Shown here: positions 1 to 56,108 of the stretch, one piece after another
Layout of the letters: every line of letters starts with the position of its first letter
Position numbering within the stretch: position 1 is the stretch's first letter
Virus record (IMG/VR): IMGVR_UViG_3300047558_000171
Coordinates: 1 to 56,108 of that record
DNA length: 56,108 nucleotides
Strand: one strand, 5' to 3'
From: a virus
Notes under the pieces: generated by a model
The model's database searches: none
Seen by the model: only the letters and a program-made list of their open reading frames with translations
Told to the model about the DNA's origin: nothing
Position numbers and translations under genes: made by a program

Positions 1-458
1 CCAGATAGGCCAAGCTCTGCTTGCTTTTTAGCATTCTCATAGTATGCAACTGCTGAGTCTAGGTCTGTAGCATCAATATCACGAATGGCAGCAGTATTTT
101 TGCGTAGCTCAGATGTTTTAGAGATCAGGGCTTCTAGTGCATCAAGCCCCTTATCTGCCTGAATTTCTGCAGCTGCAGTTCGAATAATGTCCTTAAGACT
201 ATCAGTCATATACTCAGACTGTAGCTCTTCTAGGTGATGTTTTGTAGCACCAACACTAGACTCTGGCTGAAAGTCACGAAACTTTTCAACAACTAGGGAA
301 ACAGGAGGAACAGATGCATTTTGCTCAAAGTAGAGACGAATAAAGTTCCAGATGTCCTTGTGAGTCTTTAGGATGTTATCAACATTTGCCTGTAGTAAAA
401 CATGCATCTGCTTGTCCTGTAGGACTGCAGAGATTAGTTTTGATTCCGTATTACTCAT
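1..458 (-). CDS. DnaB-like replicative helicase, N-terminal part (truncated by window edge)
   Basis: The reading frame starts at ATG 458 and runs off the left edge without a stop, giving about 152 residues. The N-terminus (ESKLISAVLQDKQMHVLLQ, followed by KDIWNFIRLYFEQN) has the helical pattern of the DnaB N-terminal domain, in which E..LI.A.L.D is followed by a helix with Y/F-rich spacing. DnaB is the hexameric helicase that unwinds DNA at the replication fork; the Walker motifs would lie outside the window, so the ATPase part is not seen. The start overlaps the end of the upstream gene by 8 bases, implying translational coupling. A primase-helicase or another helicase-associated protein is the alternative. 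Confidence 0.55.
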   Translation of the reverse strand, partial: MSNTESKLISAVLQDKQMHVLLQANVDNILKTHKDIWNFIRLYFEQNASVPPVSLVVEKFRDFQPESSVGATKHHLEELQSEYMTDSLKDIIRTAAAEIQADKGLDALEALISKTSELRKNTAAIRDIDATDLDSAVAYYENAKKQAELGLS

Positions 459-759
459 TTAGCCACCTCTTTGCCATCTCTCGTCTTGCTGCTCTTTCTT
501 TTTTGTCTTCTTCTAGTTGTGCTTTTTTGTCAATTATATCTTGTGCATAGTTAGCAAAATACTTCCAGCTAGGATTCTGTGCAACATCAAAATAGTATGC
601 AACTAGATCATAGCATTCAGATATGCCATATGATTCAATTAGAGCATCTGCAGCCCATTGCTCAACATTAATGTTGATTTGTGGCTTTTGCTCATATCGC
701 TGAGTGTGAAGCTTGGAGTAACGACTGAGCAAAGCCATACGGTCTTTGCGTTCTGCCAT
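451..759 (-). CDS. Small protein upstream of the helicase; possible helicase loader
   Basis: This is a 102-residue charged protein with a conserved-looking core around residues 33-75 (WAADALIESYG, then YDLVAYYFDV and PSWKYFANYA) and a lysine/glutamate-rich helical C-terminus. I do not recognise a named family. Because it lies directly upstream of a DnaB-like helicase and overlaps it by 8 bases, a role as helicase loader or replication accessory protein is a reasonable inference from position only. It overlaps the preceding gene through a TAATG stop-start junction, so the three genes are probably co-translated. Confidence 0.7.
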   Translation of the reverse strand: MAERKDRMALLSRYSKLHTQRYEQKPQININVEQWAADALIESYGISECYDLVAYYFDVAQNPSWKYFANYAQDIIDKKAQLEEDKKERAARREMAKRWLNE

Positions 760-962
760 TATTCTACTTCTGACTTAGCTTCAGCGACCTTTTCAGCCAA
801 CTTATTTTCTACGAACGAATAGACTCGCTCAAATGCATCGTTAATGTTTTCATTCTCACGCTTATTGTCAATAATGTTTAGATCAATGCGTAGCGACTGA
901 AAGTTGCCTAGATTAAGAGTGTAACCTAGCGTAACGCCAATCTTAGTGTTTTCGTTTTCCAT
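759..962 (-). CDS. Conserved hypothetical phage protein
   Basis: A 67-residue protein with a beta-strand N-terminal half (KIGVTLGYTLNLGNFQSLR) and a helical acidic C-terminal half (AFERVYSFVENKLAEKV). The pattern of a strand pair followed by a FxRVYxFVExKLxEK helix is familiar from small proteins beside replication genes in many phages, but I know no function for it. It has a Shine-Dalgarno-like AAGGA about ten bases before ATG 962 and ends in a TAATG overlap with the next gene, placing it in the same operon as the helicase. Confidence 0.75.
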   Translation of the reverse strand: MENENTKIGVTLGYTLNLGNFQSLRIDLNIIDNKRENENINDAFERVYSFVENKLAEKVAEAKSEVE

Positions 963-976
963 ACCCGTTTTCCTTA

Positions 977-1528
977 CTATATTGATTCAGACCACACTGG
1001 AATGAATCTACCATCTTCTGTCTTGGTATATGTTAGTATACCATCTCCCATACGCCTTGTCAACTCTTGGCGTGTTGGGGTAATATTATTTGTTATTAGC
1101 TTGTCTTTTCTTGGCCCACCAATATGGTAGGAAGCTAGTATATCACGAAGTTCAAAAACTTGCGACTCAGAATAGTACGATCTTACCTGCCACCCAGTTT
1201 TTCCACCCTTCTGAGACCCCATTGCAGGAGGAACAATTCCCCTACGAACCAAAGATGGCATATACTTTTTGTGGCGATTAACTAAACTGGCAGTTTCTCC
1301 TACAGTAAAAGCTCGTTCACGATTCTTTTTAAAATCACTAATAAGACAGCTTTCTATTCTATCTTGAATAATATTATAAACAGACATTATTCCATTAGAC
1401 CTATTTAAGTGATAAACCCTTACAAGGTCTCCATTCAAAAAGTAAACCTTTTTGCTTCCAGGTATTACTGGTGCATTATTATACTCTTCACGAGACATTG
1501 CACCTAGACGGTGTTTTTTCTTTTCCAT
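977..1528 (-). CDS. MerR-like helix-turn-helix DNA-binding protein
   Basis: The 183-residue protein has a central domain (about residues 70-130) reading AFTVGETASLVNRHKKYM, then RRGIVPPA and RSYYSESQVFELRDIL. This matches the MerR-type winged helix pattern: a helix-turn-helix, a wing with G.IPP, then R.YSE..V..L. Such phage proteins regulate transcription or initiate replication. The N-terminal part holds short beta-strand segments (VYFLNGDLVRVYHLN) of unknown role. It lies upstream of the helicase operon, so a replication initiator or an operon regulator are both possible. The start at 1528 follows an AGGAT sequence. Confidence 0.65.
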   Translation of the reverse strand: MEKKKHRLGAMSREEYNNAPVIPGSKKVYFLNGDLVRVYHLNRSNGIMSVYNIIQDRIESCLISDFKKNRERAFTVGETASLVNRHKKYMPSLVRRGIVPPAMGSQKGGKTGWQVRSYYSESQVFELRDILASYHIGGPRKDKLITNNITPTRQELTRRMGDGILTYTKTEDGRFIPVWSESI

Positions 1529-1534
1529 ACTATC

Positions 1535-1981
1535 CTAATTAGGAATGCCAACAAGAATTATATTAAGACCCACAGACAAGTTTCCAGAACTTGAGAATGT
1601 TGCTGTCCCACTAACCATATTTTGACCAACAGATTTAATCATAACAGTTACCCCTGATCCAGCATCAGCACCAGCAATTGCAATTGGCGTTGCTGTAACT
1701 ACTGGAGGATATTTAAAATATGTTGGAAATGTATAATCCCAAGTTACTGGAGTTCCTGCTGAAACGTTACCACGGGATACCTCTGTATACCCTCCAACAA
1801 AGCATGCCTCAGCTGTCTTAACAGTCTGAACACCAGCAGATGGTGTCTGAATGCTAGTTAGCTTTGCGGTTGGTGATGATGACACGCTTGCTGCAACCTT
1901 ATTGATTGCATCAGCTAGCTCTAAAAGATATGTAGCATCTATTGGCTGTCCTGCACTTGGTGTTCTTACGATATTTGACAT
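1535..1981 (-). CDS. Tail tip / receptor-binding protein with H-type-lectin-like domain
   Basis: This is a 148-residue protein with a short helical N-terminus (DATYLLELADAINKV) and a C-terminal beta domain from about residue 70. The stretch TPVTWDYTFPTYFKYPPVV followed by alternating strands resembles the H-type lectin fold, in which a F...F...PPVV strand pair is typical and which binds carbohydrate in phage tail spikes. I infer a surface-binding role from this and from its place at the end of the tail gene cluster. ATG 1981 is preceded by a good AGGAG site. It is the last tail gene before the regulatory and replication genes. Confidence 0.6.
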   Translation of the reverse strand: MSNIVRTPSAGQPIDATYLLELADAINKVAASVSSSPTAKLTSIQTPSAGVQTVKTAEACFVGGYTEVSRGNVSAGTPVTWDYTFPTYFKYPPVVTATPIAIAGADAGSGVTVMIKSVGQNMVSGTATFSSSGNLSVGLNIILVGIPN

Positions 1982-2005
1982 TTTTTCTCCTGTACTAGTA
2001 TAGCA

Positions 2006-2434
2006 TTACCAGCTATTATTTCCTTCAAAAACTTTTAAAAGATTTGGTGTAGATACCCTCTTTTGAACTGATGCAGCCTGTACTAATACGTAAATCGATG
2101 TTTTACCTGCAGCAGGAATAAGAGAATAGTTTGATGACTGAGTCTTTCCATGGTATGTATATTTATCTGAACTATTATATTTTATAAAAATATCATATAG
2201 TGGAAGATTGTTTGTATTTTCCCAAATAATATCGACAGTGGCTGATGAACCAACGACTGTATGTCTAATTACACCCTGAACTTCCCTAACTGGCTTTGCA
2301 GGGATAGAATAAAACATTGACCAGTCAGATGCCTTGACCTTATCTTCAATAATACGATATCTTACAATATACTTATTTTCAAAGTTAACCAGTGGCAACA
2401 GGCTTTTATCTATTTTATTCTTCTTGTTTGCCAT
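2006..2434 (-). CDS. Minor tail protein with fibronectin-like beta fold
   Basis: A 142-residue protein starting with a lysine-rich segment and a short linker, then a beta-rich domain. The segment ENKYIVRYRIIEDKVKASDW and the later ATVDIIWENTNNLPLYDIFIKY have the alternating pattern and tryptophan/tyrosine spacing of a fibronectin type III-like domain. It starts in a TAATG overlap with the larger tail protein upstream and is probably a tail tip accessory. No catalytic residues are evident. The assignment rests on fold pattern and gene neighbourhood. Confidence 0.55.
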   Translation of the reverse strand: MANKKNKIDKSLLPLVNFENKYIVRYRIIEDKVKASDWSMFYSIPAKPVREVQGVIRHTVVGSSATVDIIWENTNNLPLYDIFIKYNSSDKYTYHGKTQSSNYSLIPAAGKTSIYVLVQAASVQKRVSTPNLLKVFEGNNSW

Positions 2435-3804
2435 TAGATGTCAACACCAAATCTAAACTCAATATGGTTTGTAGTATTCTCAAGCTTTTTAATAGTTGAT
2501 CCATCAACTGTCTTAATTACAGAATACCCAGACATTCCATATAGTGGATTCACTGTGGCAATATTTTCAAGGCGTAGAGCATCAAGGCATACATAGAATA
2601 GATCATTTATTGTATTTGCAGAATCTTTAACAGATGCAAAAACCTTAATACTTGTTACCTGGTTCCAAGAAAAACCTGATGTTGTAAATAGGTCACTAAT
2701 TTTTTTAGATACTACAAAATATCTATTATTTGTAAAGCCTGCTTGAGCATCAGTTAGGTGAACTTCAAACTTTGCAGATTCTGTAGAAGCAGAATCAGAT
2801 AGTGCAAATTCTACTATCAAGTTTACCTCTGATGGATTCTCAAGTTCTCCACCTCGCTTGTTAATAACAGAAAAAGCTAATCTAATCTCATCTGATGGAG
2901 AGTTTTTGTCAAAATTGAGCTTGACATTGTTTAGATGGATATGGTCTCCAGAATTATAAACAACTCTTCTAGTATTTTGATCATAAGATAGTGAACTTAA
3001 ATTTCCACGTATTGCTACAACATTATTTAGATATCGACAAGTCTCATATCTCTTTACTCTAGACTCATTTGCAAATAATGTATTATCTGCATTTGTGTGA
3101 ATAACCTTACAATCTTTAAGCTGCCCATTTATAGTATAACTTCCCTCAAGCACGTTAGCTGAGTTTGTGTCAAGTGGGGAATAGATTACTGGAATAGGTT
3201 CGATATTAACTCCGTGATATTGCCAGTTTTCATTTTGTGAAAATGAATAAATAGTTTTGCTATCGTATGATCCTGCATCTGGATTTGCCTTAGCAGAGAA
3301 TAGACCAACCTCTGTAATCTCATATCTTTCTTCTGTTGGAAGTTCCGCAGTTAAAACAATGTCTGTGTAATAAGTTTTTGCAATACCACCAGAAACATAA
3401 GAACCTGAGATTGCGTTACTAATAGAAAAGTTAGTTGGTGAAGAATCAATAATAATAGCATCAGAAATGTTAAATTGGCTTGGTGATACACCAGAGATTG
3501 TTACACGATCTCCAGTAATGAATGAGTTTGTTGATGTAGTATATGTTACAACTCCATTTGAAATAGATGCCCCAGTGATTGTGGCAGATCCAGACTCTTC
3601 TGTAACATAACCTCTTGATGTAATTGGAACACGAAACATTTCAAAGTCTAGGTTTTGCTTTAGTCTTTGGGCAGCTATCTCAGACTGGCCTGGTGTAGTG
3701 GTATATGGCATTGGCCCACAGCCAACGGCAATGTGAGAAGCATATGATGGTGCTTGACCAATCATATATTTTGTAATTAGTTGTTGCCCTTTATTAGTTA
3801 TCAT
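2434..3804 (-). CDS. Minor tail protein (baseplate/fibre attachment)
   Basis: The 456-residue product begins ITNKGQQLITKYMIGQAPSY and continues with AVGCG, a FEMFRVPI strand and later LTAELPTEERYEITEVGLFS. This combination (a helix opening, an AVG.G strand, an FE..R strand and an R-Y-E-I-T-E-V-G-L strand) is a recurrent module of phage tail-tip and fibre-attachment proteins. The C-terminal half is beta-rich with few charged clusters. ATG 3804 has a GAGGTAAAG site. It follows the LysM protein with a 10-base gap and overlaps the next gene by one base, so it belongs to the tail tip operon. Confidence 0.65.
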   Translation of the reverse strand: MITNKGQQLITKYMIGQAPSYASHIAVGCGPMPYTTTPGQSEIAAQRLKQNLDFEMFRVPITSRGYVTEESGSATITGASISNGVVTYTTSTNSFITGDRVTISGVSPSQFNISDAIIIDSSPTNFSISNAISGSYVSGGIAKTYYTDIVLTAELPTEERYEITEVGLFSAKANPDAGSYDSKTIYSFSQNENWQYHGVNIEPIPVIYSPLDTNSANVLEGSYTINGQLKDCKVIHTNADNTLFANESRVKRYETCRYLNNVVAIRGNLSSLSYDQNTRRVVYNSGDHIHLNNVKLNFDKNSPSDEIRLAFSVINKRGGELENPSEVNLIVEFALSDSASTESAKFEVHLTDAQAGFTNNRYFVVSKKISDLFTTSGFSWNQVTSIKVFASVKDSANTINDLFYVCLDALRLENIATVNPLYGMSGYSVIKTVDGSTIKKLENTTNHIEFRFGVDI

Positions 3805-3814
3805 ATTCTTTACC

Positions 3815-4645
3815 TCAATACATTATATCATTAGTATCTGCTGCCTGGAACTCAACTTCTATCTGATTTGAGTTTGTTAGGCCACCCAGCTCAACTATCA
3901 AATTGCCATCTGCATCAAGATATAGTGGACTGTTGAATCCAGATGGGTCATCTGTTGTGTTAGGAACATACTTGTATCTCTTTAGCGGATACTTACTAAA
4001 TATTTGCTCTGATGTCTCTTGTAAAGAGATCAGTTTTGATGCACCATAAATACTCTCAATTTTATCTAAATTCGATATTTGATGATACTTAATATCTATT
4101 CCATTTACAAGGTCATGTCTAGCAAAATTAAGAATCTCTGTACCGCCGAGATCTTCAAACATTAAGTCTGCAATTGCATCTACAGGAAAAGCTTCCTCAT
4201 TTAACTGAATTAAATCTGGTGTAGCTGCCTTTGCTGTAGGCTTTTCACTACCACTAGATGTTGATCCTGGTGTATTTGGTGTAGCAGATGTTCCTCCACC
4301 GCTAGAAGACTCATCTGATGATCCAGAAGATCCTGAAGATCCAGAGGAACTAGAGGAGCCAGTTACACTACCTTGTCCAGATTGAGCATTTTTTGTATTT
4401 TTCTCATCTGTTCTATCAGCCACTGTAGTGGAATATGATGGCGTTGATGGTGAAGCTGTCTGATTATTGCTTTTTGCAGGAGTAGAGCTTTTAGTTGGAA
4501 TATTTATCTTTTGACCAACATGAATTAAATTAGGATTTTTAATCTGAGGATTAGCCTGAATTAAAGACTTTAGAGATACTCCAGACTCTTTAGCTAGAGC
4601 ACTAAGAGTATCACCCTTTTCTACTTTTACTGTTTTATTAGCCAT
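3815..4645 (-). CDS. LysM-domain minor tail protein
   Basis: Residues 4-50 form a LysM domain: KVEKGDTLSALAKESGVSL, then LIQANPQIKNPNLIHVGQK ending in INIP. LysM binds peptidoglycan or chitin-like glycans, and in tails it often sits at the hub. A serine/glycine/proline-rich low-complexity linker spans about residues 55-140, and a C-terminal globular domain of about 135 residues follows (DLMFEDLGGTEILNFARHD). The gene overlaps the hub gene upstream by one base (TAATG). I infer that it bridges the hub and the cell wall during infection. The LysM call is firm; the C-terminal domain is typical of tail proteins but has no known function to me. Confidence 0.8.
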   Translation of the reverse strand: MANKTVKVEKGDTLSALAKESGVSLKSLIQANPQIKNPNLIHVGQKINIPTKSSTPAKSNNQTASPSTPSYSTTVADRTDEKNTKNAQSGQGSVTGSSSSSGSSGSSGSSDESSSGGGTSATPNTPGSTSSGSEKPTAKAATPDLIQLNEEAFPVDAIADLMFEDLGGTEILNFARHDLVNGIDIKYHQISNLDKIESIYGASKLISLQETSEQIFSKYPLKRYKYVPNTTDDPSGFNSPLYLDADGNLIVELGGLTNSNQIEVEFQAADTNDIMY

Positions 4646-7600
4646 TAGATTACCTCACTTACGTACAATGTGCTTGAAGGTCCATCTCCAGATAGTTTAT
4701 ACTCTATGTTATATACAATAAACTTTTTATTCCTATCAACTAGTTGGTCAATACCTTGGTCATCTGTCCAGAATATCTGAACTATATCTCCAAGTTGAAC
4801 TATGGATCCTGCAAATACAGACATACCAATTGCCTTTCTTGGTTTAAGAATTTTAGAAGCAAGCCAACCCATAAGGTCTCTAGCAGAATCTTCATTCTGA
4901 ATATATTTAGCATCAATAGAGAATTCATTTTTGCCATAAGTTGATCTACTGGTACGTAAATCAAAATATTCTTTTTGTGCTTTCAGTGGTGAATTTATCC
5001 CAGTAACTACAAAATCAACATTTGAAAAATCACTATTATTTTTATAGTAATCATCTAGTGTCATTTTTCTATCTGAATTTTGGGTAAAGGTTACTCCCTG
5101 AATTCTCAGATAATTGCCAGTTGTTTCATCTAGACTAATAACGCTATCAGTATGGTTGAAAACTAAGAACTCTGCTCCATATGCACTTGGCATAAATCCA
5201 GATACTGTATATCCTCTCACCTTATTAAAGGTTGGAGAAATTTTAGCTGATAGAGCTGGGAATGCCTTGTCATACTTAATGTTAAAGTATGCAGCTTCAC
5301 GCATGATAGACCCAAATTCTTCAAAGAAGATGTCATGTCCTGGCCCTTGCTGGCCATTAATTTCTGATAGATATGCTTTTTGTACTGCACCACTCATAGA
5401 ATATTTTCTTAACGATTCTGATATGTCTAATGTACCGTCATCAAAAATTGAAGTAAGTGGTGTAGACAAGCTTGCAGATGTATCTATTGAAATCTTTTTA
5501 GCAATTGCATATACATTTTCAAACATTACTCTTGAGGTGCCACGAATAAATAATGCACTGTCTCTATACTCTGGCAATGGATCTGTATCATCAACAATTG
5601 CTACACATTGATTATTTATATATAGATAGAATCTTCTAGTAGATGCTTTATCAATATTCTCATATTCTACTGCTAGGTCATATACTGTTGGATTTTGCTG
5701 AGAGTTTAATCTTGACTGTCCTGCAAAATTGCCAGAGTCAACTAGGATGTTGGCAAGTCCTGACCACAACTTAATTGGTACAGCATTACCAGAACCATCT
5801 GCTTTTAGCTTATAAAATAAAACATTATTTAGTGTAACATCTTCGTTGCCAGTGATTGTATCATCAGTTAGAGCAATAATTTCAAAATAGTATCCGTTAT
5901 TGGTTGATGGATTAAGCATTACCGCCAAACCACCAGATGAGCCACCAATCTTTCCATCTGAGTAATATCCCATTGAGCCATATGGAGTTTGTGTTTTGTT
6001 TGTTCCATTTTCTGCTCTACCAATAATTCTCATTCTGGTTCCAAAATGAGAGAATGGTCTTGAGATACCAATTGGGACATAGCTTAAATAATCAGTAGCC
6101 TTGACCTCATTAGAAAATGTTGGTCCAGTAAATACTAATGCTGAAGACTGAACTGTTCCAACTTCTGCAATCTTGAGTTGGCTTACTTCGCTTTCAGTTT
6201 TATAATTTCCACTTAATGAGTTTCTAATGACACCATTTCTGGTAGCACTAGATACTGTTGAATTATCAACACCTGCTGATGCAACCCTTGATGCCACGCT
6301 TTTAGTTTTTGCCTTTTCTACATCAAAAAGAAGAAGATCTGATAGAGACATCTTGCATCCACGTGTTGGATTAGATCCATCAGAATTTGACCATTTAGCA
6401 TCAAGACCGTAGGAGTGTGTTGTAATAGTTGTTCCAAATTGACCACGACCATGCTTGCTTACTGCACCATCTTTAAATTTGGTAATACCATTTACTGTTT
6501 CATACTTTGGTTCGCAATAAATTCTTACAAGTCCAGTTGGGAACATGGTGCCACCAAATTTTACCTGCTGGAAATAATTAGAATATTCTTGAGTGCTTTG
6601 AATCCATACTGGTGCTGACTGTCCAGAAATTGAATATTGAACAGCATCAAACTTAATGATTTCTCCACTTGAGAAGAAGTATCCATTATATCTTGTTATG
6701 AAGTATACCCCTTCACCAAAATCTATAGTGTTGTTTTGAATAACTCCATTAACTACAGTTGGCACATCACTTGATAGCGTTGAATTCAGAGGGATGGCTG
6801 CAAGTGTATACGCAGACTGATTTGAGATTTGTCCGTTTTGTGTTTTAGTATTTAGAGATCCAGAAGCTTCCCATAACAAAACAGGCTTGTATATCCATGT
6901 TTTATTTCTATCAATCATTGATGCTTGCTTAACAGAACCATATGATCTTTGAATATATTTTTCTTGGTAGTTTATGGTACCACCATTAAAAACCTTCATC
7001 TCTTGCATAGAAATATCTTCAATATTTGCAAATAGAGTGTTAGTCTTTTCTCCACTCAAAATTATATCTGTATCTCTTGGTGCTACAGAGTCTGGCAATA
7101 AGTAGCTACGTGACATAACAACAAAGTTATTTTCTTCGTCAAAGAACATCGCATATTGTGATGACACTGCCAGCTCTTGCAATACCTGCATAACTGACTG
7201 ATCTTGTGACGTATAGAAGTATGGGACAATTAAGTCTTGATCTCCAGACATTCTCAAGAATTTATAGTTTGAAAAACCAATAGAGTCTAGCAATGTTGAA
7301 ATAATAACACTGATTGATACATCTACCATTAGCAATTCTGGTGCTGATAATTGCTCAAATAAGAATGATAGGTCTCTTAACTCAACTGAAACATCTCTTG
7401 TTGCAGCTTTAACTGATGGCCTATTGGCAGAATACATTGTTTTAATTGGAACAAGGTATGCATTTCCATTTGAATCTGACAATCTTTCATAGATCATAAA
7501 CTTAAACATTTGATCAAGATAGTTGGCAATTATGCTATTTTTATTATTTGGATTAAATACTTCATTGTAATCAAACAGTTCTAGAGAGCCAACAGATGCC

Positions 7601-8907
7601 AACAACTGACCAACTGGCATTCCAGCATTTCCCAAATCAGACAAACTCTTAGTTACTGAAAGAGAATTTGTCATTTCTGTAAAGTCCAATACTAGTCTTG
7701 GAGACATTTCTATTAGGTCAAATGAAGAGTTATTTGTATTCATCTGTTCTACAGCAACTCTTATACCACGAATTTTTTGGTACTTGCTGTACTCATTTTT
7801 ACTAGTTAGTGGATTAAAATATTTTTCATCTGATGAAGTTACATTCACAACATTTCTATAATCAATAACATCATTTTGTGACAATGCCCAGCCATATTTA
7901 GCAGCAAAAGTTTTGTACCCATTAGATGTATAAACATAGAATGTACCAGAATCTGTGTCAGATGTTTTGACTAAATATGAATCACCAATTTCAGAGTTTA
8001 CAGGAACCATCTGACTTGAAACAAATTGACGCTTATACTTAAATATCTTAGAGTATTCGGTTGGAATTAGCAATCCATAATATGCCTCTACATATCCATC
8101 ATTACCAATGATAGCTGTACCATCTAGTCTTTTATCTGATGGGGAAAATGATACAGCGTCTATCCAGGTGTCTGCTTCATCAAGTACTTGGATTTTCCAT
8201 TTTGTTGGCACCTTTGCATTCGCATCTCCATAGAATGGGTCTTCAAATGTACTTCCAGATTTAGAAACAAAAGGACCATTATTGATTGATCCAATATGTG
8301 TTTGCATCTTGACTACAAGTCTATTTGCAGGGACACTTTCTGAATATACAATAAATGGTGATGCATCGTCAATCATGTATGTTGTGTTGTTACCACTTTT
8401 TATTGGATATGAAATACCTCTAGTACCATTTTCAATTCTATCTGATGTCCAATACTTAAATGAATCATTTTTTGTAGCTATATAATACCTTGGCCTTTTT
8501 GCCATATCTGGACCACTATAGTGGAAGAATCTATCTGAGAAATACTTTGCTTTGTTTATTCCAGAACGTGGTCTAAATTTGTCAAAGCAATCTTCTAAGG
8601 AAAATAGCAGTTTGGTTTGTTCGACTGGTGCAGTAAACTTAAGTGGCATATCTGACTCGTCAATACCGCCATCAATTGTAATATCTGCGTCTGTTGCACC
8701 AGTATAGTAGCTACCAGCATCATTTTTATCATACTTTGACATTAATGTGTGATAAATTGACGAAGTATCATTTGGTCTATATCTATAGTTTCCAATCTTT
8801 GCAAAATTAGTTGCTATATTCATATTAAACTCAGCAAGAATCAAAGATGATACTGAAATATCATTTGATTTTTGTAAAGTGTCTAAAAGATCTTTATTAC
8901 CAAACAT
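4645..8907 (-). CDS. Large tail hub / central tip protein with LamG-like domain
   Basis: At 1420 residues this is the second largest product. Its place directly after the Dit-like protein and tape measure fits the tail hub (Tal/gp27-like) that caps the tube and carries receptor-binding parts. Residues about 950-1130 form a concanavalin/LamG-like sandwich (HFGTRMRIIGRAENG, then GYYFEIIALTD and RRFYLYINNQCVAIV). The C-terminal 100 residues (GWLASKILKPRKAIGMSVF, then QLGDIVQIFW) resemble the closing part of hub-like tail proteins. No peptidase or glycosidase motif was seen. It may be involved in binding surface polysaccharide. Confidence 0.7.
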   Translation of the reverse strand: MFGNKDLLDTLQKSNDISVSSLILAEFNMNIATNFAKIGNYRYRPNDTSSIYHTLMSKYDKNDAGSYYTGATDADITIDGGIDESDMPLKFTAPVEQTKLLFSLEDCFDKFRPRSGINKAKYFSDRFFHYSGPDMAKRPRYYIATKNDSFKYWTSDRIENGTRGISYPIKSGNNTTYMIDDASPFIVYSESVPANRLVVKMQTHIGSINNGPFVSKSGSTFEDPFYGDANAKVPTKWKIQVLDEADTWIDAVSFSPSDKRLDGTAIIGNDGYVEAYYGLLIPTEYSKIFKYKRQFVSSQMVPVNSEIGDSYLVKTSDTDSGTFYVYTSNGYKTFAAKYGWALSQNDVIDYRNVVNVTSSDEKYFNPLTSKNEYSKYQKIRGIRVAVEQMNTNNSSFDLIEMSPRLVLDFTEMTNSLSVTKSLSDLGNAGMPVGQLLASVGSLELFDYNEVFNPNNKNSIIANYLDQMFKFMIYERLSDSNGNAYLVPIKTMYSANRPSVKAATRDVSVELRDLSFLFEQLSAPELLMVDVSISVIISTLLDSIGFSNYKFLRMSGDQDLIVPYFYTSQDQSVMQVLQELAVSSQYAMFFDEENNFVVMSRSYLLPDSVAPRDTDIILSGEKTNTLFANIEDISMQEMKVFNGGTINYQEKYIQRSYGSVKQASMIDRNKTWIYKPVLLWEASGSLNTKTQNGQISNQSAYTLAAIPLNSTLSSDVPTVVNGVIQNNTIDFGEGVYFITRYNGYFFSSGEIIKFDAVQYSISGQSAPVWIQSTQEYSNYFQQVKFGGTMFPTGLVRIYCEPKYETVNGITKFKDGAVSKHGRGQFGTTITTHSYGLDAKWSNSDGSNPTRGCKMSLSDLLLFDVEKAKTKSVASRVASAGVDNSTVSSATRNGVIRNSLSGNYKTESEVSQLKIAEVGTVQSSALVFTGPTFSNEVKATDYLSYVPIGISRPFSHFGTRMRIIGRAENGTNKTQTPYGSMGYYSDGKIGGSSGGLAVMLNPSTNNGYYFEIIALTDDTITGNEDVTLNNVLFYKLKADGSGNAVPIKLWSGLANILVDSGNFAGQSRLNSQQNPTVYDLAVEYENIDKASTRRFYLYINNQCVAIVDDTDPLPEYRDSALFIRGTSRVMFENVYAIAKKISIDTSASLSTPLTSIFDDGTLDISESLRKYSMSGAVQKAYLSEINGQQGPGHDIFFEEFGSIMREAAYFNIKYDKAFPALSAKISPTFNKVRGYTVSGFMPSAYGAEFLVFNHTDSVISLDETTGNYLRIQGVTFTQNSDRKMTLDDYYKNNSDFSNVDFVVTGINSPLKAQKEYFDLRTSRSTYGKNEFSIDAKYIQNEDSARDLMGWLASKILKPRKAIGMSVFAGSIVQLGDIVQIFWTDDQGIDQLVDRNKKFIVYNIEYKLSGDGPSSTLYVSEVI

Positions 8908-9545
8908 TATACCTCTTCTAGGGAAACTGATACATTCCAGAGATCGTGAGTTCCTCCACGTTTTATGACATCATAATCAAATGATGCAATATACATCTCA
9001 ATTGCCTGTGGATATTCTCCAATACGTTCATACCTAAATTGATCTTTTGCAAATTCATTGTATTTATCATATGATAGGTATACCCAAAAAGATCCTGTAT
9101 TATTTTCATACCAGTTTAGAATATCTACTCCACCAGCTCCACCATCTGAAGTAATAATCTGTGATGAAACTAAAAGTGGATCAATGTCTCCTGTTGAGGT
9201 ATTAAAATTTGGATATGTTGTAAATCCACGAGATGGCAAAAGACTCCAAGAAGTAGATATGTTTAGTTTATCTGCAATATGGTATGAACGCATTTGGCCA
9301 TTAACCATACGTTTACGTGTTTGAATACGATTAGTTTTAAATGCTAAAGGCTCTCTGTTGTCATCTGATAAAATCAAGAATTGATCTTGAAGGGCTGCAG
9401 GAGTTTGTGCATCAACATAATCATTTGTTTCAAGTCCGTATGGAACATATTTTCCATTGATAATTAGAGGTGGTTGCTTTGACCACATCATACCATGTGG
9501 ACGTGCGTATTTTTTACGACCATCCATATATGCTTGTGTAGCCAT
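8907..9545 (-). CDS. Distal-tail-like minor tail protein
   Basis: A 212-residue beta-rich protein encoded directly after the tape measure gene and overlapping it by one base (TAATG). In siphophages this position is taken by the distal tail (Dit) protein that joins tube and hub. The sequence shows aromatic strands such as NISTSWSLLPSRGF and GSFWVYLSYDKYNEF and ends with an LWNVSVSLEEV strand of the kind that closes tail-tube-like folds. I cannot confirm the Dit fold from sequence alone, so the call rests mainly on gene order. Confidence 0.55.
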   Translation of the reverse strand: MATQAYMDGRKKYARPHGMMWSKQPPLIINGKYVPYGLETNDYVDAQTPAALQDQFLILSDDNREPLAFKTNRIQTRKRMVNGQMRSYHIADKLNISTSWSLLPSRGFTTYPNFNTSTGDIDPLLVSSQIITSDGGAGGVDILNWYENNTGSFWVYLSYDKYNEFAKDQFRYERIGEYPQAIEMYIASFDYDVIKRGGTHDLWNVSVSLEEV

Positions 9546-12500
9546 TAAAATCTAACTCCTCGTACTTTTTGCGATTCAACTGCTTTAATCTTGCCCATAA
9601 CTGCATTTGCAATTTCTTGAGCACCAGCATTTGAAGAACCAACATTTACATTTACACTATAATTATACACTGCTGAGTTGTTTGTTGATGAGTTTTTTCC
9701 ACCATTAACTACTGATGGAGCAGCTGTGTCTCCTCCTGGAGCACTAATTCCAGGGGCAGACATTTCTGGCATAAAGCTTCCGCTATTCATAGCACGCATC
9801 ATTCCAACACCATACTTGCCAACAGCAGACTTTCTCATTACAAACTCTCCTGGAGTAAGCATTGCTGGAACTGTATCTGTACCCCTTGGCTCTCCACCAT
9901 TTCCAAAGTATTGAGGAACTATTCCACCATTAGATTTCCAAATGTATCGATACTGTGCAGGTGTAAAGGTTGATCCATTGTACACGCCAGTTCCCTTAAC
10001 TAATTCCTTGGTGTACGTCATTAACATACTTCCAATATACTTCTTATCTCCAACAACAGGTCCTGTACCTGTGCTACCAGAACCACCGCTACCGCCAGAA
10101 CCACCACTTCCTCCAGAACCACCAGAACCAGTTGAGCCTGCCTTTTCTGTTACTTCAATAATCTTGTGTGTAGTTGTAACAACCTTGCCATCAAGGCCTC
10201 CCCACTTAGCAACTAGATCATTTACCATAGTCAAAGCGTTACTAATTGATGTCTTATATTTATCAGAGTTAACACGTGCCATATCTACCTTATTTTGGAT
10301 AGCATCCCATTCATCTTTATTTTTACCAAGAACTGTAATGCTATCAATGGCAGCTTGCTTCTTGAGGTCTGCCTGTCTTCTGGCTTCGGTAGCTGGCTCA
10401 AGAGTTTTCTCTTCAATATTAAAGATTTCTTGCTTAAGTGTTTTAATAGAAGCTTCAAGTTGTGCTCTAGTTCTTCCCTGGGCATCTGTAAGGTTTGCAA
10501 TCTCTTGTTGCTTTGCATCATCAAGTAGTTGCTGTTGTGAAGAACTTGCATCTGCTGCAGACTGTGCTCGTGCATCCTCAATGGCTCTAGCAGCTGCAGC
10601 AATGTCACCCTGAGTAATTGCATCAGCAATTGTAAGCTGTGCCTTATTTTGGCGAGTAATTGCGTCATTGGCCTTTTGAATCTTTTCAAGTGCTTTATTT
10701 CTTGCATCATACTTCTTGTTAATGTCTTCTTCTTGCCAAGAAATTTGTTGTAGTCCAGCATCAAGGTCATCAATTTGATAGTTCTTCTTATCAATTTCAT
10801 TTTGAGCACCTTCAATAATCTTATCAATTTCATTAGTATTGATAAGTTCGCCATTAGCACCACTGAGGTTAGTTCCAAGCTTAAAGTCTAGTTCAATTTG
10901 TGTTTGCTGAGCGTCAAAGGCTTCCTGGACCTGACTCATAGCATCATCAAAAATTTGCTGCATTCCCTCTGGAGTCTGCATCTTAATCTTCATTTCAATT
11001 TCAGAATTTGCCTTGAGTTTATCTACAGCTTGCTGCAATTGTTCTGCTGATACTGTTCCTGCTTTAAAACCAGCTGCTAGATATTCATCTGATAGCAAAG
11101 CATCAACTTGTTCTGCAGTAGCACCAGTTTTAGATAGTGCAGATGCTAGCTTTAGCTGATTATCAAGAGTGGTTTTTGCAGCATCATTTTCCTTGCTCCA
11201 GTTTCCAAAAGCATTCTTAATGTTTGCCTTCTCTAATTCCTTAATTGATTTAATTAGGGCATCTACCTGCTTCTTTGTCTTAGCATTAGCCAAACCTGCA
11301 GCTATAGTTGCATCATTAGCATACTTCCAAGATGCACCAGCTGTCATATGTGCTCCCTTTAGAAGCTTATATGCATTTACTGTGTTCTTAAGCTCAGTTC
11401 TTTGTGACTTTAGTGATTCAATGGCTTGCTGGTATGCTGACTTTTGACCAGATCCTGCTGACTGAATCTTGTCCCATTGTCTGTCTGCTTTCACTAGGTT
11501 TCCAAGAGCTTCTTGTAGATTAGCCAATGCTGTTGCATATTGATCTGTACCCTTGGCTGCTTCAACCTTTTGAATTGCATCCTGAATTGTAGCGTTTGTA
11601 GCATACTTGATTGCTTCTGCATTTGTAAGTGCAAGACCAGTCAATTCCTTTGACTGCAAAGCTCTATATGTATCAATATTAGTTTGAGTTTGAGCTGCCA
11701 TAGCACCAACTGCCTCAGATGTATTTAGAGCATCTGTTGCTTTCTTTTGCAACTCTGTTGCTGCTGCAGTGGTTGTTATGCTTTGTTTAATTGCTTTAAT
11801 AGTATTATTATACTTATCTCCAGCTGATTTTCCTTGCTTTAAAATCTTTAGTTGATCATCTGGAATGGTTACTCCTGCTGCAGCTGCTTGAAGAATCAAG
11901 AATTGATCATTTACATCCTTAACATCCTTAATTGCTTCTTCCATTCCCATTGCCTTGGCAATTTCTGGAAGAGCAAGGGCTTTAGCCGTGTCAGTCAAAG
12001 ATGCAAAGCTTGTTCCAACTTGATTAATTTTTTCTACAAAAGTTGCTGCATCAACAGTTCCAGTTTCAAAACCATTTGCTAATGCCTGAAGGCTTGTGCC
12101 TATTTGTCCACCAGCTACGTTAATTGACTTCTGATCATCAGTTGATACAGCAGTTCCATTATCTTTTTTGTTAGCAATTCCTTGAACAGTTGTAATTGCT
12201 TGGTTTACTTGAGAATCTAGCTGTGCTTTTCCTTCTGCTGTGTCAAGTCCTAGGTTTACGCTAGCGAATTGCAGGTTTAGGTCTTTTCTTCCTGCTGCAG
12301 CTGCAATCGCTCTAATAATACCATCAACAGTTTCTGGACCAAATCCAGAGTTGCCAAGCTGTAGTGCTAGTGATTGTAGAGATGCTGTTGCATCCCCCTT
12401 AGTTGCTGCACCAACGGCAGTAATATTTTCAGCAAAGTAATCCTTAAAACTCTTTCCTTCTGATCCATAGGTTGCACCTTCAACCTTTTGCTGCATTGTT

Positions 12501-15500
12501 TGTTGTGCACCAGTCGAACCACTTGCTGTTCCAACACGACTTGCAAGATCAATATTTGTAGTAGCAACACCAAGAGCTTCTCCAAGTGCAGCTACCTTTT
12601 CAGCTGACATAGCAGCCGTATCTCCAAGACCAGAAATCTTATCTTGCTCACCCTTGAAGAAATCAACTAGCCACTTAATTCCTAATGCAAGAGCTGCAAG
12701 TCCTGCAACAACAAGTGCGATTGGCCAAACCATTGACCAAATTGAAACTGCTCCTGCACCAGCAGCAGCTGCCTCTGCAGCCTGAGCACCAGTAGCAACC
12801 TTTGTAGCTGCATTCATACCAAGAAGACCCATTATAAACATTCTTGACATTGATGCCATTTTAACAAATATATTGGAGAATTCTCCAGATGCAACAACAG
12901 ATGCTGCCTTAAGCCCTATCTCAAGTTTTTCTTTTCCAATAAGTAAATTAGTTAGCATTGACAGTGTAAACATTGCTGTTGACAGACCAGTAATAACTGA
13001 TCCAAGACCGCCTAGATCCTGACCAAAAATACCAGCAATCATTGTAATAGAGCCAAGAACGCTAGAGATTCCCATTAGTTTATTATTAAAGCCAGAGAAC
13101 CTATCTACTGATTGCTGAAGCTGCTTGTTAAATGCCTCTGTATTCTTTTGCTGTCTCTTTTCTATGGCAGCACCAACAACAGACTTTCTTTGAGTCTGTC
13201 GTCTTAATGACTTATCTTCTGACGTTGGCTGATTTCCACCATAAAGACTCCGTCTGCTTGCTTCTGCTAATGCAGTCTGCCTTCTTTCTGCAGAAGAACC
13301 AATAACAGATCTTCTCTCAATTTGTCGTCTTAGAGATTTGTCTTCTGATGTTGGTTGTCTTCCACCATAAAGGTTTTGTCTATTTGCTTCTGCCATTGCA
13401 GTTTGTGTTGCTGCTTTGACATCTTTTTTACCTTCTGTGACTGCTTCAACAACGCCGTCAACTAGATTTTTTGCTGCACGTCTGGTTTTCTTTGATGGAG
13501 ATTGTGACTCTGATTCTGCATTAATACCATCAGCAAAATTATTTACTGTACGGCTTCCAGATGCTCTTACTTTATCCTGAGCTGCTTCAATTCCTGCAGT
13601 AAAGGCAGCAGCTTCTTGTGGTGAAGCATTTCCAATAGATGGATCTGAAGACAGTCCTCCAACAACGCTTGCACCTGCAACAGCACGTCTAGCGTCATTC
13701 TTTACATTCTTCATTGCCTTTGAGCTTTCCCAGGCTTGCTCGTCTTCTGATGTTATTTTGTCAAGTATTTTTGCCTGAGTAGCAAGTTCTGTTTCTGAAA
13801 GTGCAAGGTTATTATTTACCTTATCCATGATAGAAAGGTATTGTTCTTCACTAACCTTTCCTTCTGAACGCATTTTTTCAAGCTCTGCCATATACTTGTC
13901 ATAGAAAGCCTTTACCTTTTGCTCTCCTGCAAGATAGTTAGATATTTGATTTTCAGTGTGTGTTTGTAGGTTTACACCCTTCATATCCCATGCTTCTGGG
14001 AATGCTTTTGCAGAACCACTAACTGGCACTCTGTGTGCTCTGTCAATTTGGTACTGACCACCAGGTAGTCCTAGAGATTCTTCTGCAGCAAGACGAGCCT
14101 TAGCTCTTTCTAACTCATCTACTCTTCCTGCTCTATCTGCCTGTTGCTGAATAGTTCCAACACCAGTAGCAGAGTACTTCATTGGCTTTGTCTTTACGCT
14201 AAGCTGATTTTCATAGAATTTATTTACTTGATTAGAAATATTCTGACCACTAACATCTTCTGCAGCAACAGCAAATGATTGGAAGAACTTCTTTAAATTG
14301 ACCTTTCCTTCTTCTGACATAGTTGCAAGAGATTCAAACAACTTCTCAACCACATCACCCTTTTGATCTACCTTAATTAAGTCATCTGCAATTCCATTAA
14401 TAATGGTTTGCATTCTATCAATTGCACGCTGAGATGCGTTAATAGATACTGCTTTATCCCCAAATGAAAGTTGTCCTTGTGGGGTTCCTCCTGCAAATCC
14501 TGGTACCTTGACTTTTCCACCACCGAGTAATGCAGCAACAATTCCTGGATTTTGCTGAACAGTATCAGCTGTAAGAACAACCTCTCCATCTGAAAGGTTG
14601 GCAGGAATCTTATCTCCAGTTGGTCCTCCAGGACCTGATACAGCCATTCCACCCTTAGCAAAATTCTTTGGCTTAACTCCACCAGAAACTCTTGGAGCAC
14701 CAAATCTGGTTTGAGCAGCTGCAGCCATTTCCATTGCATTACGAAGTCTATCGATTGCTCCTGCTTCAGAAGTAAATGTCTGAATAAGTTTTCCATGCAC
14801 TTGGTCAAGAGAGGCTGCAACAGCAGCGGCCTGAAGCTGTTCTGCTGTCATGTATTGGGTTTGTTCACCAAGGTCTGTAGTCTCTTTTAGAGTTCCCTGC
14901 AATGCATTCTTAAGGAATATGAATCCCTTCATACCGTTTGCGATAGCGTTAGCAATAAGACCAAATGCCATAATAAATACTGGAGCTACAACACCTGCAA
15001 GACCTACGATTGTGGTAATAAAACCTTTTGCTCCATCAGTCATGCCATTAAACATATTTAAAATCTTTGTTCCAAATTCAATAAATGGTGTAACCATCTT
15101 CATGAATTGCTCTCCTACTGGAGCCATTGCTGCTTGGAACTTTTCAAGTGCAGCTTGGAACTTGTATAGAGGTGATTGCTCTACTGTTGACAACTCTTTT
15201 GCGGACAATGCAGCAAGATCAGAAGCAGTCATGTTACTTAGTTCAAGTACACGCTGTGCTTGAGTACCTTCTGCTACGACGTTCTTAAACAATGTTGATA
15301 GACGTGCAAACTGGAACTTACCAAATAGCTGCTCAATTGCTTGTGCTCTTGTTGTTGGGTCAAGCTTATCTAGTGCCTTGGCAAAATCTACAACAACTCC
15401 AGATACATTTCCCTTATTAGTATCAAGAATCTTTTGCATATCAATTCCCATACCAAGAAGCATTTGGCTAGCTTTTGCAGTTGGGTTAATCAGTGATGCA

Positions 15501-16648
15501 AGACCTGACTTTAGTGCGTTAGCACCTTCAGATGCATTAATTCCACCTTCCTTCATAGCAGTCATGAAGAATGATAGGTCCTCTACGCTACCACCAAGTT
15601 GCTTGATAACTGGTCCAGCTTTTGGAATAGCCTCTGTCAGATCTTGAATACTAAGAACAGTTTGGTTTTCTACTGCGTTAAGGAAGTTTGTCTTATCTGC
15701 AAGTTGCTGAGTTGAATAACCAAAAGCATTTGTCAGAGACATAGTTGTTTGTAATGCTTCTTGTGTTCCTGTTTGTCCAAGAACAGCAAGCTTAGTTGAT
15801 TGCTGAACCTGTGCAATTAATTGTTGTCCAGTGCTACCCATTGCAGCAGCGTCAGCAGCAAGACTTAGAGTTTGATCAAGGCTTACACCATATTTTGTTA
15901 ACTCAAGACCAACCTTTTTAATTTGATCAAGCATTGCATTGGTTTGCTCAGCAGGTGTAAAAGCATCTCCATACACACGCTTGAATTTGATTGATGCTTC
16001 TTCAATTTTCTTAAATTCTTGAGCTGCAGCAGATCCAAAAATTGAAAGAGGAATTGTAAAACCAACCATAAGCTGACGACCAGCCCATTGAGTATTCTTA
16101 CCGAAGTTTAGAAGATTTGTTGATCCCTGCTTCAAAACCTGGTTAAAGATTTGTGCTCTTTGTGCAGCAATTTGTGACTTGGTTCCAAGATCTTCCATGT
16201 CAAGAGCAAGTGGTCTAATAGCAATTGATCTCAATGCTCCTGATGCATCTCTACCAAGAGAGATGTATTGTGTTTGTAAATCTTTTACTCTTTCACGAGC
16301 AACTTTGTTAACCGTATCAAATTCGGTCTGGAACATGCGAGAAAAGCTCTTGCTAGAAGCCATTCCATAGCGGAAGTACTCTCCTAGCGAGAGCTTATTT
16401 TTCTCAAGTGATCTTGTAAAAGTATCAGTTGTAGAACTAACTGTTTTGATGCTTGCGGAGAATTTTCCAGTTGCATTGATGTCATCAATTAATGACTTTT
16501 GTAGATTCTTTGCAGCAATGGCGTTGGCAGTTGAAGAACTTGCCATCTCCTTTTGGAAGGTTGATATCTGCTTTTGGAGAGCCTTAATAGATGCCAGAGC
16601 TTCGGCAGTATCTATATTGACTCGGATATTTGATTGGATATCAGCCAT
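9545..16648 (-). CDS. Tail tape measure protein
   Basis: At 2367 residues this is the longest gene. Residues about 185-410 match the TP901-type tape measure core (TQWAGRQLMVGFTIPLSIFG, later LTEAIPKAGPVIKQLGGS and FMTAMKEGGINASEGANALK). Hydrophobic segments lie near residues 545-575 and 1180-1330, followed by long coiled coils. Two copies of a tape-measure glycine motif are present: GDKIPANLSDGEVVL near 680 and GTDTVPAMLTPGEFVM near 2260. A (GGS)n linker lies near 2175-2190. Two tandem copies of a basic 42-residue unit lie near 1090-1175. The protein sets tail length and is ejected with the DNA; 2367 residues predict about 350 nm. ATG 16648 has a GAGGTG site. Confidence 0.95.
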   Translation of the reverse strand: MADIQSNIRVNIDTAEALASIKALQKQISTFQKEMASSSTANAIAAKNLQKSLIDDINATGKFSASIKTVSSTTDTFTRSLEKNKLSLGEYFRYGMASSKSFSRMFQTEFDTVNKVARERVKDLQTQYISLGRDASGALRSIAIRPLALDMEDLGTKSQIAAQRAQIFNQVLKQGSTNLLNFGKNTQWAGRQLMVGFTIPLSIFGSAAAQEFKKIEEASIKFKRVYGDAFTPAEQTNAMLDQIKKVGLELTKYGVSLDQTLSLAADAAAMGSTGQQLIAQVQQSTKLAVLGQTGTQEALQTTMSLTNAFGYSTQQLADKTNFLNAVENQTVLSIQDLTEAIPKAGPVIKQLGGSVEDLSFFMTAMKEGGINASEGANALKSGLASLINPTAKASQMLLGMGIDMQKILDTNKGNVSGVVVDFAKALDKLDPTTRAQAIEQLFGKFQFARLSTLFKNVVAEGTQAQRVLELSNMTASDLAALSAKELSTVEQSPLYKFQAALEKFQAAMAPVGEQFMKMVTPFIEFGTKILNMFNGMTDGAKGFITTIVGLAGVVAPVFIMAFGLIANAIANGMKGFIFLKNALQGTLKETTDLGEQTQYMTAEQLQAAAVAASLDQVHGKLIQTFTSEAGAIDRLRNAMEMAAAAQTRFGAPRVSGGVKPKNFAKGGMAVSGPGGPTGDKIPANLSDGEVVLTADTVQQNPGIVAALLGGGKVKVPGFAGGTPQGQLSFGDKAVSINASQRAIDRMQTIINGIADDLIKVDQKGDVVEKLFESLATMSEEGKVNLKKFFQSFAVAAEDVSGQNISNQVNKFYENQLSVKTKPMKYSATGVGTIQQQADRAGRVDELERAKARLAAEESLGLPGGQYQIDRAHRVPVSGSAKAFPEAWDMKGVNLQTHTENQISNYLAGEQKVKAFYDKYMAELEKMRSEGKVSEEQYLSIMDKVNNNLALSETELATQAKILDKITSEDEQAWESSKAMKNVKNDARRAVAGASVVGGLSSDPSIGNASPQEAAAFTAGIEAAQDKVRASGSRTVNNFADGINAESESQSPSKKTRRAAKNLVDGVVEAVTEGKKDVKAATQTAMAEANRQNLYGGRQPTSEDKSLRRQIERRSVIGSSAERRQTALAEASRRSLYGGNQPTSEDKSLRRQTQRKSVVGAAIEKRQQKNTEAFNKQLQQSVDRFSGFNNKLMGISSVLGSITMIAGIFGQDLGGLGSVITGLSTAMFTLSMLTNLLIGKEKLEIGLKAASVVASGEFSNIFVKMASMSRMFIMGLLGMNAATKVATGAQAAEAAAAGAGAVSIWSMVWPIALVVAGLAALALGIKWLVDFFKGEQDKISGLGDTAAMSAEKVAALGEALGVATTNIDLASRVGTASGSTGAQQTMQQKVEGATYGSEGKSFKDYFAENITAVGAATKGDATASLQSLALQLGNSGFGPETVDGIIRAIAAAAGRKDLNLQFASVNLGLDTAEGKAQLDSQVNQAITTVQGIANKKDNGTAVSTDDQKSINVAGGQIGTSLQALANGFETGTVDAATFVEKINQVGTSFASLTDTAKALALPEIAKAMGMEEAIKDVKDVNDQFLILQAAAAGVTIPDDQLKILKQGKSAGDKYNNTIKAIKQSITTTAAATELQKKATDALNTSEAVGAMAAQTQTNIDTYRALQSKELTGLALTNAEAIKYATNATIQDAIQKVEAAKGTDQYATALANLQEALGNLVKADRQWDKIQSAGSGQKSAYQQAIESLKSQRTELKNTVNAYKLLKGAHMTAGASWKYANDATIAAGLANAKTKKQVDALIKSIKELEKANIKNAFGNWSKENDAAKTTLDNQLKLASALSKTGATAEQVDALLSDEYLAAGFKAGTVSAEQLQQAVDKLKANSEIEMKIKMQTPEGMQQIFDDAMSQVQEAFDAQQTQIELDFKLGTNLSGANGELINTNEIDKIIEGAQNEIDKKNYQIDDLDAGLQQISWQEEDINKKYDARNKALEKIQKANDAITRQNKAQLTIADAITQGDIAAAARAIEDARAQSAADASSSQQQLLDDAKQQEIANLTDAQGRTRAQLEASIKTLKQEIFNIEEKTLEPATEARRQADLKKQAAIDSITVLGKNKDEWDAIQNKVDMARVNSDKYKTSISNALTMVNDLVAKWGGLDGKVVTTTHKIIEVTEKAGSTGSGGSGGSGGSGGSGGSGSTGTGPVVGDKKYIGSMLMTYTKELVKGTGVYNGSTFTPAQYRYIWKSNGGIVPQYFGNGGEPRGTDTVPAMLTPGEFVMRKSAVGKYGVGMMRAMNSGSFMPEMSAPGISAPGGDTAAPSVVNGGKNSSTNNSAVYNYSVNVNVGSSNAGAQEIANAVMGKIKAVESQKVRGVRF
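13133..13384 (-). repeat. Tandem 42-residue duplication inside the tape measure gene
   Basis: Two adjacent coding units of about 126 bases give LYGGRQPTSEDKSLRRQ... and LYGGNQPTSEDKSLRRQ..., each followed by a basic S-V-[IV]-G segment and an alpha-helical R-Q stretch. The identity over the core is nearly complete, pointing to a recent in-frame duplication. Boundaries are approximate. Confidence 0.75.
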
Positions 16649-16663
16649 TAATTAGCACCTCAT

Positions 16664-16981
16664 TTAGTTTTTAAGTGCCGCAAGTCCCTCTCCAAGGTTC
16701 GAACCTGAAGCCTCTTCGATGATCTGGTACACTGTTGGCAAATCTAGATTGTCTTCTAGTGCCTTAATATCTGTTGCAAGTTCTGGCTTGTACTGTTGCA
16801 TAGCAATCTGTACACACTCCATTAGAAGATCCATAGACTTGTCATTGTTGTCTGCTACCTTTGAGATACCCTCAAACTTCTTCAAAAATGGACGAAGTAG
16901 AGAAACCTTCAAAGGTCTAATTGCAATTTCTGTTCCATCAATAAGGGTGATTGTTTTTGCTTCATTTATAGTTAGTGACAC
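16664..16981 (-). CDS. Tail assembly chaperone (short paralogue)
   Basis: The 105-residue protein is encoded between the long chaperone and the tape measure, where tail assembly chaperones (gpG-like) sit. It aligns along its length with the first half of the neighbouring 230-residue protein: TLIDGTEIAIRPLKVSLLR versus TIDGVSIDIGPLKIKFLR, LMECVQIAMQQYKPE versus MSECVRISMQQFFPE, and LDLPTVYQIIEEASG versus FDLQTMREVLHISAG. It lacks the C-terminal extension of that protein. The start codon is GTG at 16981, preceded by a strong AAGGAGGA site. Chaperones of this kind bind the tape measure and recruit tube subunits. Confidence 0.75.
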   Translation of the reverse strand: MSLTINEAKTITLIDGTEIAIRPLKVSLLRPFLKKFEGISKVADNNDKSMDLLMECVQIAMQQYKPELATDIKALEDNLDLPTVYQIIEEASGSNLGEGLAALKN

Positions 16982-17042
16982 TGTTCCTCCTTATGAACAT
17001 ATACTGTGTGGTTATATTATTATATCATAGAGAACTAGATTT

Positions 17043-17732
17043 TTAGCGTAAATCCTCGTAGTCAAGCCCCATACCAATTCCAAATCCAGCTTTATTAGCA
17101 TTAGGTCCCTGATAAGACAATATGTCATCTGAACTCTCTGCCTTACCATTACTAAATACCCTAGCTTTCATTGCTTCCCATGGATCCTCTTCTTTTTTAC
17201 CAGATTGTTCATCTAGGTCTACCCCTTGAAGTGCAGCCATAAACTTTTTATCTTGATAATCTTTATCTCTTTTTGCTTCAAGTATGGCTGTTAATTCTTG
17301 TAGTGTTAGGCTTGACTCTAGTTCATCAAAGTCTTTCCAGATACCTAAAGAGAATACTTCTGCTTCTAGAGTTACTAAATCAAAGCTTTCCCATGAAGTT
17401 CCTTCTGCATCTTCTTTTGCCTGTTTTACAAGATCTTCCTTTTCTGGATCTACGCTAATACCTGCAGAGATATGCAGGACTTCTCGCATTGTCTGTAAAT
17501 CAAACCTATCCTCTACCTGCGATACCGAAACTATTTCTGGGAAAAACTGTTGCATTGATATTCTTACGCATTCAGACATAAAAGTTAGTGCAAGCCCATC
17601 GTCTGGGGCATCTTTCATCATATCAAATGAGTCCATAAACTGTCTAAGGAATTTTATTTTGAGTGGGCCAATATCTATTGATACTCCATCTATAGTTTCA
17701 ATAGTAGCTGTTTTATGTACTTGAGTTGCCAT
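17043..17732 (-). CDS. Tail assembly chaperone, G-T fused form
   Basis: This protein (229 residues from ATG 17732; ATG 17735 is an alternative) has two parts. Residues 1-95 are paralogous to the 105-residue neighbour. The C-terminal part holds LEAEVFSLGIWKDFDELESS, then LTAILEAKRDKDYQDKKFM and AALQGVDLDEQ, a signature of the chaperone's T extension. In many siphophages the T part is reached by programmed frameshifting; here it is read in frame. There is no Shine-Dalgarno sequence, but TATAAT ends six bases before ATG 17732, suggesting a leaderless mRNA made just after the terminator that follows the tube gene. Confidence 0.75.
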   Translation of the reverse strand: MATQVHKTATIETIDGVSIDIGPLKIKFLRQFMDSFDMMKDAPDDGLALTFMSECVRISMQQFFPEIVSVSQVEDRFDLQTMREVLHISAGISVDPEKEDLVKQAKEDAEGTSWESFDLVTLEAEVFSLGIWKDFDELESSLTLQELTAILEAKRDKDYQDKKFMAALQGVDLDEQSGKKEEDPWEAMKARVFSNGKAESSDDILSYQGPNANKAGFGIGMGLDYEDLR

Positions 17733-17744
17733 CATTTAATTATA
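17732..17744 (-). promoter_or_regulatory. Leaderless-type -10 box before the tail chaperone gene
   Basis: TATAAT (17744-17739 on the minus strand) is followed by exactly six bases and ATG 17732, with no ribosome-binding site. The usual transcription start would fall at or next to the A of ATG. It restarts transcription just after the terminator hairpin at 17757-17784. Confidence 0.6.
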
Positions 17745-17756
17745 GCAAAAAGAAAA

Positions 17757-17784
17757 TGTCCCCCTGGACTTTTCCAAGGGGACA
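17757..17784 (-). terminator. Intrinsic terminator after the major tail protein gene
   Basis: An inverted repeat TGTCCCC / GGGGACA with an inner TGGA / TCCA pair forms a GC-rich hairpin. On the minus strand it is followed by ATTTTCTTTTT. It lies 20 bases after the stop of the tail tube gene, where phages often stop transcription to make the tube message more abundant than the tape measure message. Confidence 0.85.
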
Positions 17785-17803
17785 AATTCTCTATATTAAA
17801 TTA

Positions 17804-18442
17804 TTAGAATGTACGGTCAACGATCTTGCCGTAAGATGCGTTGTCGTTTGGTAGCAGACGGAAAGATACCTCAAACTGGGTAGCTTCGTCACGCTTTGCA
17901 GATACTGTAACATTCTCAATTGAGAGTGCACGGTAAGCTGCATAGATTCTCTGCTCATTTGCTGCACAGTCTCCTGTACCAGGACCAACTGCAACTAGAC
18001 CACGTTCTACTGGGCACTCACCAAGTTCACCAGCTGACAGGTTCAGAGTCTGGAGACCAGAACCTGAAGTCAAGTTGGTGTCCTTGCTTGCGAGAGCAAA
18101 GAGAAGGTTTTCTAGTGTAGCTTCAGCAAATGTAGTCTTCATGTTAACCTGCATGCCTTGCTTGTAAAGCTTAGCAACGTCAAGAACCTGGTCAACCTTA
18201 ACTTCACCGAAGTCAGGCTGGAACTGGAGTTCAAGACCGTTAGCAGTATAACCAACGTTGCGGAATCCATCGTTAGATGTCCAGCCATTGCCAGCGTTTG
18301 CACCATCCTGTAGAGTTTCTACATATGATGTGTTAGCTTCGTAAGCTGGAAGATCTGCATCGGTTAGAATACCATCTTCGTATGTGAAGAGGGCAGCTGC
18401 ACCAACGATGATGTTCGCACTTGTACCACGTGTATATGCCAT
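17804..18442 (-). CDS. Major tail (tube) protein
   Basis: A 212-residue protein that follows the connector genes and precedes the tail chaperones, the standard place for the tube subunit. The sequence has the tube-type pattern: a small N-terminal strand (RGTSANIIVGAAALFTY), a middle LQFQPDFGEVKVDQVLDV strand pair and a C-terminal DEATQFEVSFRLLP strand. Start: ATG 18442 has AGAGGTG seven bases upstream; a GTG three codons earlier (18451) overlaps that ribosome-binding site and is unlikely to be used. A terminator follows. The leader holds a TATACT box and a 7-bp hairpin (ATAAGTG/CACTTAT), consistent with a strong separate promoter. Confidence 0.85.
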   Translation of the reverse strand: MAYTRGTSANIIVGAAALFTYEDGILTDADLPAYEANTSYVETLQDGANAGNGWTSNDGFRNVGYTANGLELQFQPDFGEVKVDQVLDVAKLYKQGMQVNMKTTFAEATLENLLFALASKDTNLTSGSGLQTLNLSAGELGECPVERGLVAVGPGTGDCAANEQRIYAAYRALSIENVTVSAKRDEATQFEVSFRLLPNDNASYGKIVDRTF

Positions 18443-18518
18443 AGTTTTCACCTCTTATTTCTTATGGAATAAGTGGGCTTCGTTTCCTCACTTATAGTAT
18501 ACAGCCATTTATGACTGT

Positions 18519-19124
18519 TTATGATTTATGCCAATCGTAATCAATAATTATTTTATTTCCTGCATACGTTCTAGCAGTACCAAAATCAATTAAATCTCTG
18601 GTTTCTTCTAGCTGATATATGCGAATTTTGTGGAAAAACACTGGCAAAAAGTCTGTACCTAGAATGTGAACTGTATTTCTCAATAATGGGACAGTTTTTT
18701 GTTCATCTTGCCACATTAAATTACCTTGATCATCTTTACGCTGGATTGGGGTTCCAGCTGGTAATGTTTTTATCCAATTGTTTATATCTTGTGCAGACTC
18801 ATCTTCCCTATCTAACAGGTCTTGAACTACCTGTGTGGTTTCTATAAGATCTACTGGATCCCCTGCCATTTTATAAAAATAATACAAAAGCTGTTCTGAC
18901 TTAATATGTGGAAAAGCATTTTTCCTCATTTTAAGCATTCTGTCAAATACTGCAAATACATTTGCAGACGCATCTGGAAATGTCTCAGTTAGTGCCTCAA
19001 TATCTGTTGGGCTAGTTGGGAAAAACTTCATTAGTCCATTATTGAATCTATCAGTACCTAATTCTGCTGGCACCTTTTCTGCCAAATATGCATTAATAAA
19101 TGCTGGTGGGTAATATATAGCCAT
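18519..19124 (-). CDS. Tail terminator / tail completion protein (by position)
   Basis: This 201-residue product lies between the gp10-like connector and the tube gene, the usual slot of the tail terminator. It starts MAIYYPPAFINAYLAEKVP and contains a helical middle region (EQLLYYFYKMAGDPVDLIE) and strands near the end (NTVHILGTDFLPVFFHKIR). It overlaps the preceding gene by one base (TAATG). I do not recognise a family from sequence; the role is inferred from order only, and another neck component would also fit. Confidence 0.5.
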   Translation of the reverse strand: MAIYYPPAFINAYLAEKVPAELGTDRFNNGLMKFFPTSPTDIEALTETFPDASANVFAVFDRMLKMRKNAFPHIKSEQLLYYFYKMAGDPVDLIETTQVVQDLLDREDESAQDINNWIKTLPAGTPIQRKDDQGNLMWQDEQKTVPLLRNTVHILGTDFLPVFFHKIRIYQLEETRDLIDFGTARTYAGNKIIIDYDWHKS

Positions 19125-19804
19125 TATTTATCAGCTCCTGCCTGTGAAATCCATCTATATCCTGCAGAAAGTCCTGCAGACCTTCCTCCACTTTTAATGC
19201 CACCTTGAAGATATTTATGATACATTGCTGGAGTTTCTAGATATTTTAAAATGCCGCTTTTATCTAAAAATAGTTGAGAAAAATATCTATTAAAAAATGT
19301 ATCTAGTGTGGTTTCAAGACCGTGTTGAGATTCTTCTCCACCAGGATTATTTATAGTTATTGGCCTTTTAGTAAAAACCGTATTTTCTCCATCTTTAAAA
19401 GCTAAAACATTTTTCTTTGGTTTAATTGTTACTGGGATGCCAAGCTCCATAATTCTTGCTTTGTCATAGAATGGTTCTGTGGAGCCTTGTGAGGCTATTT
19501 TAGACTGTGTAAAGGTTGCACCAATAGACAAGCCACCATTTGACAAAGAATAGTCTAAACTAAACAATCTAGATGATGGATCTCCAACCCTATTCCACTC
19601 ATATACGTGATGTAGCATTCTTTGATCTACTCTAGCCATACTGTCAATAAAATCTTTTAAAGACTCTATTGTAGCCTTTCCAAGACTATTCAGAAATGCT
19701 GGCTTTCCTCTATCAATACCATCAATAAATCCTATTGAGTATTCAATTAGATTGTTCATTTCAGACATGAACTTTCTGTCATTCCACTCTACAGCTAAAA
19801 CCAT
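19124..19804 (-). CDS. HK97 gp10-like neck / head-tail connector protein
   Basis: The 226-residue protein begins with a helix (EMNNLIEYSIGFIDGIDRGK), followed by FLNSLGKATIESLKDFIDS. This is the pattern of HK97 gp10-like proteins, which sit at the head-tail junction and begin with an amphipathic helix and a central helix-strand unit. The later segment LGIPVTIKPKKNVLAF also fits. It overlaps both neighbours by one base (TAATG), as expected for a tightly coupled neck operon. Confidence is moderate because family members are divergent and because the adjacent gene could share the role. Confidence 0.6.
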   Translation of the reverse strand: MVLAVEWNDRKFMSEMNNLIEYSIGFIDGIDRGKPAFLNSLGKATIESLKDFIDSMARVDQRMLHHVYEWNRVGDPSSRLFSLDYSLSNGGLSIGATFTQSKIASQGSTEPFYDKARIMELGIPVTIKPKKNVLAFKDGENTVFTKRPITINNPGGEESQHGLETTLDTFFNRYFSQLFLDKSGILKYLETPAMYHKYLQGGIKSGGRSAGLSAGYRWISQAGADK

Positions 19805-20253
19805 TAGATGTCTACCGCCTGGTTATCTGATCTGCGTAACACAACCTTATAGTATTCAACCTTGCCAAATGGGCCAAAAATAGGTTCTTGTGATGCAATT
19901 TCAAAAATAGTTGATTTAGAATCACGAACACCAGATGTTTCAATGTACACTCTATTGCCAAGATTATCCTTGATATTAGAGACTACGATGTTTGTAATCG
20001 CTTGTCCATCTTCTTGTGAATTAATTCTGATGTCTGATTTTACACGACCAACAAGAAGTAGCTCTTTAGTGATATTCACATTTGGTACTACTTCTTCTTT
20101 GGATGCCCCTGCTGCTGAAGCAAAGTAGCAAGCAATAGTTTTATTGTGAATCCAAGTCTTCTTGACATTTCCATAGGCACCTTGTTCTACAGTTGGGTAG
20201 AAAACCTCAGCTGTCATTGGGAACATGTAGTTTGTCTTTTCACATGCAACCAT
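19804..20253 (-). CDS. Head closure (stopper) protein
   Basis: A 149-residue beta-rich protein containing AEVFYPTVEQGAYGNVKKTW and FGPFGKVEYYKVVLRRSD. Head-closure proteins are small beta barrels of this length that plug the portal-adaptor channel, and they often have the pattern of a Y..Y.NV...W strand followed by an alternating barrel. It sits between the adaptor-like gene and the gp10-like gene and overlaps both by one base, which supports the assignment. The family match is from pattern and order, not from a diagnostic motif. Confidence 0.6.
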   Translation of the reverse strand: MVACEKTNYMFPMTAEVFYPTVEQGAYGNVKKTWIHNKTIACYFASAAGASKEEVVPNVNITKELLLVGRVKSDIRINSQEDGQAITNIVVSNIKDNLGNRVYIETSGVRDSKSTIFEIASQEPIFGPFGKVEYYKVVLRRSDNQAVDI

Positions 20254-21158
20254 TACAAGACTCCAACTTTATAAATAGACTTTTTATACTTTTCAAGTAT
20301 TTTGTCTACTATTGCGTTACCTGTTCCTTCGTGTAGCTTATCAGCAAACTGAACTCTAAATTGGTCAGTATTGTAATTCTTTACATAATTTTGATAGTAT
20401 TCAAGCTTGCCACATTTAATGTCATCAATGAGCATCTTTGTTGCAGCCTCAACATCTGGTGGAATAGCACGGAAACCTTCGTCAAGAACAAATAGGTAGT
20501 CGTATCCTGCTGGGAATGTTCCAGCATTAGAAATTCCAAAAGCAATATCTCCTCTTGCCATAGGGAACTTAATTGTAGGCGATTGCAATGAATTTACAGC
20601 ACCAGTCTCAACCCTATGAATTGCAGAGTTATCTAGTGTTACTTTATATGTATATTCATTTGTGGTTGACTCAATGTCAAAAACAAGAACATTGTTTTCG
20701 TATACCTTTAGAACACGGTTTGCATCTCGCCATACTGGCATATAGTCTGCACCGTTTCCAGAAACTTGATAGATTGATTTGTGGTTATAAAAACCACCAT
20801 CTGTGTAAGTATCAATAATTGATCTTGCAATTAGCTCATATGTCTTATATTCTGCAATTTCAGATGCTGTTGTACCCAGCTTATTTGGATCAGTATATGG
20901 TCTAATGATGTCAAGGTTAGATTCATAAATAACATGTTCGTGTTCAGCATCGTAGAATCTAATAAGGAATTGTCTATCGAACTGAACTTTTGTCAGAGGT
21001 AGTGTATAAACTACTCGTCCATTTGAATCTGATGTGACAGTTGTTTCTTCGATTGAGTGGTCCACCAAATCCTCAACATATACGATATAGCCGTAATTAG
21101 GATCTGGAAGATCCCATGTTGTTGTTAGTGGATATGGTGGAACCCTCAATACTTCCAT
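20253..21158 (-). CDS. Head-tail adaptor protein with N-terminal beta domain
   Basis: At 301 residues this is longer than a plain adaptor. Residues 1-75 look like an immunoglobulin-type beta sandwich (TTTWDLPDPNYGYIVYVEDL, then ESNLDIIRPYTD). The following YKTYELIARSIIDTYTDGGF and the C-terminal VEAATKMLIDDIKCGKLEYY have the helical character of head-tail adaptors (gp6-like), which dock on the portal. The gene starts in a TAATG junction with the small head gene upstream and overlaps the head-closure gene by one base. The N-terminal domain may decorate the neck; that part is inference. Confidence 0.6.
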   Translation of the reverse strand: MEVLRVPPYPLTTTWDLPDPNYGYIVYVEDLVDHSIEETTVTSDSNGRVVYTLPLTKVQFDRQFLIRFYDAEHEHVIYESNLDIIRPYTDPNKLGTTASEIAEYKTYELIARSIIDTYTDGGFYNHKSIYQVSGNGADYMPVWRDANRVLKVYENNVLVFDIESTTNEYTYKVTLDNSAIHRVETGAVNSLQSPTIKFPMARGDIAFGISNAGTFPAGYDYLFVLDEGFRAIPPDVEAATKMLIDDIKCGKLEYYQNYVKNYNTDQFRVQFADKLHEGTGNAIVDKILEKYKKSIYKVGVL

Positions 21159-21616
21159 TATAGGCCGTACCCCTTAGCGACTTCCTTTGGATCTGCCAAA
21201 CGGATGTTGCCCTTAGTAAGCCACTTCTCAGCAGCTTCCTTTGATACGATGTTAAATCCCTTGGAAATTTTTCCAACACCTTCCCAGTGCATGTTGCGTG
21301 TTGAGTAGATAGCTACTGTATCTTCAACGGCTAGTGGCTTTACTGGTGCCTTTGGAGCAGCAGCCTTCTTGGCAACCTTTCCAGTTCCAATAACGCCATC
21401 AGCAACTGAACCTAGTGCCTGTGCTTCTCCTGTACCTGAACCCTTTGGTCCTGTGATTACATCTTCTGCTGGCTTTGGTGCTTCTTCAACCTTAGCTTCT
21501 GCTACAATCTCTGCGATTACTTCAGCTGCTTTTTCAGCAACTTCAGGTGCAACGATTGGCTCTCCTGCTTCAATTGATGCTGGGACTACATCTTCATTTT
21601 TGATATCTTCAGACAT
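21158..21616 (-). CDS. Small head-associated protein
   Basis: A 152-residue protein in two parts. The first 90 residues are alanine/glutamate/proline-rich and likely disordered (APEVAEKAAEVIAEIVAEAK). The last 60 residues form a compact domain (VAIYSTRNMHWEGVGKISKG, then AAEKWLTKGNIRLADP). The W..G.GK...G..IV....A..WL pattern recurs in small proteins beside capsid genes of large actinophages. It has a strong AAGGAGG site and an upstream TATAAT between a hairpin and the start, so it may be expressed separately from the capsid gene. Decoration or vertex roles are possible but unproven. Confidence 0.6.
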   Translation of the reverse strand: MSEDIKNEDVVPASIEAGEPIVAPEVAEKAAEVIAEIVAEAKVEEAPKPAEDVITGPKGSGTGEAQALGSVADGVIGTGKVAKKAAAPKAPVKPLAVEDTVAIYSTRNMHWEGVGKISKGFNIVSKEAAEKWLTKGNIRLADPKEVAKGYGL

Positions 21617-21666
21617 AATGCCTCCTTGATTGTCTAGTTATATTATAACATTAATATATGAGATAA

Positions 21667-21694
21667 GGGGCAGGAGCTTGGATGCCCCTGCCCC
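21667..21694 (-). terminator. GC-rich hairpin after the major capsid gene
   Basis: GGGGCAGG (21667-21674) pairs with CCTGCCCC (21687-21694). On the minus strand the hairpin lies 22 bases after the capsid stop but is followed only by TTATCT, so termination may be partial. A TATAAT box lies just downstream, before the next gene. Confidence 0.6.
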
Positions 21695-21716
21695 CTAAAA
21701 AGGTACTGTTTACAGA

Positions 21717-22853
21717 TTATGCATCTGCAGCAGCGTCAGCGAACGCAATTGCGTCCTGCTCTTCCCACTGAATACCAAAGCGAACGAATACGGTGTATTC
21801 AATTGTGTCCTTCTTTGGCTTGTATTCACGGTTTACAGTGATGTCTCGCTGCATACCCCAAACACGGTTCTGAGGGAATGTAAGGTCAACGTAACCTTCT
21901 GGGTAGTAAGGAACTTCCTGAACGTCTACGCCAAGAACACGAGTAGTGCGAGCACCACCGAATGTCTGACCATTACCGTCTAGGTATGCCTGACGGTTTG
22001 CAGGTGTACCTGCTGGTGTGCCAGCAAATGCTTCAGCAATAGCGTCAGCAAGAGTACCATTGTGCTTAACGATTCCCTGGAATGCGTCAGTACCAGCGTA
22101 GAACTTAAGGTTGTTCTTAAGTGCACGGTACTTACGTGGCATTGCAAGGATAATCTTCTGCATAACTTCTGGTGTCCATGCGTTGTCAGCTACTGTAACA
22201 ACAGCTTCGTGAGCATCGCCATCAGTCTTAACCTTGTTCAAGAAACCATTCATGATTCCAAGGAACGCACCATCGTCACTGTCGCCAGTTCCGTTGATAG
22301 CAAGATCTTCAATGTCATTTGCAAAAGCGTTTGTCATAAGACGTACTAGGTGATCCTCAAGAGCACCACCTTCAATACCATCTTCTAGAGCTTCAGCTGA
22401 GACTTCCCAGTCAAGACGAATCTTCTTGGTAGTTAGCTCAACCTTAGAGAATGTTGCACCAGTGTTTGTGTAGTCACCATTTGCCTGAGTAGCAGCACGA
22501 ATAACACGCTCACCCACGTTAACCTTTTCAAGTTCCATGGTGTTTGCTCTCATTGTTACACGACGACCATCGTTAGCAAGAACAGTCGCATCCCAAACAT
22601 AGTCGATAAAACGACGTGCCTGTTCAGGACGCAGGATACCACTGCCAGCATCACCTGAAGGATTTACTGCGTTAGGTCCTGTGGTTACACCAAAGTTCGC
22701 AGTTGGAATGTTTCCTACAGCAGCACCGTTACGGTAGTTGCCTGGGATGTTAGCTCCAGCTGATGAACCTGATGCGAACGCACCTTCTCCATTAAATAGA
22801 CCAGAATCAGCTCCTGCTGCATCTGGATTGTTTTTCTTAATTTCTTCCGACAT
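21717..22853 (-). CDS. Major capsid protein (HK97 fold)
   Basis: The 378-residue product follows the prohead protease and has HK97-type features: a flexible glycine/asparagine-rich N-terminus (about 70 residues), a long-loop segment with TTKKIRLDWEVSAEALEDG, an A-domain-like stretch (NAWTPEVMQKIILAMPRKYR) and a C-terminal strand (YTVFVRFGIQWEEQDAIAF). The sequence FANDIEDLAINGTGDSDDGA FLGIMNGF is a typical HK97 spine/P-domain pattern (shown here in two parts). ATG 22853 has AGGAGGTGA upstream, the best ribosome-binding site in the head region, fitting the highest expressed structural protein. A hairpin follows the gene. Confidence 0.9.
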   Translation of the reverse strand: MSEEIKKNNPDAAGADSGLFNGEGAFASGSSAGANIPGNYRNGAAVGNIPTANFGVTTGPNAVNPSGDAGSGILRPEQARRFIDYVWDATVLANDGRRVTMRANTMELEKVNVGERVIRAATQANGDYTNTGATFSKVELTTKKIRLDWEVSAEALEDGIEGGALEDHLVRLMTNAFANDIEDLAINGTGDSDDGAFLGIMNGFLNKVKTDGDAHEAVVTVADNAWTPEVMQKIILAMPRKYRALKNNLKFYAGTDAFQGIVKHNGTLADAIAEAFAGTPAGTPANRQAYLDGNGQTFGGARTTRVLGVDVQEVPYYPEGYVDLTFPQNRVWGMQRDITVNREYKPKKDTIEYTVFVRFGIQWEEQDAIAFADAAADA

Positions 22854-22876
22854 ATTGTCACCTCCTAAGTGATGTA

Positions 22877-23407
22877 TTACTTAAATAGATCGGCAGTTTT
22901 GAGGAAACGTCCGCCCCATATTGATTTTTCAACCTGTATCTCAGGCTGTTCCTGCACGATATCACCGATATCGCCAGACTTGCGGAAAGCAGTGTCAGCT
23001 TCTACTGCGTCTACTCTCTTTCCAAACTCATCGAATGCACCCTTTGATTCAGCTACCTCATTTTTTACTGAATCTAGTGACTTTGTCAATACAGAGATTT
23101 CTTCTTTCATTGACTTGATTGTTGATACAAGATCGCTAAAGGCTGATGTTACAGAGTCCTTCATTTCAGCTACTGCCTTTGAAATGTCTGCGACATCATC
23201 TGATTTCTTAGCCTTGTCTTCCTCTTCCTCAGTAGCTGGTGTTTCGCCAGCATCTTCGGCAGGAGTCTCCTCATCTGCATGTGGCTTCATAGCCTTTTCT
23301 GCATTTTCGTCATCTGGAGTTGACTCAGCCTTTGTTGCCTCTGGAGCGACCTCTTCTGATGTTGCAACTACAGCATCTTCTGCTGCAACTGTTGTTTCTT
23401 CAGTCAT
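22877..23407 (-). CDS. Nested scaffold protein from an internal in-frame start
   Basis: Inside the protease gene, ATG 23407 (residue 254 of the full protein; product begins MTEETTVAAED) is preceded seven bases upstream by AAAGGAGGT, a near-perfect Shine-Dalgarno sequence and stronger than that of the full-length gene. Initiation here would make a free 176-residue acidic, coiled-coil protein with the same C-terminus as the protease. Lambda C/Nu3 is a known example of such a protease-scaffold pair. Direct proof is lacking; the basis is the ribosome-binding site and the domain boundary. Confidence 0.65.
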   Translation of the reverse strand: MTEETTVAAEDAVVATSEEVAPEATKAESTPDDENAEKAMKPHADEETPAEDAGETPATEEEEDKAKKSDDVADISKAVAEMKDSVTSAFSDLVSTIKSMKEEISVLTKSLDSVKNEVAESKGAFDEFGKRVDAVEADTAFRKSGDIGDIVQEQPEIQVEKSIWGGRFLKTADLFK

Positions 23408-24166
23408 AGGACTTACCTCCTTTGTCATCTTAGAAAGATTAATGCCTTTAGCATTATCAACTAAGAACTTTATCATGTCTACTTTTTCATTATCTTCTTT
23501 TTCAACAAAACCAATATTCTGCATAGGCTCTCCAGAAACTGGACTAGACAATGTTTCATTTTCAGATAGCAGAACAATTCCTGCTTCCTTGTCATAAAAT
23601 ACATTTTCAATTACTGTGTCAACAGCAATTCCAGATGCACCTTCTGAGCCATCAGCCTTTTGTACAGATAGAATATTTGCAAACTGGTTTGCTGGGTTGT
23701 CAACTAGAGATAGCTCTACTAGATCATAATCCTTAATAATGCGAATTGGCGAATCCATCTTTTCATCGTAGGCATCGTCCCACTTGTTCATTCTACCGCC
23801 AATTGAAAAACCTGAAAGGGTGCCGTCAAGAACCTTTTCCCAAGTGTCCTGAGCACCCTTTGATACATATGCAGAAACATAGATGCCATTATACATCTTC
23901 TTAGTTTCTGGATCAAAATACTTTTCTTCCTTAAATGAGACCATCTTACCAACTGAAATTGGCTGGTGCATCTCACGGATATTTCCACGGAACTTCTTAA
24001 ATGCGTTCATGCTGGCTTCTGGTGTAACGATGTCAGCCTGCTTATCAATGTTGTCTAGAGTTGCAAAACCTGAGACAATACGCTTTTCTTGATCCACCTT
24101 AGATAGTGGCATTGACAGACGGATATCATTTCCGTCCGTAGTCCATTGAGCCTTAGAAATAGTCAT
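22877..24166 (-). CDS. Prohead protease fused to a scaffold domain
   Basis: Residues 1-165 form a prohead protease of the XkdF/S78-like type. Candidate catalytic residues are His67 in IREMHQPISVGKM and Ser121 in LDGTLSGFSIGGR, with the downstream strand YDLVELSLVDNPANQ. Residues about 254-429 are acidic and helical (ADISKAVAEMKDSVTSAFSD and KSMKEEISVLTKSLDSVKNE), as in delta or scaffold domains. The protease cleaves scaffold and capsid N-termini during maturation. A near-leaderless start is suggested by TATAAT ending nine bases before ATG 24166. A second start inside the gene is listed separately. Confidence 0.85.
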   Translation of the reverse strand: MTISKAQWTTDGNDIRLSMPLSKVDQEKRIVSGFATLDNIDKQADIVTPEASMNAFKKFRGNIREMHQPISVGKMVSFKEEKYFDPETKKMYNGIYVSAYVSKGAQDTWEKVLDGTLSGFSIGGRMNKWDDAYDEKMDSPIRIIKDYDLVELSLVDNPANQFANILSVQKADGSEGASGIAVDTVIENVFYDKEAGIVLLSENETLSSPVSGEPMQNIGFVEKEDNEKVDMIKFLVDNAKGINLSKMTKEVSPMTEETTVAAEDAVVATSEEVAPEATKAESTPDDENAEKAMKPHADEETPAEDAGETPATEEEEDKAKKSDDVADISKAVAEMKDSVTSAFSDLVSTIKSMKEEISVLTKSLDSVKNEVAESKGAFDEFGKRVDAVEADTAFRKSGDIGDIVQEQPEIQVEKSIWGGRFLKTADLFK

Positions 24167-24181
24167 CGTAGTATAATTATA
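24166..24181 (-). promoter_or_regulatory. TATAAT box before the protease gene
   Basis: TATAAT (24181-24176) ends nine bases before ATG 24166 and no Shine-Dalgarno sequence is present, so the mRNA leader would be only about two to three bases. The 70-base AT-rich gap between portal and protease contains a second TATAAT further upstream. Confidence 0.5.
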
Positions 24182-24238
24182 GAGCCTTTTTTTGCAATAT
24201 TACATATTTATAACATTTAGTATATTATAGCATATTTT

Positions 24239-25882
24239 TTATTGACTAGCTCTTCCTTCACCTTTTGGATTTCTACCTGCAATTGTTGCAGGACTATCTG
24301 ATGCATTATTTGCACGCTGTGCATCTCTGGCATCATTTCCAGTACTATTAGGTGCTTCTGGTGGCTTTACTTCCAAAGGCTTGCCACCATCACCGTCTGG
24401 ACGAGCAGGCATTCCAAGAATTTCACGTGCCTCATCTGGAACCATAATCTTGTTCTTAACATATCGTTCAAGAATTTGAGACTGTGCAATTTCATCAGTA
24501 AGGGTAAGTTCGTTAAACTTAAACTCAAGGATATCTGTCTTTTCACGGATAAGTCTATTGATGATCTTTTGCATAGCATCTTGTCTAGGACGAGCTACCT
24601 GTTCCTTAAAAGTACGATCCTGTGCTAGAGCAGCAGCAATTGCTGCAGAATCTCCACCACCAATCTTAGATAGTGGAACTTGGTGAGCTACCAAGATATC
24701 ATCACGATTACGAATACGGTACTCATTAAATGATGCTTCCTGTGTACCAGTCTCTACAGCTTCCATCTTAAACTCTACCTTGTTAGTATCTGAATCTCCA
24801 GGAAGTGGAATGTATAGTGTTCTGTGGTTTGAACCCTTTAGGCTAGTCTGAAGGAATCTAAACATCTTGTCTTCTGCATCTTCAGAAAGCTTAGCACCCT
24901 TAAGAGTTACAACATAACGTGGCACACCCTTGTTTGTAAAGTAATCAATATTGTATTGTGATGCAAGCATATCTCCCTGAAGTGCTGAAATAGCTGAAAT
25001 AATGTCTGGAACACCATAGAATGTGTTTAGTGGAGAGTATGACTTAAAATGAATAATCTCATTTGGGCGTGGATCTGCAGTAATTGGGTTTGGGTTAGTT
25101 GCCTGGAAATTTCTAAAATAAACAATTCTATTGCCAATAATCTGAAGATATCCATCACGCAAACGACGTACACGCATTGTTGTAGATGGGATATGACCTA
25201 CATAACCAATCTCCCCCTTAACTGTTCTACCAATTTCAAGGTATCCATTTCCAGTAGACTCATAATCTGTCATTACCTTTGACATTACCTCAGTAAATGA
25301 CTCGTCCAGGTTTAGACTTTCTAGCCAATCACGAAGCTCTACCCTCATTCTTTCAATACGCTTTTGTGCTTTTTCTTTTGCACTTTCGTTTGGATGTGCG
25401 TCAAGTGACATCATTGTTCTCTTTGAAACTTCAAAGTCGTAGCCTAGGCCAACAATATTTTCTACCTTGGCATCAATTGCTGCGTGATTAGCAAATGATG
25501 TATCATAGTAGTTTGCTAGCTCGTACAGGTTCCACGGAGGAGTGATGACATCAAACATTCCATAGCCATTACGATATACACGCCCTGGGTTAATTACCTT
25601 TGAACGAGCATCATCTTTACCACGATTTACCGCAAGAGCACTATCCTGATATCCCAAATCATTAATATCAATACCAGTATTTACTGTTCTATTTTCAATA
25701 AGCACATCAGTTGACTTTGAAAGTCTTTCTGTACGACGCTTAAAATTCTTTTCTAGGCCAGAGTAATTTTTTAGTTCATCCCAATTTTTCATAAATGGGT
25801 CATGATCTTTAAATAGATCCTGCTCTGTCTCAGCATCCTGAAGAGATGCATGGATATACTTTACTTCTTCATAATCTGACAT
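24239..25882 (-). CDS. Portal protein
   Basis: The 547-residue protein has the portal sequence pattern: VITPPWNLYELANYYDTSF, then AAIDAKVENIVGLGYDFEV, a YLEIGR strand, SYSPLNTFYGVPDIISA and AHQVPLSKIGGGDS, followed by helices and a disordered proline/asparagine-rich tail. Portals form the dodecameric DNA channel at one capsid vertex. The order portal, protease, capsid is standard. The start overlaps the stop of the upstream 127-residue gene (TAATG). No terminase gene is adjacent in this window. Confidence 0.92.
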   Translation of the reverse strand: MSDYEEVKYIHASLQDAETEQDLFKDHDPFMKNWDELKNYSGLEKNFKRRTERLSKSTDVLIENRTVNTGIDINDLGYQDSALAVNRGKDDARSKVINPGRVYRNGYGMFDVITPPWNLYELANYYDTSFANHAAIDAKVENIVGLGYDFEVSKRTMMSLDAHPNESAKEKAQKRIERMRVELRDWLESLNLDESFTEVMSKVMTDYESTGNGYLEIGRTVKGEIGYVGHIPSTTMRVRRLRDGYLQIIGNRIVYFRNFQATNPNPITADPRPNEIIHFKSYSPLNTFYGVPDIISAISALQGDMLASQYNIDYFTNKGVPRYVVTLKGAKLSEDAEDKMFRFLQTSLKGSNHRTLYIPLPGDSDTNKVEFKMEAVETGTQEASFNEYRIRNRDDILVAHQVPLSKIGGGDSAAIAAALAQDRTFKEQVARPRQDAMQKIINRLIREKTDILEFKFNELTLTDEIAQSQILERYVKNKIMVPDEAREILGMPARPDGDGGKPLEVKPPEAPNSTGNDARDAQRANNASDSPATIAGRNPKGEGRASQ

Positions 25883-26262
25883 TACTCAACGTCTCCATAG
25901 GTATCAAGGGTTTTCTTTGCAGCAATAAGTGCACCTAGGTCATTCATTGATGGAATAAGCCCCTGGTTCATTCTGTCTACCTGCTCAGAGTGTTCTTCGT
26001 CTGAAATCTTTCGCATGTTTGGATAGAATACGGCACGACCTTCTGGCTGCCCCCAATATTTTGCAGCATCAGCTAACTCTTTAATTCTAGCTTTATCATC
26101 TTTCATGCCTTCAATAGATAGGGCATTACCGCTTCCATCTGTAAATGGCTTTCCATTTGGCTTCATCCAAACATATGTTCCAAATAAAGAAAAATTCTCT
26201 TGTATGACCTGTACCTTGGTTTCTCCAACCTGACCAGGAAATCGTGGTTTTTGTCTTTTCAT
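25882..26262 (-). CDS. Hypothetical protein upstream of portal
   Basis: A protein of 126 residues from ATG 26262 (a GTG two codons upstream is possible). It has a basic N-terminus (KRQKPRFPGQVGETKVQ), a strand pair (FSLFGTYVWMKPNGKPF) and a helical C-terminus (MNDLGALIAAKKTLDTYG). I recognise no family. There is no ribosome-binding site, but TATACT ends seven bases before the ATG, suggesting leaderless expression and the start of the head operon. The one-base overlap with the portal gene implies coupled translation, so a head-assembly or packaging role is plausible. Confidence 0.65.
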   Translation of the reverse strand: MKRQKPRFPGQVGETKVQVIQENFSLFGTYVWMKPNGKPFTDGSGNALSIEGMKDDKARIKELADAAKYWGQPEGRAVFYPNMRKISDEEHSEQVDRMNQGLIPSMNDLGALIAAKKTLDTYGDVE

Positions 26263-26275
26263 AACCACTAGTATA
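26262..26275 (-). promoter_or_regulatory. Leaderless-type -10 box at the head of the capsid operon
   Basis: TATACT (26275-26270) is followed by seven bases and ATG 26262, with no Shine-Dalgarno sequence. It lies just after the stop of no other head gene, in the 18-base gap to the large tail gene, and could drive portal expression. Confidence 0.5.
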
Positions 26276-26280
26276 CCATA

Positions 26281-29200
26281 TTAAACAGAATTAATAGTAA
26301 AAAGCTGTGCTACAGAGTTTGAGATGACTCTATATTTGCTTCTGAATAACCTTAAAATTGATTTGTCATCTACAGTTATTTTAGAAGACCCAACGTAAGC
26401 AGCATAAATATCAGAAGGATCAACACCGTAGAAGTTCTTGCTAGACAAAACCAGCACCTCAAACCATCTAAAGATTCCCTTCCAGTCAACCCAGTCAAAC
26501 TTTATTCTTCCAGATTCTCTAACGCTGAACCATGGCCTTGCAGAAATTCTTTGTACCTGCTGCAGTCTTGACGAATTGTAATAAGATATATTGTTAATCA
26601 TTAGTGGTCCAGTTATTCTTAGGGCACCTCCAATTAAGCTACAATCCAAATAATTTGCAAAACCAATACCAATGGCAGCCCACTGCTTAATAGTAAGCAC
26701 TGGGTCTTTTACAATATTGCCATTAATATAGTATCCAATTCCATTTTCAACCTGTCCAGTCTTGGTGTTGATTGCATATATTTTTCCACGAAGACCATCT
26801 GGATGTGTTGCCTGTAAATAGAATTTTAGATGTAGATTATTAGATACAATCTCAAATATTTCGGTAGGACTATATGGGAAGAAGTCATCGTCATACATTG
26901 CAAAACATTGCATTGCAATAACCCTATAGTTATCTACCTTTTCTTGGTTAATAGCAATTTCTATACCTCTAGACTGTCTACCATTAAATAACCCCTTTAG
27001 CTTTATTCCGCTAGTTTTTGTAAGGTATAAATATGGAGTGCTTCCTTTATAAATGCTAAATGGATTTTTTGACTTATAGTCATAATAGAATCCATTTTCA
27101 GTAAATGGATAAATGTCAATTCCATATTTAGTTCCAATTGGAGTTCTTATATTATTATCCAAAACGACTGAAGATAACTCAAGGCCGTTAATAGCAATTG
27201 GTTTTTCTGATATTTTGTCTACAGACACTACAATTTCTGTATAGATATTAATATTTTCAAATTTTACATTTGCTGGTGGATAAATAATCATATTGTCTAC
27301 TACTTCATATTTTGTATTTACCCATTCTGACCCTGGCTGAATAACCCCATCTCTTGGTGCAGAAATTATATTAGAATAATATTTAGATGAAAAATTATCT
27401 ACAATTGCATTATCCTTAAAGAAAATATATGTTTTAATTATTGACCTAGAAGTATCAAACTTATATGTTTGTCTAGTGTTATGTTGAAGGTCAGTATAGT
27501 CTACATATCCAGTATATAGATGGTTATCTAAATCACTATATCTTTTTTGTGATGGTATTGCAAATTTTAATGACAAATCTTGATAGCTCCATGCTGCATC
27601 AGATTCTGTTATAGCTACTGAGCTTGCAGGAGATGGGTATGAAATGTTAAACTGAATAAAGTCAAGATCGTATGTCTTCTTGCCAGATTGAGTATTTGAG
27701 TATTTTCCAAAATATGATAATGGAATTGACGAAGTCCAGCTTCCATTAACAAATCCATCTAAATATAGTGTGCTTTTATCTGCATATGGAGATACCTTAT
27801 AGCTAGCATAGGATGTTTGAATAAGTCCAGAGTTTGCATGTTGTGCTGGATTTCCTCCATCTAGTAAAAATTCCCAGAATGTAGTACTATACATTCCAGC
27901 ATCATATTCTCCAGTAGCATTCTGAATTGTCTCAGCATCCCAGACTAATCCATTTGGAGCAAAATATTCTGATAATTTTTCTGTAGCATGAAGATTTGAG
28001 AAAGAGACTGAATAAATATTTCCAGAAAATGTATCATTGTTTCCAGTTCCACCAAGATATAAAGATAGGGTCTTGTACTTTGATAAAAATAGAGCAACCT
28101 CGTTTCCAAAGTATTGAGCCATTCGTTTTAGGTGAATTGCAATTGCAAACTGCTCTCCATGTACATAAGCTATTGTTTCAATTAGTGTGGAAGTTTTGCC
28201 AAGAATATTTATAGAATATTTAATGTTTCCATCAAATAATTTTACAGACAAGTAATCTCCAGTAAGCTTGTCTTTTAGTTCTAGGAGAGTTTCTTGCTTT
28301 GTTATATTGGACATTGTCTTATAAACTACATGTAGAGACTCTATTCCATCTGGCAGAATATCTAGATTTTCATAATAGCCATAAGAGTTTTCAGGAAGTT
28401 TAATAAATTTTTCAGTTTCATTTTGAACATTAAGCATTTCTTTTAAAATTGCTTCTTGTGTAGCTGAAGCAGATATTATAGACATACCCTTGTAAGAAGG
28501 AATCTTTAAGTAATCTCCACTGGTGGCAAGGTTATTTGAAAGGCCTTTAGACCATGCCCCAATCTTAGGGTATGAATAATTACTTGAATACTTTGCAAAC
28601 TGATAATCTACTGCAATACTTTTACCACCATATGCAACATTTAGTGATTCTGGATTTTCTACACCTTGACCATAGATCCATCTTCTTTTTGCAATTGTGT
28701 TAGAAACAACATATGTATATATAGAAACAGCATTTATTTCAAATATTGACATTTTAGAATTTGAATATATTCCAATCCAGTCTTGCTCAATGCCATCTAG
28801 GACCTCGTCAGGGAACTGTAAAGAAACATTTGATATAGAAATGGTTCCGACAATCTCTCCATTTACTAATAGGGTTACACTATCTTTAGAAATTGTTATG
28901 TGAACAAGCATTGGCCTGTACCATTCTCCAACATAATGTGATGTGTGCAAATCTCCAATTCTTAGCTTTAAGAAAGGACCATCTACATACAACCCATCAT
29001 CTGAAGCTACTGGACCAACTATCCTAAACTCTGAATCTTGTGAATGATCTACTTTAATCCATGCCTCAAAGGTGTAGTTTCTATTTGCTCCTGATTTGTT
29101 TAAAAACCCTAGTCCAGGAATTACCACAGATGGCTTCCCAGTAGTATTTGGGGATATCTGGAATGAAGCTTCGGACCCATATGTCATAGGAATTCCGTTC

Positions 29201-29943
29201 TTTTTTCCAAGAATATTTGTTCCCTTACAAATTGAATATCCGTCTTTTGTTGATTCTGCAGATGCTAATAGCTTTACCGCTTTTGTATTTGGACCAAGAC
29301 TATAAATATTTTCAATAACCTCTTCTGGAATGATACCAGTAGACGTAGAGTTAAATTCCTCTGACCATTGGCCAAGAGATAGGCCATTAATTAAAAACGA
29401 AACCTCATCAGTTGTATTATTTGATAAAAATTCAATTTCTATAAAAAGTTTAAATTCTGAAGATAGGTTATATGGCCTATCAAAAGTTTCAGATAGAAAT
29501 ACCCACTTATTTCCAAACGGCATTGTAAATCGCTTAGAGACTCTTGCTGTCCCATATGTTGGATCATCATATACAAAGCCAATAGAAACAGATTGGGTGT
29601 TTTCAGCATATGAATATAAGAATGTTGATAGTGTGAATGTAGATAGAAAACTATCTAGTTGCGAGAAATCTGATATTGTATCGCTCAGTACTGTTACAGT
29701 TTTAATGCTTGAAGATCCAAGGTTATGGGTTGATATCTTAAAAACTGATTCTGAAGACATTGGAGCATCTGATGCTGATACTAAGGAAACATCTGTATCA
29801 CTAGAAACCTTTGTCCATCCAGACAAGTCGCTCTTAGTTTTTGAAAGCATAGAAACGTAGTCTGCTTTATCCTGAAGTGGCCAGTGACCTAGTGGATGCT
29901 CACTTAGAATTTTAGATGAATAAAGGCTTAAAGATGTAGTCAT
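26281..29943 (-). CDS. Large tail protein with LamG domain
   Basis: The 1220-residue protein is beta-rich throughout. Residues about 280-415 form a LamG/concanavalin-like domain (NYTFEAWIKVDHSQDSEF, later VHITISKDSVTLLVNGEIVG). A second similar stretch lies near residues 540-660 (ESLHVVYKTM, YLSVKLFDGNIKYSI and GEQFAIAIHLKR). The N-terminus opens with SEHPLGHWPLQD, common at the start of LamG-bearing phage proteins. Such domains bind surface glycans, so I infer a large fibre or side-tail protein. Its location between oxygenase genes and head genes, away from the other tail tip genes, is unusual. No enzymatic motif was found. Confidence 0.65.
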   Translation of the reverse strand: MTTSLSLYSSKILSEHPLGHWPLQDKADYVSMLSKTKSDLSGWTKVSSDTDVSLVSASDAPMSSESVFKISTHNLGSSSIKTVTVLSDTISDFSQLDSFLSTFTLSTFLYSYAENTQSVSIGFVYDDPTYGTARVSKRFTMPFGNKWVFLSETFDRPYNLSSEFKLFIEIEFLSNNTTDEVSFLINGLSLGQWSEEFNSTSTGIIPEEVIENIYSLGPNTKAVKLLASAESTKDGYSICKGTNILGKKNGIPMTYGSEASFQISPNTTGKPSVVIPGLGFLNKSGANRNYTFEAWIKVDHSQDSEFRIVGPVASDDGLYVDGPFLKLRIGDLHTSHYVGEWYRPMLVHITISKDSVTLLVNGEIVGTISISNVSLQFPDEVLDGIEQDWIGIYSNSKMSIFEINAVSIYTYVVSNTIAKRRWIYGQGVENPESLNVAYGGKSIAVDYQFAKYSSNYSYPKIGAWSKGLSNNLATSGDYLKIPSYKGMSIISASATQEAILKEMLNVQNETEKFIKLPENSYGYYENLDILPDGIESLHVVYKTMSNITKQETLLELKDKLTGDYLSVKLFDGNIKYSINILGKTSTLIETIAYVHGEQFAIAIHLKRMAQYFGNEVALFLSKYKTLSLYLGGTGNNDTFSGNIYSVSFSNLHATEKLSEYFAPNGLVWDAETIQNATGEYDAGMYSTTFWEFLLDGGNPAQHANSGLIQTSYASYKVSPYADKSTLYLDGFVNGSWTSSIPLSYFGKYSNTQSGKKTYDLDFIQFNISYPSPASSVAITESDAAWSYQDLSLKFAIPSQKRYSDLDNHLYTGYVDYTDLQHNTRQTYKFDTSRSIIKTYIFFKDNAIVDNFSSKYYSNIISAPRDGVIQPGSEWVNTKYEVVDNMIIYPPANVKFENINIYTEIVVSVDKISEKPIAINGLELSSVVLDNNIRTPIGTKYGIDIYPFTENGFYYDYKSKNPFSIYKGSTPYLYLTKTSGIKLKGLFNGRQSRGIEIAINQEKVDNYRVIAMQCFAMYDDDFFPYSPTEIFEIVSNNLHLKFYLQATHPDGLRGKIYAINTKTGQVENGIGYYINGNIVKDPVLTIKQWAAIGIGFANYLDCSLIGGALRITGPLMINNISYYNSSRLQQVQRISARPWFSVRESGRIKFDWVDWKGIFRWFEVLVLSSKNFYGVDPSDIYAAYVGSSKITVDDKSILRLFRSKYRVISNSVAQLFTINSV

Positions 29944-29958
29944 TGTACATCTATTTTA

Positions 29959-30486
29959 TCATACTATACGTGTAAACCAGCGTGGAGTTGTATACCTAAT
30001 ACCCTCAGAAATTGACTTAACTCCATGTACATAGTCTGGATTATCTGGGAATGTAAGAAGGTCTCCTGGCTCTGGCTTATGAGATATACCATATTCTGGG
30101 AAGTATATATCTCCACCCAAATAGTCATTATTTATATAAATTAATGTTGCAATATCATTTGGTTTGCCAGCATCAAAATGTTCATGCATTCCCCATCCTG
30201 GCTCAAATCTAGCAATATGAGACATCATAGGATCAAATGGCTTAAAATTATCTCCATAGTTTTCAAGAACAAACTCATAAACTTTCATCCCCCACTCTGT
30301 TACTAGTGCACGAATATCATTTGTTTCCTGTGTCATATCTTTAAATACATTTACGGTAAACTCTTTTTCATTGTTACCGTATTCTGTGAACTCTGAATCA
30401 TGCTTTACTGAGTATGCATGAATTTTATCAACTACATCTTTTGGCACAAAACCTTTAATATATTTAATTTGATCTGTCTTATTCAT
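29959..30486 (-). CDS. 2-oxoglutarate/Fe(II)-dependent oxygenase (prolyl-hydroxylase-like)
   Basis: The 175-residue protein has the complete metal and cosubstrate signature of the prolyl 4-hydroxylase type: H103-F-D105 in GMHEHFDAGK, distal H154 in NPDYVHGVKS and R164 in GIRYTTPRWF. Between them lie YLGGDIYFPEYG and PEPGDLLTFP, strands of the double-stranded beta helix. These enzymes use 2-oxoglutarate and oxygen to hydroxylate proteins or nucleic acids. The gene overlaps the 51-residue gene upstream in an ATGA junction. The target is unknown; collagen-like and fibre proteins of the phage are candidates. Confidence 0.85.
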   Translation of the reverse strand: MNKTDQIKYIKGFVPKDVVDKIHAYSVKHDSEFTEYGNNEKEFTVNVFKDMTQETNDIRALVTEWGMKVYEFVLENYGDNFKPFDPMMSHIARFEPGWGMHEHFDAGKPNDIATLIYINNDYLGGDIYFPEYGISHKPEPGDLLTFPDNPDYVHGVKSISEGIRYTTPRWFTRIV

Positions 30487-30638
30487 TTAAATCTACTTTC
30501 ACCGCTGTGTTTTGGCATATTAGAGTCTCCACAAGATAAACAGTCCAATCTAACTATTCCAGTTACTGGACACTTTGTACCTTGAACAACTCTATGCCCT
30601 AGTATAAAACATTTTATTCTGAGGATCCAATTTTTCAT
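30483..30638 (-). CDS. Cysteine-containing 51-residue protein in the oxygenase operon
   Basis: A short gene (51 residues, MKNWILRIKCFILGHRVV...) fills the gap between two oxygenase genes. It is linked on both sides: TAATG overlap with the upstream gene and ATGA overlap with the downstream gene, strong evidence that it is translated. The sequence has cysteines at 10, 23, 33 and 36, with H15 nearby and a final C-L-S-C-G, suggesting a small zinc-binding fold. No family is recognised. Confidence 0.7.
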   Translation of the reverse strand: MKNWILRIKCFILGHRVVQGTKCPVTGIVRLDCLSCGDSNMPKHSGESRFK

Positions 30639-31303
30639 TAGTTAAGCCTTGTCCATGTTTGTGCATCTTCATCACTAATATATGCTCTTGGAGCTACATC
30701 ATATGCTAAAGTAATCCTTGTATCATCCACTCTCCAATTACCCATGCCATGTGGATGCCCTACCTCTGATAAAACCATTCTATTATTTTTATTTACATTA
30801 ACCTTAATATTTTCAGGATTCTTAAATATCTTGTATACAGTTACGGATGGTTCTGCATTTACACAATAATAACCATGAAATACTGGTGCACCAACACCAT
30901 TCATATGTTCGTGCCACTTATCTTCATTATCAATAGGAGAAACATCCCACATGACATCTTTATCATTTCTGTTATACCATCCATGCAGGTACCACTCTTC
31001 AGAATCATAGTCAATACCGTAATAATTACAAGCTTCTAGCAATGCATCATTTATTGCATTTTTTAGAATATTAAGATCTGAATTACCCATTTCAAAAATA
31101 TTATAATGAGATAATAGTGCAGTGCCTGCACCAGAAGCTTGATTTTTATAAATATCAAGAATTTCTTTACTTGCACCTATTTTAAACTTACCAGATCTGA
31201 TCTTATTATCAAGATCAATAGTCCAGTTTAATAGTTTTGAAAGATCTATTGACAGATCTCTGGTGAAGAACTTATGATCTTTAACTATACTAGAGGTATC
31301 CAA
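30638..31303 (-). CDS. 2OG-Fe(II) oxygenase-like protein, paralogue A
   Basis: This is one of three tandem paralogues. Conserved elements are a GWYN strand, WHEHMNGVGAP, HGYYCVNAEPSVTVY, LSEVGHPHGMG and RITLAYD. The HxH, the GYY.V strand, the distal histidine and the R-I-T/S strand fit the 2OG-FeII_Oxy_5-like group common in marine and freshwater phages. The metal ligands would be the HEH histidine(s) and one of the GHPH histidines. There is no ATG near the N-terminus; alignment with the two paralogues supports TTG 31303 as the start. The product is 221 residues and its substrate is unknown. Confidence 0.65.
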   Translation of the reverse strand: MDTSSIVKDHKFFTRDLSIDLSKLLNWTIDLDNKIRSGKFKIGASKEILDIYKNQASGAGTALLSHYNIFEMGNSDLNILKNAINDALLEACNYYGIDYDSEEWYLHGWYNRNDKDVMWDVSPIDNEDKWHEHMNGVGAPVFHGYYCVNAEPSVTVYKIFKNPENIKVNVNKNNRMVLSEVGHPHGMGNWRVDDTRITLAYDVAPRAYISDEDAQTWTRLN

Positions 31304-31962
31304 TGTTGTTCCAATCCAGCATCTCCGTCAGAAATATCATGAATACTTCTGGTATCGTAAGCTATTGTGATTCTACGCTTATCATGGTTACCCCACCATC
31401 CACGTGTATGTGGGTGACCAGTTTCAGAAAGCACTGCTCTGAAGTTTTTATTAATATTTTCAAATGGAGTCACCTTGTCAATTCTATAATGTGTTACAGA
31501 TGGTTCTGCAAATACAGAAAAGTACCCATGCAGATCAGGAATTCCCAATCCACCACAATGTTCGTGAAGATTAGGCTCAATCATTGTTTGTGCATAAAAC
31601 TCTGCATCTCCATGGTCAGCTGGTTCTATATTAATCCAACCTTGAATATAGTATGCTTCTGACTCAAAATCGGTACCGTAGTATTCGCAAGCTTCTTTTG
31701 TCATATCTCTTACAGCACCAAGCAACTTTCTTATTACTGGGTGATGCAATTGAAAAACATTATACTTTCCCAAAGTTCTAGTAGTCATACCGCCTTTTTC
31801 ATAATATGACTTTGCTTCTTCTGAGGCAATTCCTGGAAACTTTCCATCAAGCATATCTTTTTCACGAGCAATGCAAAAATCATACAAATTATCTAGATCT
31901 TCTTGTGTGACATCTAGATATCTTTCAAAAAATTTTTGTGGTGGCTTGTTCATAGAAATCAT
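31285..31962 (-). CDS. 2OG-Fe(II) oxygenase-like protein, paralogue B
   Basis: The middle paralogue has 225 residues from ATG 31962, which overlaps the upstream stop as ATGA; an earlier TTG at 31977 is less likely. It shares KFFERYLD near the start, QGWINIE, LHEHCGGLGIPDLHGYF, AEPSVTHY, LSETGHPH and RRITIAYD with paralogues A and C. It has an insert of about 15 residues before the HEH motif (HGDAEFYAQTM) relative to C. The same metal-binding logic applies as for A. Sequence identity among the three is clear but far from complete, so the duplication is old. Confidence 0.65.
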   Translation of the reverse strand: MISMNKPPQKFFERYLDVTQEDLDNLYDFCIAREKDMLDGKFPGIASEEAKSYYEKGGMTTRTLGKYNVFQLHHPVIRKLLGAVRDMTKEACEYYGTDFESEAYYIQGWINIEPADHGDAEFYAQTMIEPNLHEHCGGLGIPDLHGYFSVFAEPSVTHYRIDKVTPFENINKNFRAVLSETGHPHTRGWWGNHDKRRITIAYDTRSIHDISDGDAGLEQHWIPLV

Positions 31963-32618
31963 CGTAATGGAATCCAATGCTGTTCTTGAGAATATCCTCC
32001 ACGTTTTAGATACTCTAGTGGAGTTACATCATATGCAACAGTAATTCTTGGACCATCCCATGACCAATCACCCATTGCGTGTGGATGTCCCATTTCTGAA
32101 AGAATAGCACGGTTATTTTTATTAATATTTTCAACCTCATTGTCAAAAACAATGTAATGGGTTGATGATGGCTCTGCTGCAACTGAATAATATCCATGGA
32201 AGTCAGGTGCTCCTGGACCACCATGTTCGTGCCAGTTAAGCTTTCCATTTCCAGAGTGATTAATATTAAACCATCCCTGAATCATAAACTTTTGTTCTTC
32301 AAAGTCAATTTCATAGTGATCACAGGCTTCTCTAACCATATCACCAATAGCCTTATATAGCTCATAGATTCCATCAATATGGAATTGGAAAACATTGTAC
32401 TGTCTCCACTTCATTGTTGAGATACTATTAGAATCTTTCCATGCTTCAAAAGGGCTTACTGGTGTCACACCTGGAAGCTTAGCCTGCTCAATCAGCTCAT
32501 ATCTAGACTGTAGCTCTTTTGTCAACACATCTAGATCATTATTAAGGTAACGTTCAAAAAATTTGTGCCCCTGCGTTGTCTTGCTTATGCTTCGTAGGGG
32601 AGTTTGGTCCTTATACAT
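31959..32618 (-). CDS. 2OG-Fe(II) oxygenase-like protein, paralogue C
   Basis: First gene of the tandem set. It contains GHKFFERYL, QGWFNIN, NWHEHGGPGAPDFHGYY, AEPSSTHY, NINKNNRAILSEMGHPH and RITVAYD. Two starts are possible: ATG 32624 lies one base after GGAG, whereas ATG 32618 is seven bases after it and is preferred. A TATAAT box lies about 25 bases further upstream, so this gene probably heads an operon of C, B, A, the 51-residue gene and the prolyl-hydroxylase-like gene. Confidence 0.65.
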   Translation of the reverse strand: MYKDQTPLRSISKTTQGHKFFERYLNNDLDVLTKELQSRYELIEQAKLPGVTPVSPFEAWKDSNSISTMKWRQYNVFQFHIDGIYELYKAIGDMVREACDHYEIDFEEQKFMIQGWFNINHSGNGKLNWHEHGGPGAPDFHGYYSVAAEPSSTHYIVFDNEVENINKNNRAILSEMGHPHAMGDWSWDGPRITVAYDVTPLEYLKRGGYSQEQHWIPLR

Positions 32619-32675
32619 CCTCATACTCCGTTCTATGTATGTATATATTATACACCATAGCAGAGACTTATGTGA

Positions 32676-32870
32676 TTATCTAAAACCAAATACACTAAAT
32701 GTAGGAGTAAATCCAAAGACACTGAATGTTGGAACGAACCCAAATACACCAAAGAATCCAAATACTGAGAATGGCACAAAACCAAATACTCCAAAGGTTG
32801 GCACAAAGCCAAATACACCAAAGAAGCTAAAGACTCCAAAGAAGCTGAATACTGAGAATGGAACAAATGA
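32676..32870 (-). repeat. Array coding for eight F-x-V-F-x-F units
   Basis: Imperfect repeats of 18-27 bases encode FSVFSF, FGVFSF, FGVFGF (three times) and FSVFGF (three times). The last unit is followed by Arg and stop. The same type of array ends another gene at 39482. Confidence 0.85.
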
Positions 32871-33467
32871 GAAGGTTGTTACAGACCCAGATGCAGCTGA
32901 AGTAGCTGAGTTACCATTAGCATTTGTAGCATAAACCTGATAAGTTTGAGCTGTTCCAGCTTCCTGGCCAATATTAATAGTTGTAGATGCTGTGTCTCCA
33001 GCCTTACCGTCGGATGATGTTACGTGATAATTAGTAATTGCCTTACCACCATTATTTACTGGGGCAGTCCAGGTAACAGTATCATATGTAGCTCCAGAAG
33101 GAGATGATGCTGACACTCCAGTTGGAACATCTGGAACAGTTGTGATAGTAATAGCTGCTGATGCAACTGATGCTGATGATGTTCCATATGAGTTTGTAGC
33201 AGTAACAGTAAATGTTGGTGTAGCACCAGATGCAATACCACCAACCACAATTGGAGAAGATGCTCCAGTTGCAGTTTGACCAGTTGATGCAGTAACAGTA
33301 TATGATATTGCTGGTTGTGAATTGGATGGTAGTGAAAACGCTACAGATGCAGCACCATCATTAAATGCTCTACCAGTTCCAACGTCAGTAGCCACAACGC
33401 TAGTTGGTGCCAATGGCTGCAAGAAGTCATTTGCTTGCTGTGAATGCTTTCCAGCTCTTTTACTCAT
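32676..33467 (-). CDS. Fibronectin-type tail protein with C-terminal F-x-V-F-x-F repeats
   Basis: The 263-residue protein has three parts: a basic N-terminus (MSKRAGKHSQQANDFLQPL), two fibronectin/Ig-like domains at about residues 20-110 and 112-195 (second: PDVPTGVSASSPSGATYDTV, later TYQVYATNANGN), and a strongly hydrophobic tail of about 65 residues. The tail contains eight copies of F-x-V-F-[GS]-F, separated by nothing or by VP, VPT or TPT, and ends VFGFR. Fibronectin domains are common in tail fibres. The repeat tail has no counterpart I know; it may form a beta-strand stack or insert in a membrane. AGGAAG precedes ATG 33467. Confidence 0.7.
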   Translation of the reverse strand: MSKRAGKHSQQANDFLQPLAPTSVVATDVGTGRAFNDGAASVAFSLPSNSQPAISYTVTASTGQTATGASSPIVVGGIASGATPTFTVTATNSYGTSSASVASAAITITTVPDVPTGVSASSPSGATYDTVTWTAPVNNGGKAITNYHVTSSDGKAGDTASTTINIGQEAGTAQTYQVYATNANGNSATSAASGSVTTFSFVPFSVFSFFGVFSFFGVFGFVPTFGVFGFVPFSVFGFFGVFGFVPTFSVFGFTPTFSVFGFR

Positions 33468-33493
33468 CTATATACTTCCTATTCTAAATCTAA

Positions 33494-35137
33494 CTATGCT
33501 GACAAGTCGCCATATACTACCCAAGTATCTGTAGCTCTCTTAAATAGAGTTGCAGATGACCACTGAGTACGTAGCTTTAGTCCTGGTGTTGCATTTACAG
33601 TTACACCTGCTGCTCCAGCAATTGTAATCTGTCCTGCTCCAGTTTGAAGAATATCAAATGATGTTCCTACTGGATATGCTACTGAAGCATTTGTTGGAAT
33701 TGTAACTGTAACTCCTGAAGCTGAGTTAACCTCAATAAGCTTATCACGGTCTGTTAGAACAGTAGTATATGCACCTGTTTGCTGGTTAATAGTAGTTAGC
33801 GATGGAACTCCTGCTTTAACCTGAGTACCGTCCGAGAATTCAACTCCGCCTAGTTTAACGGTGTCATATGTTGCTGTTGAGAAATCAACAACGTTGCTCG
33901 TAGGTTCTGAGCCACCAGAGATAAGCTTCCACTTGCCATCTGAGGCATCACGAACAAGACCAGTGTGGAAGTGTCCAGCATTTGCATCTCCATATGCACC
34001 AAAGATACCAATATCTACAATATCTGTATCGTACTGTGTTGATGATAGGTAGATTAGTGAGTCTGTAAGCTCTAGGTTTGCAGATGATACAGTTGTAGTT
34101 GTACCGTTTACAGTTAGATTACCTGAAATTGTAAGGTTTTCTGCTGTAGCATTTCCAGTAAGTGCTGGTGCTGCTAGAGGGGCCTTAGCTGCAAGAGCAG
34201 AGTCAAGCCCAGCGATCTTAGATGTTGCAATTGCAGCTGAACCATTAATGTCAGCATTAACAATTGTTCCATCAGCAATCTTTGCAGATGTTACTGCTCC
34301 ATCAACGATCTTTCCAGTAGCTACTGTATTATCAGTTGGTGTACGTGTATCTGAAAGACGTGAATCATTTGTATAGACTAGGTTGGCAGTATCTGAAATA
34401 CCGTGCACGTTAGTGGTTGCAGAGTTGTGATTAGAAACTGCAGTTGCTACTCCAGATGTAGTAGCAATTGTAGAGTCAGTTGCAATGGTTAGTGTGTTTG
34501 CTGTATCATTATATGTTGCAGTAATACCACCAGAACCAGAAATCATTGATGCTACAGCATCTTGTGCTTTCTCATTTGTAAAATACTGATTTGTTTCAGT
34601 TTGAGGGACTGCATCTGTAGTTAGACCTAGGATTGTTGCATCAACGCCATTAATTCTTGTGTCAATTCCGTCAATTCTTGTGTCAACTCCATCAATTCTG
34701 GTGCTAATAGTGTCATTAGCAGTAGTAATTGCAGAGTTTCTTGCAATAACCTCAGCATCAATAGCTGATTCAATTGCAGTATTTACAATACCATTTGCAT
34801 CAGTAATTGCTGCAGCAATTTCATTAAGAGTATCTAAAGTATTTGGGGCATTGTGAATAAGATTAGCAAGTTGTGTAACAGGAATCTGTGCAGTGCCATC
34901 AAGTGTAGCTACACCATTAGCTGCACCCTTTTCTGTAAGGAGAATATAGTCATCAAGACTTCCACCTAGATCTTCTAGGTTCTTAAAGTATGACAAGTTT
35001 GCCCAGGTAGTGGTGCCATCACCCATCTTAAACTGATTGGTATCAGTTTCAAAACCGATTTCACCAGCTGCTAGTACTGGGTTAGCAGATGTCCACTGCT
35101 CTGCAGTTCCTCTGCGTTGCTGCATTCTTGTTGCCAT
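33494..35137 (-). CDS. Tail fibre protein with Mtd-type N-terminal domain
   Basis: The first 50 residues (MQQRRGTAEQWTSANPVLAA, then GEIGFETDTNQFKMGDGTTT) are the widespread phage fibre attachment motif also seen at the start of Mtd and hyaluronidase-type fibres. A long low-complexity trimeric-fibre region follows, with ISTRIDGVDTRIDGIDTRI heptad-like repeats and a NQYFTNEKAQDAV unit. The C-terminal 95 residues (IPTNASVAYPVGTSFDILQT to WVVYGDLSA) are shared with the 213-residue protein at 39971. The product is 547 residues and has a GGAGGAG ribosome-binding site. It is probably a trimeric side fibre. Confidence 0.75.
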   Translation of the reverse strand: MATRMQQRRGTAEQWTSANPVLAAGEIGFETDTNQFKMGDGTTTWANLSYFKNLEDLGGSLDDYILLTEKGAANGVATLDGTAQIPVTQLANLIHNAPNTLDTLNEIAAAITDANGIVNTAIESAIDAEVIARNSAITTANDTISTRIDGVDTRIDGIDTRINGVDATILGLTTDAVPQTETNQYFTNEKAQDAVASMISGSGGITATYNDTANTLTIATDSTIATTSGVATAVSNHNSATTNVHGISDTANLVYTNDSRLSDTRTPTDNTVATGKIVDGAVTSAKIADGTIVNADINGSAAIATSKIAGLDSALAAKAPLAAPALTGNATAENLTISGNLTVNGTTTTVSSANLELTDSLIYLSSTQYDTDIVDIGIFGAYGDANAGHFHTGLVRDASDGKWKLISGGSEPTSNVVDFSTATYDTVKLGGVEFSDGTQVKAGVPSLTTINQQTGAYTTVLTDRDKLIEVNSASGVTVTIPTNASVAYPVGTSFDILQTGAGQITIAGAAGVTVNATPGLKLRTQWSSATLFKRATDTWVVYGDLSA

Positions 35138-35194
35138 TTATATTCTCCTCCAATAGTGCAATTATGCACCAAATACTTATATTATATCCTATTT

Positions 35195-35656
35195 TTAGTT
35201 AAAATTATCAGTAACTGATCCACCATCAAAAATTAGAGTAAACTCTGTTGATGATGGGCTACCGCCATCAATTCCACTAGACATAGGGCTTGCTGGGATT
35301 GACCCACCTTCACGGAAACTAGTTGTAATTAGTCCATTACCACCAATAGATGTATCGTGAATGTGCTGAGGCACTGTCAACGTATCATCAATGTTGGCTA
35401 CTGTCATCCAACCATTTGTTTCATCATAAATGTTAATTCTTTTTGTTACTGTATCAAACCACATCTTACCTGTGGCTGGACTTTCAGGAGCAGTAGAGGC
35501 AACAGTAATACCAGATGCTTGTGAATTCAAATACCCACGTGTTACTACATGAGTATCATCAGTTGGATCTGATGCCACCACTGGGCCACCAAATACACCA
35601 CCTTCTGCTACCTGAATTCCATGTTTAACCTTGAAATCCTTGTTTACTGTTGCCAT
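35195..35656 (-). CDS. Short fibre-associated protein
   Basis: The 153-residue protein opens ATVNKDFKVKHGIQVAEGG, nearly the same opening as the 438-residue fibre gene upstream (ATVTKDFKIKSGLIVEG), so the two probably bind the same tail site. The middle has the GKMWFDTVTKRINIYD strand common in phage fibre modules, and the C-terminus is glycine/serine-rich. An AGGGAG site precedes ATG 35656. It is likely a small structural subunit of the fibre network; no enzymatic residues are seen. Confidence 0.65.
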   Translation of the reverse strand: MATVNKDFKVKHGIQVAEGGVFGGPVVASDPTDDTHVVTRGYLNSQASGITVASTAPESPATGKMWFDTVTKRINIYDETNGWMTVANIDDTLTVPQHIHDTSIGGNGLITTSFREGGSIPASPMSSGIDGGSPSSTEFTLIFDGGSVTDNFN

Positions 35657-35680
35657 CTACTATACTCCCTTTAAATTATC

Positions 35681-36997
35681 TTAAGCGATAAGTGTTCCTA
35701 CTACTGTAACGATAGAGTTGTTGTTAGCTGTTGTAACAAGCAGTCTTACGTTTCCAGCATTTACATCAGCAGAAATTGTTGATGCTGAACCATTTGTTCC
35801 AACAATTGCATACTCTGTGATAGCAACGTTGTCTGAAGAATCAAGAGTAATCATTACCTTTGAAAGTTCAGTGTGTGATCCATGAGCCACCTTGACTGTA
35901 TATTCAGCTGAACGGTGTGCTGAGTTTGCAAACTGGTGTGCAACTACCTGACTAGCTACAGCAACTGATTGAGTTGCAGCAACCTGAGTTGCAACAGAGT
36001 TAATATCAATCTCTGTAAAGTTTGGAACTACTGCTTCAAGTGCTGACACAGCACGAGCATCGGTAAAGTAGAGGTTGGAGGATCCCTCTTCGATGTCGTT
36101 TGTTGTCAGTGCATTAATTGCGTCACCAATGGTTCCACCAACTGCACTGATTGCCCTCTCAGCAGTGAAATATAGATTAACAGTACCCTCTTCAACATCA
36201 TCTGTAATAAGTGCATTGATAGCAGTTGAAATTGCAGAGTTACGGTCAATCACCTCCTGTCCGACTAATCCAGAAGCATAAGTTTCTGCATTAGTCTGAG
36301 CTGTACTAGCATATCCCTGAGCATTTGAATCTGCTGTAGATAGCTGTGCAGCCATGTCAGTTGCATAGTTTGGATTATCAGCAAGTGCAGCTGCTAGCTC
36401 ATTTAGAGTGTCTAGGAGTGCTGGTGCTGAGTCAACAAGGTTTGCTACTGCTGTGTCTGTGTAACCATTTGCTGATGAAAGTGCTGTAGCAATAGCATTA
36501 TCACGTGCTGCTGCTTCAACGCCAATTGCAATATCTCTAGATGTAGCTTCCGCAGCTACAGCGTTATCAACGTATGGTTGAGTTGCAATTACTTCGTTAT
36601 AGATCTTTGCATAGCCATCTGGCTGCAAAATAATATCTGCACTATTTGTGTTTAGGTAAAGATTGTTGTGACCATATACAGTTAGGTCACTTCCGTTTGC
36701 ATAGACAGAGCTATTACTAGCACCATCATTAAGTGTAACGGTATCTGCTGTTACGTTTCCTACTACGTTACCAGTTAGATCTGCTGTTACAGTACCTGCA
36801 GAAAAATTACCATTACCGTCACGCTTTACGACAGTATTTGGTGTGTTTTGTGAGGTTGCTGTACCACCGATAAGGTTAACGATGTAGTCCTGGTCGTCTT
36901 GCTTCTTAGTAAGTACGTCATAATTGTTGACTGTGGCATTTGCACCTTCAACAATCAGACCAGACTTTATTTTGAAGTCTTTTGTGACTGTTGCCAT
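35681..36997 (-). CDS. Tail fibre protein with NLYFT repeats
   Basis: This 438-residue fibre protein starts with the ATVTKDFKIKSGLIVEG attachment motif. It has an alanine-rich helical stalk (AAEATSRDIAIGVEAAARDN) and two VEEGTVNLYFTAERA / IEEGSSNLYFTDARA units, a motif frequent in T4-like and cyanophage fibres. The C-terminal 90 residues (RSAEYTVKVAHGSHTELSKV to TEYAIVGTNG) form a beta domain shared with the neighbouring 148-residue protein. An AAGGAGAT site precedes ATG 36997. A trimeric receptor-binding fibre is the likely role. Confidence 0.75.
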   Translation of the reverse strand: MATVTKDFKIKSGLIVEGANATVNNYDVLTKKQDDQDYIVNLIGGTATSQNTPNTVVKRDGNGNFSAGTVTADLTGNVVGNVTADTVTLNDGASNSSVYANGSDLTVYGHNNLYLNTNSADIILQPDGYAKIYNEVIATQPYVDNAVAAEATSRDIAIGVEAAARDNAIATALSSANGYTDTAVANLVDSAPALLDTLNELAAALADNPNYATDMAAQLSTADSNAQGYASTAQTNAETYASGLVGQEVIDRNSAISTAINALITDDVEEGTVNLYFTAERAISAVGGTIGDAINALTTNDIEEGSSNLYFTDARAVSALEAVVPNFTEIDINSVATQVAATQSVAVASQVVAHQFANSAHRSAEYTVKVAHGSHTELSKVMITLDSSDNVAITEYAIVGTNGSASTISADVNAGNVRLLVTTANNNSIVTVVGTLIA

Positions 36998-37014
36998 TTC
37001 TTATCTCCTTTTAG

Positions 37015-37461
37015 TTACGCCTTGAGACCCATACGTGCAAAACGTACTGTCACAGGTCGAATCATTGCGTCTGGGGTTACTACTAAATTAACAGTACCTC
37101 CAGAGCGAGAGACGCTAACGGTGCCCATATTCCCATCATTGTCAATTGTTCCATACTCAGTAACGCTAATATCATCAGCATCACATAGTACGGTTAGTTC
37201 TGTTGCATAAAACTTATTGTCACCATTTGTGACTTTTGAAATTGATACTAGATACTTAACCATTCTCCATGTAGTAGCATCAAATGAGTCAATCACAGTT
37301 GATCCTTCGATACCAGTGATTACATTTTCGTTATTTCCAAATGACCCAAGATCTGTTGCTTGTGCAATAGTGGTATCAATTAGTGATGAATAATCACTTT
37401 GAGTTGGTCTATCGCCAGTTTCAAATAGGGTTTTGAGGTTGGTTTCTGCAATTCTAGCCAT
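37015..37461 (-). CDS. Short tail protein sharing the fibre C-terminal domain
   Basis: The 148-residue protein has a short N-terminal helix (NLKTLFETGDRPTQSDYSSL), typical of proteins that dock on baseplates. Its C-terminal domain (WRMVKYLVSISKVTNGDNKF to SVTEYGTI) matches the end of the 438-residue fibre: Y-x-V, long strand, D-x-x-D, then TEY and a G-N-V-x-L-x-V-T strand. It may be a receptor-binding or trimerisation unit. It has no Shine-Dalgarno site; TATAAT ends six bases before ATG 37461, so a leaderless mRNA is likely. Confidence 0.65.
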   Translation of the reverse strand: MARIAETNLKTLFETGDRPTQSDYSSLIDTTIAQATDLGSFGNNENVITGIEGSTVIDSFDATTWRMVKYLVSISKVTNGDNKFYATELTVLCDADDISVTEYGTIDNDGNMGTVSVSRSGGTVNLVVTPDAMIRPVTVRFARMGLKA

Positions 37462-37473
37462 GCTTATATTATA
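37461..37473 (-). promoter_or_regulatory. Leaderless-type -10 box
   Basis: TATAAT (37473-37468) plus six bases leads directly to ATG 37461, with no ribosome-binding site. No good -35 box is visible at 16-18 bases upstream. Confidence 0.6.
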
Positions 37474-37490
37474 CAGTATATTTAAGCATT

Positions 37491-37751
37491 TTAAAGAATG
37501 TAGTTGCTATAACCAATTACAGCTGTACCAATAGGTGCTGCTCTACTTGCATCATAAGTGTCAAACACATCTAAAAATCTTATTCTAAATGGCAAGTTTT
37601 CTATGATATCTATTCTTGATACAAAGTTAGTGTTTTCTGCAGTAATTAAATTCGCTGGTTTTATTGATGCAATTTCTGCAATAGGATTAATTGTTGATCT
37701 AATCATAAAAAGATTAGTTGGATCGTTAGTAATTACTTGAGACTTAGCCAT
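37491..37751 (-). CDS. Small hypothetical tail-region protein
   Basis: An 86-residue protein (MAKSQVITNDPTNLFMIRS...) ending in hydrophobic strands (AAPIGTAVIGYSNYIL). It overlaps the preceding BppU-like gene by one base (TAATG) and so is translated with it. No domain is recognised. Its place between two putative baseplate accessory genes suggests a structural or assembly role. Confidence 0.65.
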   Translation of the reverse strand: MAKSQVITNDPTNLFMIRSTINPIAEIASIKPANLITAENTNFVSRIDIIENLPFRIRFLDVFDTYDASRAAPIGTAVIGYSNYIL

Positions 37752-38152
37752 TATTTGTCAGTTACCTCTGCGATTACTGTCATAATTCCACGGCATACCG
37801 TCCAAACTACGACAGCATCAGAGAGCTGAACGTCAAAAATATCATTTGTCTGAAGAAGCTTAGATTGAGCTGGTAATAGCTTAACGGTAAATTCACCTGC
37901 ATTGTCAAATTCTGTTTGCTCAGGTGTTACATGGAATAGCTTCTCTGTTCCACGTCTAAAGTCTGCCTTTATTGAATATGCAGTTGGATCTACTGGAACA
38001 CCCTGATCATTTTCAATATAACATCTGAATGAAGCGTAGTCACCCTTGACTAGTGTCCATCTAATAATTGGCGGAGTTGCACCAACCTCAATCTCACCTG
38101 CAGCATTGACTGCTTGAGTTGAAGTAGTTGTAGTTGTACGAAGAACAGCCAT
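37751..38152 (-). CDS. BppU-like baseplate/fibre adaptor
   Basis: The 133-residue protein contains IIRWTLVKGDYASFRCYIEN, a FDNAGEFTVKLLPAQSKLL stretch and the closing strand VQLSDAVVVWTVCRGIMTVI. This order (W-x-x-x-x-G-D, an Ig-like sandwich, then I.L....T..L, a D-V-Q-L strand and a final G.I.V strand) resembles the N-terminal domain of BppU, which attaches receptor-binding proteins to baseplates. Two other genes in the block (41708 and 42873) share it. It has no Shine-Dalgarno site; TATAAT ends six bases before ATG 38152. Confidence 0.6.
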   Translation of the reverse strand: MAVLRTTTTTSTQAVNAAGEIEVGATPPIIRWTLVKGDYASFRCYIENDQGVPVDPTAYSIKADFRRGTEKLFHVTPEQTEFDNAGEFTVKLLPAQSKLLQTNDIFDVQLSDAVVVWTVCRGIMTVIAEVTDK

Positions 38153-38164
38153 AGTTTTATTATA
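38152..38164 (-). promoter_or_regulatory. Leaderless-type -10 box
   Basis: TATAAT (38164-38159) is separated by six bases from ATG 38152. No ribosome-binding site is present. Confidence 0.6.
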
Positions 38165-38171
38165 TCATTAA

Positions 38172-38684
38172 TTATGAAAGACCAGCTTTAAGCGATCCCC
38201 AGGTTGAATTTGACTTAGCACCAACTATTATTGAACCAGCTGTTGCTGGCTTTACAACTGTTGCTATTGCAGTTCCCTGTGTTCCATCAACATTTGCAGT
38301 CAATCCACCATTTTGAGCTAAATACAATGTTTGTCCTGCTGTAAAAGATGAAGTATTTACATCATTAATTACTCCAGCAACTACAACAACTCCAGTTCCA
38401 GAAACAGCAATTTCTGTTCGTGTTAGCCCAAGAATTGATGTTGTTGATGCTGCTGTAGCTTTTGCTATTTGAACATTTGTTCCATCATGACCAGTAATTG
38501 TTACTGGATATCCTGCTGGAATAACCTCAGTAGATGAATTCTTTGCTGGAATATCAACATATGAAGCTTGTGGAAGGATTGCGTCAAGTCTTTCAGTTAG
38601 ACTTTTAATATCACCATGTACGTTAACAGCATCTACCGCCAATGGGAATGGTAGGCTATAATTTGTTGATCTTCCAGTTGCCAT
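38172..38684 (-). CDS. Beta-rich tail-region structural protein
   Basis: The 170-residue protein opens STNYSLPFPLAVDAVNVHGD, a motif found at the start of phage fibre or baseplate subunits. The rest is a regular beta structure (PAGYPVTITGHDGTNVQIAK, then SILGLTRTEIAVSGTGVVVV and SSFTAGQTLYLAQNGGLTAN), resembling DUF2190-like decoration or trimer-forming domains. TATACT ends six bases before ATG 38684 and no ribosome-binding site is visible. It is the last minus-strand gene before the plus-strand lysin gene. Confidence 0.6.
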   Translation of the reverse strand: MATGRSTNYSLPFPLAVDAVNVHGDIKSLTERLDAILPQASYVDIPAKNSSTEVIPAGYPVTITGHDGTNVQIAKATAASTTSILGLTRTEIAVSGTGVVVVAGVINDVNTSSFTAGQTLYLAQNGGLTANVDGTQGTAIATVVKPATAGSIIVGAKSNSTWGSLKAGLS

Positions 38685-38696
38685 GATAATAGTATA
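38684..38696 (-). promoter_or_regulatory. Leaderless-type -10 box, back to back with the lysin promoter
   Basis: TATACT (38696-38691) is six bases before ATG 38684. The divergent lysin promoter starts at 38708, so both lie within 60 bases and could compete. Confidence 0.55.
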
Positions 38697-38707
38697 CCAG
38701 ATTTGTG

Positions 38708-38736
38708 TTGAAAAATAGTTTAAAACATGTTATAAT
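38708..38736 (+). promoter_or_regulatory. Promoter of the NlpC/P60 lysin gene
   Basis: TTGAAA (38708-38713), a 17-base spacer and a perfect TATAAT (38731-38736) form a sigma-70-type promoter. Transcription would begin near 38743 and make a leader of about 177 bases. It lacks the TGTC[AT]GA box seen in plus-strand promoters further right. Confidence 0.75.
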
Positions 38737-38742
38737 CGAATG

Positions 38743-38919
38743 GTACCTTTCGGGGTACTTTTTGTTCATATAGGCAAAAATGATCAAGCAGAGTGACAAC
38801 AACGTGACAATCGTGAGAGACTATAGACAAGTATATTCAAGGCTATCGCTGTAAAGAATATTGTCTGCCAGGACCAGTGACAGGGGTCGTAACAACATAA
38901 AAAATAAGGAGGTAGTCTT
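38743..38919 (+). ncRNA. Structured 5' leader of the lysin mRNA (possible regulatory RNA)
   Basis: The 177-base leader carries several predicted helices. The first is GTACC/GGTAC with a TTTCGG loop followed by five T at 38743-38763. The second is AGACA-(3-base bulge)-ATATTC at 38825-38838 paired with GAATAT-TGTCT at 38856-38866. The third is GACC/GGTC near 38872-38888. A strong AAGGAGG then precedes the ATG. No other gene in the window has such a long leader. In Actinobacteria cell-wall hydrolase genes are often riboswitch-controlled, but I do not recognise the ydaO/c-di-AMP or any other known class here. Confidence 0.55.
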
Positions 38920-39489
38920 ATGAAGACTATTAAATCGACTAGTATTGCTGCAACCACATTATTAATACTTACATCATCTGTAACCCCAGCAAATGCAGAT
39001 TCCATATCCAAAATTGATGGAAGCACTGCAACTTCAATTCAGCTATCTGAGACTGAAAATAAAATATCTATTGAAGAAACAATCAGACTATTACAATATA
39101 AGAAAAATACTGACCTAGTTAATGCCAATATTAAAAAACTCAGATCATATGTTGGAAAAACCTGGTATGTATTCTCTGGTGCTACCCCGTCTGGTTGGGA
39201 CTGCTCAGGATTAACTATGTGGTTTTACGAACAACTTGGAATAGAGTTGGAACACAGAGCAACAGTTCAGGCACTTGGTGGAGAAAAGGTTTTTGATCCA
39301 AAGCCTGGCGACATTGTAGCTTTTCACTATGAAAATAGTAAAAAGGCATACCACGTTGGAATTTATATTGGTGATGGGTTGATGATCCATTCTCCTGCTC
39401 CAGGAAAGTCAACATCAATTGATAATGTAGTCAGATTTGGTGGAAACTATAGCGATATCTCGTATATAAGATATATTGAGACTATCTAA
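38920..39489 (+). CDS. Exported NlpC/P60 peptidoglycan hydrolase (endolysin candidate)
   Basis: The 189-residue protein has a signal peptide (basic MKTIK start, hydrophobic ATTLLILTSSV, cleavage after Ala24-Asn-Ala26). The NlpC/P60 domain begins near residue 72 (LRSYVGKTWYVFSGATPSGW). The catalytic residues are Cys95 in WDCSGLT, His145 in AYHVGIYIG and His157 in LMIHSPA. These enzymes cleave D-Glu-diaminopimelate or related peptide bonds. The signal peptide implies holin-independent export. It is the only plus-strand gene within 40 kb of minus-strand genes and has AAGGAGG before the ATG. It could be a lysin or a host-derived wall-remodelling enzyme. Confidence 0.88.
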   Translation: MKTIKSTSIAATTLLILTSSVTPANADSISKIDGSTATSIQLSETENKISIEETIRLLQYKKNTDLVNANIKKLRSYVGKTWYVFSGATPSGWDCSGLTMWFYEQLGIELEHRATVQALGGEKVFDPKPGDIVAFHYENSKKAYHVGIYIGDGLMIHSPAPGKSTSIDNVVRFGGNYSDISYIRYIETI

Positions 39490-39725
39490 AACCAAAGACT
39501 GCAAATGTTGGTGTAAAACCAAACACTGAGAATGCAAACCCAAACACTGAGAATGGTGTAAATCCAAACACTGAGAATGCAAACCCAAATACGCTGAATG
39601 GTGTAAAGCTAAACACATTGAATGGTGTAAAGCTAAATACGTTAAATGTAGGAGTAAATCCAAAAACACCAAATGTAGGGGTAAATCCAAAAACTCCAAA
39701 TGGAGTAAAGTTAAATACTCCATAT
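39482..39725 (-). repeat. Array coding for ten F-x-V-F-x-F units
   Basis: Units of 21-27 bases encode YGVFNF, FGVFGF (2), FNVFSF (2), FSVFGF (4) and FAVFGF. The spacers are TP, TPT and A. Some 21- and 24-base units are almost identical to each other, as expected from recent unequal recombination. Confidence 0.85.
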
Positions 39726-39961
39726 GAAATATCTATAGATGACTCGTACTGAGCAAGAGTTCCAGCTGATGGTGTTTGGGAGACAATCTTATCATTCTTA
39801 TCTGCATCAGCTGCATTTGTATAATTTTGAGCAGTTTCAGTTCCTACAATAAAGCCATCAGAAACGATCTGTGTCTTAGCATTTGCACGAGTCTGTCCTA
39901 CAAGGTTTGAAACTGATTTCATACCCTTGGAAGATGCCCATAACCCAAAAGAACCTAGCAT
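39482..39961 (-). CDS. PASTA-domain protein with C-terminal F-x-V-F-x-F repeats
   Basis: The 159-residue protein has a PASTA domain at about residues 15-80: VSNLVGQTRANAKTQIVSDG, then IVSQTPSAGTLAQYESSIDI. PASTA domains bind peptidoglycan fragments and beta-lactam-like ligands. The last 80 residues hold ten copies of [FY]-x-V-F-x-F, joined by TP, TPT or A, ending VFGFR exactly as in the 263-residue protein at 32676. Its stop codon overlaps the end of the convergent lysin gene by 8 bases. AGGTAG precedes ATG 39961. A wall-contacting tail protein is a fair guess; the tail function is unknown. Confidence 0.7.
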   Translation of the reverse strand: MLGSFGLWASSKGMKSVSNLVGQTRANAKTQIVSDGFIVGTETAQNYTNAADADKNDKIVSQTPSAGTLAQYESSIDISYGVFNFTPFGVFGFTPTFGVFGFTPTFNVFSFTPFNVFSFTPFSVFGFAFSVFGFTPFSVFGFAFSVFGFTPTFAVFGFR

Positions 39962-39970
39962 CTACTCTAC

Positions 39971-40612
39971 CTAAGCCGTCAAATCACCAATTAAGAGCCA
40001 TTCATTGGTTGCAATTTTTGTAAGAACCGCACCTGAATACCTTGTAGCAATTTTTCTATTTCCATTTTTACTATTTAGAGTTACATTTCCGCTAATTGGA
40101 GCAATAGAAACTCCTCCAGTACCGTAACGAATTATCTCAACTTTTTGACCAACTTTAAATGAATTAGAAGCATTTTCTGGAATATAAATTGTAGTGTCTG
40201 TTGACTCAGAAACCTTAAGACTATTTCCTGCATCTGATGCAACTAGGGTATATGCATTTGCTGTAATTGATGCATTCTTTAAAATTGCAGCATCATTTGA
40301 TGATCTCCAACTTGTTCCATCATAGAACTGAATATCATTGATTGTAGAGCCGTCAGAGGCCTGTGCAACGAATGCTACAAGTCCAGTAATAGGAGAAGGC
40401 AGGGCAGCATCTCTAGCAGATGGGTTCAGATAATTATTAATTCCAGCCTTATTTTTAACTACTGCATCGAATGTTACAGTTGTCTGAAAATTATGTGTTC
40501 CAGCCCATGTATAATCTGCTGATGGGTTTACTCCACCTGCAGCCTGAATTGGTCTCCAGCTTGAACCATCATATAGATAAGCTACCTTTGAGTCTGTACT
40601 AATTGTTGCCAT
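39971..40612 (-). CDS. Tail protein sharing a C-terminal domain with the Mtd-type fibre
   Basis: The 213-residue protein has two short WxxI/YDGTSW strand units (YLYDGSSWRPI and IQFYDGTSWRSS), common in fibre proteins. Its C-terminal 95 residues (NAYTLVASDAGNSLKVSEST, IYIPENASNSFKVGQKVEII, then GDLTA) match the end of the 547-residue fibre at 33494, including V..D....I.V, T..IP.NAS and the closing W...GDL[ST]A. The domain probably ends a trimeric fibre. There is little Shine-Dalgarno signal before ATG 40612, so translation may be coupled to the upstream gene four bases away. Confidence 0.65.
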   Translation of the reverse strand: MATISTDSKVAYLYDGSSWRPIQAAGGVNPSADYTWAGTHNFQTTVTFDAVVKNKAGINNYLNPSARDAALPSPITGLVAFVAQASDGSTINDIQFYDGTSWRSSNDAAILKNASITANAYTLVASDAGNSLKVSESTDTTIYIPENASNSFKVGQKVEIIRYGTGGVSIAPISGNVTLNSKNGNRKIATRYSGAVLTKIATNEWLLIGDLTA

Positions 40613-40615
40613 TTA

Positions 40616-41107
40616 TCAATTCACTACCTTCCATGAACTAGAAGCTGTACTATAAACTTTTAGCACTGGATTTGCTCCACTACTATCTACCCAAAGCAAG
40701 CCATTATATAAGTCTGTTGTTGGTTCAGATGACTGATAGATTGCAACTGCTGCAGATGGTATAGTATCTACAGTTGCTGATGACATCCAAATTTGTCCAA
40801 CAACTGGATTTGATGGCTCTGTCCCATAAGATGATCCAATTCCCAAAGCCTGAATAGCTGCAATCTCTTGCTGAACTACATTAATATATCTTGCAATAGA
40901 AGGATTTGGTAGAGCTGCTTTAGCTGCTGCAATCTTGTCATTAAGTGTATTTCCAGGATATGTAGATGGATCTGGATTATAAGTTGTTGAACCATATAGG
41001 AAAAGTTTCAGGGCAGCCTGAATATCCGCAGGATCATCATATCCTGGGACTTTTGTATTTAAGATTCCACTACCATCAGTAGTTCCGTCAATGTTTTGAG
41101 AAGCCAT
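40616..41107 (-). CDS. Fibre-associated structural protein
   Basis: The 163-residue protein contains a helical segment (PSIARYINVVQQEIAAIQAL) and two copies of a short strand module, SNPVVGQIWMSSATVDTIP and TDLYNGLLWVDSSGANPVL, of the type P..G..W.....  seen in phage fibres. It ends VYSTASSSWKVVN. The start at 41107 is preceded by an AAAGGTG site. I assign it to the fibre cluster by composition and neighbours; there is no recognised catalytic or binding motif. Confidence 0.6.
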   Translation of the reverse strand: MASQNIDGTTDGSGILNTKVPGYDDPADIQAALKLFLYGSTTYNPDPSTYPGNTLNDKIAAAKAALPNPSIARYINVVQQEIAAIQALGIGSSYGTEPSNPVVGQIWMSSATVDTIPSAAVAIYQSSEPTTDLYNGLLWVDSSGANPVLKVYSTASSSWKVVN

Positions 41108-41123
41108 TTTTCACCTTTCTAAA

Positions 41124-41708
41124 TTATACCATAGTAATAAAAATATGAACTGTCTTTTCTCCAGACAGTAATGACCAAGTACCATCAACATATTCTGATG
41201 CTTTTATAGTAATTGGTAAGGCCAAGATTTCATCTGGTGAAATTGCTATATCTCCAACATATACGGAAGAAGCTATTGGACTTTGTGAGATAATTGTATT
41301 TTGAATATTAAAGTTTGAGGCATTAATATTGGTAATCGATACTTCTCCTCCAGTAATAAAAGCAATTGGAATCCAAATTTCTGCACTGCCATTATTAAAT
41401 GAAAGCACTTCATTTTTACTGTAAGTATTTGGATTTAGCTTAAATAGTGGAACCCATCCGTTTCCAGATGGCTGAGAAATATATTGGTATACCCACTGAT
41501 ACTGATCGTCAGATGGTAAAAGATTGATATACATATCATAAATTGCAGGAGTTGAAGGTAAAGTCACTAGGTGTGGTTTACCCATTCCATAAAGAATTAA
41601 ACTACCACGATCACCTCTTTGACCATAATCTACTGCAATATCAATAGCAGACGGACCGCTAAGAACATTTAAATTAATAGAAGAAATCGTGCTAGTTATA
41701 TCTGTCAT
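41124..41708 (-). CDS. Hypothetical tail-fibre cluster protein
   Basis: A 194-residue beta-rich protein. The N-terminus ISSINLNVLSGPSAIDIAVD precedes YGQRGDRGSLILYGMGKPHL, a short collagen-like QRGDRG element followed by a strand that resembles fibre adaptor proteins. The segment QWVYQYISQPSGNGWVPLF has the aromatic character of a carbohydrate-binding surface. It shares a TAATG junction with the BppU-like gene upstream. The C-terminus ends in hydrophobic strands (TVHIFITMV). The function cannot be assigned beyond a structural role. Confidence 0.6.
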   Translation of the reverse strand: MTDITSTISSINLNVLSGPSAIDIAVDYGQRGDRGSLILYGMGKPHLVTLPSTPAIYDMYINLLPSDDQYQWVYQYISQPSGNGWVPLFKLNPNTYSKNEVLSFNNGSAEIWIPIAFITGGEVSITNINASNFNIQNTIISQSPIASSVYVGDIAISPDEILALPITIKASEYVDGTWSLLSGEKTVHIFITMV

Positions 41709-42079
41709 TACAAAGCACCACTAACTTGATCTGTAACTGTAATAGTTCCAGTAACCAAAGTGTATACATATGGATATGGTGTAGCATTCTTTGTAATTTC
41801 AACGTCATATACATATGTCTTTGCTGGATCTAATTCTGTACCAGTACCTGGAAGAATAGCACAAGTGACATATGTTAAGTTATTTGTTGAATCTGTAGTT
41901 ATAGTAGCATAGCCAGTATATCTAGTTGCCCCATCTCCTCTGGCTTCAGCAATAGTAAATTTTGCTGTGTTGAACTGAGTTAGATCAAAAGCTGCACCAG
42001 AGTTATCTTTGGGGTAGATTCTAAATTCAAGGGTATCTCCCTTGTAATACTTCATATCATATGTTGCTGGATAAGCCAT
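41708..42079 (-). CDS. BppU-like baseplate/fibre adaptor
   Basis: The 123-residue protein has the pattern MKYYKGDTLEFRIYPKDNSG, a NTAKFTIAEARGDGATRY strand set, then YVYDVEITKNATPYPYVYTL and a final GTITVTDQV strand. This is the same G-D-T, Ig-like, D-V-x-I-T and G-x-I-x-V order found in the products at 37751 and 42873, and it fits the BppU N-terminal domain. It overlaps both neighbouring genes by one base. It probably attaches a fibre such as the collagen-like protein upstream to the tail tip. Confidence 0.6.
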   Translation of the reverse strand: MAYPATYDMKYYKGDTLEFRIYPKDNSGAAFDLTQFNTAKFTIAEARGDGATRYTGYATITTDSTNNLTYVTCAILPGTGTELDPAKTYVYDVEITKNATPYPYVYTLVTGTITVTDQVSGAL

Positions 42080-42876
42080 TATGCCTGCCTCTCGTATGTG
42101 CCACTAATAATAAAACTATCTGCTGTTGCTAAAACAACTGGAGAGTTGTAGTCTACATCGTAGAACTGGCTTCCTGCTGTATATTTTAAACTTCCTGATG
42201 TGCTTCCAAGTGTACCATGTAAGCTAAGGGTATATTTAACTGCTGCCGAAGCATCATTGATAACACCATCACGTACAATAAAATCTGCTGCAGGAGCAAA
42301 TGGAAGAGTCAGAGAATAAGAGCCAGTTCCAAAATTAGCTACATATGTTAGTGGAACCTTTATTCTGAAAAATACAATATTTCCAACTAGAGTGTAGTTT
42401 CCAGTAGCTAGATTGTTTGTAATTGAAAGACCTGTTCCAGATAGTACTGGAGTATATGATCCTGTTGTAGTTACTGTAGGTGTGTCTCCAGTATCACCCT
42501 TGACACCCTGAATACCCTGAATACCTTGGATACCTTGGATACCTTGATCGCCCTTATCACCTTTGGCACCAACTAATGATGCTAACCACTGAGACTCTGA
42601 GCCAGTATATCCATTAGAAATAGCTACTTGATATGCAGATGCTCCAGACAATCCACGATCTCCAGTATCACCTTTGTCGCCTTTGTCGCCTTTTGGACCA
42701 GTTAGTGAAGCAACCCACTGTCCCTCTGAACCACTAAATCCATGTGCTACTGCTGTAGCATAAGCTGATGCACCAGACAAACCATTTTGACCAGGCTCTC
42801 CCTGAAGACCACGGTCTCCTCTATCTCCCTTTGGGCCAGGGGATCCTGGCATAGGGACAATCTTAATTACTGTCAT
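42079..42876 (-). CDS. Collagen-like tail fibre protein
   Basis: The 265-residue protein carries G-X-Y triplets in three blocks: GSPGPKGDRGDRGLQGEPG near the start, GPKGDKGDKGDTGDRG, and GAKGDKGDQGIQGIQGIQG. These should fold as collagen triple helices. Two spacers of about 35 residues (GLSGASAYATAVAHGFSGSE and GLSGASAYQVAISNGYTGSE) interrupt them. The C-terminal 110 residues are a beta domain (NYTLVGNIVFFRIKVPLTYV) probably forming the trimeric tip. GGAGGA precedes ATG 42876. Several prolines and lysines sit in the Y position, where animal collagens are hydroxylated. Confidence 0.8.
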   Translation of the reverse strand: MTVIKIVPMPGSPGPKGDRGDRGLQGEPGQNGLSGASAYATAVAHGFSGSEGQWVASLTGPKGDKGDKGDTGDRGLSGASAYQVAISNGYTGSESQWLASLVGAKGDKGDQGIQGIQGIQGIQGVKGDTGDTPTVTTTGSYTPVLSGTGLSITNNLATGNYTLVGNIVFFRIKVPLTYVANFGTGSYSLTLPFAPAADFIVRDGVINDASAAVKYTLSLHGTLGSTSGSLKYTAGSQFYDVDYNSPVVLATADSFIISGTYERQA

Positions 42877-43262
42877 AGACTTCCTCCATAAGTGACATCA
42901 CCTAGGACAACGATATTTCCAAGTACTGGTGTCCAAATTGTTCCATCTTGCTTAGTAACCTGTAAATCAAATAGTAGCTCTGCAATGACTGAACCATGGC
43001 CTGAACCCCAAAGTTTTGTAACTTCTGAGGGAGCTGTAACTACAACAAAACCATTTCCAGGTGTAACGATAAGTTCATCGATGGTATCTAGTCTTGGATC
43101 ATATGCACTAGCAATGTATGACCAAGTAGATGTATTAATCACTGTAGACTCGTCGGGCTCATAGAATTCTATGCGGATTTCAGATGTGTCGCCACGCACT
43201 ACCTGCCATTTTACAATAGCTGGGTCTGAGCCAAAGGTTGAGGGTTCGTAAAGTGATGCCAT
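42873..43262 (-). CDS. BppU-like baseplate/fibre adaptor, first gene of the fibre block
   Basis: The product has 129 residues from ATG 43262 (MASLYEPSTFG...); an ATG at 43283 would add seven residues but overlaps the TATAAT box and has no ribosome-binding site. It contains IVKWQVVRGDTSEIRIEFYE, a WSYIASAYDPRLDTI strand and LLFDLQVTKQDGTIWTPVLG, then NIVVLGDVT. This is the clearest BppU-like pattern of the three homologues. It overlaps the collagen-like gene by four bases. It is the first gene after the terminator at 43291-43343, so it likely begins the fibre transcript. Confidence 0.65.
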   Translation of the reverse strand: MASLYEPSTFGSDPAIVKWQVVRGDTSEIRIEFYEPDESTVINTSTWSYIASAYDPRLDTIDELIVTPGNGFVVVTAPSEVTKLWGSGHGSVIAELLFDLQVTKQDGTIWTPVLGNIVVLGDVTYGGSL

Positions 43263-43277
43263 AGTAATACCATTATA
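43262..43277 (-). promoter_or_regulatory. TATAAT box at the head of the tail-fibre block
   Basis: TATAAT (43277-43272) ends nine bases before ATG 43262, leaving a leader of only about two bases and no Shine-Dalgarno site. It follows a terminator directly, which supports a new transcript starting here. Confidence 0.55.
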
Positions 43278-43290
43278 CATCATAAAATGA

Positions 43291-43343
43291 AAAAAGACTA
43301 GTATCTAGGCATGGTGGGTATGAGAGACAGACCTAGATACTAG
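43291..43343 (-). terminator. Intrinsic terminator between membrane-protein gene and fibre block
   Basis: A perfect 12-bp inverted repeat, CTAGTATCTAGG (43298-43309) and CCTAGATACTAG (43332-43343), encloses a 22-base loop. On the minus strand it is followed by TCTTTTTTC. It would stop transcription arriving from the 43535 gene. Confidence 0.8.
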
Positions 43344-43379
43344 CCATTCAAAGTATATCATATTTTACTGTTTTCAGTT

Positions 43380-43534
43380 TCTTTACAAAAGAGTTATAAA
43401 AGAGTTATAAAGATTTTTGTAAATTTGGCCTCAAAGAACAGAACTCTGTGCTACACTATTATTATTATATATATTAAAAACTATCTTTAAGTAGAATATA
43501 TCTTTTATATCTTATATATTATATATATTATATA
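43380..43534. other. Very AT-rich intergenic stretch (candidate DNA-unwinding region)
   Basis: Positions 43450-43535 are almost pure A/T with TATATATTA runs. Upstream, GAGTTATAAAA occurs twice in tandem (43391 and 43402). No gene is seen here. It lies 330 bases from a pair of DnaA boxes at 43863-43883, so it could be an unwinding element of a replication origin. Confidence 0.4.
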
Positions 43535-43831
43535 TTACTTTTTATTAGCAATATAATCTAAAAGCAAATCATACATTTTGTCAATCTTTTTATTCATATC
43601 TCTACGCAAAATGTCAGCTTCGTCAAGTCTATTCTTAAATTCTTTATGTTGAGCTTCCATTCGACTTACTTGATCTTTTATGCTTGATCCACCATTTGGC
43701 TTAAGCTCATGCTTAATATCATTGAAGTAATGTTTTACAAGCCAGCGAACCCCTGCAGCACTTAAAGAAATAATTGTTGCTGCTGAAATTACAATTCCTA
43801 AAATCATTTCTGTGAGGTTCAGCGAATTCAT
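43535..43831 (-). CDS. Single-pass membrane protein with coiled coil (holin-like or DUF2746-like)
   Basis: The 98-residue protein has one N-terminal membrane segment (residues 8-32, TEMILGIVISAATIISLSAA) followed by a positively charged, coiled-coil tail (DQVSRMEAQHKEFKNRLDEA). This shape is common in phage proteins encoded near lysis genes, including DUF2746-type proteins and some holins. Nothing proves a lysis role. TATAAT ends nine bases before ATG 43831 and there is no ribosome-binding site. The gene ends near an AT-rich stretch and a terminator. Confidence 0.65.
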   Translation of the reverse strand: MNSLNLTEMILGIVISAATIISLSAAGVRWLVKHYFNDIKHELKPNGGSSIKDQVSRMEAQHKEFKNRLDEADILRRDMNKKIDKMYDLLLDYIANKK

Positions 43832-43846
43832 AATAATCCAATTATA
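43831..43846 (-). promoter_or_regulatory. TATAAT box before the membrane-protein gene
   Basis: TATAAT (43846-43841) ends nine bases before ATG 43831; no Shine-Dalgarno sequence is present. It adjoins the DnaA-box pair at 43863. Confidence 0.5.
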
Positions 43847-43862
43847 CTTTACTTTTTAACAG

Positions 43863-43883
43863 TTATTCACAAGCTGTGGATAA
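43863..43883. other. Pair of DnaA boxes, inverted
   Basis: TTATTCACA (43863-43871) and TGTGGATAA (43875-43883, the complement of TTATCCACA) match the TTATNCACA consensus on opposite strands, four bases apart. With the AT-rich stretch at 43450-43535 they could mark an origin or a DnaA-responsive site. Confidence 0.55.
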
Positions 43884-43960
43884 AAGCGAAGCGACAAAAT
43901 GGTTTTTAAGTCCAGCGGATAAGTTCGGCGTGATATAGAGATATCCATCCCCAAATAAGC

Positions 43961-43987
43961 AAAAAGCCCACTAGATAACTAGTGAGC
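43961..43987 (-). terminator. Intrinsic terminator of the methyltransferase gene
   Basis: CACTAG and CTAGTG (43969-43974 and 43979-43984) form a hairpin with an ATAA loop, extended by an outer GC pair. On the minus strand it is followed by CTTTTTGC. It lies 20 bases after the stop of the 44005 gene. Confidence 0.75.
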
Positions 43988-44004
43988 AATTGCTAATCTA
44001 TGGG

Positions 44005-44697
44005 TTACTTATAAGCTACAGTAAATCCAGCATCTACAATAGGCATTAGAGATGATGGGTTTGGATCCTGTGAATAAGTAATGTTGCTAAATCCACGATC
44101 AGTTAGCATTGTAGCAATATCTTCCTTTGCTGAACGTGCGTGGACTACAACAACAAAACCACCAGTCTTAAGAGTCTGTGCAGCCTTGTCTAGGAAGACA
44201 GCCTGAACTTCTAATCCCTTAAATCCACCATAAACAGTAGCATCTGGATCGTTTGTGTGTGGGTGTGAAATATTTGGAAGAGTCTTTACAACATCTGCGT
44301 AGTAAGGAGGGCATGAGATGATAGCATCAAATCTTGTCTTTCCATTGATTGAAGCAACATCCATAATGTTAACTTCTACTGCATCTGCAGCAAGACCTAC
44401 ATGAGTAGTTACATTTTCCAGAATATACTTTTCTGCAGCAGCATCTTTTTCGTAAAGCTTAACGACCAACTCTGGGAAAATAGCTTTTAGGTAAATACCT
44501 AGCTGACCAGTTCCAGCACCAAAATCTGCAACCACTAGACCATTTCTAGATGGTAGCTTGTCTAGCTCTTCCTTTGCTACAACAACGGCGTAGGCTGTTT
44601 CTGTGAGTGGCTGATAAACGTCGGGACCAGTAACAAGGGCCAGGATGTCTCCACTGTTAACGACATGCTGACGTACTGAACTATTAGGAATTGTCAT
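44005..44697 (-). CDS. HemK/PrmC-like SAM-dependent methyltransferase
   Basis: The 230-residue protein from ATG 44697 has motif I DFGAGTGQLG (residues 59-68) for S-adenosylmethionine and motif IV CPPYY (129-133), equivalent to NPPY of N-methyltransferases. The preceding VYQPLTETAYAVV and the following ATVYGGFKGLE are typical of HemK/PrmC, which methylates the glutamine of peptide release factors; related enzymes methylate DNA adenine. The cysteine in place of asparagine in NPPY is unusual. A TTG two codons upstream is less likely as a start. TATAAT ends six bases before ATG 44697 and a terminator follows the gene. Confidence 0.75.
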   Translation of the reverse strand: MTIPNSSVRQHVVNSGDILALVTGPDVYQPLTETAYAVVVAKEELDKLPSRNGLVVADFGAGTGQLGIYLKAIFPELVVKLYEKDAAAEKYILENVTTHVGLAADAVEVNIMDVASINGKTRFDAIISCPPYYADVVKTLPNISHPHTNDPDATVYGGFKGLEVQAVFLDKAAQTLKTGGFVVVVHARSAKEDIATMLTDRGFSNITYSQDPNPSSLMPIVDAGFTVAYK

Positions 44698-44709
44698 ACT
44701 CAAATTATA
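44697..44709 (-). promoter_or_regulatory. Leaderless-type -10 box of the methyltransferase gene
   Basis: TATAAT (44709-44704), six bases, then ATG 44697. The divergent plus-strand gene begins at 44737, so the two promoter regions overlap within 40 bases. Confidence 0.6.
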
Positions 44710-44736
44710 GCATGTTTTATGATAAAATAGACCATT

Positions 44737-44946
44737 ATGACAGATAAAGATGAAGATGTCAAGTTTATAGACTTATTTAATCCTAACCAAGCACGCTCAG
44801 ATAAAGACTTGGTAGAGGAACGTTTAGCTATATGCAATGCATGTGAATGGTTAAGACCTAAAACTCAAAGATGTCGTAAGTGTGGATGTTTTATGAGCCT
44901 TAAGACTACATTGATTCAAGCTAAATGTCCTATGGGTAAATGGTAA
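44737..44946 (+). CDS. Zinc-binding protein (DUF6171-like)
   Basis: The 69-residue protein has a zinc-type pattern in its last 40 residues: RLAICNACEWLR, then RCRKCGCFMSLK and a final AKCPMGKW. The order C-x-x-C, C-x-x-C-x-C, K and C-P-x-G-K-W recurs in small phage proteins and resembles DUF6171. It may bind a host protein or nucleic acid; the function is unknown. There is no clear ribosome-binding site; a TAAAAT box lies eight bases before the ATG, so the mRNA could be leaderless. It is the first gene of the rightward region. Confidence 0.75.
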   Translation: MTDKDEDVKFIDLFNPNQARSDKDLVEERLAICNACEWLRPKTQRCRKCGCFMSLKTTLIQAKCPMGKW

Positions 44947-45048
44947 GTCTTATTTGAGATCAGCGAAGCTGATTGTGTACCGTCCCAAATTGCACTATCT
45001 TCCAAGATATGATATGATGGTAACCTACTAGTAGAAATGGAGACAGAT

Positions 45049-45243
45049 ATGCTACGTGATGAAGTTGTACAGCTCATGACAGATGCCATTGACAATATGA
45101 ATCGTCAAATGGCTATTCAGCAGAATGCACCAAGTGATCAAGTTGAACAAGCTCTTTCTCAACAGAGACCTCAGCTAATGTATGTTAATGGCATGCTATA
45201 TGATCTACTCTTGGAAAATGGCATTATTAACCTAAACCGTTAA
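45049..45243 (+). CDS. Small glutamine-rich hypothetical protein
   Basis: The product is 64 residues from ATG 45049 (MLRDEVVQLMTDAIDNMNR...), preceded by GGAGA; an ATG at 45037 includes that site and is less likely. The protein is helical with a glutamine-rich middle (RQMAIQQNAPSDQVEQALS) and a C-terminal MLYDLLLENGIINLNR. No family is recognised. A strong terminator follows at 45258, so the gene is a separate transcription unit. Confidence 0.65.
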   Translation: MLRDEVVQLMTDAIDNMNRQMAIQQNAPSDQVEQALSQQRPQLMYVNGMLYDLLLENGIINLNR

Positions 45244-45257
45244 AAATATAAAACCTA

Positions 45258-45299
45258 AATAGGCTAGATATGTTAAAATGTATCTAGTCTATTTTTTAT
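45258..45299 (+). terminator. Intrinsic terminator
   Basis: AATAGgCTAGATA (45258-45270) pairs with TATCTAGtCTATT (45281-45293) around a ten-base loop and is followed by six T. It is the clearest plus-strand terminator in the window. Confidence 0.85.
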
Positions 45300-45314
45300 G
45301 TAAAGGAAGAATGT

Positions 45315-45467
45315 ATGTACTCAGCAGATTTTAAGAATCGTGATTTTCTCTATACTCAGTTTATTGAACTCAAGAAGTCCCCTCGCCAAATTGGAGATAT
45401 GTGTAATGTGTCTTACAAGCTTGTCCTTATTTGGCTAGATCACCATGGCCTCCTGGAAAAATTCTGA
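45315..45467 (+). CDS. 50-residue helix-turn-helix protein
   Basis: A short gene (MYSADFKNRDFLYTQFIELK...) with AAGGAAG six bases upstream of ATG 45315. The core KSPRQIGDMCNVSYKLVLIW followed by LDHHGL has the spacing of a helix-turn-helix of the homing-endonuclease or transposase type (x-x-I-G-x-x-x-N-V-S-x-x-x-V-x-x-W-L-x-x-x-G-L). It may be a regulator or the remnant of a larger DNA-binding protein. An ATG four bases upstream is in another frame. No T-run terminator follows. Confidence 0.7.
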   Translation: MYSADFKNRDFLYTQFIELKKSPRQIGDMCNVSYKLVLIWLDHHGLLEKF

Positions 45468-45579
45468 AAAAATTTTTAAATTTTCGATTTGACAAAAATC
45501 TGAATATTTTTTAAATATGTATGATACATGTTTTGGAACAAAAATCAACCAAAAAATAGTGTGGATGCACCCCTACCCC

Positions 45580-45595
45580 GTTATCAAATTGTTAT
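45580..45595. repeat. GTTAT direct repeat, 11-bp spacing
   Basis: GTTAT at 45580 and 45591, one helical turn apart, 25 bases before GCGTGTC and the TTGACT promoter at 45616. Confidence 0.55.
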
Positions 45596-45615
45596 CTAAA
45601 TAACAGCGTGTCAGC

Positions 45616-45644
45616 TTGACTTTGTCAGTACTTCGTGTTAGTAT
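45616..45644 (+). promoter_or_regulatory. Promoter with TGTCAG box
   Basis: TTGACT (45616-45621), 17-base spacer starting TTGTCAG, TAGTAT (45639-45644). GCGTGTC lies just upstream of the -35. It drives the 45679 gene. Confidence 0.7.
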
Positions 45645-45678
45645 AACTATATAAAGAAAGAAAAAGAAAGGACATCAA

Positions 45679-45951
45679 ATGTCACTAGTAATCACAAAAG
45701 AAAACTTCGAATCAATTCGTATCAATGGAATTGGTGATGGATTCACTGTTCTAAACCCTGCTGATGGTTTCCGTAAAGATAACAGACTATGGTTTGGTAC
45801 TTGCTCTGTATGTGGTGAGTCAGTAACTAACTCTGCCATCACAGGTAGGGGTTGGGAACACGAGGTTATCCTAAAGCGTGAGGTACACCCTAGCGGTATG
45901 GTACACCAGCAAAGCAAGAAGGTAGTGTACTGCCCTATGGTAGAAGGGTAG
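45679..45951 (+). CDS. Cysteine-containing hypothetical protein
   Basis: The 90-residue protein has C-S-V-C-G near residue 42 (FGTCSVCGESVTNSAITGRG), then a histidine-containing segment (WEHEVILKREVHPSGMVHQ) and a final Y-C-P. This is a plausible zinc-ribbon arrangement with two cysteines at the front, one at the end and nearby histidines. AAAGGA precedes ATG 45679. The promoter at 45616 is its own. Function unknown. Confidence 0.7.
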   Translation: MSLVITKENFESIRINGIGDGFTVLNPADGFRKDNRLWFGTCSVCGESVTNSAITGRGWEHEVILKREVHPSGMVHQQSKKVVYCPMVEG

Positions 45952-45973
45952 TATATATCACCTCTATATATAC

Positions 45974-46001
45974 CCCCTATATAGACCCCCCTATATAGGG
46001 G
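45974..46001. terminator. Hairpin CCCCTATATAG/CTATATAGGGG
   Basis: A perfect 11-bp inverted repeat with a six-base loop (45974-45984 and 45991-46001), 22 bases after the stop of the 45679 gene. No T-run follows, so it may be an inefficient terminator or an mRNA-end protector. Confidence 0.5.
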
Positions 46002-46006
46002 CCTAC

Positions 46007-46036
46007 TTGACAAGGGGTACCATATATGGTCGCCCC
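46007..46036. repeat. Composite TTGACA-N15-GGTCGCCCC element
   Basis: TTGACA (46007-46012) is followed after 15 bases by GGTCGCCCC (46028-46036). The element also forms a hairpin, GGGG-t-ACCATATATGGT-cg-CCCC. There is no -10 box. The same spacing recurs at 46778, 47863 and 53059. Confidence 0.55.
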
Positions 46037-46053
46037 ACGCTGTCGGGCGTGTC

Positions 46054-46069
46054 GTTATAAGAACGTTAT
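46054..46069. repeat. GTTAT direct repeat, 11-bp spacing
   Basis: GTTAT at 46054 and 46065, preceded by GGGCGTGTCG, about 45 bases before the TTGACT promoter at 46101. Confidence 0.55.
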
Positions 46070-46100
46070 AAAAAATCTTTTAAAAATACGGCGTGTCGTC

Positions 46101-46129
46101 TTGACTTTTTGGGTTTTCTGTGCTAGTAT
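46101..46129 (+). promoter_or_regulatory. Promoter
   Basis: TTGACT (46101-46106), 17-base spacer, TAGTAT (46124-46129), with GGCGTGTCG directly upstream. Downstream up to 46220 there is no ordinary gene, only the short repeat element at 46160-46220. Confidence 0.65.
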
Positions 46130-46159
46130 TCTACTATAAACAATTAAATAAAGATAAAT

Positions 46160-46220
46160 AAGGTAATGAGCCTAAGCAAATAAATGTGACTAGTATCACA
46201 GTGAGCCTTAGCAAATAAAG
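46160..46220 (+). other. Leader element with two TGAGCCT-AGCAAATAAA repeats and possible 5-codon ORFs
   Basis: TGAGCCTaAGCAAATAAA (46167-46184) and TGAGCCTtAGCAAATAAA (46201-46218) flank a TGTGA-N6-TCACA palindrome. Each copy can be read as a five-codon frame, [M/V]SLSK-stop; the first has AAGGTA upstream. A related arrangement occurs at 48053-48090. It may be an attenuator, a small RNA or an operator. Confidence 0.45.
46185..46200. promoter_or_regulatory. CRP-like palindrome TGTGA-N6-TCACA
   Basis: TGTGACTAGTATCACA matches the half sites and spacing of CRP/GlxR-family binding sites, which exist in Actinobacteria. Binding by the host regulator is inference; the same palindrome could be an RNA hairpin. 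Confidence 0.45.
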
Positions 46221-46228
46221 CCCCTATT

Positions 46229-46250
46229 TGTCAGACCCCCCTGCTATACT
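46229..46250 (+). promoter_or_regulatory. Promoter with TGTCAGA box
   Basis: TGTCAGA begins at 46229 and TATACT lies at 46245-46250, exactly 16 bases after the start of the box. A TTGACA -35 is absent. It drives the 46290 gene. Confidence 0.6.
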
Positions 46251-46289
46251 AATGGCATAAAAGAAAGTATCTTAGAAAGGATAACTTAA

Positions 46290-46586
46290 ATGAAAAAATT
46301 TCGTACTATTGAACTAGGTTCTACTGTTGCTATCTACAATCGTGCAGGTAGTAAAAAAATCGAAGGTTCAGAACGCCCTAGCGGTGGTTTCTTAGCCCGT
46401 AAAATGTACTACACTAAGGCTAACGCTTTTGGTGTTGTAACTAAGATTCACGGGCACAATGCCCACGCTGTCCGTATCACTCTTGATAACGGAAAAGAAA
46501 TTGAAATGGGTTTAGATACTCACTACCACCTAAATGGTGAAATGGGTGAGTGTGTTGCTCACCAAGATACTTACTCACTTATCTAA
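46290..46586 (+). CDS. Hypothetical protein with beta-barrel pattern
   Basis: The 98-residue protein contains LGSTVAIYNRAGSKKIEG, then AFGVVTKIHGHNAHAVRITL followed by DNGKEIEMGLDTHY. The G-x-V-V/T-K strand, turn and V-R-I-T-L-D-N-G strand resemble small SH3-like barrels. It has AAAGGA upstream and is first in a two-gene unit with the 46605 gene. No function known. Confidence 0.7.
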   Translation: MKKFRTIELGSTVAIYNRAGSKKIEGSERPSGGFLARKMYYTKANAFGVVTKIHGHNAHAVRITLDNGKEIEMGLDTHYHLNGEMGECVAHQDTYSLI

Positions 46587-46604
46587 AGAATAGGAAATAT
46601 AAAT

Positions 46605-46781
46605 ATGTATAAAGTTAGATTAGAAAGTTTTAATGGTAATGTTTCAACAATTACACTTCCAAATAAGGAAAGTGTTAATGCGTTTATTGAACAGTACCCC
46701 TCTAAAATAAAAAACGGTACTTCGTTGCGTGTGTCATGTGATGCACTAGGAATTAGAGGAACACTTGTTGGAAAAGCTTGA
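46605..46781 (+). CDS. Hypothetical 58-residue protein
   Basis: A short gene (MYKVRLESFNGNVSTITLPN...) preceded by TAGGAAAT, 18 bases after the 46290 gene. The pattern, a beta hairpin, a helix (ESVNAFIEQYPSKIK) and two strands (SLRVSCDALGIRGTLVGK), looks like a small folded domain. The last codon lies over a TTGACA site at 46778. No family is recognised. Confidence 0.65.
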   Translation: MYKVRLESFNGNVSTITLPNKESVNAFIEQYPSKIKNGTSLRVSCDALGIRGTLVGKA

Positions 46782-46809
46782 CAACTGATCCAAAAAGTGG
46801 TCGCCCCCC
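46778..46809. repeat. Composite TTGACA-N15-GGTCGCCCC element
   Basis: TTGACA (46778-46783) and GGTCGCCCCCC (46799-46809), starts 21 bases apart, overlapping the stop of the preceding gene and followed by a GTTAT pair. Confidence 0.55.
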
Positions 46810-46825
46810 GTTATCAAACTGTTAT
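46810..46825. repeat. GTTAT direct repeat, 11-bp spacing
   Basis: GTTAT at 46810 and 46821, immediately after the GGTCGCCCCCC element; CGACACACCCC follows at 46834. Confidence 0.55.
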
Positions 46826-46855
46826 AAATAAATCTACGACACACCCCCTAAAAGC

Positions 46856-46885
46856 TTGCATAATGTCCTACCCCTATGCTAATGT
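46856..46885 (+). promoter_or_regulatory. Promoter (weak match)
   Basis: TTGCAT (46856-46861), then a TGTCCTA variant of the box, then TAATGT at 46880 or TATAAC at 46885. It precedes the 46913 membrane-protein gene. Confidence 0.5.
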
Positions 46886-46912
46886 ATAACTATACAAAGA
46901 AAAGGACAGAAA

Positions 46913-47119
46913 ATGACTAAGCGTAACACTCTAACCCTAAAAGTAGCAATCCTATCAGCCCTAGGCGTATCACTAACCTTCTTCCTAGGAAATACCGCAA
47001 TGACTACCCTTGACGCTTATGTCTCTGCCTTCAGCCAGATGGGTGCTTTTGTGCTAGGTATGTTTAGCCTTATTGGTGTAATCTCAACCCTAGTAATGTT
47101 CCTTGTTGACGAGGAATAA
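46913..47119 (+). CDS. Small membrane protein with two helices
   Basis: The 68-residue protein has two hydrophobic segments, residues 8-28 (LKVAILSALGVSLTFFLGNT) and 42-63 (GAFVLGMFSLIGVISTLVMF), a basic N-terminus and an acidic end (VDEE). This topology fits a phage inner-membrane protein such as a superinfection-exclusion factor or holin-like protein, but nothing selects among them. AAAGGA precedes the ATG. A new promoter box overlaps the stop codon region. Confidence 0.7.
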   Translation: MTKRNTLTLKVAILSALGVSLTFFLGNTAMTTLDAYVSAFSQMGAFVLGMFSLIGVISTLVMFLVDEE

Positions 47120-47141
47120 TGTCTGAGGGTAATGTTAGTAT
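47120..47141 (+). promoter_or_regulatory. Promoter with TGTCTGA box
   Basis: TGTCTGA starts at 47120 and TAGTAT lies at 47136-47141, 16 bases on. No proper -35 is present. It precedes the 47167 gene. Confidence 0.6.
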
Positions 47142-47166
47142 TTAGATAGATAGAAAAGGACAGAAA

Positions 47167-47358
47167 ATGAAAAAGGGACTTGCTTTCAACCCATACATCA
47201 ACCACAACTCTAGCCTAGAGGAAATCGAAACAGAGTTGGCAGATTTGCTTGACTATGCCGAAAAGGTATTGGATTGGGAAATCTCAGATTTTGAAGAAAA
47301 GCAACTAATGGCTCTAACTAAATTGGCAAAGGCAAAAGGCTCTACCCGTAAGTGGTAA
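47167..47358 (+). CDS. Small acidic helical protein
   Basis: A 63-residue protein with a long acidic helix (SLEEIETELADLLDYAEKVL) and a basic C-terminal helix (QLMALTKLAKAKGSTRKW). AAAGGACAG precedes the ATG. It has its own TGTCTGA-type promoter. The polarity, acidic then basic, is typical of small phage proteins that bind host factors, but this is speculation. No family recognised. Confidence 0.65.
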   Translation: MKKGLAFNPYINHNSSLEEIETELADLLDYAEKVLDWEISDFEEKQLMALTKLAKAKGSTRKW

Positions 47359-47359
47359 A

Positions 47360-47381
47360 TGTCTGACCCCTGTGCCATAAT
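47360..47381 (+). promoter_or_regulatory. Promoter with TGTCTGA box
   Basis: TGTCTGA starts at 47360 and CATAAT lies at 47376-47381. It drives the 47407-47846 gene pair. Confidence 0.65.
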
Positions 47382-47406
47382 AGAAACATAAAGAAAGGAA
47401 AACTAA

Positions 47407-47640
47407 ATGAGTAAGTTTGAAAATGTAGACAAAGACCTTCGTGTATGTGTTTACTGCTATAGCACCACCTATGCGTATGTGTGCCCTGCTTGTAATGAGT
47501 ATGACGGGCTAATGCCTGTAAATCAAGAGACTGAAGACTATCTAGGTGAAGACCTGTTAGAGATTGTTTCAGAAGAATGTTTCCGTTGTGGTGAAAATGT
47601 TATCCCTAGCCAGCACCCTATGATTGGTTGTGATTTGTAA
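47407..47640 (+). CDS. Zinc-ribbon protein
   Basis: The 77-residue protein has three C-x-x-C pairs: VCVYCYS, VCPACNE and CFRCGE, with an acidic linker between the second and third (NQETEDYLGEDLLEIVSEE). Two pairs make a rubredoxin-like zinc ribbon; the third may bind a second metal or dimerise. Zinc-ribbon phage proteins often regulate transcription. AAAGGA precedes the ATG. It overlaps the next gene by one base (TAATG). Confidence 0.7.
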   Translation: MSKFENVDKDLRVCVYCYSTTYAYVCPACNEYDGLMPVNQETEDYLGEDLLEIVSEECFRCGENVIPSQHPMIGCDL

Positions 47641-47846
47641 TGAAGTATGTTGTTCGTCGTTTTGTATTTGGTCTAATCCTTATTCCTGTTGTGGCTGTTG
47701 CCTATACTGCTTTTTATGCCCTGCTAGTTTTGGCTGGCGGTATTCCAACTTCAACCATTCAAGAAGTATTTGCTCTAGGGTTAGAGATTGGTCTAGCCGT
47801 TGCCCTGCTAATGCAGTTTCCTGGTCTAGTAAAAAAAGTTTTGTAA
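47640..47846 (+). CDS. Small membrane protein with two helices
   Basis: The 68-residue protein has hydrophobic segments at residues 8-33 (FGLILIPVVAVAYTAFYALL) and 41-60 (EVFALGLEIGLAVALLMQFP), a basic start (MKYVVRRF) and a basic end (KKVL). It is translationally coupled to the zinc-ribbon gene upstream. It resembles the 46913 product only in topology, not in sequence. Holin-like or exclusion roles are possible but unsupported. Confidence 0.7.
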   Translation: MKYVVRRFVFGLILIPVVAVAYTAFYALLVLAGGIPTSTIQEVFALGLEIGLAVALLMQFPGLVKKVL

Positions 47847-47862
47847 AACACGGCGTGTCAGC

Positions 47863-47895
47863 TTGACAAATGATCGGAAATGGGGTCGCCCCCCC
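47863..47895. repeat. Composite TTGACA-N15-GGTCGCCCC element
   Basis: TTGACA (47863-47868) and GGTCGCCCCCCC (47884-47895), starts 21 bases apart, preceded by GGCGTGTCAG. No -10 box. Confidence 0.55.
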
Positions 47896-47953
47896 ACATC
47901 TAGTAGCTCTTTTACGTTAAGAACCCTACATCTAGTTTTCTAGCTCTTTAAAG
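47896..47953. repeat. Direct repeats ACATCTAG...TAGCTCTTT
   Basis: ACATCTAGTAGCTCTTTTA and ACATCTAGTTTTCTAGCTCTTTA occur in tandem (47896-47914 and 47930-47952). They sit in a 290-base gene-free spacer and may be protein-binding sites. Confidence 0.5.
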
Positions 47954-47987
47954 TGTTTACCAAATGTTTACCAAAATGTTACCAAAA
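47954..47987. repeat. Three tandem TGTTTACCAAA repeats
   Basis: TGTTTACCAAA (47954), TGTTTACCAAAA (47965) and TGTTACCAAAA (47977) follow each other without gaps, one helical turn each, just before a TTGACA promoter. This layout is typical of activator or iteron sites. Confidence 0.65.
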
Positions 47988-47992
47988 TACCC

Positions 47993-48021
47993 TTGACAAA
48001 TGACTAATAGTATGCTTAGAT
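47993..48021 (+). promoter_or_regulatory. Promoter
   Basis: TTGACA (47993-47998), 17-base spacer, TTAGAT (48016-48021). It is followed by the hairpin leader at 48042-48117 and the 48136 gene. Confidence 0.6.
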
Positions 48022-48041
48022 AGAAGTATAGAAAGTAAATA

Positions 48042-48117
48042 GTGAAGTTATAGATGAGCCTGATAGGTGAGCCTCGTAAGAGCAAATAAACTAGAAGCGA
48101 ATAAGCCATAACTTCAC
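48042..48117 (+). promoter_or_regulatory. Leader with 10-bp closing stem
   Basis: GTGAAGTTAT (48042-48051) and ATAACTTCAC (48108-48117) form a perfect stem around 56 bases that include two TGAGCCT copies and AGCAAATAAA, the motif also seen at 46160-46220. A GAAAGGG ribosome-binding site follows, so the structure could control translation of the 48136 gene. Confidence 0.55.
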
Positions 48118-48135
48118 CTAACGAAAGGGCAACTA

Positions 48136-48252
48136 ATGCTAAAGGTAACTTACATTCTGAACGGACAGACCGTTGTTTCGGCTGTGAGCGTTCGTGACCT
48201 CTCCAAGTTTGAAAAGGAGCACACCATTCTAATGGTGGAATCTTTTGGCTAA
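48136..48252 (+). CDS. 38-residue hypothetical protein
   Basis: A very short gene (MLKVTYILNGQTVVSAVSVR...), with GAAAGGGC upstream and a structured leader. It looks like two strands and a helix (RDLSKFEKEHTILMVESFG). The strong promoter and leader argue that it is real. No family recognised. Confidence 0.55.
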   Translation: MLKVTYILNGQTVVSAVSVRDLSKFEKEHTILMVESFG

Positions 48253-48254
48253 AA

Positions 48255-48276
48255 AGTCAGAGGGTAAGTGTAAACT
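48255..48276 (+). promoter_or_regulatory. Promoter with AGTCAGA box
   Basis: AGTCAGA starts at 48255 and TAAACT lies at 48271-48276; TAAAAT overlaps it by one base. It drives the 48301-48733 gene set. Confidence 0.5.
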
Positions 48277-48300
48277 AAAATAAATAAGAAAGGTAAACTA

Positions 48301-48465
48301 ATGACCACAGACGAAAAACTAGCCCTATTGGAAACCTTTGTTCGTGAAGAAGGTGACGGTAATGCTATGGTGTATGCCCGTATGTATGGTATGCTTTCAG
48401 CCTATGTTCGCCACGAAGACCTAGACACTATGATTGACTACTATGAAAGAAAGTTGGCTAACTAA
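48301..48465 (+). CDS. 54-residue hypothetical protein
   Basis: A short helical protein (MTTDEKLALLETFVREEGDG...) with methionine- and tyrosine-rich middle (MVYARMYGMLSAYVRHEDL). AAAGG precedes ATG 48301. It overlaps the next gene by one base (TAATG), which supports translation of both. Function unknown. Confidence 0.65.
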   Translation: MTTDEKLALLETFVREEGDGNAMVYARMYGMLSAYVRHEDLDTMIDYYERKLAN

Positions 48466-48629
48466 TGAACCTAAAAGCCCTTGCTAATGAACTAACCATC
48501 CGAATGAACACCGTTGAGGCTATGGATGACGCTGGTTACACTATTGACCAGAATGACCTAGACCGTATTGCTGAACTAGGTTCAGTTATTGCTACTCTTG
48601 CCCCTGAGTTGCTAGACCCTCGTTTCTAA
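48465..48629 (+). CDS. 54-residue hypothetical protein
   Basis: A short acidic helical protein (MNLKALANELTIRMNTVEAM...), with the second half DLDRIAELGSVIATLAPELL. It is translationally coupled to the gene upstream. The opening NELTIRMNTVEAMDDAG could be a rudimentary helix-turn-helix, but this is weak. No family recognised. Confidence 0.65.
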   Translation: MNLKALANELTIRMNTVEAMDDAGYTIDQNDLDRIAELGSVIATLAPELLDPRF

Positions 48630-48643
48630 GAAAGGTAAAACCT

Positions 48644-48733
48644 ATGTGTAAGTGTGAAGACCGTCCTTGCTGTGGCTGTGACCAGGATGAGCGTAGCCCG
48701 TTTGACTATGACCCTTTGGAGTGGAACTACTAG
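48644..48733 (+). CDS. 29-residue cysteine-rich microprotein
   Basis: A tiny gene (MCKCEDRPCCGCDQDERSPF...) with AAAGGTA eight bases upstream. It has five cysteines in the first 12 residues, C-x-C and C-C-x-C, enough for one metal site, and an acidic aromatic end. Its position right after two coupled genes with a ribosome-binding site supports it, but so short a frame needs confirmation. Confidence 0.5.
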   Translation: MCKCEDRPCCGCDQDERSPFDYDPLEWNY

Positions 48734-48754
48734 CTGCGACACGCCCGAAGGCGT

Positions 48755-48764
48755 GGTCGCCCCC
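48755..48764. repeat. GGTCGCCCC element
   Basis: GGTCGCCCCC directly precedes a DnaA-box pair and follows GCGACACGCCC-GAAG-GCGTGG, an inverted repeat of the GCGTG motif. Confidence 0.5.
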
Positions 48765-48786
48765 TGTGGATAACTTTGTGCATAAC
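48765..48786. other. Pair of DnaA boxes
   Basis: TGTGGATAA (48765-48773) and TGTGCATAA (48778-48786), both complements of TTATNCACA, same orientation, 13 bases start to start. Confidence 0.5.
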
Positions 48787-48831
48787 TTTTTAAGAAAGAT
48801 CAAAAATTTCCCTAAATTACGGCGTGTCGTG

Positions 48832-48861
48832 TTGCAAAATGTCAGACCCCTGATGTATAAT
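48832..48861 (+). promoter_or_regulatory. Promoter with TGTCAGA box
   Basis: TTGCAA (48832-48837), TGTCAGA from 48840 and TATAAT (48856-48861); GGCGTGTCG lies just upstream. It drives the 48887-49332 genes. Confidence 0.7.
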
Positions 48862-48886
48862 AATGGTAACAAAGAAAGGACAACTA

Positions 48887-49087
48887 ATGTCAGCAAATGT
48901 CTATACAATCGAAGAAGCCCTAAAGGGAACTTACTACCGCTCAAACACTTTGCGTGGAACTATTGAATACGCAGAGAAGCGTGATGATGTTTGGTATGGC
49001 TCAGATGATGAGGCTTACCTTGTAACTATCCGCCCAGAGATTGGCTACGGATATAAATACCGAACAATCGCTGTTCGTATTCGATAG
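48887..49087 (+). CDS. Hypothetical 66-residue protein
   Basis: The start ATG 48887 (MSANVYTIEEALKGTYYRS...) has GAAAGGA eight bases upstream; an in-frame ATG 24 bases earlier lies at the transcription start and is rejected. The protein has a helix followed by strands (TLRGTIEYAEKRDDVWYGSD and EAYLVTIRPEIG) and ends strongly basic (YKYRTIAVRIR). No family recognised. Confidence 0.65.
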   Translation: MSANVYTIEEALKGTYYRSNTLRGTIEYAEKRDDVWYGSDDEAYLVTIRPEIGYGYKYRTIAVRIR

Positions 49088-49095
49088 GAGAAATC

Positions 49096-49191
49096 ATGTC
49101 AATGAAATGCAAAGAATGTAACCGCACGTTTGACCTATGGAATGAAGAAGAGGCTGGAGAATGGTTCTTCGGTCACGATTGTGAAGGATAA
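49096..49191 (+). CDS. 31-residue zinc-finger-like microprotein
   Basis: A tiny gene (MSMKCKECNRTFDLWNEEEA...) with TAGGAGA upstream. C-x-x-C, then F-x-L-W, and finally GHDC give a C2HC-type arrangement. The N-terminal half resembles the first strand of many zinc ribbons. It is eight bases after the previous gene and three before the next, as in an operon. Confidence 0.6.
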   Translation: MSMKCKECNRTFDLWNEEEAGEWFFGHDCEG

Positions 49192-49194
49192 CTA

Positions 49195-49332
49195 ATGAAA
49201 CTAAGAAAAGAAGCAGAATACTCAATGCAACTATTCATGTGTGACGCTTGCGACACTCTTGCAAGTGTTGAAACAACTCAAGGAATGACAATTATCGTGT
49301 CCCCTTGCAAATGTCAGAGCAACCCTGTATAA
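49195..49332 (+). CDS. 45-residue cysteine-containing protein
   Basis: A short gene (MKLRKEAEYSMQLFMCDACD...) with C-x-x-C near residue 16 and C-K-C near residue 38, a plausible zinc ribbon. Its last codons contain the TTGCAA and TGTCAGA boxes of the next promoter, so coding and control sequence overlap. It has no strong ribosome-binding site of its own and is probably translated through coupling. Confidence 0.6.
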   Translation: MKLRKEAEYSMQLFMCDACDTLASVETTQGMTIIVSPCKCQSNPV

Positions 49333-49333
49333 T
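49305..49333 (+). promoter_or_regulatory. Promoter with TGTCAGA box inside a coding end
   Basis: TTGCAA (49305-49310), 17-base spacer with TGTCAGA, TATAAT (49328-49333). It lies inside the last nine codons of the preceding gene and drives 49366-49655. Confidence 0.65.
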
Positions 49334-49365
49334 AATAACAACAAACAAACAAAGGATAGAAAATA

Positions 49366-49554
49366 ATGATGACACGCAAAGACTATGTTCAGACCGCAAA
49401 CATTCTAAATCAGTTCGTTGATGAGATTGACTTTTTGGTTCTTCAAGAAATCGCAGATGGTTTCGCAGAGATGTTTGAAAACGATAACCCAAACTTCAAC
49501 TACCAGAAGTTTATTGACGCAGTATTCGCTGAACTAACGGAGGGGGATGAATAA
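49366..49554 (+). CDS. Hypothetical helical protein
   Basis: A 62-residue acidic protein (MMTRKDYVQTANILNQFVDE...). The opening RKDYVQTANILNQF is a pattern often seen in small phage proteins (a D-Y-x-x-x-A-x-x-L helix), followed by ADGFAEMFENDNPNFNYQKF, which recurs in actinophage microproteins of unknown function. AAAGGA precedes the ATG and a TAATG junction links it to the next gene. Confidence 0.7.
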   Translation: MMTRKDYVQTANILNQFVDEIDFLVLQEIADGFAEMFENDNPNFNYQKFIDAVFAELTEGDE

Positions 49555-49655
49555 TGGAACTGGTTGTCATTCTTCTCATGGGCACTAATATCCTAGCAAT
49601 GGCCCAAATCAACAAGCTTAGAAAAGAACTAGAAAAAAACAAGCCACCATTCTAA
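49554..49655 (+). CDS. 33-residue membrane microprotein
   Basis: The short protein (MELVVILLMGTNILAMAQIN...) begins with a hydrophobic helix of about 18 residues and ends with a charged tail (KLRKELEKNKPPF). It shares a TAATG junction with the gene upstream, which supports translation. A single-pass membrane peptide is likely; the role is unknown. Confidence 0.55.
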   Translation: MELVVILLMGTNILAMAQINKLRKELEKNKPPF

Positions 49656-49683
49656 AATGGCTGATCCTGGGATGGCTCTGTAC

Positions 49684-49704
49684 TTATCCACAGAGTTATC
49701 CACA
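49684..49704. other. Pair of perfect DnaA boxes
   Basis: TTATCCACA occurs twice (49684-49692 and 49696-49704), same orientation, 12 bases apart, immediately before GGGCCGCCCC. Confidence 0.6.
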
Positions 49705-49714
49705 GGGCCGCCCC
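49705..49714. repeat. GGCCGCCCC element
   Basis: GGGCCGCCCC, a variant of the spacer element, directly after the DnaA-box pair. Confidence 0.45.
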
Positions 49715-49774
49715 TCCGTGATCCCTCTGTCAATTCGATTACGTAATTAAGATATTTCTCCAGTTTTCCCAAAA

Positions 49775-49802
49775 TGTCTGAGGGCTGTGATAGGCTATAG
49801 CC
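49775..49802 (+). promoter_or_regulatory. Promoter with TGTCTGA box, leaderless
   Basis: TGTCTGA starts at 49775, TAGGCT lies at 49791-49796 and six bases later comes ATG 49803. The gene has no ribosome-binding site, so the mRNA is probably leaderless. Confidence 0.55.
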
Positions 49803-49907
49803 ATGAACGTAGAAGAATTTAACGAGTTTTTTGCTGGCATGACCGCTGAGGAGATTCAGCAGTGGTATGATGAAAACATGTTCAATAAGGACTGGGACTG
49901 GACCTAG
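49803..49907 (+). CDS. 34-residue acidic microprotein
   Basis: The protein (MNVEEFNEFFAGMTAEEIQQ...) is acidic and tryptophan-rich at the end (WYDENMFNKDWDWT). The lack of a Shine-Dalgarno site and the six-base distance to the -10 box agree with the leaderless genes elsewhere in the window. It could bind a host protein; there is no family match. Confidence 0.5.
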   Translation: MNVEEFNEFFAGMTAEEIQQWYDENMFNKDWDWT

Positions 49908-49909
49908 AA

Positions 49910-49920
49910 GGGTCGCCCCC
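49910..49920. repeat. GGTCGCCCC element
   Basis: GGGTCGCCCCC, three bases after the stop of the 49803 gene. Confidence 0.5.
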
Positions 49921-49948
49921 TAGCTTATCAAATCAATTAAGATAATGC

Positions 49949-49977
49949 TTGACATTTCCTGATTTATGATGTAAAAT
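49949..49977 (+). promoter_or_regulatory. Promoter, leaderless
   Basis: TTGACA (49949-49954), 17-base spacer, TAAAAT (49972-49977), then six bases and ATG 49984. It is the best example of a complete promoter joined to a leaderless start. Confidence 0.7.
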
Positions 49978-49983
49978 AATCTT

Positions 49984-50154
49984 ATGAAGAAAAACAAGAA
50001 GCCATTGAGCAAGACTAATAACGCTATTCGTAAGGCACACTCAGCAGAGTTGTTTCGTGCTATGCTACTATCACCACACCTAGTCGTTACCCCTGAAAAC
50101 CGCAAGGGCAGCCGTATGGCTAACAAGCGTAAGGCTATTGCCGAACACTCATAA
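49984..50154 (+). CDS. Small basic protein
   Basis: A 56-residue, strongly basic protein (MKKNKKPLSKTNNAIRKAHS...) with a helical middle (SAELFRAMLLSPHLVV) and a basic end (ENRKGSRMANKRKAIAEHS). Charge suggests nucleic acid or ribosome binding. There is no Shine-Dalgarno site, and the position six bases after TAAAAT indicates a leaderless mRNA. The next promoter box starts at its stop codon. Confidence 0.65.
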   Translation: MKKNKKPLSKTNNAIRKAHSAELFRAMLLSPHLVVTPENRKGSRMANKRKAIAEHS

Positions 50155-50176
50155 TGTCTGAGGGTAAGTCTATAAT
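50155..50176 (+). promoter_or_regulatory. Promoter with TGTCTGA box
   Basis: TGTCTGA starts at 50155 and TATAAT lies at 50171-50176. It drives the 50207-50753 genes. Confidence 0.65.
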
Positions 50177-50206
50177 AATCTTATCAACAAAAAGAAAGGC
50201 AACACA

Positions 50207-50524
50207 ATGGGAGCAATGCAAGCATTAGACCTAGCAACTAACCTTGATGTTACGCTAGAGCAGCAACTATCCATGCACTTGCGTGGTAATCACTATCCAC
50301 CTATTCCACAGGCTATGATTCCAGTATGTATTGAGGCTATTGACGCTTATTGGGAAGATGACACTAATCGTCTAATCAAACTACCGTTCGATGGCGTAGA
50401 CCGTAATGGTGAACCGTTTCAGATTCGTTGGCGTGACGGAAGTGACCATGCACCAGCATGGGCAGTAATCGAACATGCACACCTTGACGCTTGGCTAATC
50501 GATGACTATGAGGATGAAGACTAA
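50207..50524 (+). CDS. Hypothetical protein
   Basis: The 105-residue protein has an N-terminal helix pair (ALDLATNLDVTLEQQLSMHL) and a beta part (NRLIKLPFDGVDRNGEPFQI, then AWAVIEHAHLDAWLIDDYED). AAAGGCA precedes ATG 50207. It overlaps the next gene by one base (TAATG). No family is recognised, though the order of helix, P-F-D-G-V, R-W and acidic end is distinctive enough for a search. Confidence 0.7.
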   Translation: MGAMQALDLATNLDVTLEQQLSMHLRGNHYPPIPQAMIPVCIEAIDAYWEDDTNRLIKLPFDGVDRNGEPFQIRWRDGSDHAPAWAVIEHAHLDAWLIDDYEDED

Positions 50525-50634
50525 TGAACCTAGACAAGCTTACCCCTGCAATGTGGGAAACACTACGCAAGCTGGACTATAACCAGTTGTTGAGATTTGC
50601 TCAGATGTTTGAGCCAGTGGAGGAGGATGACTAA
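50524..50634 (+). CDS. 36-residue acidic microprotein
   Basis: A short helical protein (MNLDKLTPAMWETLRKLDYN...) linked by TAATG junctions to genes on both sides, which is the main evidence for translation; its last codons (GAGGAGGATG) also supply the ribosome-binding site for the next gene. Function unknown. Confidence 0.6.
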   Translation: MNLDKLTPAMWETLRKLDYNQLLRFAQMFEPVEEDD

Positions 50635-50753
50635 TGGATGAATACGTAGTTGAACTAGTAGAGATGTTTCAAAAGGGAGAGATTTCTGCTATGGAGTTAA
50701 TGAATGATTTGGACATGTCTGGATTTGATGGGGACCTTATAGAGTATCTATAG
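50634..50753 (+). CDS. 39-residue acidic microprotein
   Basis: A short acidic helical protein (MDEYVVELVEMFQKGEISAM...), third in a coupled operon and preceded by GAGGAGGATGACTA. The composition is similar to the 36-residue neighbour. Four acidic residues near the end and methionine-rich helices suggest a protein-binding peptide. No family recognised. Confidence 0.6.
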   Translation: MDEYVVELVEMFQKGEISAMELMNDLDMSGFDGDLIEYL

Positions 50754-50764
50754 GGATCCCCCCA

Positions 50765-50778
50765 GGGGGCCGCCCCCC
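50765..50778. repeat. GGCCGCCCC element
   Basis: GGGGGCCGCCCCCC, followed by CAGCTAGCTTTT, which also follows the copy at 51724 as CCAGCTAGCTTT. Confidence 0.5.
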
Positions 50779-50827
50779 AGCTAGCTTTTAAAATATCTTT
50801 AAGACACGCTATAGATTTGCCCTAAAA

Positions 50828-50849
50828 TGTCAGACCCTAATGATAAAGT
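50828..50849 (+). promoter_or_regulatory. Promoter with TGTCAGA box
   Basis: TGTCAGA starts at 50828 and TAAAGT lies at 50844-50849. It drives the GP88 gene. Confidence 0.5.
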
Positions 50850-50875
50850 AGATACATAAAGAAAGGTAGACCCCA

Positions 50876-51595
50876 ATGGCACTAACAAGAAGCAAGGACA
50901 GAAAAGTTGCTAACGCTGTATCACCTAATGGTAAAACCCCTACTATCGCTAATACTTTTGGCTTACCTGCTGGTAAAAGTTATTCCTGCCCTGGTGCGAC
51001 GACTGTATGTGAGGGTGTATGCTATGCTGGCAAACTCGAAAAAGTCTACAAGGGAGTAAAGAATGTGTTGCTCAATAATTGGGAGCAACTAAAAGACGCT
51101 GATTATCTCACCATGTATAACCTACTTGATGAAATGATAGTTAGTTTCAATGCAGACTGTGAAAAGCGTAATGCAGAAAAACTATTCCGTATTCACTGGG
51201 ATGGTGACTTTTTTAATGAGACTTATGTATTAGCATGGAAGGATGTAATCCTAAAGCATGCTGATGTGCAATTTTGGGCTTATACCCGTTCAGAATTCGC
51301 TGTTGAACCGTTAACTGGTATTGCTAACCTATCACTTTATTTTAGCACTGATAGTGCAAACCGTTCACTAGGCATTCGTCTCAAGAAGAAGCATGATGTA
51401 AAGTTAGCATACCTTGCAACCAATTTTGCAGAAGGCAAGGCAGACTTCAAAGAAATTCAAGATAAGCCTGCAGCCATGTGCCCTGAAAACCGTAAGCAAA
51501 TTAAACTTATTAGCGAAAAGGGTAGTGCATGTGTTTCGTGTTCACTCTGTGTATTTAATAAGGCAGACATTCTGTTCAGTGCCACCAAAAAGTAA
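50876..51595 (+). CDS. GP88-family phage protein
   Basis: The 239-residue protein matches the actinophage 'gene product 88' family: NTFGLPAGKSYSCPGATTVC with GVCYAGKLE near the start, FRIHWDGDFFNETYVLAW in the middle, FWAYTRS, then AMCPENRK and CVSCSLCVF near the end. The cysteine-rich first and last segments suggest a metal or iron-sulfur site, and the W-D-G-D-F-F strand with FWAYTRS resembles a TIM-barrel-type layout as in radical enzymes, which is inference. The biological role is unknown. AAAGG precedes ATG 50876. It is followed after nine bases by a small zinc-finger gene. Confidence 0.75.
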   Translation: MALTRSKDRKVANAVSPNGKTPTIANTFGLPAGKSYSCPGATTVCEGVCYAGKLEKVYKGVKNVLLNNWEQLKDADYLTMYNLLDEMIVSFNADCEKRNAEKLFRIHWDGDFFNETYVLAWKDVILKHADVQFWAYTRSEFAVEPLTGIANLSLYFSTDSANRSLGIRLKKKHDVKLAYLATNFAEGKADFKEIQDKPAAMCPENRKQIKLISEKGSACVSCSLCVFNKADILFSATKK

Positions 51596-51604
51596 GGATA
51601 AACA

Positions 51605-51721
51605 ATGATACCAACATACAAGATCAAAGGTGAAGAGCACGATTTTTATCAGTGCAGGGAATGCGGTAAGGTGTGGAAAAGCTACTATAAAAAGATTGGC
51701 CACAAGAAGTGCCCTAAGTAG
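51605..51721 (+). CDS. 38-residue zinc-finger-like protein
   Basis: The short protein (MIPTYKIKGEEHDFYQCREC...) has C-x-x-C-G-K-x-W followed by G-H-K-K-C, close to a C2HC zinc finger, and many lysines and tyrosines. AAGGATAAACA precedes the ATG, nine bases after the GP88 gene, so both are probably one operon. It may bind nucleic acid. Confidence 0.65.
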   Translation: MIPTYKIKGEEHDFYQCRECGKVWKSYYKKIGHKKCPK

Positions 51722-51723
51722 GA

Positions 51724-51734
51724 GGGTCGCCCCC
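51724..51734. repeat. GGTCGCCCC element
   Basis: GGGTCGCCCCC, two bases after a stop codon and followed by CCAGCTAGCTTT. Confidence 0.5.
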
Positions 51735-51753
51735 ATCCAGCTAGCTTTGTCAA

Positions 51754-51769
51754 GTTACGATAGCGTTAT
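51754..51769. repeat. GTTAC/GTTAT direct repeat, 11-bp spacing
   Basis: GTTAC at 51754 and GTTAT at 51765, 35 bases before the TTGACA of the next promoter. Confidence 0.5.
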
Positions 51770-51799
51770 GAAGCTGTGACATTTTTCACCTATTTGGAC

Positions 51800-51828
51800 T
51801 TGACAATGTCGGAGGGGTATGCCATAAT
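51800..51828 (+). promoter_or_regulatory. Promoter with TGTCGGA box
   Basis: TTGACA (51800-51805), TGTCGGA from 51807, CATAAT (51823-51828). No gene follows before the next promoter at 51894, so the two may act in tandem. Confidence 0.65.
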
Positions 51829-51868
51829 AGATGTAGTTGGAAATCAACAGACAAAAAAGTAAATAGTT

Positions 51869-51884
51869 GTTATCAAAAAGTTAT
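51869..51884. repeat. GTTAT direct repeat, 11-bp spacing
   Basis: GTTATCAAAAA at 51869 and GTTATCAAATA at 51880, ten bases before a TTGACA promoter. Confidence 0.55.
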
Positions 51885-51893
51885 CAAATAGAC

Positions 51894-51923
51894 TTGACAA
51901 ATGTCTGTGGTATCCACTATAAT
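51894..51923 (+). promoter_or_regulatory. Promoter with TGTCTG box
   Basis: TTGACA (51894-51899), 18-base spacer beginning AATGTCTG, TATAAT (51918-51923). It leads into the structured leader at 51930-51984. Confidence 0.75.
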
Positions 51924-51929
51924 AAATAG

Positions 51930-51984
51930 GTAAGCAAATAACGGAGAAAAAACTCCCCAAACAAAATCCTAGTGAAAGACTAGG
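51930..51984 (+). promoter_or_regulatory. Structured leader of the 51998 gene
   Basis: TAAGCAAATAA (shared with the leaders at 46160 and 48053) is followed by GGAG/CTCC (51943-51946 and 51953-51956) and a perfect CCTAGT-GAAAG-ACTAGG hairpin (51968-51984). The ribosome-binding site GAAGGAAG follows directly. It could stabilise the mRNA or control translation. Confidence 0.55.
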
Positions 51985-51997
51985 TGAAGGAAGCAAA

Positions 51998-52150
51998 ATG
52001 GCAAACGCAACTCTAACTGTTGGCTCGCAGTTCACTACCGCTAAGAGCGGTGTAGTAGGCACTATTCAGGAAATCGTAGAGAACAAGTCTGGTTCTATGC
52101 GTGTCCGTCTTGATGTAAATGGTCAGCCACGCTGGACTACTGTCAAGTAA
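51998..52150 (+). CDS. 50-residue SH3-like beta protein
   Basis: A short gene (MANATLTVGSQFTTAKSGVV...) with GAAGGAAG upstream. Strands with the pattern V-G-S-x-F-T-T, G-V-V-G-T-I-Q-E-I-V, then R-V-R-L-D-V-N-G-x-x-R-W fit a small five-stranded barrel, such as an SH3-like or KOW-like domain. The double promoter and structured leader suggest high expression. A covarying hairpin lies 23 bases after the stop. Confidence 0.65.
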   Translation: MANATLTVGSQFTTAKSGVVGTIQEIVENKSGSMRVRLDVNGQPRWTTVK

Positions 52151-52172
52151 GGTAAGCCCCTAGGCTTCTTGC

Positions 52173-52195
52173 TGGGTATCAAGTAAAACTGCCCA
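52173..52195 (+). ncRNA. 3' UTR hairpin, family member 1
   Basis: TGGGTA / TGCCCA stem (52173-52178 and 52190-52195) with loop ending GTAAAAC. It belongs to a set of five hairpins in which stem bases vary together while the loop end is constant. Confidence 0.6.
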
Positions 52196-52200
52196 CCTAC

Positions 52201-52229
52201 TTGACTTCTTACCCCAAGTCTAGTAAAAT
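52201..52229 (+). promoter_or_regulatory. Promoter
   Basis: TTGACT (52201-52206), 17-base spacer, TAAAAT (52224-52229). It lies six bases after hairpin member 1 and drives the 52264 gene. Confidence 0.65.
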
Positions 52230-52263
52230 AGTAATACAACCCAAACGAAAGAAGGAAGAAATA

Positions 52264-52710
52264 ATGGCGAAATCGCTATCTGTCAAAATCCCAACCGCTT
52301 CGCTAATCGCAGAAGTTGAGGCACAAATCGCAAAGGTAGAGCAGGACATTGAGAACTACTCTGGACTTCGCAAGCAGTATGAACTTGATGTAAAGCAGTA
52401 TGAGAAGGAAGTTATCGCTCACGCTATCAAGGCACTATCTGACCCAAGCAACATTGGAACTGAGAATGGCTCACTTGTTCGTGTAACAGGTAACTACCGC
52501 TACAACGGCGTGTCTGTTGAGTTTGATACTGAGGCACTAGGTTTCCCAAAGAAGCCAGAAGAGCCAGCACGACCAAATGAGAAGTGCTACTATGGTCGTG
52601 ACTACACTACCAAGTTGGACTTGCTCAAGAAGAACCTAAAGGTTCTCAAGATGACTCAGCAGGAAGAAGTCAATGCTTCAACCTATAACTCCGTAATGGA
52701 ACTGCTATAA
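52264..52710 (+). CDS. Coiled-coil hypothetical protein
   Basis: The start ATG 52264 (MAKSLSVKIPTASLIAEVEA...) follows GAAGGAAG; an ATG 63 bases earlier lies inside the promoter and is rejected. The 148-residue protein begins with KIPTASLIAEVEAQIAKVEQ and a long coiled coil, has a central beta segment (SLVRVTGNYRYNGVSVEFDT) and ends with another helix (KLDLLKKNLKVLKMTQQEEV). It resembles small structural or scaffolding proteins but no family is recognised. It shares codon style with its neighbours and ends with RNA hairpin member 2. Confidence 0.75.
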   Translation: MAKSLSVKIPTASLIAEVEAQIAKVEQDIENYSGLRKQYELDVKQYEKEVIAHAIKALSDPSNIGTENGSLVRVTGNYRYNGVSVEFDTEALGFPKKPEEPARPNEKCYYGRDYTTKLDLLKKNLKVLKMTQQEEVNASTYNSVMELL

Positions 52711-52738
52711 CCCTTTCCGTTCATCTCGGAAAAACACC

Positions 52739-52762
52739 TGAGTAAGTGTTCTAAACTGCTCA
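52739..52762 (+). ncRNA. 3' UTR hairpin, family member 2
   Basis: TGAGTA / TGCTCA stem (52739-52744 and 52757-52762, one U-G pair) with loop ending CTAAAC. It lies 28 bases after a stop codon. Confidence 0.6.
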
Positions 52763-52794
52763 CTCTAATAATCCCAACAAACAAAGGAAATCAA

Positions 52795-52974
52795 ATGGCT
52801 CGTAAGAAGATTGTTATCGCAACCGAGAAGTGGAACACCAAGAATGGTGAAATCTACAAGGCAGTAGTTCGCACGGCAGATGGAAAGTTTATTGGTGCTA
52901 CCAACCAGACCAAGAACATTCCTGTAAAGCAGAAGCGGAAGTCCCCGTCAAGTTTCTTCCTTGTTGGGAAGTAA
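52795..52974 (+). CDS. Small basic hypothetical protein
   Basis: A 59-residue basic protein (MARKKIVIATEKWNTKNGEI...) made of two strand pairs, K-I-V-I-A-T and Y-K-A-V-V-R-T-A-D-G-K-F, then a lysine/serine-rich tail ending SFFLVGK. It could be a nucleic-acid-binding protein. AAAGGAA precedes ATG 52795. No promoter box lies between it and the 52264 gene, so both share a transcript. RNA hairpin member 3 follows the stop. Confidence 0.65.
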   Translation: MARKKIVIATEKWNTKNGEIYKAVVRTADGKFIGATNQTKNIPVKQKRKSPSSFFLVGK

Positions 52975-52985
52975 ATGGGAAGACC

Positions 52986-53008
52986 TGAGTATGTCGTAAA
53001 ACTACTCA
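52986..53008 (+). ncRNA. 3' UTR hairpin, family member 3
   Basis: Perfect TGAGTA / TACTCA stem (52986-52991 and 53003-53008) with loop ending GTAAAAC. Compared with member 2, a U-G pair is replaced by U-A. Confidence 0.65.
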
Positions 53009-53058
53009 CCACTCTACCGCAGATGTCAAAAAGATCTTTGGAAAAGATCGAACCAGGC

Positions 53059-53089
53059 TTGACATTTGCGGTTTTGGGGGGCCGCCCCC
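53059..53089. repeat. Composite TTGACA-N15-GGCCGCCCC element
   Basis: TTGACA (53059-53064) and GGCCGCCCCC (53080-53089), starts 21 bases apart, as at three other sites. No -10 box. Confidence 0.55.
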
Positions 53090-53145
53090 GTTTGTAACAA
53101 AATAATAAAACCTTTAAGAAAAGCTTACGAAACGCCTGGATTAAC

Positions 53146-53174
53146 TTGACAATGTCTGTGGGTATTGGTATACT
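53146..53174 (+). promoter_or_regulatory. Promoter with TGTCTG box
   Basis: TTGACA (53146-53151), 17-base spacer with TGTCTG, TATACT (53169-53174). It drives the 53199 gene. Confidence 0.75.
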
Positions 53175-53198
53175 TGAGACATAAAGAAAGGCTAACTA

Positions 53199-53489
53199 AT
53201 GATTGAGTTTGACAACACTAAGAATCCATACCTCATGTTCTTCGCAGACGAAGGCTCTTGGGGTGACGCAAGCAACATTGTGATTGTAGACGCAGGTGAG
53301 ATTGACGGTCACTTCACTGAGGTTCTTGATTCTATTAGTGACCACAAGCGACCAGACTTTATGCGTTGGTATGTTGAGAACCAGACTCACGACCAGAATG
53401 TTGGAGAGTATGAGAACTGCGTTATCTGTGAGCGTTGGGAGTTTGGAACGGAAGATGAGATTCAGGAAGCATTAGCAGACGAAGGGTAA
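53199..53489 (+). CDS. Hypothetical acidic protein
   Basis: The 96-residue acidic protein starts MIEFDNTKNPYLMFFADEGS and contains GDASNIVIVDAGEIDGHFTE, RPDFMRWYVENQTHDQNV and CVICERWEFGTEDEI. The W-G-D-A-x-x-I-V-I-V-D strand pattern recurs in small phage proteins. Two cysteines in C-V-I-C may bind a metal but no partner pair is present. AAAGG precedes the ATG. Function unknown. Confidence 0.7.
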   Translation: MIEFDNTKNPYLMFFADEGSWGDASNIVIVDAGEIDGHFTEVLDSISDHKRPDFMRWYVENQTHDQNVGEYENCVICERWEFGTEDEIQEALADEG

Positions 53490-53491
53490 AA

Positions 53492-53513
53492 TGTCTGACC
53501 CCCTTGCTATAAT
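53492..53513 (+). promoter_or_regulatory. Promoter with TGTCTGA box
   Basis: TGTCTGA starts at 53492 and TATAAT lies at 53508-53513. It drives 53541-54447. Confidence 0.7.
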
Positions 53514-53540
53514 AGACAAACAAACGAAAGAAGGAAAAGA

Positions 53541-54059
53541 ATGGGAACTAGAGGACTAACTAAGGTTATTGACGCAGATGGCGTACTCAAGGTTGCACAG
53601 TATGGTCAATGGGACCACTACCCTAGCGGACAGGGTCTAAATGTATTGTCAATCATTTCTAAGTATGGAATGCTTGGCCGTATCAAAGATAATCTTAGCA
53701 AGTGTGTTGCTGGTACTGTAGAGCAGATTGAGCGTATGGCCTATGAGGCAATGAACACCAATGCTGAACTAATCACATTGGAGCAGGGTAACATGCTTGA
53801 ACGTATGTATCCACAGCTGTCACGTAACACTTGCAGCGACATTCTTAACGTGATTGCTTATTCTATGGGTAATGAGATTGTTCTTCACTTGGATACCGAT
53901 TTTGAAAACGATGAACTATTCTGTGAAGGTGTGTTTACCGTAAACTTCCAGACTAATGAGTTTATTAGTAACTGTGGCGTAGAGGTGCGTTTCCCTCTTG
54001 ACAAACTACCTACCGAAGAGGTATACTTAAATGCGTTCAGACAGGAAGCGGTGGCATAA
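53541..54059 (+). CDS. Conserved phage protein, MGTRGLT / QWDHYPSGQG family
   Basis: The 172-residue protein opens MGTRGLTKVIDADGVLKVAQ with the following YGQWDHYPSGQGLNVL. This N-terminal strand set is widespread in phage and prophage proteins, with a G-x-R-G-L-T start, a K-x-A-Q-Y-G-Q-W-D strand and a Y-P-S-G-Q-G turn. I do not know its function. The rest is helical, then beta-rich (LFCEGVFTVNFQTNEFISNC). AAAGAAGG precedes the ATG, and TAATG joins it to the next gene. Confidence 0.75.
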   Translation: MGTRGLTKVIDADGVLKVAQYGQWDHYPSGQGLNVLSIISKYGMLGRIKDNLSKCVAGTVEQIERMAYEAMNTNAELITLEQGNMLERMYPQLSRNTCSDILNVIAYSMGNEIVLHLDTDFENDELFCEGVFTVNFQTNEFISNCGVEVRFPLDKLPTEEVYLNAFRQEAVA

Positions 54060-54250
54060 TGGAAAAGCAACACTACACAATCCTAACTGGTGAGTCATAC
54101 AGCGTTATGGCCACAAGCGAAGATGAAGCAATGGCAAAGTTCTTTGTTCTTCAGGGGTATGAAGATGAAGAGGACTACAAGGATTCAGGTTTTGATTTCT
54201 CTAACCCTGATGATGTATCATACAATGAAACACTAACGGAGATAATCTAA
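54059..54250 (+). CDS. Hypothetical acidic protein
   Basis: A 63-residue protein (MEKQHYTILTGESYSVMATS...), with a strand pair, an E-D-E-A-M-A-K-F helix and an acidic tail (YEDEEDYKDSGFDFSNPDDV). The pattern Y-x-V-x-A-x-S-E-D-E-A-x-x-K is typical of small phage proteins whose function is not known. It is coupled by TAATG junctions to genes on both sides. Confidence 0.65.
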   Translation: MEKQHYTILTGESYSVMATSEDEAMAKFFVLQGYEDEEDYKDSGFDFSNPDDVSYNETLTEII

Positions 54251-54447
54251 TGAGCAAGTATGAAACTGTAACTGTTAAGCTAGTTGGAAACGACGGTAAT
54301 GCATTCTCTATCATGGGAGCTGTATCTAAGGCCCTTCGAAAAGCTGGAGCCTCACAGGATGAGATTAGTGACTATATGATTGAATCTATGAGTGGAGACT
54401 ATGATAATCTTCTACGTACCGCAATGAAGTGGGTTAACGTAGAGTAA
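54250..54447 (+). CDS. Conserved small phage protein (VKLVGNDGNAF family)
   Basis: The 65-residue protein reads TVTVKLVGNDGNAFSIMGAV, then SKALRKAGASQDEISDYMIE and SMSGDYDNLLRTAMKWVNV. The order V-K-L-V-G-x-D-G-N-A-F, a helix with A-L-R-x-A-G, and S-G-D-Y-D-x-L-L is a widespread small phage protein of unknown function. It is the last gene of the three-gene operon, and its 3' region holds a 7-bp inverted repeat and RNA hairpin member 4. Confidence 0.75.
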   Translation: MSKYETVTVKLVGNDGNAFSIMGAVSKALRKAGASQDEISDYMIESMSGDYDNLLRTAMKWVNVE

Positions 54448-54454
54448 AAGGTAC

Positions 54455-54486
54455 TGCAGGCTTTTATCCTTTCTTTCGTGCCTGCA
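54455..54486 (+). terminator. Hairpin TGCAGGC/GCCTGCA
   Basis: A perfect 7-bp inverted repeat (54455-54461 and 54480-54486) with an 18-base pyrimidine-rich loop, just after the stop codon. No T-run follows, so it is a weak terminator or a 3'-end stabiliser. Confidence 0.5.
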
Positions 54487-54498
54487 TGCTAAGGGACC

Positions 54499-54523
54499 TG
54501 AGCACGTCCATGTAAACTGCTCA
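54499..54523 (+). ncRNA. 3' UTR hairpin, family member 4
   Basis: Perfect TGAGCA / TGCTCA stem (54499-54504 and 54518-54523), loop ending GTAAAC. Compared with member 3, a U-A pair is replaced by C-G. Confidence 0.65.
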
Positions 54524-54544
54524 TTCTCCATACCTGGACTTTTT

Positions 54545-54556
54545 GGGATCGCCCCC
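54545..54556. repeat. GGATCGCCCC element
   Basis: GGGATCGCCCCC, a variant of the spacer element, followed directly by a DnaA-box pair. Confidence 0.45.
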
Positions 54557-54586
54557 TGTGGATAACTCTGATCCAGCTGTGGATAA
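54557..54586. other. Pair of DnaA boxes
   Basis: TGTGGATAA at 54557-54565 and 54578-54586 (complement of TTATCCACA), same orientation, 21 bases or two helical turns apart. Confidence 0.55.
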
Positions 54587-54589
54587 CTT

Positions 54590-54606
54590 TTACGATAACC
54601 TTACGA
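54590..54606. repeat. TTACGA direct repeat, 11-bp spacing
   Basis: TTACGA at 54590 and 54601; the second runs into CGACACGCCC, the inverse of the GGCGTGTCG motif. Confidence 0.45.
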
Positions 54607-54633
54607 CACGCCCAAAAATTTTCCTAAAATAAC

Positions 54634-54662
54634 TTGACATTGTCAGTGGTCTATGCCATAAT
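54634..54662 (+). promoter_or_regulatory. Promoter with TGTCAG box
   Basis: TTGACA (54634-54639), TGTCAG from 54641, CATAAT (54657-54662). It drives the DUF932 gene. Confidence 0.75.
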
Positions 54663-54701
54663 AGTCTTATAAGAAATCCCTACAAAAGAAAGGAGCCACT
54701 C

Positions 54702-55715
54702 ATGGCTCACCTACTAGAATCAGACGCAAACGGAAACACCGCTTTCGCTTCATTGCGAGAGCCAGCATGGCATGGTCTTGGCACTGTGTTCAATGAAGAA
54801 GTAACTACTAGCGAGATGTTGTCTCTTGCTCACCTTGACAACTGGAATGTTCGTCTTGAGGACGTTGCAGTTCCAGAAGGTTTCAACTCAGACAAGACTT
54901 ACTCGTTCGTTACCCGTACTAACCCATTTGACAAGACCCAGAACGATGTTCTTGGCGTTGTTGGTGAGCGTTATAAGGTGTTGCAGAATGAAGACCTATT
55001 TAGTTTTGGTGACAACATTCTAGACGGTGGTGGACGTTGGGAAACTGCAGGTTCTATCAAGGGTGGACGTGTTGTATTTGGTTCGCTTGCTCTTGAGCGT
55101 GAGACTGTTCTAGACCCTAATGGCGTTGCAGACAAGGTAAACACCTATCTGCTAATCAACACCTCTCACGATGGTTCGATTGCGATTCAGGCAAGTATCA
55201 CACCTGTTCGTGTTGTATGTGCAAACACTCTAAACCTTGCTCTTGGTTCACGTGGACGTGGCCCTAAGCAGTCGTTCAAGATTCGTCACACTCAGACCGC
55301 AGAAGGTAAGATTGCAGTTGCACGTGAGACTCTTGGTCTTGCGAACAAGTACATGGACGAGTTCGACAAGATGGCACACGCAATGATTCAGACTGAAATC
55401 ACTGATAAGCAGTTCAATGACATCATTCTTGCCGCGTATCCTAAGCCTGAGACTGACGCTAAGGGTTCTGTCAAGAAGTGGGAAAACAAGGTAGATGTAA
55501 TCAACGACATTTACACTGGCACTTACAATGGCATGATTGCTGGCAACGCTTGGGGTGCTTTCAATGCACTAACTGAGCGTCTAGACTGGTATCGTTCTGC
55601 ACGTGGTGGCAACAACGAATCTATCTTGGCAAGTGCTAGTGGCTTTGACCCAATGATGAACGCTGAGAAGAACCGCTTGCTCAAGGTTGTGCAGAGCGTA
55701 TTGCAGACCGCATAA
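54702..55715 (+). CDS. DUF932 family protein (phage/plasmid-like)
   Basis: The 337-residue protein has the DUF932 pattern: LREPAWHGLGTVFNEEVTTS, then YSFVTRTNPFDKTQNDVLGV, VVGERYKVLQNEDLF, FGSLALERE and ITPVRVVCANTLNLALGS. The family is common in plasmids and phages and has no proven function. It is often found near recombination genes and highly expressed. It is the largest plus-strand gene in the window and has an AAAGGAG site before ATG 54702, the best ribosome-binding site of the right part. RNA hairpin member 5 follows the stop. Confidence 0.85.
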   Translation: MAHLLESDANGNTAFASLREPAWHGLGTVFNEEVTTSEMLSLAHLDNWNVRLEDVAVPEGFNSDKTYSFVTRTNPFDKTQNDVLGVVGERYKVLQNEDLFSFGDNILDGGGRWETAGSIKGGRVVFGSLALERETVLDPNGVADKVNTYLLINTSHDGSIAIQASITPVRVVCANTLNLALGSRGRGPKQSFKIRHTQTAEGKIAVARETLGLANKYMDEFDKMAHAMIQTEITDKQFNDIILAAYPKPETDAKGSVKKWENKVDVINDIYTGTYNGMIAGNAWGAFNALTERLDWYRSARGGNNESILASASGFDPMMNAEKNRLLKVVQSVLQTA

Positions 55716-55726
55716 CAAAACGTGCT

Positions 55727-55747
55727 AGGCAACACGTAAAACTGCCT
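55727..55747 (+). ncRNA. 3' UTR hairpin, family member 5
   Basis: Perfect AGGCA / TGCCT stem (55727-55731 and 55743-55747) with loop ending GTAAAAC, 11 bases after the DUF932 stop codon. The stem differs from other members at several positions on both sides. Confidence 0.65.
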
Positions 55748-55776
55748 CCCCTAGGGGCTTGACAAAAGCTCCGATC

Positions 55777-55786
55777 TGGGGCGACC
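55777..55786. repeat. GGTCGCCCC element, reversed
   Basis: GGGGCGACC is the reverse complement of GGTCGCCCC, 18 bases after a TTGACA site (55759-55764). It is the only inverted copy. Confidence 0.45.
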
Positions 55787-55861
55787 ATAGTTTATTAGTA
55801 TTGTCAATCACAAAAAAACAATTACGATAGATAAATATTTTTCCCAAATTACGATAGAAGC

Positions 55862-55890
55862 TTGACTTTGTCAGAGGTTTGATGTAAAAT
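55862..55890 (+). promoter_or_regulatory. Promoter with TGTCAGA box
   Basis: TTGACT (55862-55867), 17-base spacer with TGTCAGA, TAAAAT (55885-55890). It drives the partial gene at the right edge. Confidence 0.75.
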
Positions 55891-55921
55891 TGAGGCATAG
55901 GAAAGTAGAAAGGAAAACCCC

Positions 55922-56108
55922 ATGCACGTATTGCAACACATTGCAGTAGTAGCAGAAAGCCCAGAAGAGGCTTTTGGAAGAGTAAAAATGACATTTGAAG
56001 AAATGTATTCAGAAAGTGAGGGTCTTGGTGGTTGGTCTGACTGGCATGTTGTTGGTGGTGGTCGTTGGAACTCTGTTGATTCTAACCAGTATCAAGATTC
56101 TTGGAACG
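55922..56108 (+). CDS. Hypothetical phage protein, truncated by window edge
   Basis: The frame starts at ATG 55922 (MHVLQHIAVVAESPEEAFGR...), has AAAGGA upstream and stays open to the window end, giving 62 residues. It contains the segment GGWSDWHVVGGGRWNS. The W-S-D-W-x-V-V-G-G-G-R-W motif is widespread in a family of phage proteins of unknown function. The N-terminal V-x-A-E-S-P-E-E-A helix fits as well. The C-terminus lies outside the window. Confidence 0.75.
   Translation, partial: MHVLQHIAVVAESPEEAFGRVKMTFEEMYSESEGLGGWSDWHVVGGGRWNSVDSNQYQDSWN

Follow-up and report, generated by a model that had tools for sequence, protein, structure and literature searches.

Among the described systems, FG-nucleoporins (FG, GLFG or FxFG repeats) resemble the phage tails reported here in that both are uncharged low-complexity chains with regularly spaced phenylalanines and G, S, T, N or P spacers, and in that the composition is kept while the motif varies; this likeness is one of composition only. 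The aromatic density of the phage tails, in which F or Y make up 28-50% of the residues, appears to be much higher than that of FG-nucleoporins. Furthermore, the two share no sequence relation, and the phage tails hold a fixed C-terminal place after a PASTA or fibronectin type III (fn3) domain and are often followed by a Hint domain. FG domains are cohesive, according to sections of PMC8938434 and PMC9630130. The Hint domains of bacterial intein-like (BIL) and hedgehog autoprocessing proteins share their fold, and a Cys or Ser at residue 1, with the domain found after the array in relatives of the present phage. However, the two proteins studied here have no such domain, in several relatives the histidine or the terminal Asn has been lost, and an aromatic array precedes the domain.

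Ig-like or fn3 adhesin domains occur on structural proteins of phages (for gut phage Ig-like adhesins, see parts of PMC13370021), and here likewise fn3-type domains are carried by a fibre-region phage protein, but as the head of a conserved aromatic tail. With the PknB/PBP-type PASTA proteins, the phage protein has in common a Pfam PASTA domain above the cut-off; unlike them, it has no kinase or transpeptidase part, stands alone and is encoded beside a fibre gene. According to PMC6821194, aromatic residues are heavily under-represented in prokaryotic and phage low-complexity regions. The initial annotation knew of no characterised protein of this kind, and none was found in the phage records or in the openly available journal literature searched. 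Such tails are not described in the portions covered of PMC10202952, a paper that describes Ca. Planktophila cultures, and of PMC10914622, and a word search of PMC6802176 returned neither PASTA, fibronectin, phenylalanine nor intein.

The two array proteins and their genomic setting

The window, that is the whole stretch of DNA analysed, comprises 56,108 nucleotides (positions 1 to 56,108 of the IMG/VR virus record IMGVR_UViG_3300047558_000171). As first proposed, two of its proteins have unrelated N-terminal domains, fn3 and PASTA according to Pfam, and share one type of tail, both arrays closing with VFGFR-stop (Table 1). The domain scores were 25.7 bits for fn3 (gathering cut-off 25, PF00041) and 27.8 bits for PASTA (cut-off 23.2, PF03793). 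Of the unit numbers given initially, the eight of the fn3 protein were borne out, whereas the ten of the PASTA protein are nine strict units and a degenerate first one. A phenylalanine content of at least one third holds for the arrays, not for the whole proteins, and the PASTA gene (39482-39961) extends past the end of the region originally delimited, at 39725. In the window, the F-x-V-F-x-F unit pattern occurred 19 times, versus 4 for a reversed control pattern, which speaks against a chance occurrence.

Table 1. Coordinates of the array genes, their domains and the neighbouring fibre-like genes in the window
Feature	Position	Strand	Basis
fn3-type protein, 263 aa, ends VFGFR-stop	32676..33467	-	ORF; Pfam fn3
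F-x-V-F-x-F array of fn3 protein, residues 204-262, 8 strict units, 41% Phe, 0 charged	32682..32858	-	unit count, composition; pN/pS 0.21
fn3 domain, residues 114-192	32892..33128	-	Pfam PF00041 E 1.4e-5
Tail-fibre-like protein, 547 aa, Mtd_N domain, between both array genes	33494..35137	-	Pfam Mtd_N E 1.5e-14; PHROGs minor tail and tail fiber families
PASTA-type protein, 159 aa, ends VFGFR-stop	39482..39961	-	ORF; Pfam PASTA
F-x-V-F-x-F array of PASTA protein, residues 88-158, 9 strict units, 38% Phe, 0 charged	39488..39700	-	unit count, composition; pN/pS 0.24; pLDDT ~30
PASTA domain, residues 17-78	39728..39913	-	Pfam PF03793 E 2.5e-6; AlphaFold2 pLDDT 83-95 over residues 11-80
Fibre-like protein, 213 aa, directly upstream of PASTA gene; homologue in relatives fused in cis to aromatic tail	39971..40612	-	adjacency, identity to tailed proteins

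The 213-aa fibre-like gene adjoined the PASTA gene in 15/15 other records examined. Its product shared 41-46% identity with the N-terminal regions of tailed proteins in G049, G071 and G077, and 34% over 92 aa with a tailed protein of L046; in these four relatives the aromatic tail is fused to a fibre domain. From the gene place and from these fusions, the array proteins are predicted to sit in the virion. In some relatives, the frame is open upstream of the PASTA start, and a frame-shift fusion of the fibre and PASTA genes was hence considered; the window has a stop directly upstream of the PASTA start.

The head maturation protease was 41-43% identical, over nearly its whole length, to its 20 best phage records, all of them Streptomyces phages, and the order portal, protease, capsid, tape measure is that of phage Belfort. 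Judged by its genes, the phage is a member of a large uncultured lineage with head genes related to those of Streptomyces Stanwilliamsviridae phages. This lineage is a large group of freshwater viruses whose hosts are probably actinobacteria. WhiB exceeded the cut-off in 13/40 related records and did not do so in the window record itself.

Comparison by N-terminal blastp gave a family of 57 array proteins for the fn3 protein. PHROGs contained no family for array protein P0001 and a weak match only (E 0.39) for array protein P0002. Against PDB sequences, P0002 gave nothing significant (best E 0.11), and no nucleoporin appeared among its matches up to E 5, low-complexity sequence being a poor test. 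When P0001, P0002 and one fn3-array-Hint protein were compared by tblastn with 50,697 phage records, there were 0 matches; since BLAST masks low-complexity sequence, this tests mainly the N-terminal domains of P0001 and P0002. A bacterial origin of the array was also considered and rejected on one pattern, with an 8-residue period: it retrieved 11 stretches from cellular genome contigs, none (0/11) with an array, each being either a short frame rich in F or a lone chance match within a longer frame.

A C-terminal aromatic module in the relatives

Arrays that are chance or untranslated repeats are excluded by reading frame, selection and homologues. The refuting condition set in the initial annotation, that tails of homologues be out of frame or not conserved, did not hold: the tails were in frame and conserved, and pN/pS was lower in the arrays (0.24 for PASTA, 0.21 for fn3) than in the respective N-terminal parts (0.36 and 0.35; 45 pairs each). 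The arrays are translated, and purifying selection acts on them.

As the first 40 records had been picked for F-x-V-F-x-F, only the best 80 of 525 relatives, retrieved by fn3 motifs and with the array not used, are free from that choice. An aromatic tandem-repeat tail was present in all of these fn3 homologues (80/80, with 70 distinct tails). The units, called by regular expressions written for the analysis, were of the kinds FxVFxF, GAF, FFPP, YSFTP, FGFTP, GAFGFTP and NFYN, and at least 23 changes of type were counted on the fn3 tree (97 rows). The aromatic fraction was 0.37 in the tails (CV 0.2) versus 0.064 in the N-terminal parts, and charged residues were near zero in the tails. By contrast, hydropathy varied between -1.1 and +1.8, and the type means for proline between 0 and 0.41. 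Thus, the kept properties are aromaticity and lack of charge, and hydropathy and proline content are not kept; F-x-V-F-x-F is the form that a variable C-terminal aromatic module takes in one clade.

In many relatives, an intein-like Hint domain follows the array. The window clade ends in Arg, and both window proteins, which have no Hint domain, stop at this residue directly after the array. A profile of the post-array region built from 33 tails matched PDB 2lwy (E 2.3e-8). The model of the Hint domain (pLDDT 90.6) was aligned by VIA-align with the Mtu RecA intein (2in0; Z 16.4, rmsd 2.2, 134 aligned), its Cys19 falling at intein residue 1. The Hint domains of the relatives have Cys or Ser at residue 1, and their block-B histidine and final Asn are variable; as several are without one or the other, self-cleavage of these appears doubtful. 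In clades such as those of G016 and G025, a phage's two Hint domains were only 37-39% identical to each other. Two short fixed ends, VFGFR and FAPWG, were observed.

Matching of the two tails and its possible meaning

The tails of the two proteins were then compared within each record. Of the 46 records found with the PASTA profile (32 + 14), 42 entered this test; those left out were G007, in which the fn3 gene is truncated, G021 and G076, near-copies of G030 and G073 respectively, and G052, in which the match is to a different protein. With the addition of G049, 43 pairs were obtained, and in G058, G070, G071 and G077 the partner was a longer multi-domain protein. Wherever the partner tail was aromatic, both proteins had the identical unit type (33/33 records); shuffling gave a mean of 17.05, and 0 of 20,000 shuffles reached 33. 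In G049, the partner lacks a PASTA domain and had been located by its FFP pattern, which is a bias toward a match; the figure without G049 was 32/32. The 33 pairs are related, and by parsimony they represent about 5 independent unit-type switches on the tree. Within the 14-record F-x-V-F-x-F subset, the own-with-own cosine was 0.66 versus 0.475, and no shuffle was as high. The end class was the same in 36/43 pairs, with two further pairs of near-identical ends, and differed in 5/43 (G019, G020, G027, G030 and G048). That relatives swap the unit in both proteins at once suggests that the tails can work only when they match. However, the partner tail was non-aromatic in 10/43 records (VTP, QNT, INT, PTP, VVPP, TTAA, TTP or PPP repeats), so that unit matching is not obligatory. 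No PASTA partner was found in 8/40 records of one set and 26/40 of another; records without it include long ones (G017, 118 kb; G024, 100 kb).

To account for these data, we propose, with a probability of roughly 45%, that the tail is a cohesive sticker-and-spacer module by which two fibre-region proteins co-assemble, both its function and its place in the virion being inferred. The module would consist of aromatic stickers (F or Y) set among small, polar or proline spacers in a chain of low complexity that bears no charge. The tails would bind one another by aromatic contacts, by analogy in composition with FG-nucleoporin repeats, thereby holding the PASTA and fn3 proteins, together with the fused fibre protein where there is one, in one cohesive bundle or brush on the virion. 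PASTA domains are of a peptidoglycan-binding kind and fn3 domains of a surface-binding kind, and both would face the actinobacterial cell wall. Where still functional, a Hint domain would remove itself by self-cleavage, so that the mature protein would end in the array; the window clade would reach the same array-terminal state by ending in Arg.

If the arrays do not bind each other but both dock on a third phage protein, whose surface sets the unit type and which places the two proteins side by side on the tail or head, agreement in unit type and end class inside a genome is expected just as well. The short fixed ends also resemble a specific terminus. We consider this docking unlikely, as no conserved partner protein was identified and as the wholesale motif changes (FFPP, NFYN, GAF) would need a receptor that changes every time.

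The match could also be made by recombination that copies the tail of one gene into the other, the tails being spacers, or repeats of a microsatellite-like kind that are tolerated and take no part in binding. Repeat turnover is indeed rapid. A change in unit number, anticipated in the initial annotation, was seen in the PASTA proteins of G008 and L023 (identical N-termini, 16 versus 10 units), and in other clades the PASTA protein has the non-aromatic VTP, QNT, INT and PTP repeats at this position. The repeats had been thought nearly identical in DNA, but they are only partly alike: TRF gave 73-93% matches, and adjacent units of one peptide had a third-position identity of 0.667 (18 phage records). 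The exchange between the two genes envisaged on that basis was clear in G025 (1/18 records), where a third-position identity of 0.938 between PASTA and fn3 units indicates a recent DNA exchange, and weak elsewhere. In the other records, this identity was 0.478 within a genome versus 0.425 between genomes, that is, matched arrays differ at silent sites almost like unmatched ones, and the matching therefore outlasts any exchange by long. Since, in addition, the pN/pS of the arrays lies below that of the folded parts and every tail of the unbiased fn3 set is aromatic, drift of this sort is a quite unlikely explanation.

A flat beta stack or a fibre with phenylalanine ladders, as put forward in the initial annotation, a beta-solenoid or an amyloid-like fibre is very unlikely. 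F-x-V-F-x-F does alternate and the linkers are turn-like (S-P or T-P). However, linker lengths of 0-3 mix periods of 6, 7, 8 and 9, and AlphaFold2 left the array of the PASTA protein unmodelled (pLDDT ~30, which is weak evidence). Sister clades carry FFPPFFP, NFYNFYN, GAFGAF or YSFTP repeats there instead, so that the F-x-V-F-x-F spacing is not what is conserved, and homologous tails that consist of NFYN repeats, or of FFPPFFP, where each second or third position is a proline, fit an ordered beta structure poorly. Action in a membrane, with a hydrophobic tail entering that of the host at DNA entry or lysis, is highly improbable: FxVFxF tails are uncharged and hydrophobic (mean Kyte-Doolittle 1.21), but YSFTP (0.46) and FFPP (0.65) tails are near neutral and NFYN tails hydrophilic (-0.98), all three with an aromatic content equal to or above that of FxVFxF tails, and across this range of hydropathy the aromatic content stays steady.

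Returning to cohesive tails, a wider form of this proposal may be put forward, which we regard as doubtful. In freshwater actinophages, an aromatic-repeat matching code would sort at least two unrelated fibre-region proteins into one cohesive, FG-like virion phase; paired switches would keep the assemblies apart from those that co-infecting relatives form, and the shedding of an intein-like cap would expose the sticky tail in many lineages.

Against the reported under-representation of aromatic residues in such regions, a large phage lineage keeps chains that are 28-50% aromatic and has repeatedly changed their motif, in step in two unrelated proteins. If the tails are cohesive, they would represent a parallel, in viruses of prokaryotes, to the cohesion of FG repeats; they would also supply a natural range of distinct sticky tags and offer a testable view of how the adsorption apparatus is built in uncultured freshwater phages.

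Translated arrays and their carriers

On the evidence of codon use and substitution patterns, the F-x-V-F-x-F arrays that end the fibronectin-type (fn3) protein and the PASTA protein are real protein. Among ten sister phages (45 pairs for each protein), pN/pS was 0.24 in the PASTA array vs 0.36 in the N-terminal part, and 0.21 vs 0.35 for the fn3 protein. In 397 units from 22 records, every codon of phenylalanine and valine was in use, and the third residue was always valine, though the search also permitted isoleucine. The number of units varies: two PASTA proteins with identical N-termini (records G008 and L023) carry 16 and 10 units, respectively, and array length was equal in 16 of 27 pairs with 90-97% identical N-termini.

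Table. Features of the window and of two related viral records
Feature	Record	Position	Strand	Description
1220-aa protein	window	26281-29943	-	upstream of portal region; no match in PHROGs or Pfam
Gene run	window	29959-32624	-	between fn3 gene and 1220-aa gene
fn3 protein	window	32676-33467	-	terminal F-x-V-F-x-F array, 59 residues, no charged residue
547-aa protein	window	33494-35137	-	Mtd_N (major tropism determinant N-terminal) domain
NlpC/P60 protein	window	38920-39489	+	signal-peptide-like N-terminus; inserted between fibre genes
PASTA protein	window	39482-39961	-	terminal F-x-V-F-x-F array, 71 residues, no charged residue
fn3 array	G025	near 54906-55058		
PASTA array	G025	near 63744-63920		
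Third tail carrier	L046	6926-8731	-	fibre-like; long PTPTPT linkers, Cys-rich modules, short terminal F-x-V-F-x-F array

In viral contigs, a first repeat pattern gave 30 stretches and a second at least 120; with the latter, a scan of prokaryote species genomes totalling 257 billion bases yielded 11 stretches, none of them an array. The 98 distinct array ORFs, taken together with the array ORFs of the retrieved records, were grouped by blastp of the N-terminal part into two families, fn3-type (57 sequences) and PASTA-type (39), with the fibre-like protein of L046 as the one outlier.

A search by fn3 motifs alone retrieved 525 relatives, and all of the best 80 (70 distinct tails) had an aromatic tail, whose unit differed by clade (F-x-V-F-x-F, GAF, FFPP, YSFTP, FGFTP, GAFGFTP or NFYN). 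On a quick tree of 97 fn3 N-terminal parts, in which 31 of 91 inner branches were well supported, the type changed at least 23 times, the minimum possible being 6. In the PASTA genes of six records (G020, G026, G033, G034, G037 and G039; loci L206, L208 and L212-L215), VTP, QNT, PTP, INT or PPV stood instead of the F-array, as codon-phased tandem repeats between Cys-rich modules; thus, from clade to clade, one kind of repeat is replaced wholesale by another.

Matching of the two tails within one phage

The fn3 protein and a second tailed protein could both be read in 43 records. The second tail was aromatic in 33 of these, and its type was the same as that of the fn3 tail in all 33, one pair (G049) having been found through a pattern biased toward a match; in the other 10, the second protein carried non-aromatic repeats. 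By shuffling of these mutually related records, 17.05 matches were obtained on average, and none of 20,000 shuffles reached 33. By parsimony on the tree, five type switches suffice, the same five for both proteins. The end class (Hint, FR-stop, APWG-stop or Cys-rich) agreed in 36 of the 43 records, was nearly alike in two and differed in five.

In the F-x-V-F-x-F genomes (23 records), the finer unit make-up gave a cosine of 0.619 with the own partner vs 0.467, no shuffle being as high, and the own partner ranked first in only 6. Except in G025, the silent-site likeness of matched arrays was low, and the matching is therefore not merely recent copying. The two G025 arrays are nearly identical DNA (third-position identity 0.938), probably through recent exchange between the PASTA and fn3 genes.

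Phage, fibre region and post-array domain

Genes for portal, head maturation protease, capsid, tape measure and minor tail proteins form a structural module of tailed-phage type on the minus strand of this 56,108-base virus record. The protease was 41-43% identical, over almost the full length, to the proteases of the 20 best-matching phage records, which are Streptomyces phages without exception; Belfort, the one opened, belongs to the Stanwilliamsviridae and matches the window in gene order. The protease type was present in 37 of 40 records of a first set and in 27 of 40 of a second, many of whose remaining members are short fragments. WhiB, described in PMC10202952 as a suggested key indicator of actinophages, was above cut-off in 13 of the 40 first-set records and not in the window record.

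The fn3 and PASTA genes sit inside a tail-fibre-like block upstream of the portal. Directly upstream of the PASTA gene lies the gene of a 213-aa fibre-like protein, and all 15 of the 15 records examined have a homologue at this place. The tails would be placed on the virion mainly because of fusions in cis between this fibre domain and an aromatic tail, seen in three records (G049, G071, G077) and to some extent in L046. The 547-aa protein is a candidate receptor-binding protein. The NlpC/P60 and PASTA gene ends overlap by 8 bases. One gene of the run beside the fn3 gene matches the Pfam 2OG-Fe(II) oxygenase, and three encode proteins of about 221-230 aa, alike by eye and without Pfam family.

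From tail length alone, a further domain follows the array in 51 of the 80 relatives, an overcount as some long tails end in Cys-rich stretches. A profile of 33 such domains matched the bacterial intein-like domain 2lwy of the PDB (E 2.3e-8). The predicted structure (pLDDT 90.6) aligned with the Mtu RecA intein over 134 residues (Z 16.4, rmsd 2.2), Cys19 superposing on intein residue 1. Position 1 of this Hint domain is Cys or Ser in every aligned sequence; the block B histidine and the last Asn are missing from several. If cleavage occurs, the array would become the mature C-terminus, as in the window proteins.

Possible role of the tails

The flanking parts belong to known families (PASTA, fn3, Hint); described relatives of the tail itself were not found in the literature and phage-record searches made. 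FG-nucleoporins resemble the tails in composition, with no family tie. Across the tails, the aromatic fraction (0.37, CV 0.2) and the near-zero charge are steady, while hydropathy varies between -1.1 and +1.8 and the type means for proline between 0 and 0.41; what is conserved is thus aromatic stickers without charge, and neither a beta pattern nor hydrophobicity.

Among the alternatives, a docking tail shared by the two proteins comes closest, and under it the agreement of types within a phage would be expected just as well. Drift of the repeats comes next. An ordered beta structure, suggested by the alternating F-x-V-F-x-F unit, ranks lower still, no beta pattern being kept across the types. 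A membrane role, given the hydropathy range, is the least probable. We favour, with a probability of about 0.45, a cohesive tail by which two proteins of the fibre region may co-assemble.

Follow-up and report, generated by a model that had tools for sequence, protein, structure and literature searches.

A fixed box between the -35 and -10 positions marks the promoters of one gene block in large phages of freshwater actinobacteria and is probably an activator element

Does a short box that recurs between the -35 and -10 positions of many promoters in one part of a viral genome reflect a regulator that reads it, and of what kind would that regulator be? The question is raised by IMG/VR virus record IMGVR_UViG_3300047558_000171 (the window, i.e. 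the whole stretch of 56,108 nucleotides that was analyzed), in which the ORF list places a block of small ORFs at 45600-56108 on the plus strand, running against the direction of the structural genes to its left, and the boxes cluster there. The first-pass annotation had counted about 20 promoters sharing TGTC[AT]GA. Our recount yielded 17 box promoters on the plus strand of 45.3-56.1 kb, 14 with an exact TGTC[AT]G and three with variants, and the box started 16 bp before the -10 hexamer in all 17. Transcription starts in the window are those predicted from sequence.

The 7-mer TGTC[AT]GA stands at ten of these plus-strand sites. Those lacking a -35 lie at 46229-46250 (TGTCAGA, with TGC TATACT), 47120-47141 (TGTCTGA, TAGTAT), 47360-47381 (TGTCTGA, TGC CATAAT), 49775-49796 (TGTCTGA, TGA TAGGCT), 50155-50176 (TGTCTGA, TATAAT), 50828-50849 (TGTCAGA, TAAAGT; GACAC at 50803) and 53492-53513 (TGTCTGA, TGC TATAAT); the promoter at 50155 precedes ORF 50207-50524, a homologue of which was found in every box-bearing genome compared, and that at 50828 precedes the gene at 50876-51595 (phrog_1392). 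The other sites with this 7-mer all read TGTCAGA: 48840-48861 (GTGTC at 48824) and 49312-49333 (GTGTC at 49297) combine it with TATAAT and an upstream TTGCAA, and 55869-55890 with TAAAAT and a -35 of TTGACT. TGTC[AT]GT is found at four sites, namely 45623-45644 (TGTCAGT, TAGTAT, -35 TTGACT; GTGTC at 45608), 51902-51923 (TGTCTGT, TATAAT, -35 TTGACA with a spacer of 18), 53153-53174 (TGTCTGT, TATACT, -35 TTGACA) and 54641-54662 (TGTCAGT, CATAAT, -35 TTGACA), the last upstream of a DUF932-like gene at 54702-55715 (phrog_1221). The three variants are TGTCCTA at 46864-46885 (TAATGT; GACAC at 46838), AGTCAGA at 48255-48276 (TAAACT, no -35) and TGTCGGA at 51807-51828 (CATAAT, -35 TTGACA). All nine positions named in the first-pass annotation thus have the exact 16-bp distance, and seven of them match its wording letter for letter, the exceptions being 54641 and 51807.

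That the motif is real was clear from the enrichment check proposed earlier, in which the box stood far above shuffled background. Within 45301-56108, the pattern TGTC[AT]G-N10-[TC]ANNNT occurs 15 times on the plus strand and never on the minus strand, against a chance level of 0.23 +/- 0.48 (maximum 3) in 1000 dinucleotide shuffles of the same region; the match at 48888, one of the 15, sits where a coding region starts and is not included in the promoter count. Unsupervised expectation maximization (EM) on 25 upstream regions anchored at ribosome-binding sites, given no information on the box, recovered aaTGTCaGa...GcTA.aaT with a log-likelihood of 164, compared with 75-85 for shuffled sequences. 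The box is absent from three block promoters (-10 elements at 46124, 49972 and 52224), all of which carry a good -35. Within the window, the exact 7-mer bears out the notion that promoters without a -35 keep the box best: it is present in 9 of 11 promoters with a weak -35 and in one of six whose -35 scores at least 5/6 (Fisher p = 0.035). In the family this was only a weak trend.

The same architecture extends through related IMG/VR contigs, in which we collected 1447 distinct sites. Four groups of relatives, analyzed by mixture EM, gave a family-wide consensus, WWW-TGTC[A/t]G-W-SS followed by an extended -10, TGnTATAAT. The 7-mer occurs in a single orientation, exactly 9 bp from the -10; with the -10 hexamer taken as -12 to -7, the whole element from WWW to SS occupies about -31 to -20. 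This offset is rigid: 443 of 1059 distinct TGTCAG occurrences have a -10 of at least 5/6 at 16 bp, and at most 34 have one at any other offset. The sigma -10 element is present, with TGn in 59% of box promoters; a -35 of at least 5/6 is found in only 16%, and in 63% the -35 matches at 3/6 or fewer, so that the ordinary sigma-A arrangement (a -35 near TTGACA, spacer 16-18) does not describe these promoters. The box mostly stands in for the -35. Among 2.9 million viral contigs scanned, at least 120 stretches matched the motif and one matched a box-reversed version of the pattern; among the matches listed, all 114 loci with at least three same-strand sites carry genes of this phage family. The box promoters are a feature of one family of large viruses of freshwater actinobacteria, in which nearly all genes of a single block are preceded by the box.

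In each of the approximately 107-117 kb genomes examined (three full relatives), the sites cluster in a single block whose direction of transcription opposes that of the rest; in genome G005, 29 of 31 sites lie inside 12.9-24.3 kb. Promoters outside the block read TATGnTATAATT and lack the box. The block is syntenic with the terminal repeat of Streptomyces phage Samisti12, and because of this match it is probably expressed early; the early timing assumed by the first-pass annotation is thus a deduction from synteny. The block promoters of Samisti12 and Quaran19 (Stanwilliamsviridae), the former in a homologous block position, resemble those described here in having a -10 with TGn and, in 6 of 33 candidate promoters, TGTC at exactly -16; in Samisti12, five block promoters have it there. 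However, TTG is retained at their -35, and no more than a trace of the box is present. A DnaE tree recovers freshwater clade 1, freshwater clade 2 and the Streptomyces phages as three monophyletic groups and does not resolve the order among them.

We consider it probable (roughly 0.65) that the box is an activator promoter element of this one block, read together with host sigma-A RNA polymerase. The earlier proposal of one factor that contacts every unit of the block through a spacer box is well borne out by the rigid spacing, the single orientation, the 1447 distinct sites and their concentration in one block. A DNA-binding protein would occupy the box while touching the host polymerase, probably at sigma-A region 4, and would supply the upstream contact otherwise given by the missing -35; in this way the units of the block would all be turned on together. 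The minority of promoters with both TTGACA and the box could start without the factor.

The closest known parallel is the T4 middle promoter, in which the MotA box, (a/t)(a/t)(a/t)TGCTTtA, replaces the -35 at 12 +/- 1 bp from the -10 and about half of the promoters have TGn (PMC2988021). Both systems, the T4 one working by AsiA/MotA sigma appropriation, place an A/T triplet and a TG-containing box at a fixed distance upstream of a sigma -10, with the -35 replaced and the -10 extended in many cases (PMC2988021, PMC6755090). They differ in the box itself (TGTC[A/T]G-W-SS here versus TGCTTtA), in its distance from the -10 (9 bp here, 3 bp nearer than in T4) and in the host, which is actinobacterial here. 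Moreover, the T4 box lies over the -35 whereas ours lies beside it, and for this reason box and -35 can coexist here. No MotA-like or AsiA-like gene was recognized among the conserved proteins scanned, though a divergent one may be encoded.

The reader of the box would be either a phage factor, with a WhiB-like protein, acting by itself or together with a partner, as leading candidate, or a host factor exploited by the phages, which is about as likely. An activator made by the phage would still be absent at the time of expression if this block is the first to be expressed after entry. Of the first 20 family records, 16 encode the WhiB protein, among them all those of at least 98 kb, and further records have it as well. 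It scores above the cut-off for Pfam PF02467, its alignment has four invariant cysteines and a GVWGG-type (G[VI]WGG) turn, and its best sequence and fold matches are WhiB proteins, mostly solved with sigma-A region 4, whose structure its predicted fold resembles in a model of moderate confidence. We can envisage the phage WhiB sitting on host sigma-A region 4 and steering the polymerase to a box located immediately downstream of the -35 position, in an actinobacterial analogue of the sigma appropriation of T4, although we find this scheme rather doubtful. Against it, Samisti12 also has WhiB, while its block promoters keep a TTG -35 and only the TGTC trace, and the WhiB proteins of the two freshwater clades are rather different (43% identity) while the box is identical. 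WhiB7 touches DNA through an AT-hook upstream of the -35 (PMC3905903); known WhiB geometry therefore does not predict a box downstream of it and was ruled out as direct support. A scan of genome contigs with the phage WhiB returned a MutY-like false positive.

A relation to promoters under WhiA/WhiB control was also considered, as the phages encode a WhiB-family protein and about 11% of sites have GACAC/GTGTC, the consensus of WhiA (PMC3781837), upstream of the box at two preferred positions. The box is not itself such a site, because A/T rather than G precedes TGTC and the required base is thus missing; only the separate upstream GACAC/GTGTC fits, and most sites lack it.

Other phage readers were sought as well. 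No PF04542 (sigma-70 region 2) match was found in 20 family records, which eliminates a phage sigma factor among them; PF00940, for a phage single-subunit RNA polymerase, gave no match, and its control was likewise silent. The small proteins that all box-bearing genomes share and Samisti12 lacks are of membrane, acidic or zinc-ribbon-like type, none resembling a DNA-binding activator. A 50-aa helix-turn-helix protein (P0006; 23 of 24 family records) was set aside because it resembles the N-termini of HNH nucleases and Samisti12 has it too.

As the host variant of the activator reading, a freshwater actinobacterial transcription factor, or a preference of the sigma-A RNA polymerase itself, may read the box, and the phages would use it for strong immediate-early promoters. 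This idea, which we hold only tentatively, agrees with the match to the Samisti12 terminal-repeat block, by which the block is probably expressed first. The box is alike in two deeply separated freshwater clades, and Streptomyces phages of the family lack it or retain a trace; it therefore tracks habitat or host as well as phage ancestry. However, arrays of at least three sites occur only in this phage family among the matches listed, although a box read by the host should benefit its other phages as well.

It is unlikely that the box is instead the operator of a phage repressor that shuts the block off, in the manner of mycobacteriophage L5. The L5 stoperator core contains TGTCAAG, and L5 sites are scattered, some lying between genes without promoters. 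The box lies within the core promoter, and where TTGACA is present, as at 54641, it completes a TGACA-W-TGTCA inverted repeat. L5-type repressors bind as monomers to asymmetric sites in one orientation (PMC9283540), and asymmetric, oriented and repeated sites in an actinophage are likewise what we observed. The sites described here, unlike those of L5, stand at promoters, at one distance from the -10, in one block and mostly without a -35, which in the absence of an activator most of these promoters would be expected to need. The rigid -10 spacing across 1447 sites speaks against a repressor as well, and no integrase (PF00589) was found in 18 relatives; the fixed position at promoters and the lack of an integrase together make a lysogeny repressor unlikely, and L5-type stoperators do not fit the box. 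The first-pass annotation had rightly called this parallel imperfect. It had also reported no repressor gene in the window, in agreement with a Pfam scan of ten block ORFs that gave no recognizable DNA-binding regulator, and no immunity repressor was seen among the proteins scanned. That the block promoters are merely duplicates of one another, with the box inherited rather than selected, is highly improbable: there are many small units with similar leaders and some sites are orthologous copies between genomes, but only box and -10 stay fixed, while the flanking sequence and most of the bases that separate the two have diverged, and paralogous promoters within one genome share only the box, the A/T triplet, SS and the -10.

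If the activator reading is correct, these sites would constitute a class of actinophage promoters with an activator box, comparable to the middle promoters of T4. The box offers a simple signature by which the block that probably serves host takeover can be located in genomes of uncultured phages, and with its fixed place in more than 1000 promoters it is a concrete target for testing WhiB, other proteins of the phage or a factor of the host. The whiB genes are a marker of freshwater actinophages (PMC6802176, PMC10914622), and if WhiB is indeed the reader, the box would be the DNA target for one of the many that these phages carry.

The box in the window, a virus record of 56,108 bases from IMG/VR, is real. 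In 45301-56108 the plus strand carries 15 copies of the pattern TGTC[AT]G-N10-[TC]ANNNT and the minus strand none, and 1000 dinucleotide-preserving shuffles of the same segment gave a mean of 0.23 and a maximum of 3; EM without prior knowledge of the box recovered it from 25 window regions upstream of ribosome-binding sites. The first-pass annotation had placed such a box between the -35 and -10 elements of about 20 plus-strand promoters (45616-55890) and had supposed it to exceed background. Its positions and the 16-bp offset to the -10 hexamer agreed on exact checking, and the enrichment was borne out, with the number of predicted box promoters coming down to 17. Six of these carry a -35 of 5/6 or better, and three further predicted promoters have a good -35 and no box. 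According to the ORF list, this part of the window (45.6-56.1 kb) consists of small plus-strand ORFs, and the left 45 kb holds structural genes on the minus strand.

A short repeat, GG[TC]CGCCCC, lies between the transcription units of this block, on the plus strand at 46028, 46799, 47884, 48755, 49706, 49911, 50768, 51725 and 53080, as a variant at 54546 and inverted at 55779. Several copies follow TTGACA at the place expected for a -10, and the repeat does not form a stable RNA hairpin (z about 0). Nine copies occur in the corresponding block of the relative G010; it is absent from the relatives G001, G005, G043 and G044 and from the Streptomyces phage Samisti12.

The portal of the window phage is 45% identical to that of Stanwilliamsviridae Streptomyces phages, and a DUF932-like protein 57%. 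Hundreds of closer relatives exist as uncultured IMG/VR contigs, several of them 100-118 kb long, all records used being metagenomic and linear. A DnaE tree divides the phages into three fully supported clades, two from freshwater and one of Streptomyces phages, and leaves their branching order unsettled. These relatives, the WhiB proteins described below and the literature suggest freshwater actinobacteria as the host. One relative, G005, encodes Cpn10-like and HSP20-like proteins (L177:4106-4393 and L177:472-891).

When 2.9 million viral contigs were scanned with AATGTC[A/T]GNSSNNNNTGNTATAAT, at least 120 and 14 stretches matched, against 1 for the reversed box. Among the matches listed, the box is restricted to one phage family: 114 of 134 loci had at least three same-strand sites, all 114 with family genes, and the four loci lacking such genes had one or two sites each. 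Both freshwater clades possess the box. No box array was found in Wakanda, Annadreamy, Faust or Quaran19; in Samisti12 and Quaran19, TTG is kept at -35 and the box is a trace, 6 of their 33 candidate promoters carrying TGTC at precisely -16.

Spacing is rigid throughout the family. In 160 related loci, whose mutual overlap enters the count, TGTC[AT]GA with TANNNT on the gene strand was found 474 times at offset 16, other offsets giving 0-99; with duplicates removed, 443 of 1059 distinct TGTCAG words were followed at offset 16 by a -10 matching in at least 5/6 positions, and no other offset gave more than 34. Separate mixture-model runs on -10-anchored sites yielded WWW-TGTC-A/T-G-A/T-SS plus the -10 in each of four groups of relatives, the TGn of an extended -10 being sharpest in the largest. 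Among 1447 pooled distinct sites, which include orthologous copies and are not a number of independent events, the triplet directly before the box is A/T-rich and positions 8-9 are CC (617) or GG (435). The triplet at positions 7-9 is most frequently ACC (389/1447) or TGG (358/1447).

The box takes the place of the -35. Among block promoters whose box matched at least 5/6, only 16% had a -35 of at least 5/6 when this element was scored at spacers of 16-18, against 2% for random positions; in 63% the -35 reached 3/6 at most. Two promoter kinds therefore coexist, one with the box alone and one with box and TTGACA, in which TTGACA ends 1-2 bp upstream of the box.

Mainly because spacing and orientation relative to the -10 are rigid and the -35 is missing, we favor activation (probability about 0.65, phage and host readers taken jointly), in which a protein on the box would contact sigma-A RNA polymerase. 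That a host factor is this reader is a sub-case, so that the two estimates overlap, and by itself is less likely than not. A repressor operator is improbable. The closest working parallel is the T4 MotA box, in which an A/T triplet and TG-box stand instead of the -35, the -10 is intact and TGn is frequent (PMC2988021, PMC6755090). The family box likewise combines an A/T triplet with a TG-box, but these are not MotA promoters: the sequence and spacing differ, and neither MotA nor AsiA was found among the conserved proteins scanned.

As for the reader, a search of 20 family records gave no sigma-70 region 2 protein, and a search of 18 gave no integrase. Of the first 20 records, 16 encode a WhiB-family protein, among them every record of at least 98 kb; it is also present in further relatives and in Samisti12. 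In the alignment its four cysteines are invariant and the Wbl turn is present, its sequence matches WhiB proteins of solved structures, and the best fold matches of its model (pLDDT 74) are WhiB proteins, mostly in complex with sigma-A region 4. Besides WhiB, the one conserved protein scanned that could be recognised as a transcription factor was a 50-aa HTH protein (P0006), which resembles the N-termini of HNH nucleases. In near-complete relatives P0006 adjoins a RuvC-like resolvase (e.g. L176:2853-3002).

WhiA, with which WhiB acts in Streptomyces, has GACAC as its site (PMC4850268, PMC3781837). GACAC/GTGTC is enriched at two fixed distances upstream of the box start, -25 (69 vs 3.1 per position) and -15 (48 vs 2.3), at about 11% of box sites and at several promoters within one genome; in the window, GTGTC precedes the box at 45608, 48824 and 49297, and GACAC at 46838 and 50803. 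Taken together, these findings make WhiB, possibly acting with host WhiA, a plausible candidate reader but no more than that. Against it speak the known contacts of WhiB7, which are upstream of the -35 (PMC3905903), and the occurrence of WhiB where the box is a mere trace.

In three relatives the weight-matrix sites fall mainly in one block each (29 of 31 at 12.9-24.3 kb in G005, most at 100-109 kb in G001 and at 77-84 kb in G010), which runs opposite to most of the genome. Promoters outside these blocks are of the form TATGnTATAATT, with neither box nor -35; the same second class occurs in the window at 1-44500. In Samisti12 the corresponding block, with its DUF932-like gene, is transcribed against the direction of its neighbours and occurs at each end of the genome, as part of the terminal repeat. 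Terminal-repeat genes of SPO1 and T5 are early host-takeover DNA. Because the Samisti12 counterpart sits in such a repeat, as in SPO1 and T5, the box block of this family would, by analogy, be early host-takeover DNA.

Follow-up and report, generated by a model that had tools for sequence, protein, structure and literature searches.

The five hairpins that follow stop codons in the window, the whole 56,108-nt stretch of viral DNA analyzed here, are each predicted to be one half of an H-type pseudoknot whose upstream arm of 3-5 nt pairs with the hairpin loop. On the evidence of covariation, this pseudoknot structure is nearly certain. The first-pass annotation had described hairpins only, and it was right about all five sites, their places, and their + strand location 3' of stop codons. 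The hairpins alone are unremarkable, however, since a hairpin-only pattern matches the + strand of the window 6 times, versus a mean of 2.33 and a maximum of 7 in shuffled sequences. It is the full pseudoknot, which the annotation missed, that is significant. A scanner for the complete structure returns exactly these five sites, and at a score of at least 10 it finds 3 matches in total on both strands of 200 dinucleotide shuffles of the whole window (0.015 per window). This scanner was designed after the five sites had been seen; its independent controls are reversed sequences and loci retrieved by protein homology alone. The reversed sequences (4.1 Mb) give 3 matches at a score of at least 9 and none at 10.5 or above, compared with approximately 690 real matches at 9 or above.

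The first pseudoknot (52168..52195, + strand) combines stem 1 (S1) CTTG/CAAG, a single C as L1, stem 2 (S2) TGGGTA/TGCCCA, L2 T, and L3 TAAAAC. It is preceded by a 50-aa gene (51998..52150, + strand) that has no match in Pfam or PHROG, with 21 nt between the stop codon and L1, and a promoter-like -35 box begins at 52201. The second (52733..52762, + strand; S1 AACAC/GTGTT, S2 TGAGTA/TGCTCA, L3 CTAAAC) has a gap of 27 nt and follows a 148-aa gene (52264..52710, + strand) without a family match, whose homologs are followed by a pseudoknot in many related phages. The third (52982..53008, + strand; S1 GAC/GTC, S2 TGAGTA/TACTCA, L3 GTAAAAC) has its L1 10 nt past the stop codon at 52974 that ends a 59-aa gene (52795..52974, + strand), again with no family match. 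A 65-aa phrog_1933 gene (54250..54447, + strand) lies 50 nt upstream of L1 in the fourth (54494..54523, + strand; S1 GGAC/GTCC, S2 TGAGCA/TGCTCA, L3 ATGTAAAC). The fifth (55720..55748, + strand; S1 ACGTG/CACGT, S2 (T)AGGCA/TGCCT(C), L3 AAAAC) is 9 nt from the stop of a DUF932 gene (54702..55715, + strand; PF06067, phrog_1221). These gaps, measured to the C before stem 2, replace the 11 to about 55 bases given earlier. The proposed stems of 5-6 bp are present with an optional outermost pair, and the loop end thought to be constant as GTAAAAC or GTAAAC is CTAAAC in the second member. No tandem pseudoknot array of the kind found, beside a toxin nuclease gene, in type III antitoxin ToxI-like RNA occurs in the window.

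The consensus order of the element is S1 - C - TGAGCA - N - S1' - (T)AAAAC - TGCTCA. It spans about 30 nt, with a stem 1 of 3-6 bp (usually 4-5) that crosses the 6-bp stem 2, and the AAAC that ends L3 is nearly invariant. In an APC-corrected mutual information analysis of 356 distinct copies, the eight highest-ranking column pairs of all those possible correspond to pairs 1-4 of S1 and 2-5 of S2, and all eight fall within the top nine for 144 sequences that were not selected by motif. When S1 is left free and S2 and L3 are fixed, S1 pairing is kept in most of the 23-nt matches in viral contigs. With S2 free and S1 and L3 fixed, the four free inner S2 pairs are all standard in 62 of 75 distinct matches, where about 2% would be expected, and with L3 free and both stems fixed AAAC is 97-100% conserved. 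Across 44 diverse alignment rows, 95% of cells are paired and covariation is 0.71; shuffling lowers it to 0.22 and sliding to about 0.1 or below. The annotation's central claim of a real covarying 3' UTR motif is thus strongly borne out by compensatory changes in homologs. Stem 2 variants with compensation include TAGACA/TGTCTA, TGGATA/TATCCA, and TGGCCA/TGGCCA.

Conservation of stem 2 is nevertheless far above what pairing alone requires. Together with the invariant C and the AAAC of L3, it might form a surface by which a protein of the host or phage, or an endonuclease, recognizes these messages in order to process or regulate them. The module occurs both 3' of stop codons and in 5' leaders, there as part of GP20-b RNA (Rfam RF03003; Weinberg et al. 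2017, as cited in PMC9241854), as would suit a recognition site, and a protein-bound phage mRNA pseudoknot has a precedent in the T4 gene 32 operator (PMC3014915). We consider a binding site unlikely overall, however: its partner would have to be universal, given that the element occurs in phages from many bacterial phyla, compensated variation is seen in stem 2, and pseudoknot geometry alone can account for the conservation of L1 and L3.

The motif is not peculiar to the window phage or to Actinobacteria. A pseudoknot lies 3' of the DUF932 stop codon at 76 of 80 orthologous loci in IMG/VR and is absent from the other 4, which are close relatives. Distant, high-GC DUF932 orthologs without it have a strong hairpin (-24 to -25 kcal/mol) right after the stop. 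Further carriers of the element are phages of Mycobacterium, Arthrobacter, Lactobacillus, Paracoccus, Lentibacter, and cyanobacteria, as well as crAss-like phages and, probably, a member of the Microviridae. Confinement to the window phage's own lineage was rejected because cultured Streptomyces and Rhodococcus relatives lack the element and unrelated phages carry it. It is a widespread, strongly covarying RNA structure of phage mRNAs, and Rfam has no description of it as such. No match to it was found in E. coli genomes, and exact-pattern matches in cellular genomes are partly due to chance, in that those with 24- and 27-nt spacings mostly lack S1 pairing in the canonical register. BLAST also gave weak matches in phages of Klebsiella, Erwinia, Vibrio, and Staphylococcus, which we did not accept; the regions inspected in the Erwinia and Vibrio phages gave no scanner score. 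The genes next to some of the convincing copies in genomes had few family matches, so these copies are only candidate prophage elements.

Placement relative to stop codons is the strongest clue to function. Among 127 upstream-gene families, the gap from stop codon to L1 has a sharp lower edge: it is exactly 9 nt in 30 families and shorter in 3. The edge recurs in a later set retrieved with another pattern (2 copies at 8 nt, 13 at 9 nt, none lower). TGA stops are avoided, being used in 6 of the 127 families versus a baseline of 23.5%. A minimum of 9 nt to L1 leaves about 4-5 nt to stem 1, which, from the dimensions of the ribosome, coincides with its leading edge when a stop codon occupies the A site. 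By this placement rule, structure at the mRNA 3' end is coupled to the space that a terminating ribosome occupies.

A pseudoknot that abuts the terminating ribosome could affect pausing, recycling, re-initiation, or sliding. A similar ribosome-directed effect has been proposed for REP hairpins near E. coli stop codons, and the spacing resembles that of frameshift-stimulating pseudoknots. We regard such a role as rather improbable, because only the lower limit of the gap is enforced, gaps of up to 60 nt are common, and the frame is not fixed. The gap is not constant modulo 3, and the in-frame extension past the stop has a median of only 7 codons, which makes readthrough or frameshifting unlikely; a signal for either was rejected on these grounds.

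Sequences 3' of the pseudoknot bear on whether it could be a transcription terminator, with the pseudoknot in place of the usual hairpin. A T-rich tail follows in 41% of families versus 12% of controls, which suggests that some copies may assist termination, and the high-GC relatives carry terminator-like hairpins at the same place. However, none of the five window copies is followed by a T-run and no terminator-like site was found on the + strand of that region. The annotation had correctly denied that these are ordinary terminators, and an intrinsic terminator (a GC-rich stem and then a T-run) was accordingly rejected. In addition, 118 copies, among which one orthologous locus dominates, end 2-13 nt 5' of a tRNA (six types); the gene order in Arthrobacter phage Molivia, for example, is SSB gene, pseudoknot, tRNA. 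Copies this close to tRNAs must be read through and so cannot be terminators, and for the element in general a terminator is very unlikely.

An equally poor prospect, in our estimation, is a 5' leader element that exerts riboswitch-like or translational control over the downstream gene, which is how Rfam classes GP20-b. Phages of Lactobacillus, Bacillus, and Streptococcus do carry the element directly 5' of the scaffold gene. At related loci, however, the spacing from the upstream stop varies little (quartiles 6-15 nt), whereas that to the next start varies widely (22-138 nt). A same-strand gene is present only upstream for 42 copies and only downstream for 9, and in 4 of the 5 window cases promoter-like sequences separate the pseudoknot from the gene that follows. 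A known riboswitch or other Rfam RNA was rejected, since the Rfam 15 covariance models, which include known H-type riboswitches and all other families, had no match in the window. The annotation's statement that it knew no named motif of this kind agrees with this result.

The annotation had offered an RNA-binding site, a 3'-end protector, or a regulatory element, and of these three 3'-end protection, as a putative function, fits the position best. Our preferred reading, held at slightly less than even confidence, is that the element is a self-folding 3' cap, set against the terminating ribosome, that protects mRNAs with processed ends from 3'-to-5' decay. The pseudoknot of about 30 nt would cap a subset of phage mRNAs on their 3' side once the transcript has been cut downstream; RNase P at a neighboring tRNA and endonucleases acting in a G-poor tail are examples of enzymes that could make this cut. 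By analogy with compact H-type pseudoknots already known, L1, a single nucleotide, would span the deep groove of stem 2 (6 bp), and L3, rich in A, would run along stem 1. With this geometry the knot should resist unfolding and halt exonucleases such as PNPase and RNase R. It would lie as near the stop codon as possible without being unfolded by the terminating ribosome, which would leave almost no unprotected RNA between the last ribosome and the cap. Several observations count against a 3' cap: the use of the module in GP20-b leaders, the enrichment of T-rich tails, the 9 copies without a same-strand upstream gene, the 4 close relatives that lack the pseudoknot after DUF932, the window gaps of 27 and 50 nt, and the dominance of one locus among the tRNA cases. 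If decay is blocked, phages could stabilize chosen messages without terminators, including messages severed from adjoining tRNAs, and the element would be a portable 30-nt stabilizer.

It is possible, although we hold this more doubtful, that one compact pseudoknot family serves as a general mRNA 3'-end cap across very different phages, and that the terminating ribosome's footprint dictates how far it lies from the stop. These would comprise large actinophages, Lactobacillus phages, cyanophages, crAss-like phages, and probably a Microviridae phage. Such a cap might be the bacterial-virus counterpart of the exonuclease-resistant RNAs of eukaryotic viruses, but one that counters decay from the other end.

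Searches of the literature collection used here returned no paper describing the element. Several known RNAs share some of its features. Hairpins at mRNA 3' ends and REP elements shield mRNAs from 3'-to-5' exonucleases. They too are located after stop codons, as is the hairpin of the high-GC DUF932 orthologs, but they are simple stem-loops rather than a pseudoknot with a fixed loop sequence. The T4-type gene 32 operator is likewise a compact H-type pseudoknot in a phage mRNA, with two coaxial stems, but its position is 67 nt 5' of the start codon of gene 32, whose product gp32 it binds in autoregulation (PMC3014915). STAXI RNA (RF01728), which has no Rfam match in the window, also consists of small pseudoknots near mobile-element genes (PMC2864571), but it occurs as two to three repeats with UUCG tetraloops, in Enterobacteriales and near DNA-handling genes.

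The closest relative is the 5' half of GP20-b, where the same architecture is already present but unremarked. Its order is that of the element (S1 arm, short L1, S2, S1' as GgC, UAAAA(g/c), S2'), and S1 pairs in genuine members even though Rfam draws only a hairpin. The window copies contain this 5' module, with its crossing S1 and a hairpin with a UAAAA loop end, but lack the second structured half of GP20-b, a second hairpin followed by UAAAAA and AGCgUA. GP20-b itself has no match in the window at the gathering cut-off or at E values up to 10, and the Lactobacillus phage AQ113 copy, although aligned to the whole model, scores 26.2 bits against a cut-off of 36.2. Plain membership in GP20-b was rejected on the lack of a match in the window, the missing second half, and the different location. 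True GP20-b RNAs lie in the 5' leader of the GP20 scaffold gene without stop-codon anchoring, often with a terminator-like stretch upstream and the next start only 13-30 nt away, whereas the window copies follow small genes and DUF932. Use of the module is therefore not restricted to 3' ends, and the comparison suggests that GP20-b is one specialized use of a much broader module.

The five hairpins that the first-pass annotation had placed after stop codons were confirmed by reading the window (+ strand, within 52168-53008, 54494-54523 and 55720-55748), a virus record of 56,108 bases whose closest cultured relatives are Streptomyces phages (~45% identity in a portal protein comparison). However, the hairpin is not the whole element. 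Alone it is only mildly unusual, and the flanks add a crossing pairing: at 5/5 sites the bases immediately 5' of stem 2 (S2) are complementary to the loop of their own hairpin, so that each can form an H-type pseudoknot with its parts in the order S1 - C - S2 - N - S1' - (T)AAAAC - S2'. A scanner for the full pseudoknot, designed after these sites had been seen, returns the same five sites as its five matches in the window and no site of comparable score on the opposite strand; 200 dinucleotide shuffles give 0.015 such sites (score 10 or more) per window.

The surrounding region has other features. GGNCGCCCC occurs at 10 sites in 46028-55786 (0.1 expected by chance), nearly all intergenic and upstream of promoters, and looks like another intergenic repeat in this phage, distinct from the pseudoknot. 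Inspection by eye shows an extended, imperfect inverted repeat (CCGCAGATGTCAA ... TTGACATTTGCGG) 3' of the third pseudoknot at 53020-53074, enclosing a GATCTTT/AAAGATC hairpin. Between 51600 and 56108 there are 20 promoter-like sites versus 7.9 expected, and many of the small genes here are preceded by strong sigma-70-like promoters (TTGACA-N17/18-TATAAT type).

That the pseudoknot structure and its wide occurrence are real is nearly certain. Three reciprocal IMG/VR scans each fixed two parts of the element and left the third free. With S1 free, its pairing is retained in most matches with 23-nt spacing; with S2 free, all four inner S2 pairs are standard in 62/75 distinct matches (TGAGCA/TGCTCA, TAGACA/TGTCTA, TGGATA/TATCCA and TGGGCA/TGCCCA among them); and with loop 3 free, the AAAC end recurs at 97-100% per position. 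The homologues with compensatory changes that the first-pass annotation had proposed to seek do exist, and their strongest covarying columns are S1 and S2 pairs. The top eight covarying column pairs among all 356 copies are exactly S1 pairs 1-4 and S2 pairs 2-5. Part of the statistics comes from motif-selected loci; in an unselected set of 144 distinct copies, from loci retrieved via the DUF932 protein only and genomes read from those, the same pairs make up eight of the top nine. In a separate count over 44 diverse rows, 95% of cells are paired and 110 are changed on both sides, compared with 32 after shuffling; the covariation score is 0.71, as opposed to ~0.1 or below when partners are slid.

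The element follows the stop codon in 76/80 orthologues of the DUF932 gene (54702-55715, upstream of the fifth pseudoknot), and three large relatives that were read through carry roughly three to five copies each. The cultured or complete phages that the scanner scores at 9 or above are Mycobacterium phage Labelle, Arthrobacter phage Molivia, Lentibacter phage ICBM2, Paracoccus phage ParMal1, Lactobacillus phages phiEF-1.1 and AQ113, Streptococcus phage Javan271, cyanophages S-RIM4 and S-EIVl (two), Nostoc phage NMeng1, Acutalibacteraceae phage NatCom_11578, a Microviridae genome and crAss-like cr7_1. The last has two copies in tandem (2959-3027), and stem 2 of the first of these differs (TTAGCA/TGCTAT). 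Single BLAST E-values are weak for queries so short; these copies were accepted on the scanner. The regions and pattern searched in Streptomyces phages Teutsch and Karp and Rhodococcus phage Weasels2 did not yield the element. Convincing copies also occur in contigs from some bacterial genomes, Patescibacteria and Lachnospiraceae among them. On an Ignavibacteria contig, from a cellular genome, copies are densely clustered, at 1772, 2893, 3033 and 5925 inside ~4.2 kb, the last with weak stem-1 pairing.

Placement in the 3' UTR, with a 9-nt rule, is well supported by the sequence comparisons. Counted per upstream-gene family with gene calls from a simple home-made script, the gap from the stop codon to the loop 1 cytosine has a sharp lower limit: 30/127 families have a gap of 9 nt and another 12 have 10 nt, three have fewer than 9, and the edge recurs in a later set retrieved by another pattern. 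This edge is about as far as mRNA is covered by a ribosome whose A site holds the stop codon. The distance to the next gene is broad, and 42 copies lack a same-strand gene downstream whereas 9 lack one upstream. TGA, the leakiest stop codon, is scarce before the element (6/127, versus 23.5% of all genes), and the 10 nt 3' of it are G-poor (0.88 versus 1.86 per 10 nt) and often T-rich.

In 118 copies the element ends 2-13 nt upstream of a tRNA 5' end. Most of these tRNAs are tRNA-Asp behind DUF932, and there are also cases with Gly, Gln, Thr, Asn and Glu tRNAs; in Molivia the gene for an ssDNA-binding protein is followed by the pseudoknot and then a tRNA. With a tRNA directly downstream, such copies must be read through by transcription, and RNase P cleavage at the tRNA would then make the pseudoknot the 3' terminus of the mRNA. 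High-GC orthologues have strong hairpins in place of the pseudoknot. Because of these hairpins and the tRNA-adjoining copies, we favor, tentatively, a 3'-end cap, in which the element would block exonuclease at the end of the mRNA.

No Rfam 15 family matches the window, and GP20-b (RF03003), an RNA from the 5' leader of the GP20 scaffold gene, matches below its own cut-off at phage AQ113. Genuine GP20-b members, taken from 391 genomes, share both the S1 pairing and the UAAAA loop within their 5' half. Unlike the element, they carry a second half in addition, and most adjoin the following start codon rather than the preceding stop, so the element is not a GP20-b member despite the shared module. 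Their second half (GGUGA-GC-ACCACC-UAAAAA-GCGUA) also resembles a small pseudoknot, its loop being rich in A, and GP20-b may thus be two tandem pseudoknots. GP20-b placement is the main evidence against the module acting solely as a 3' cap. The element is a broader, stand-alone relative of the GP20-b 5' module.
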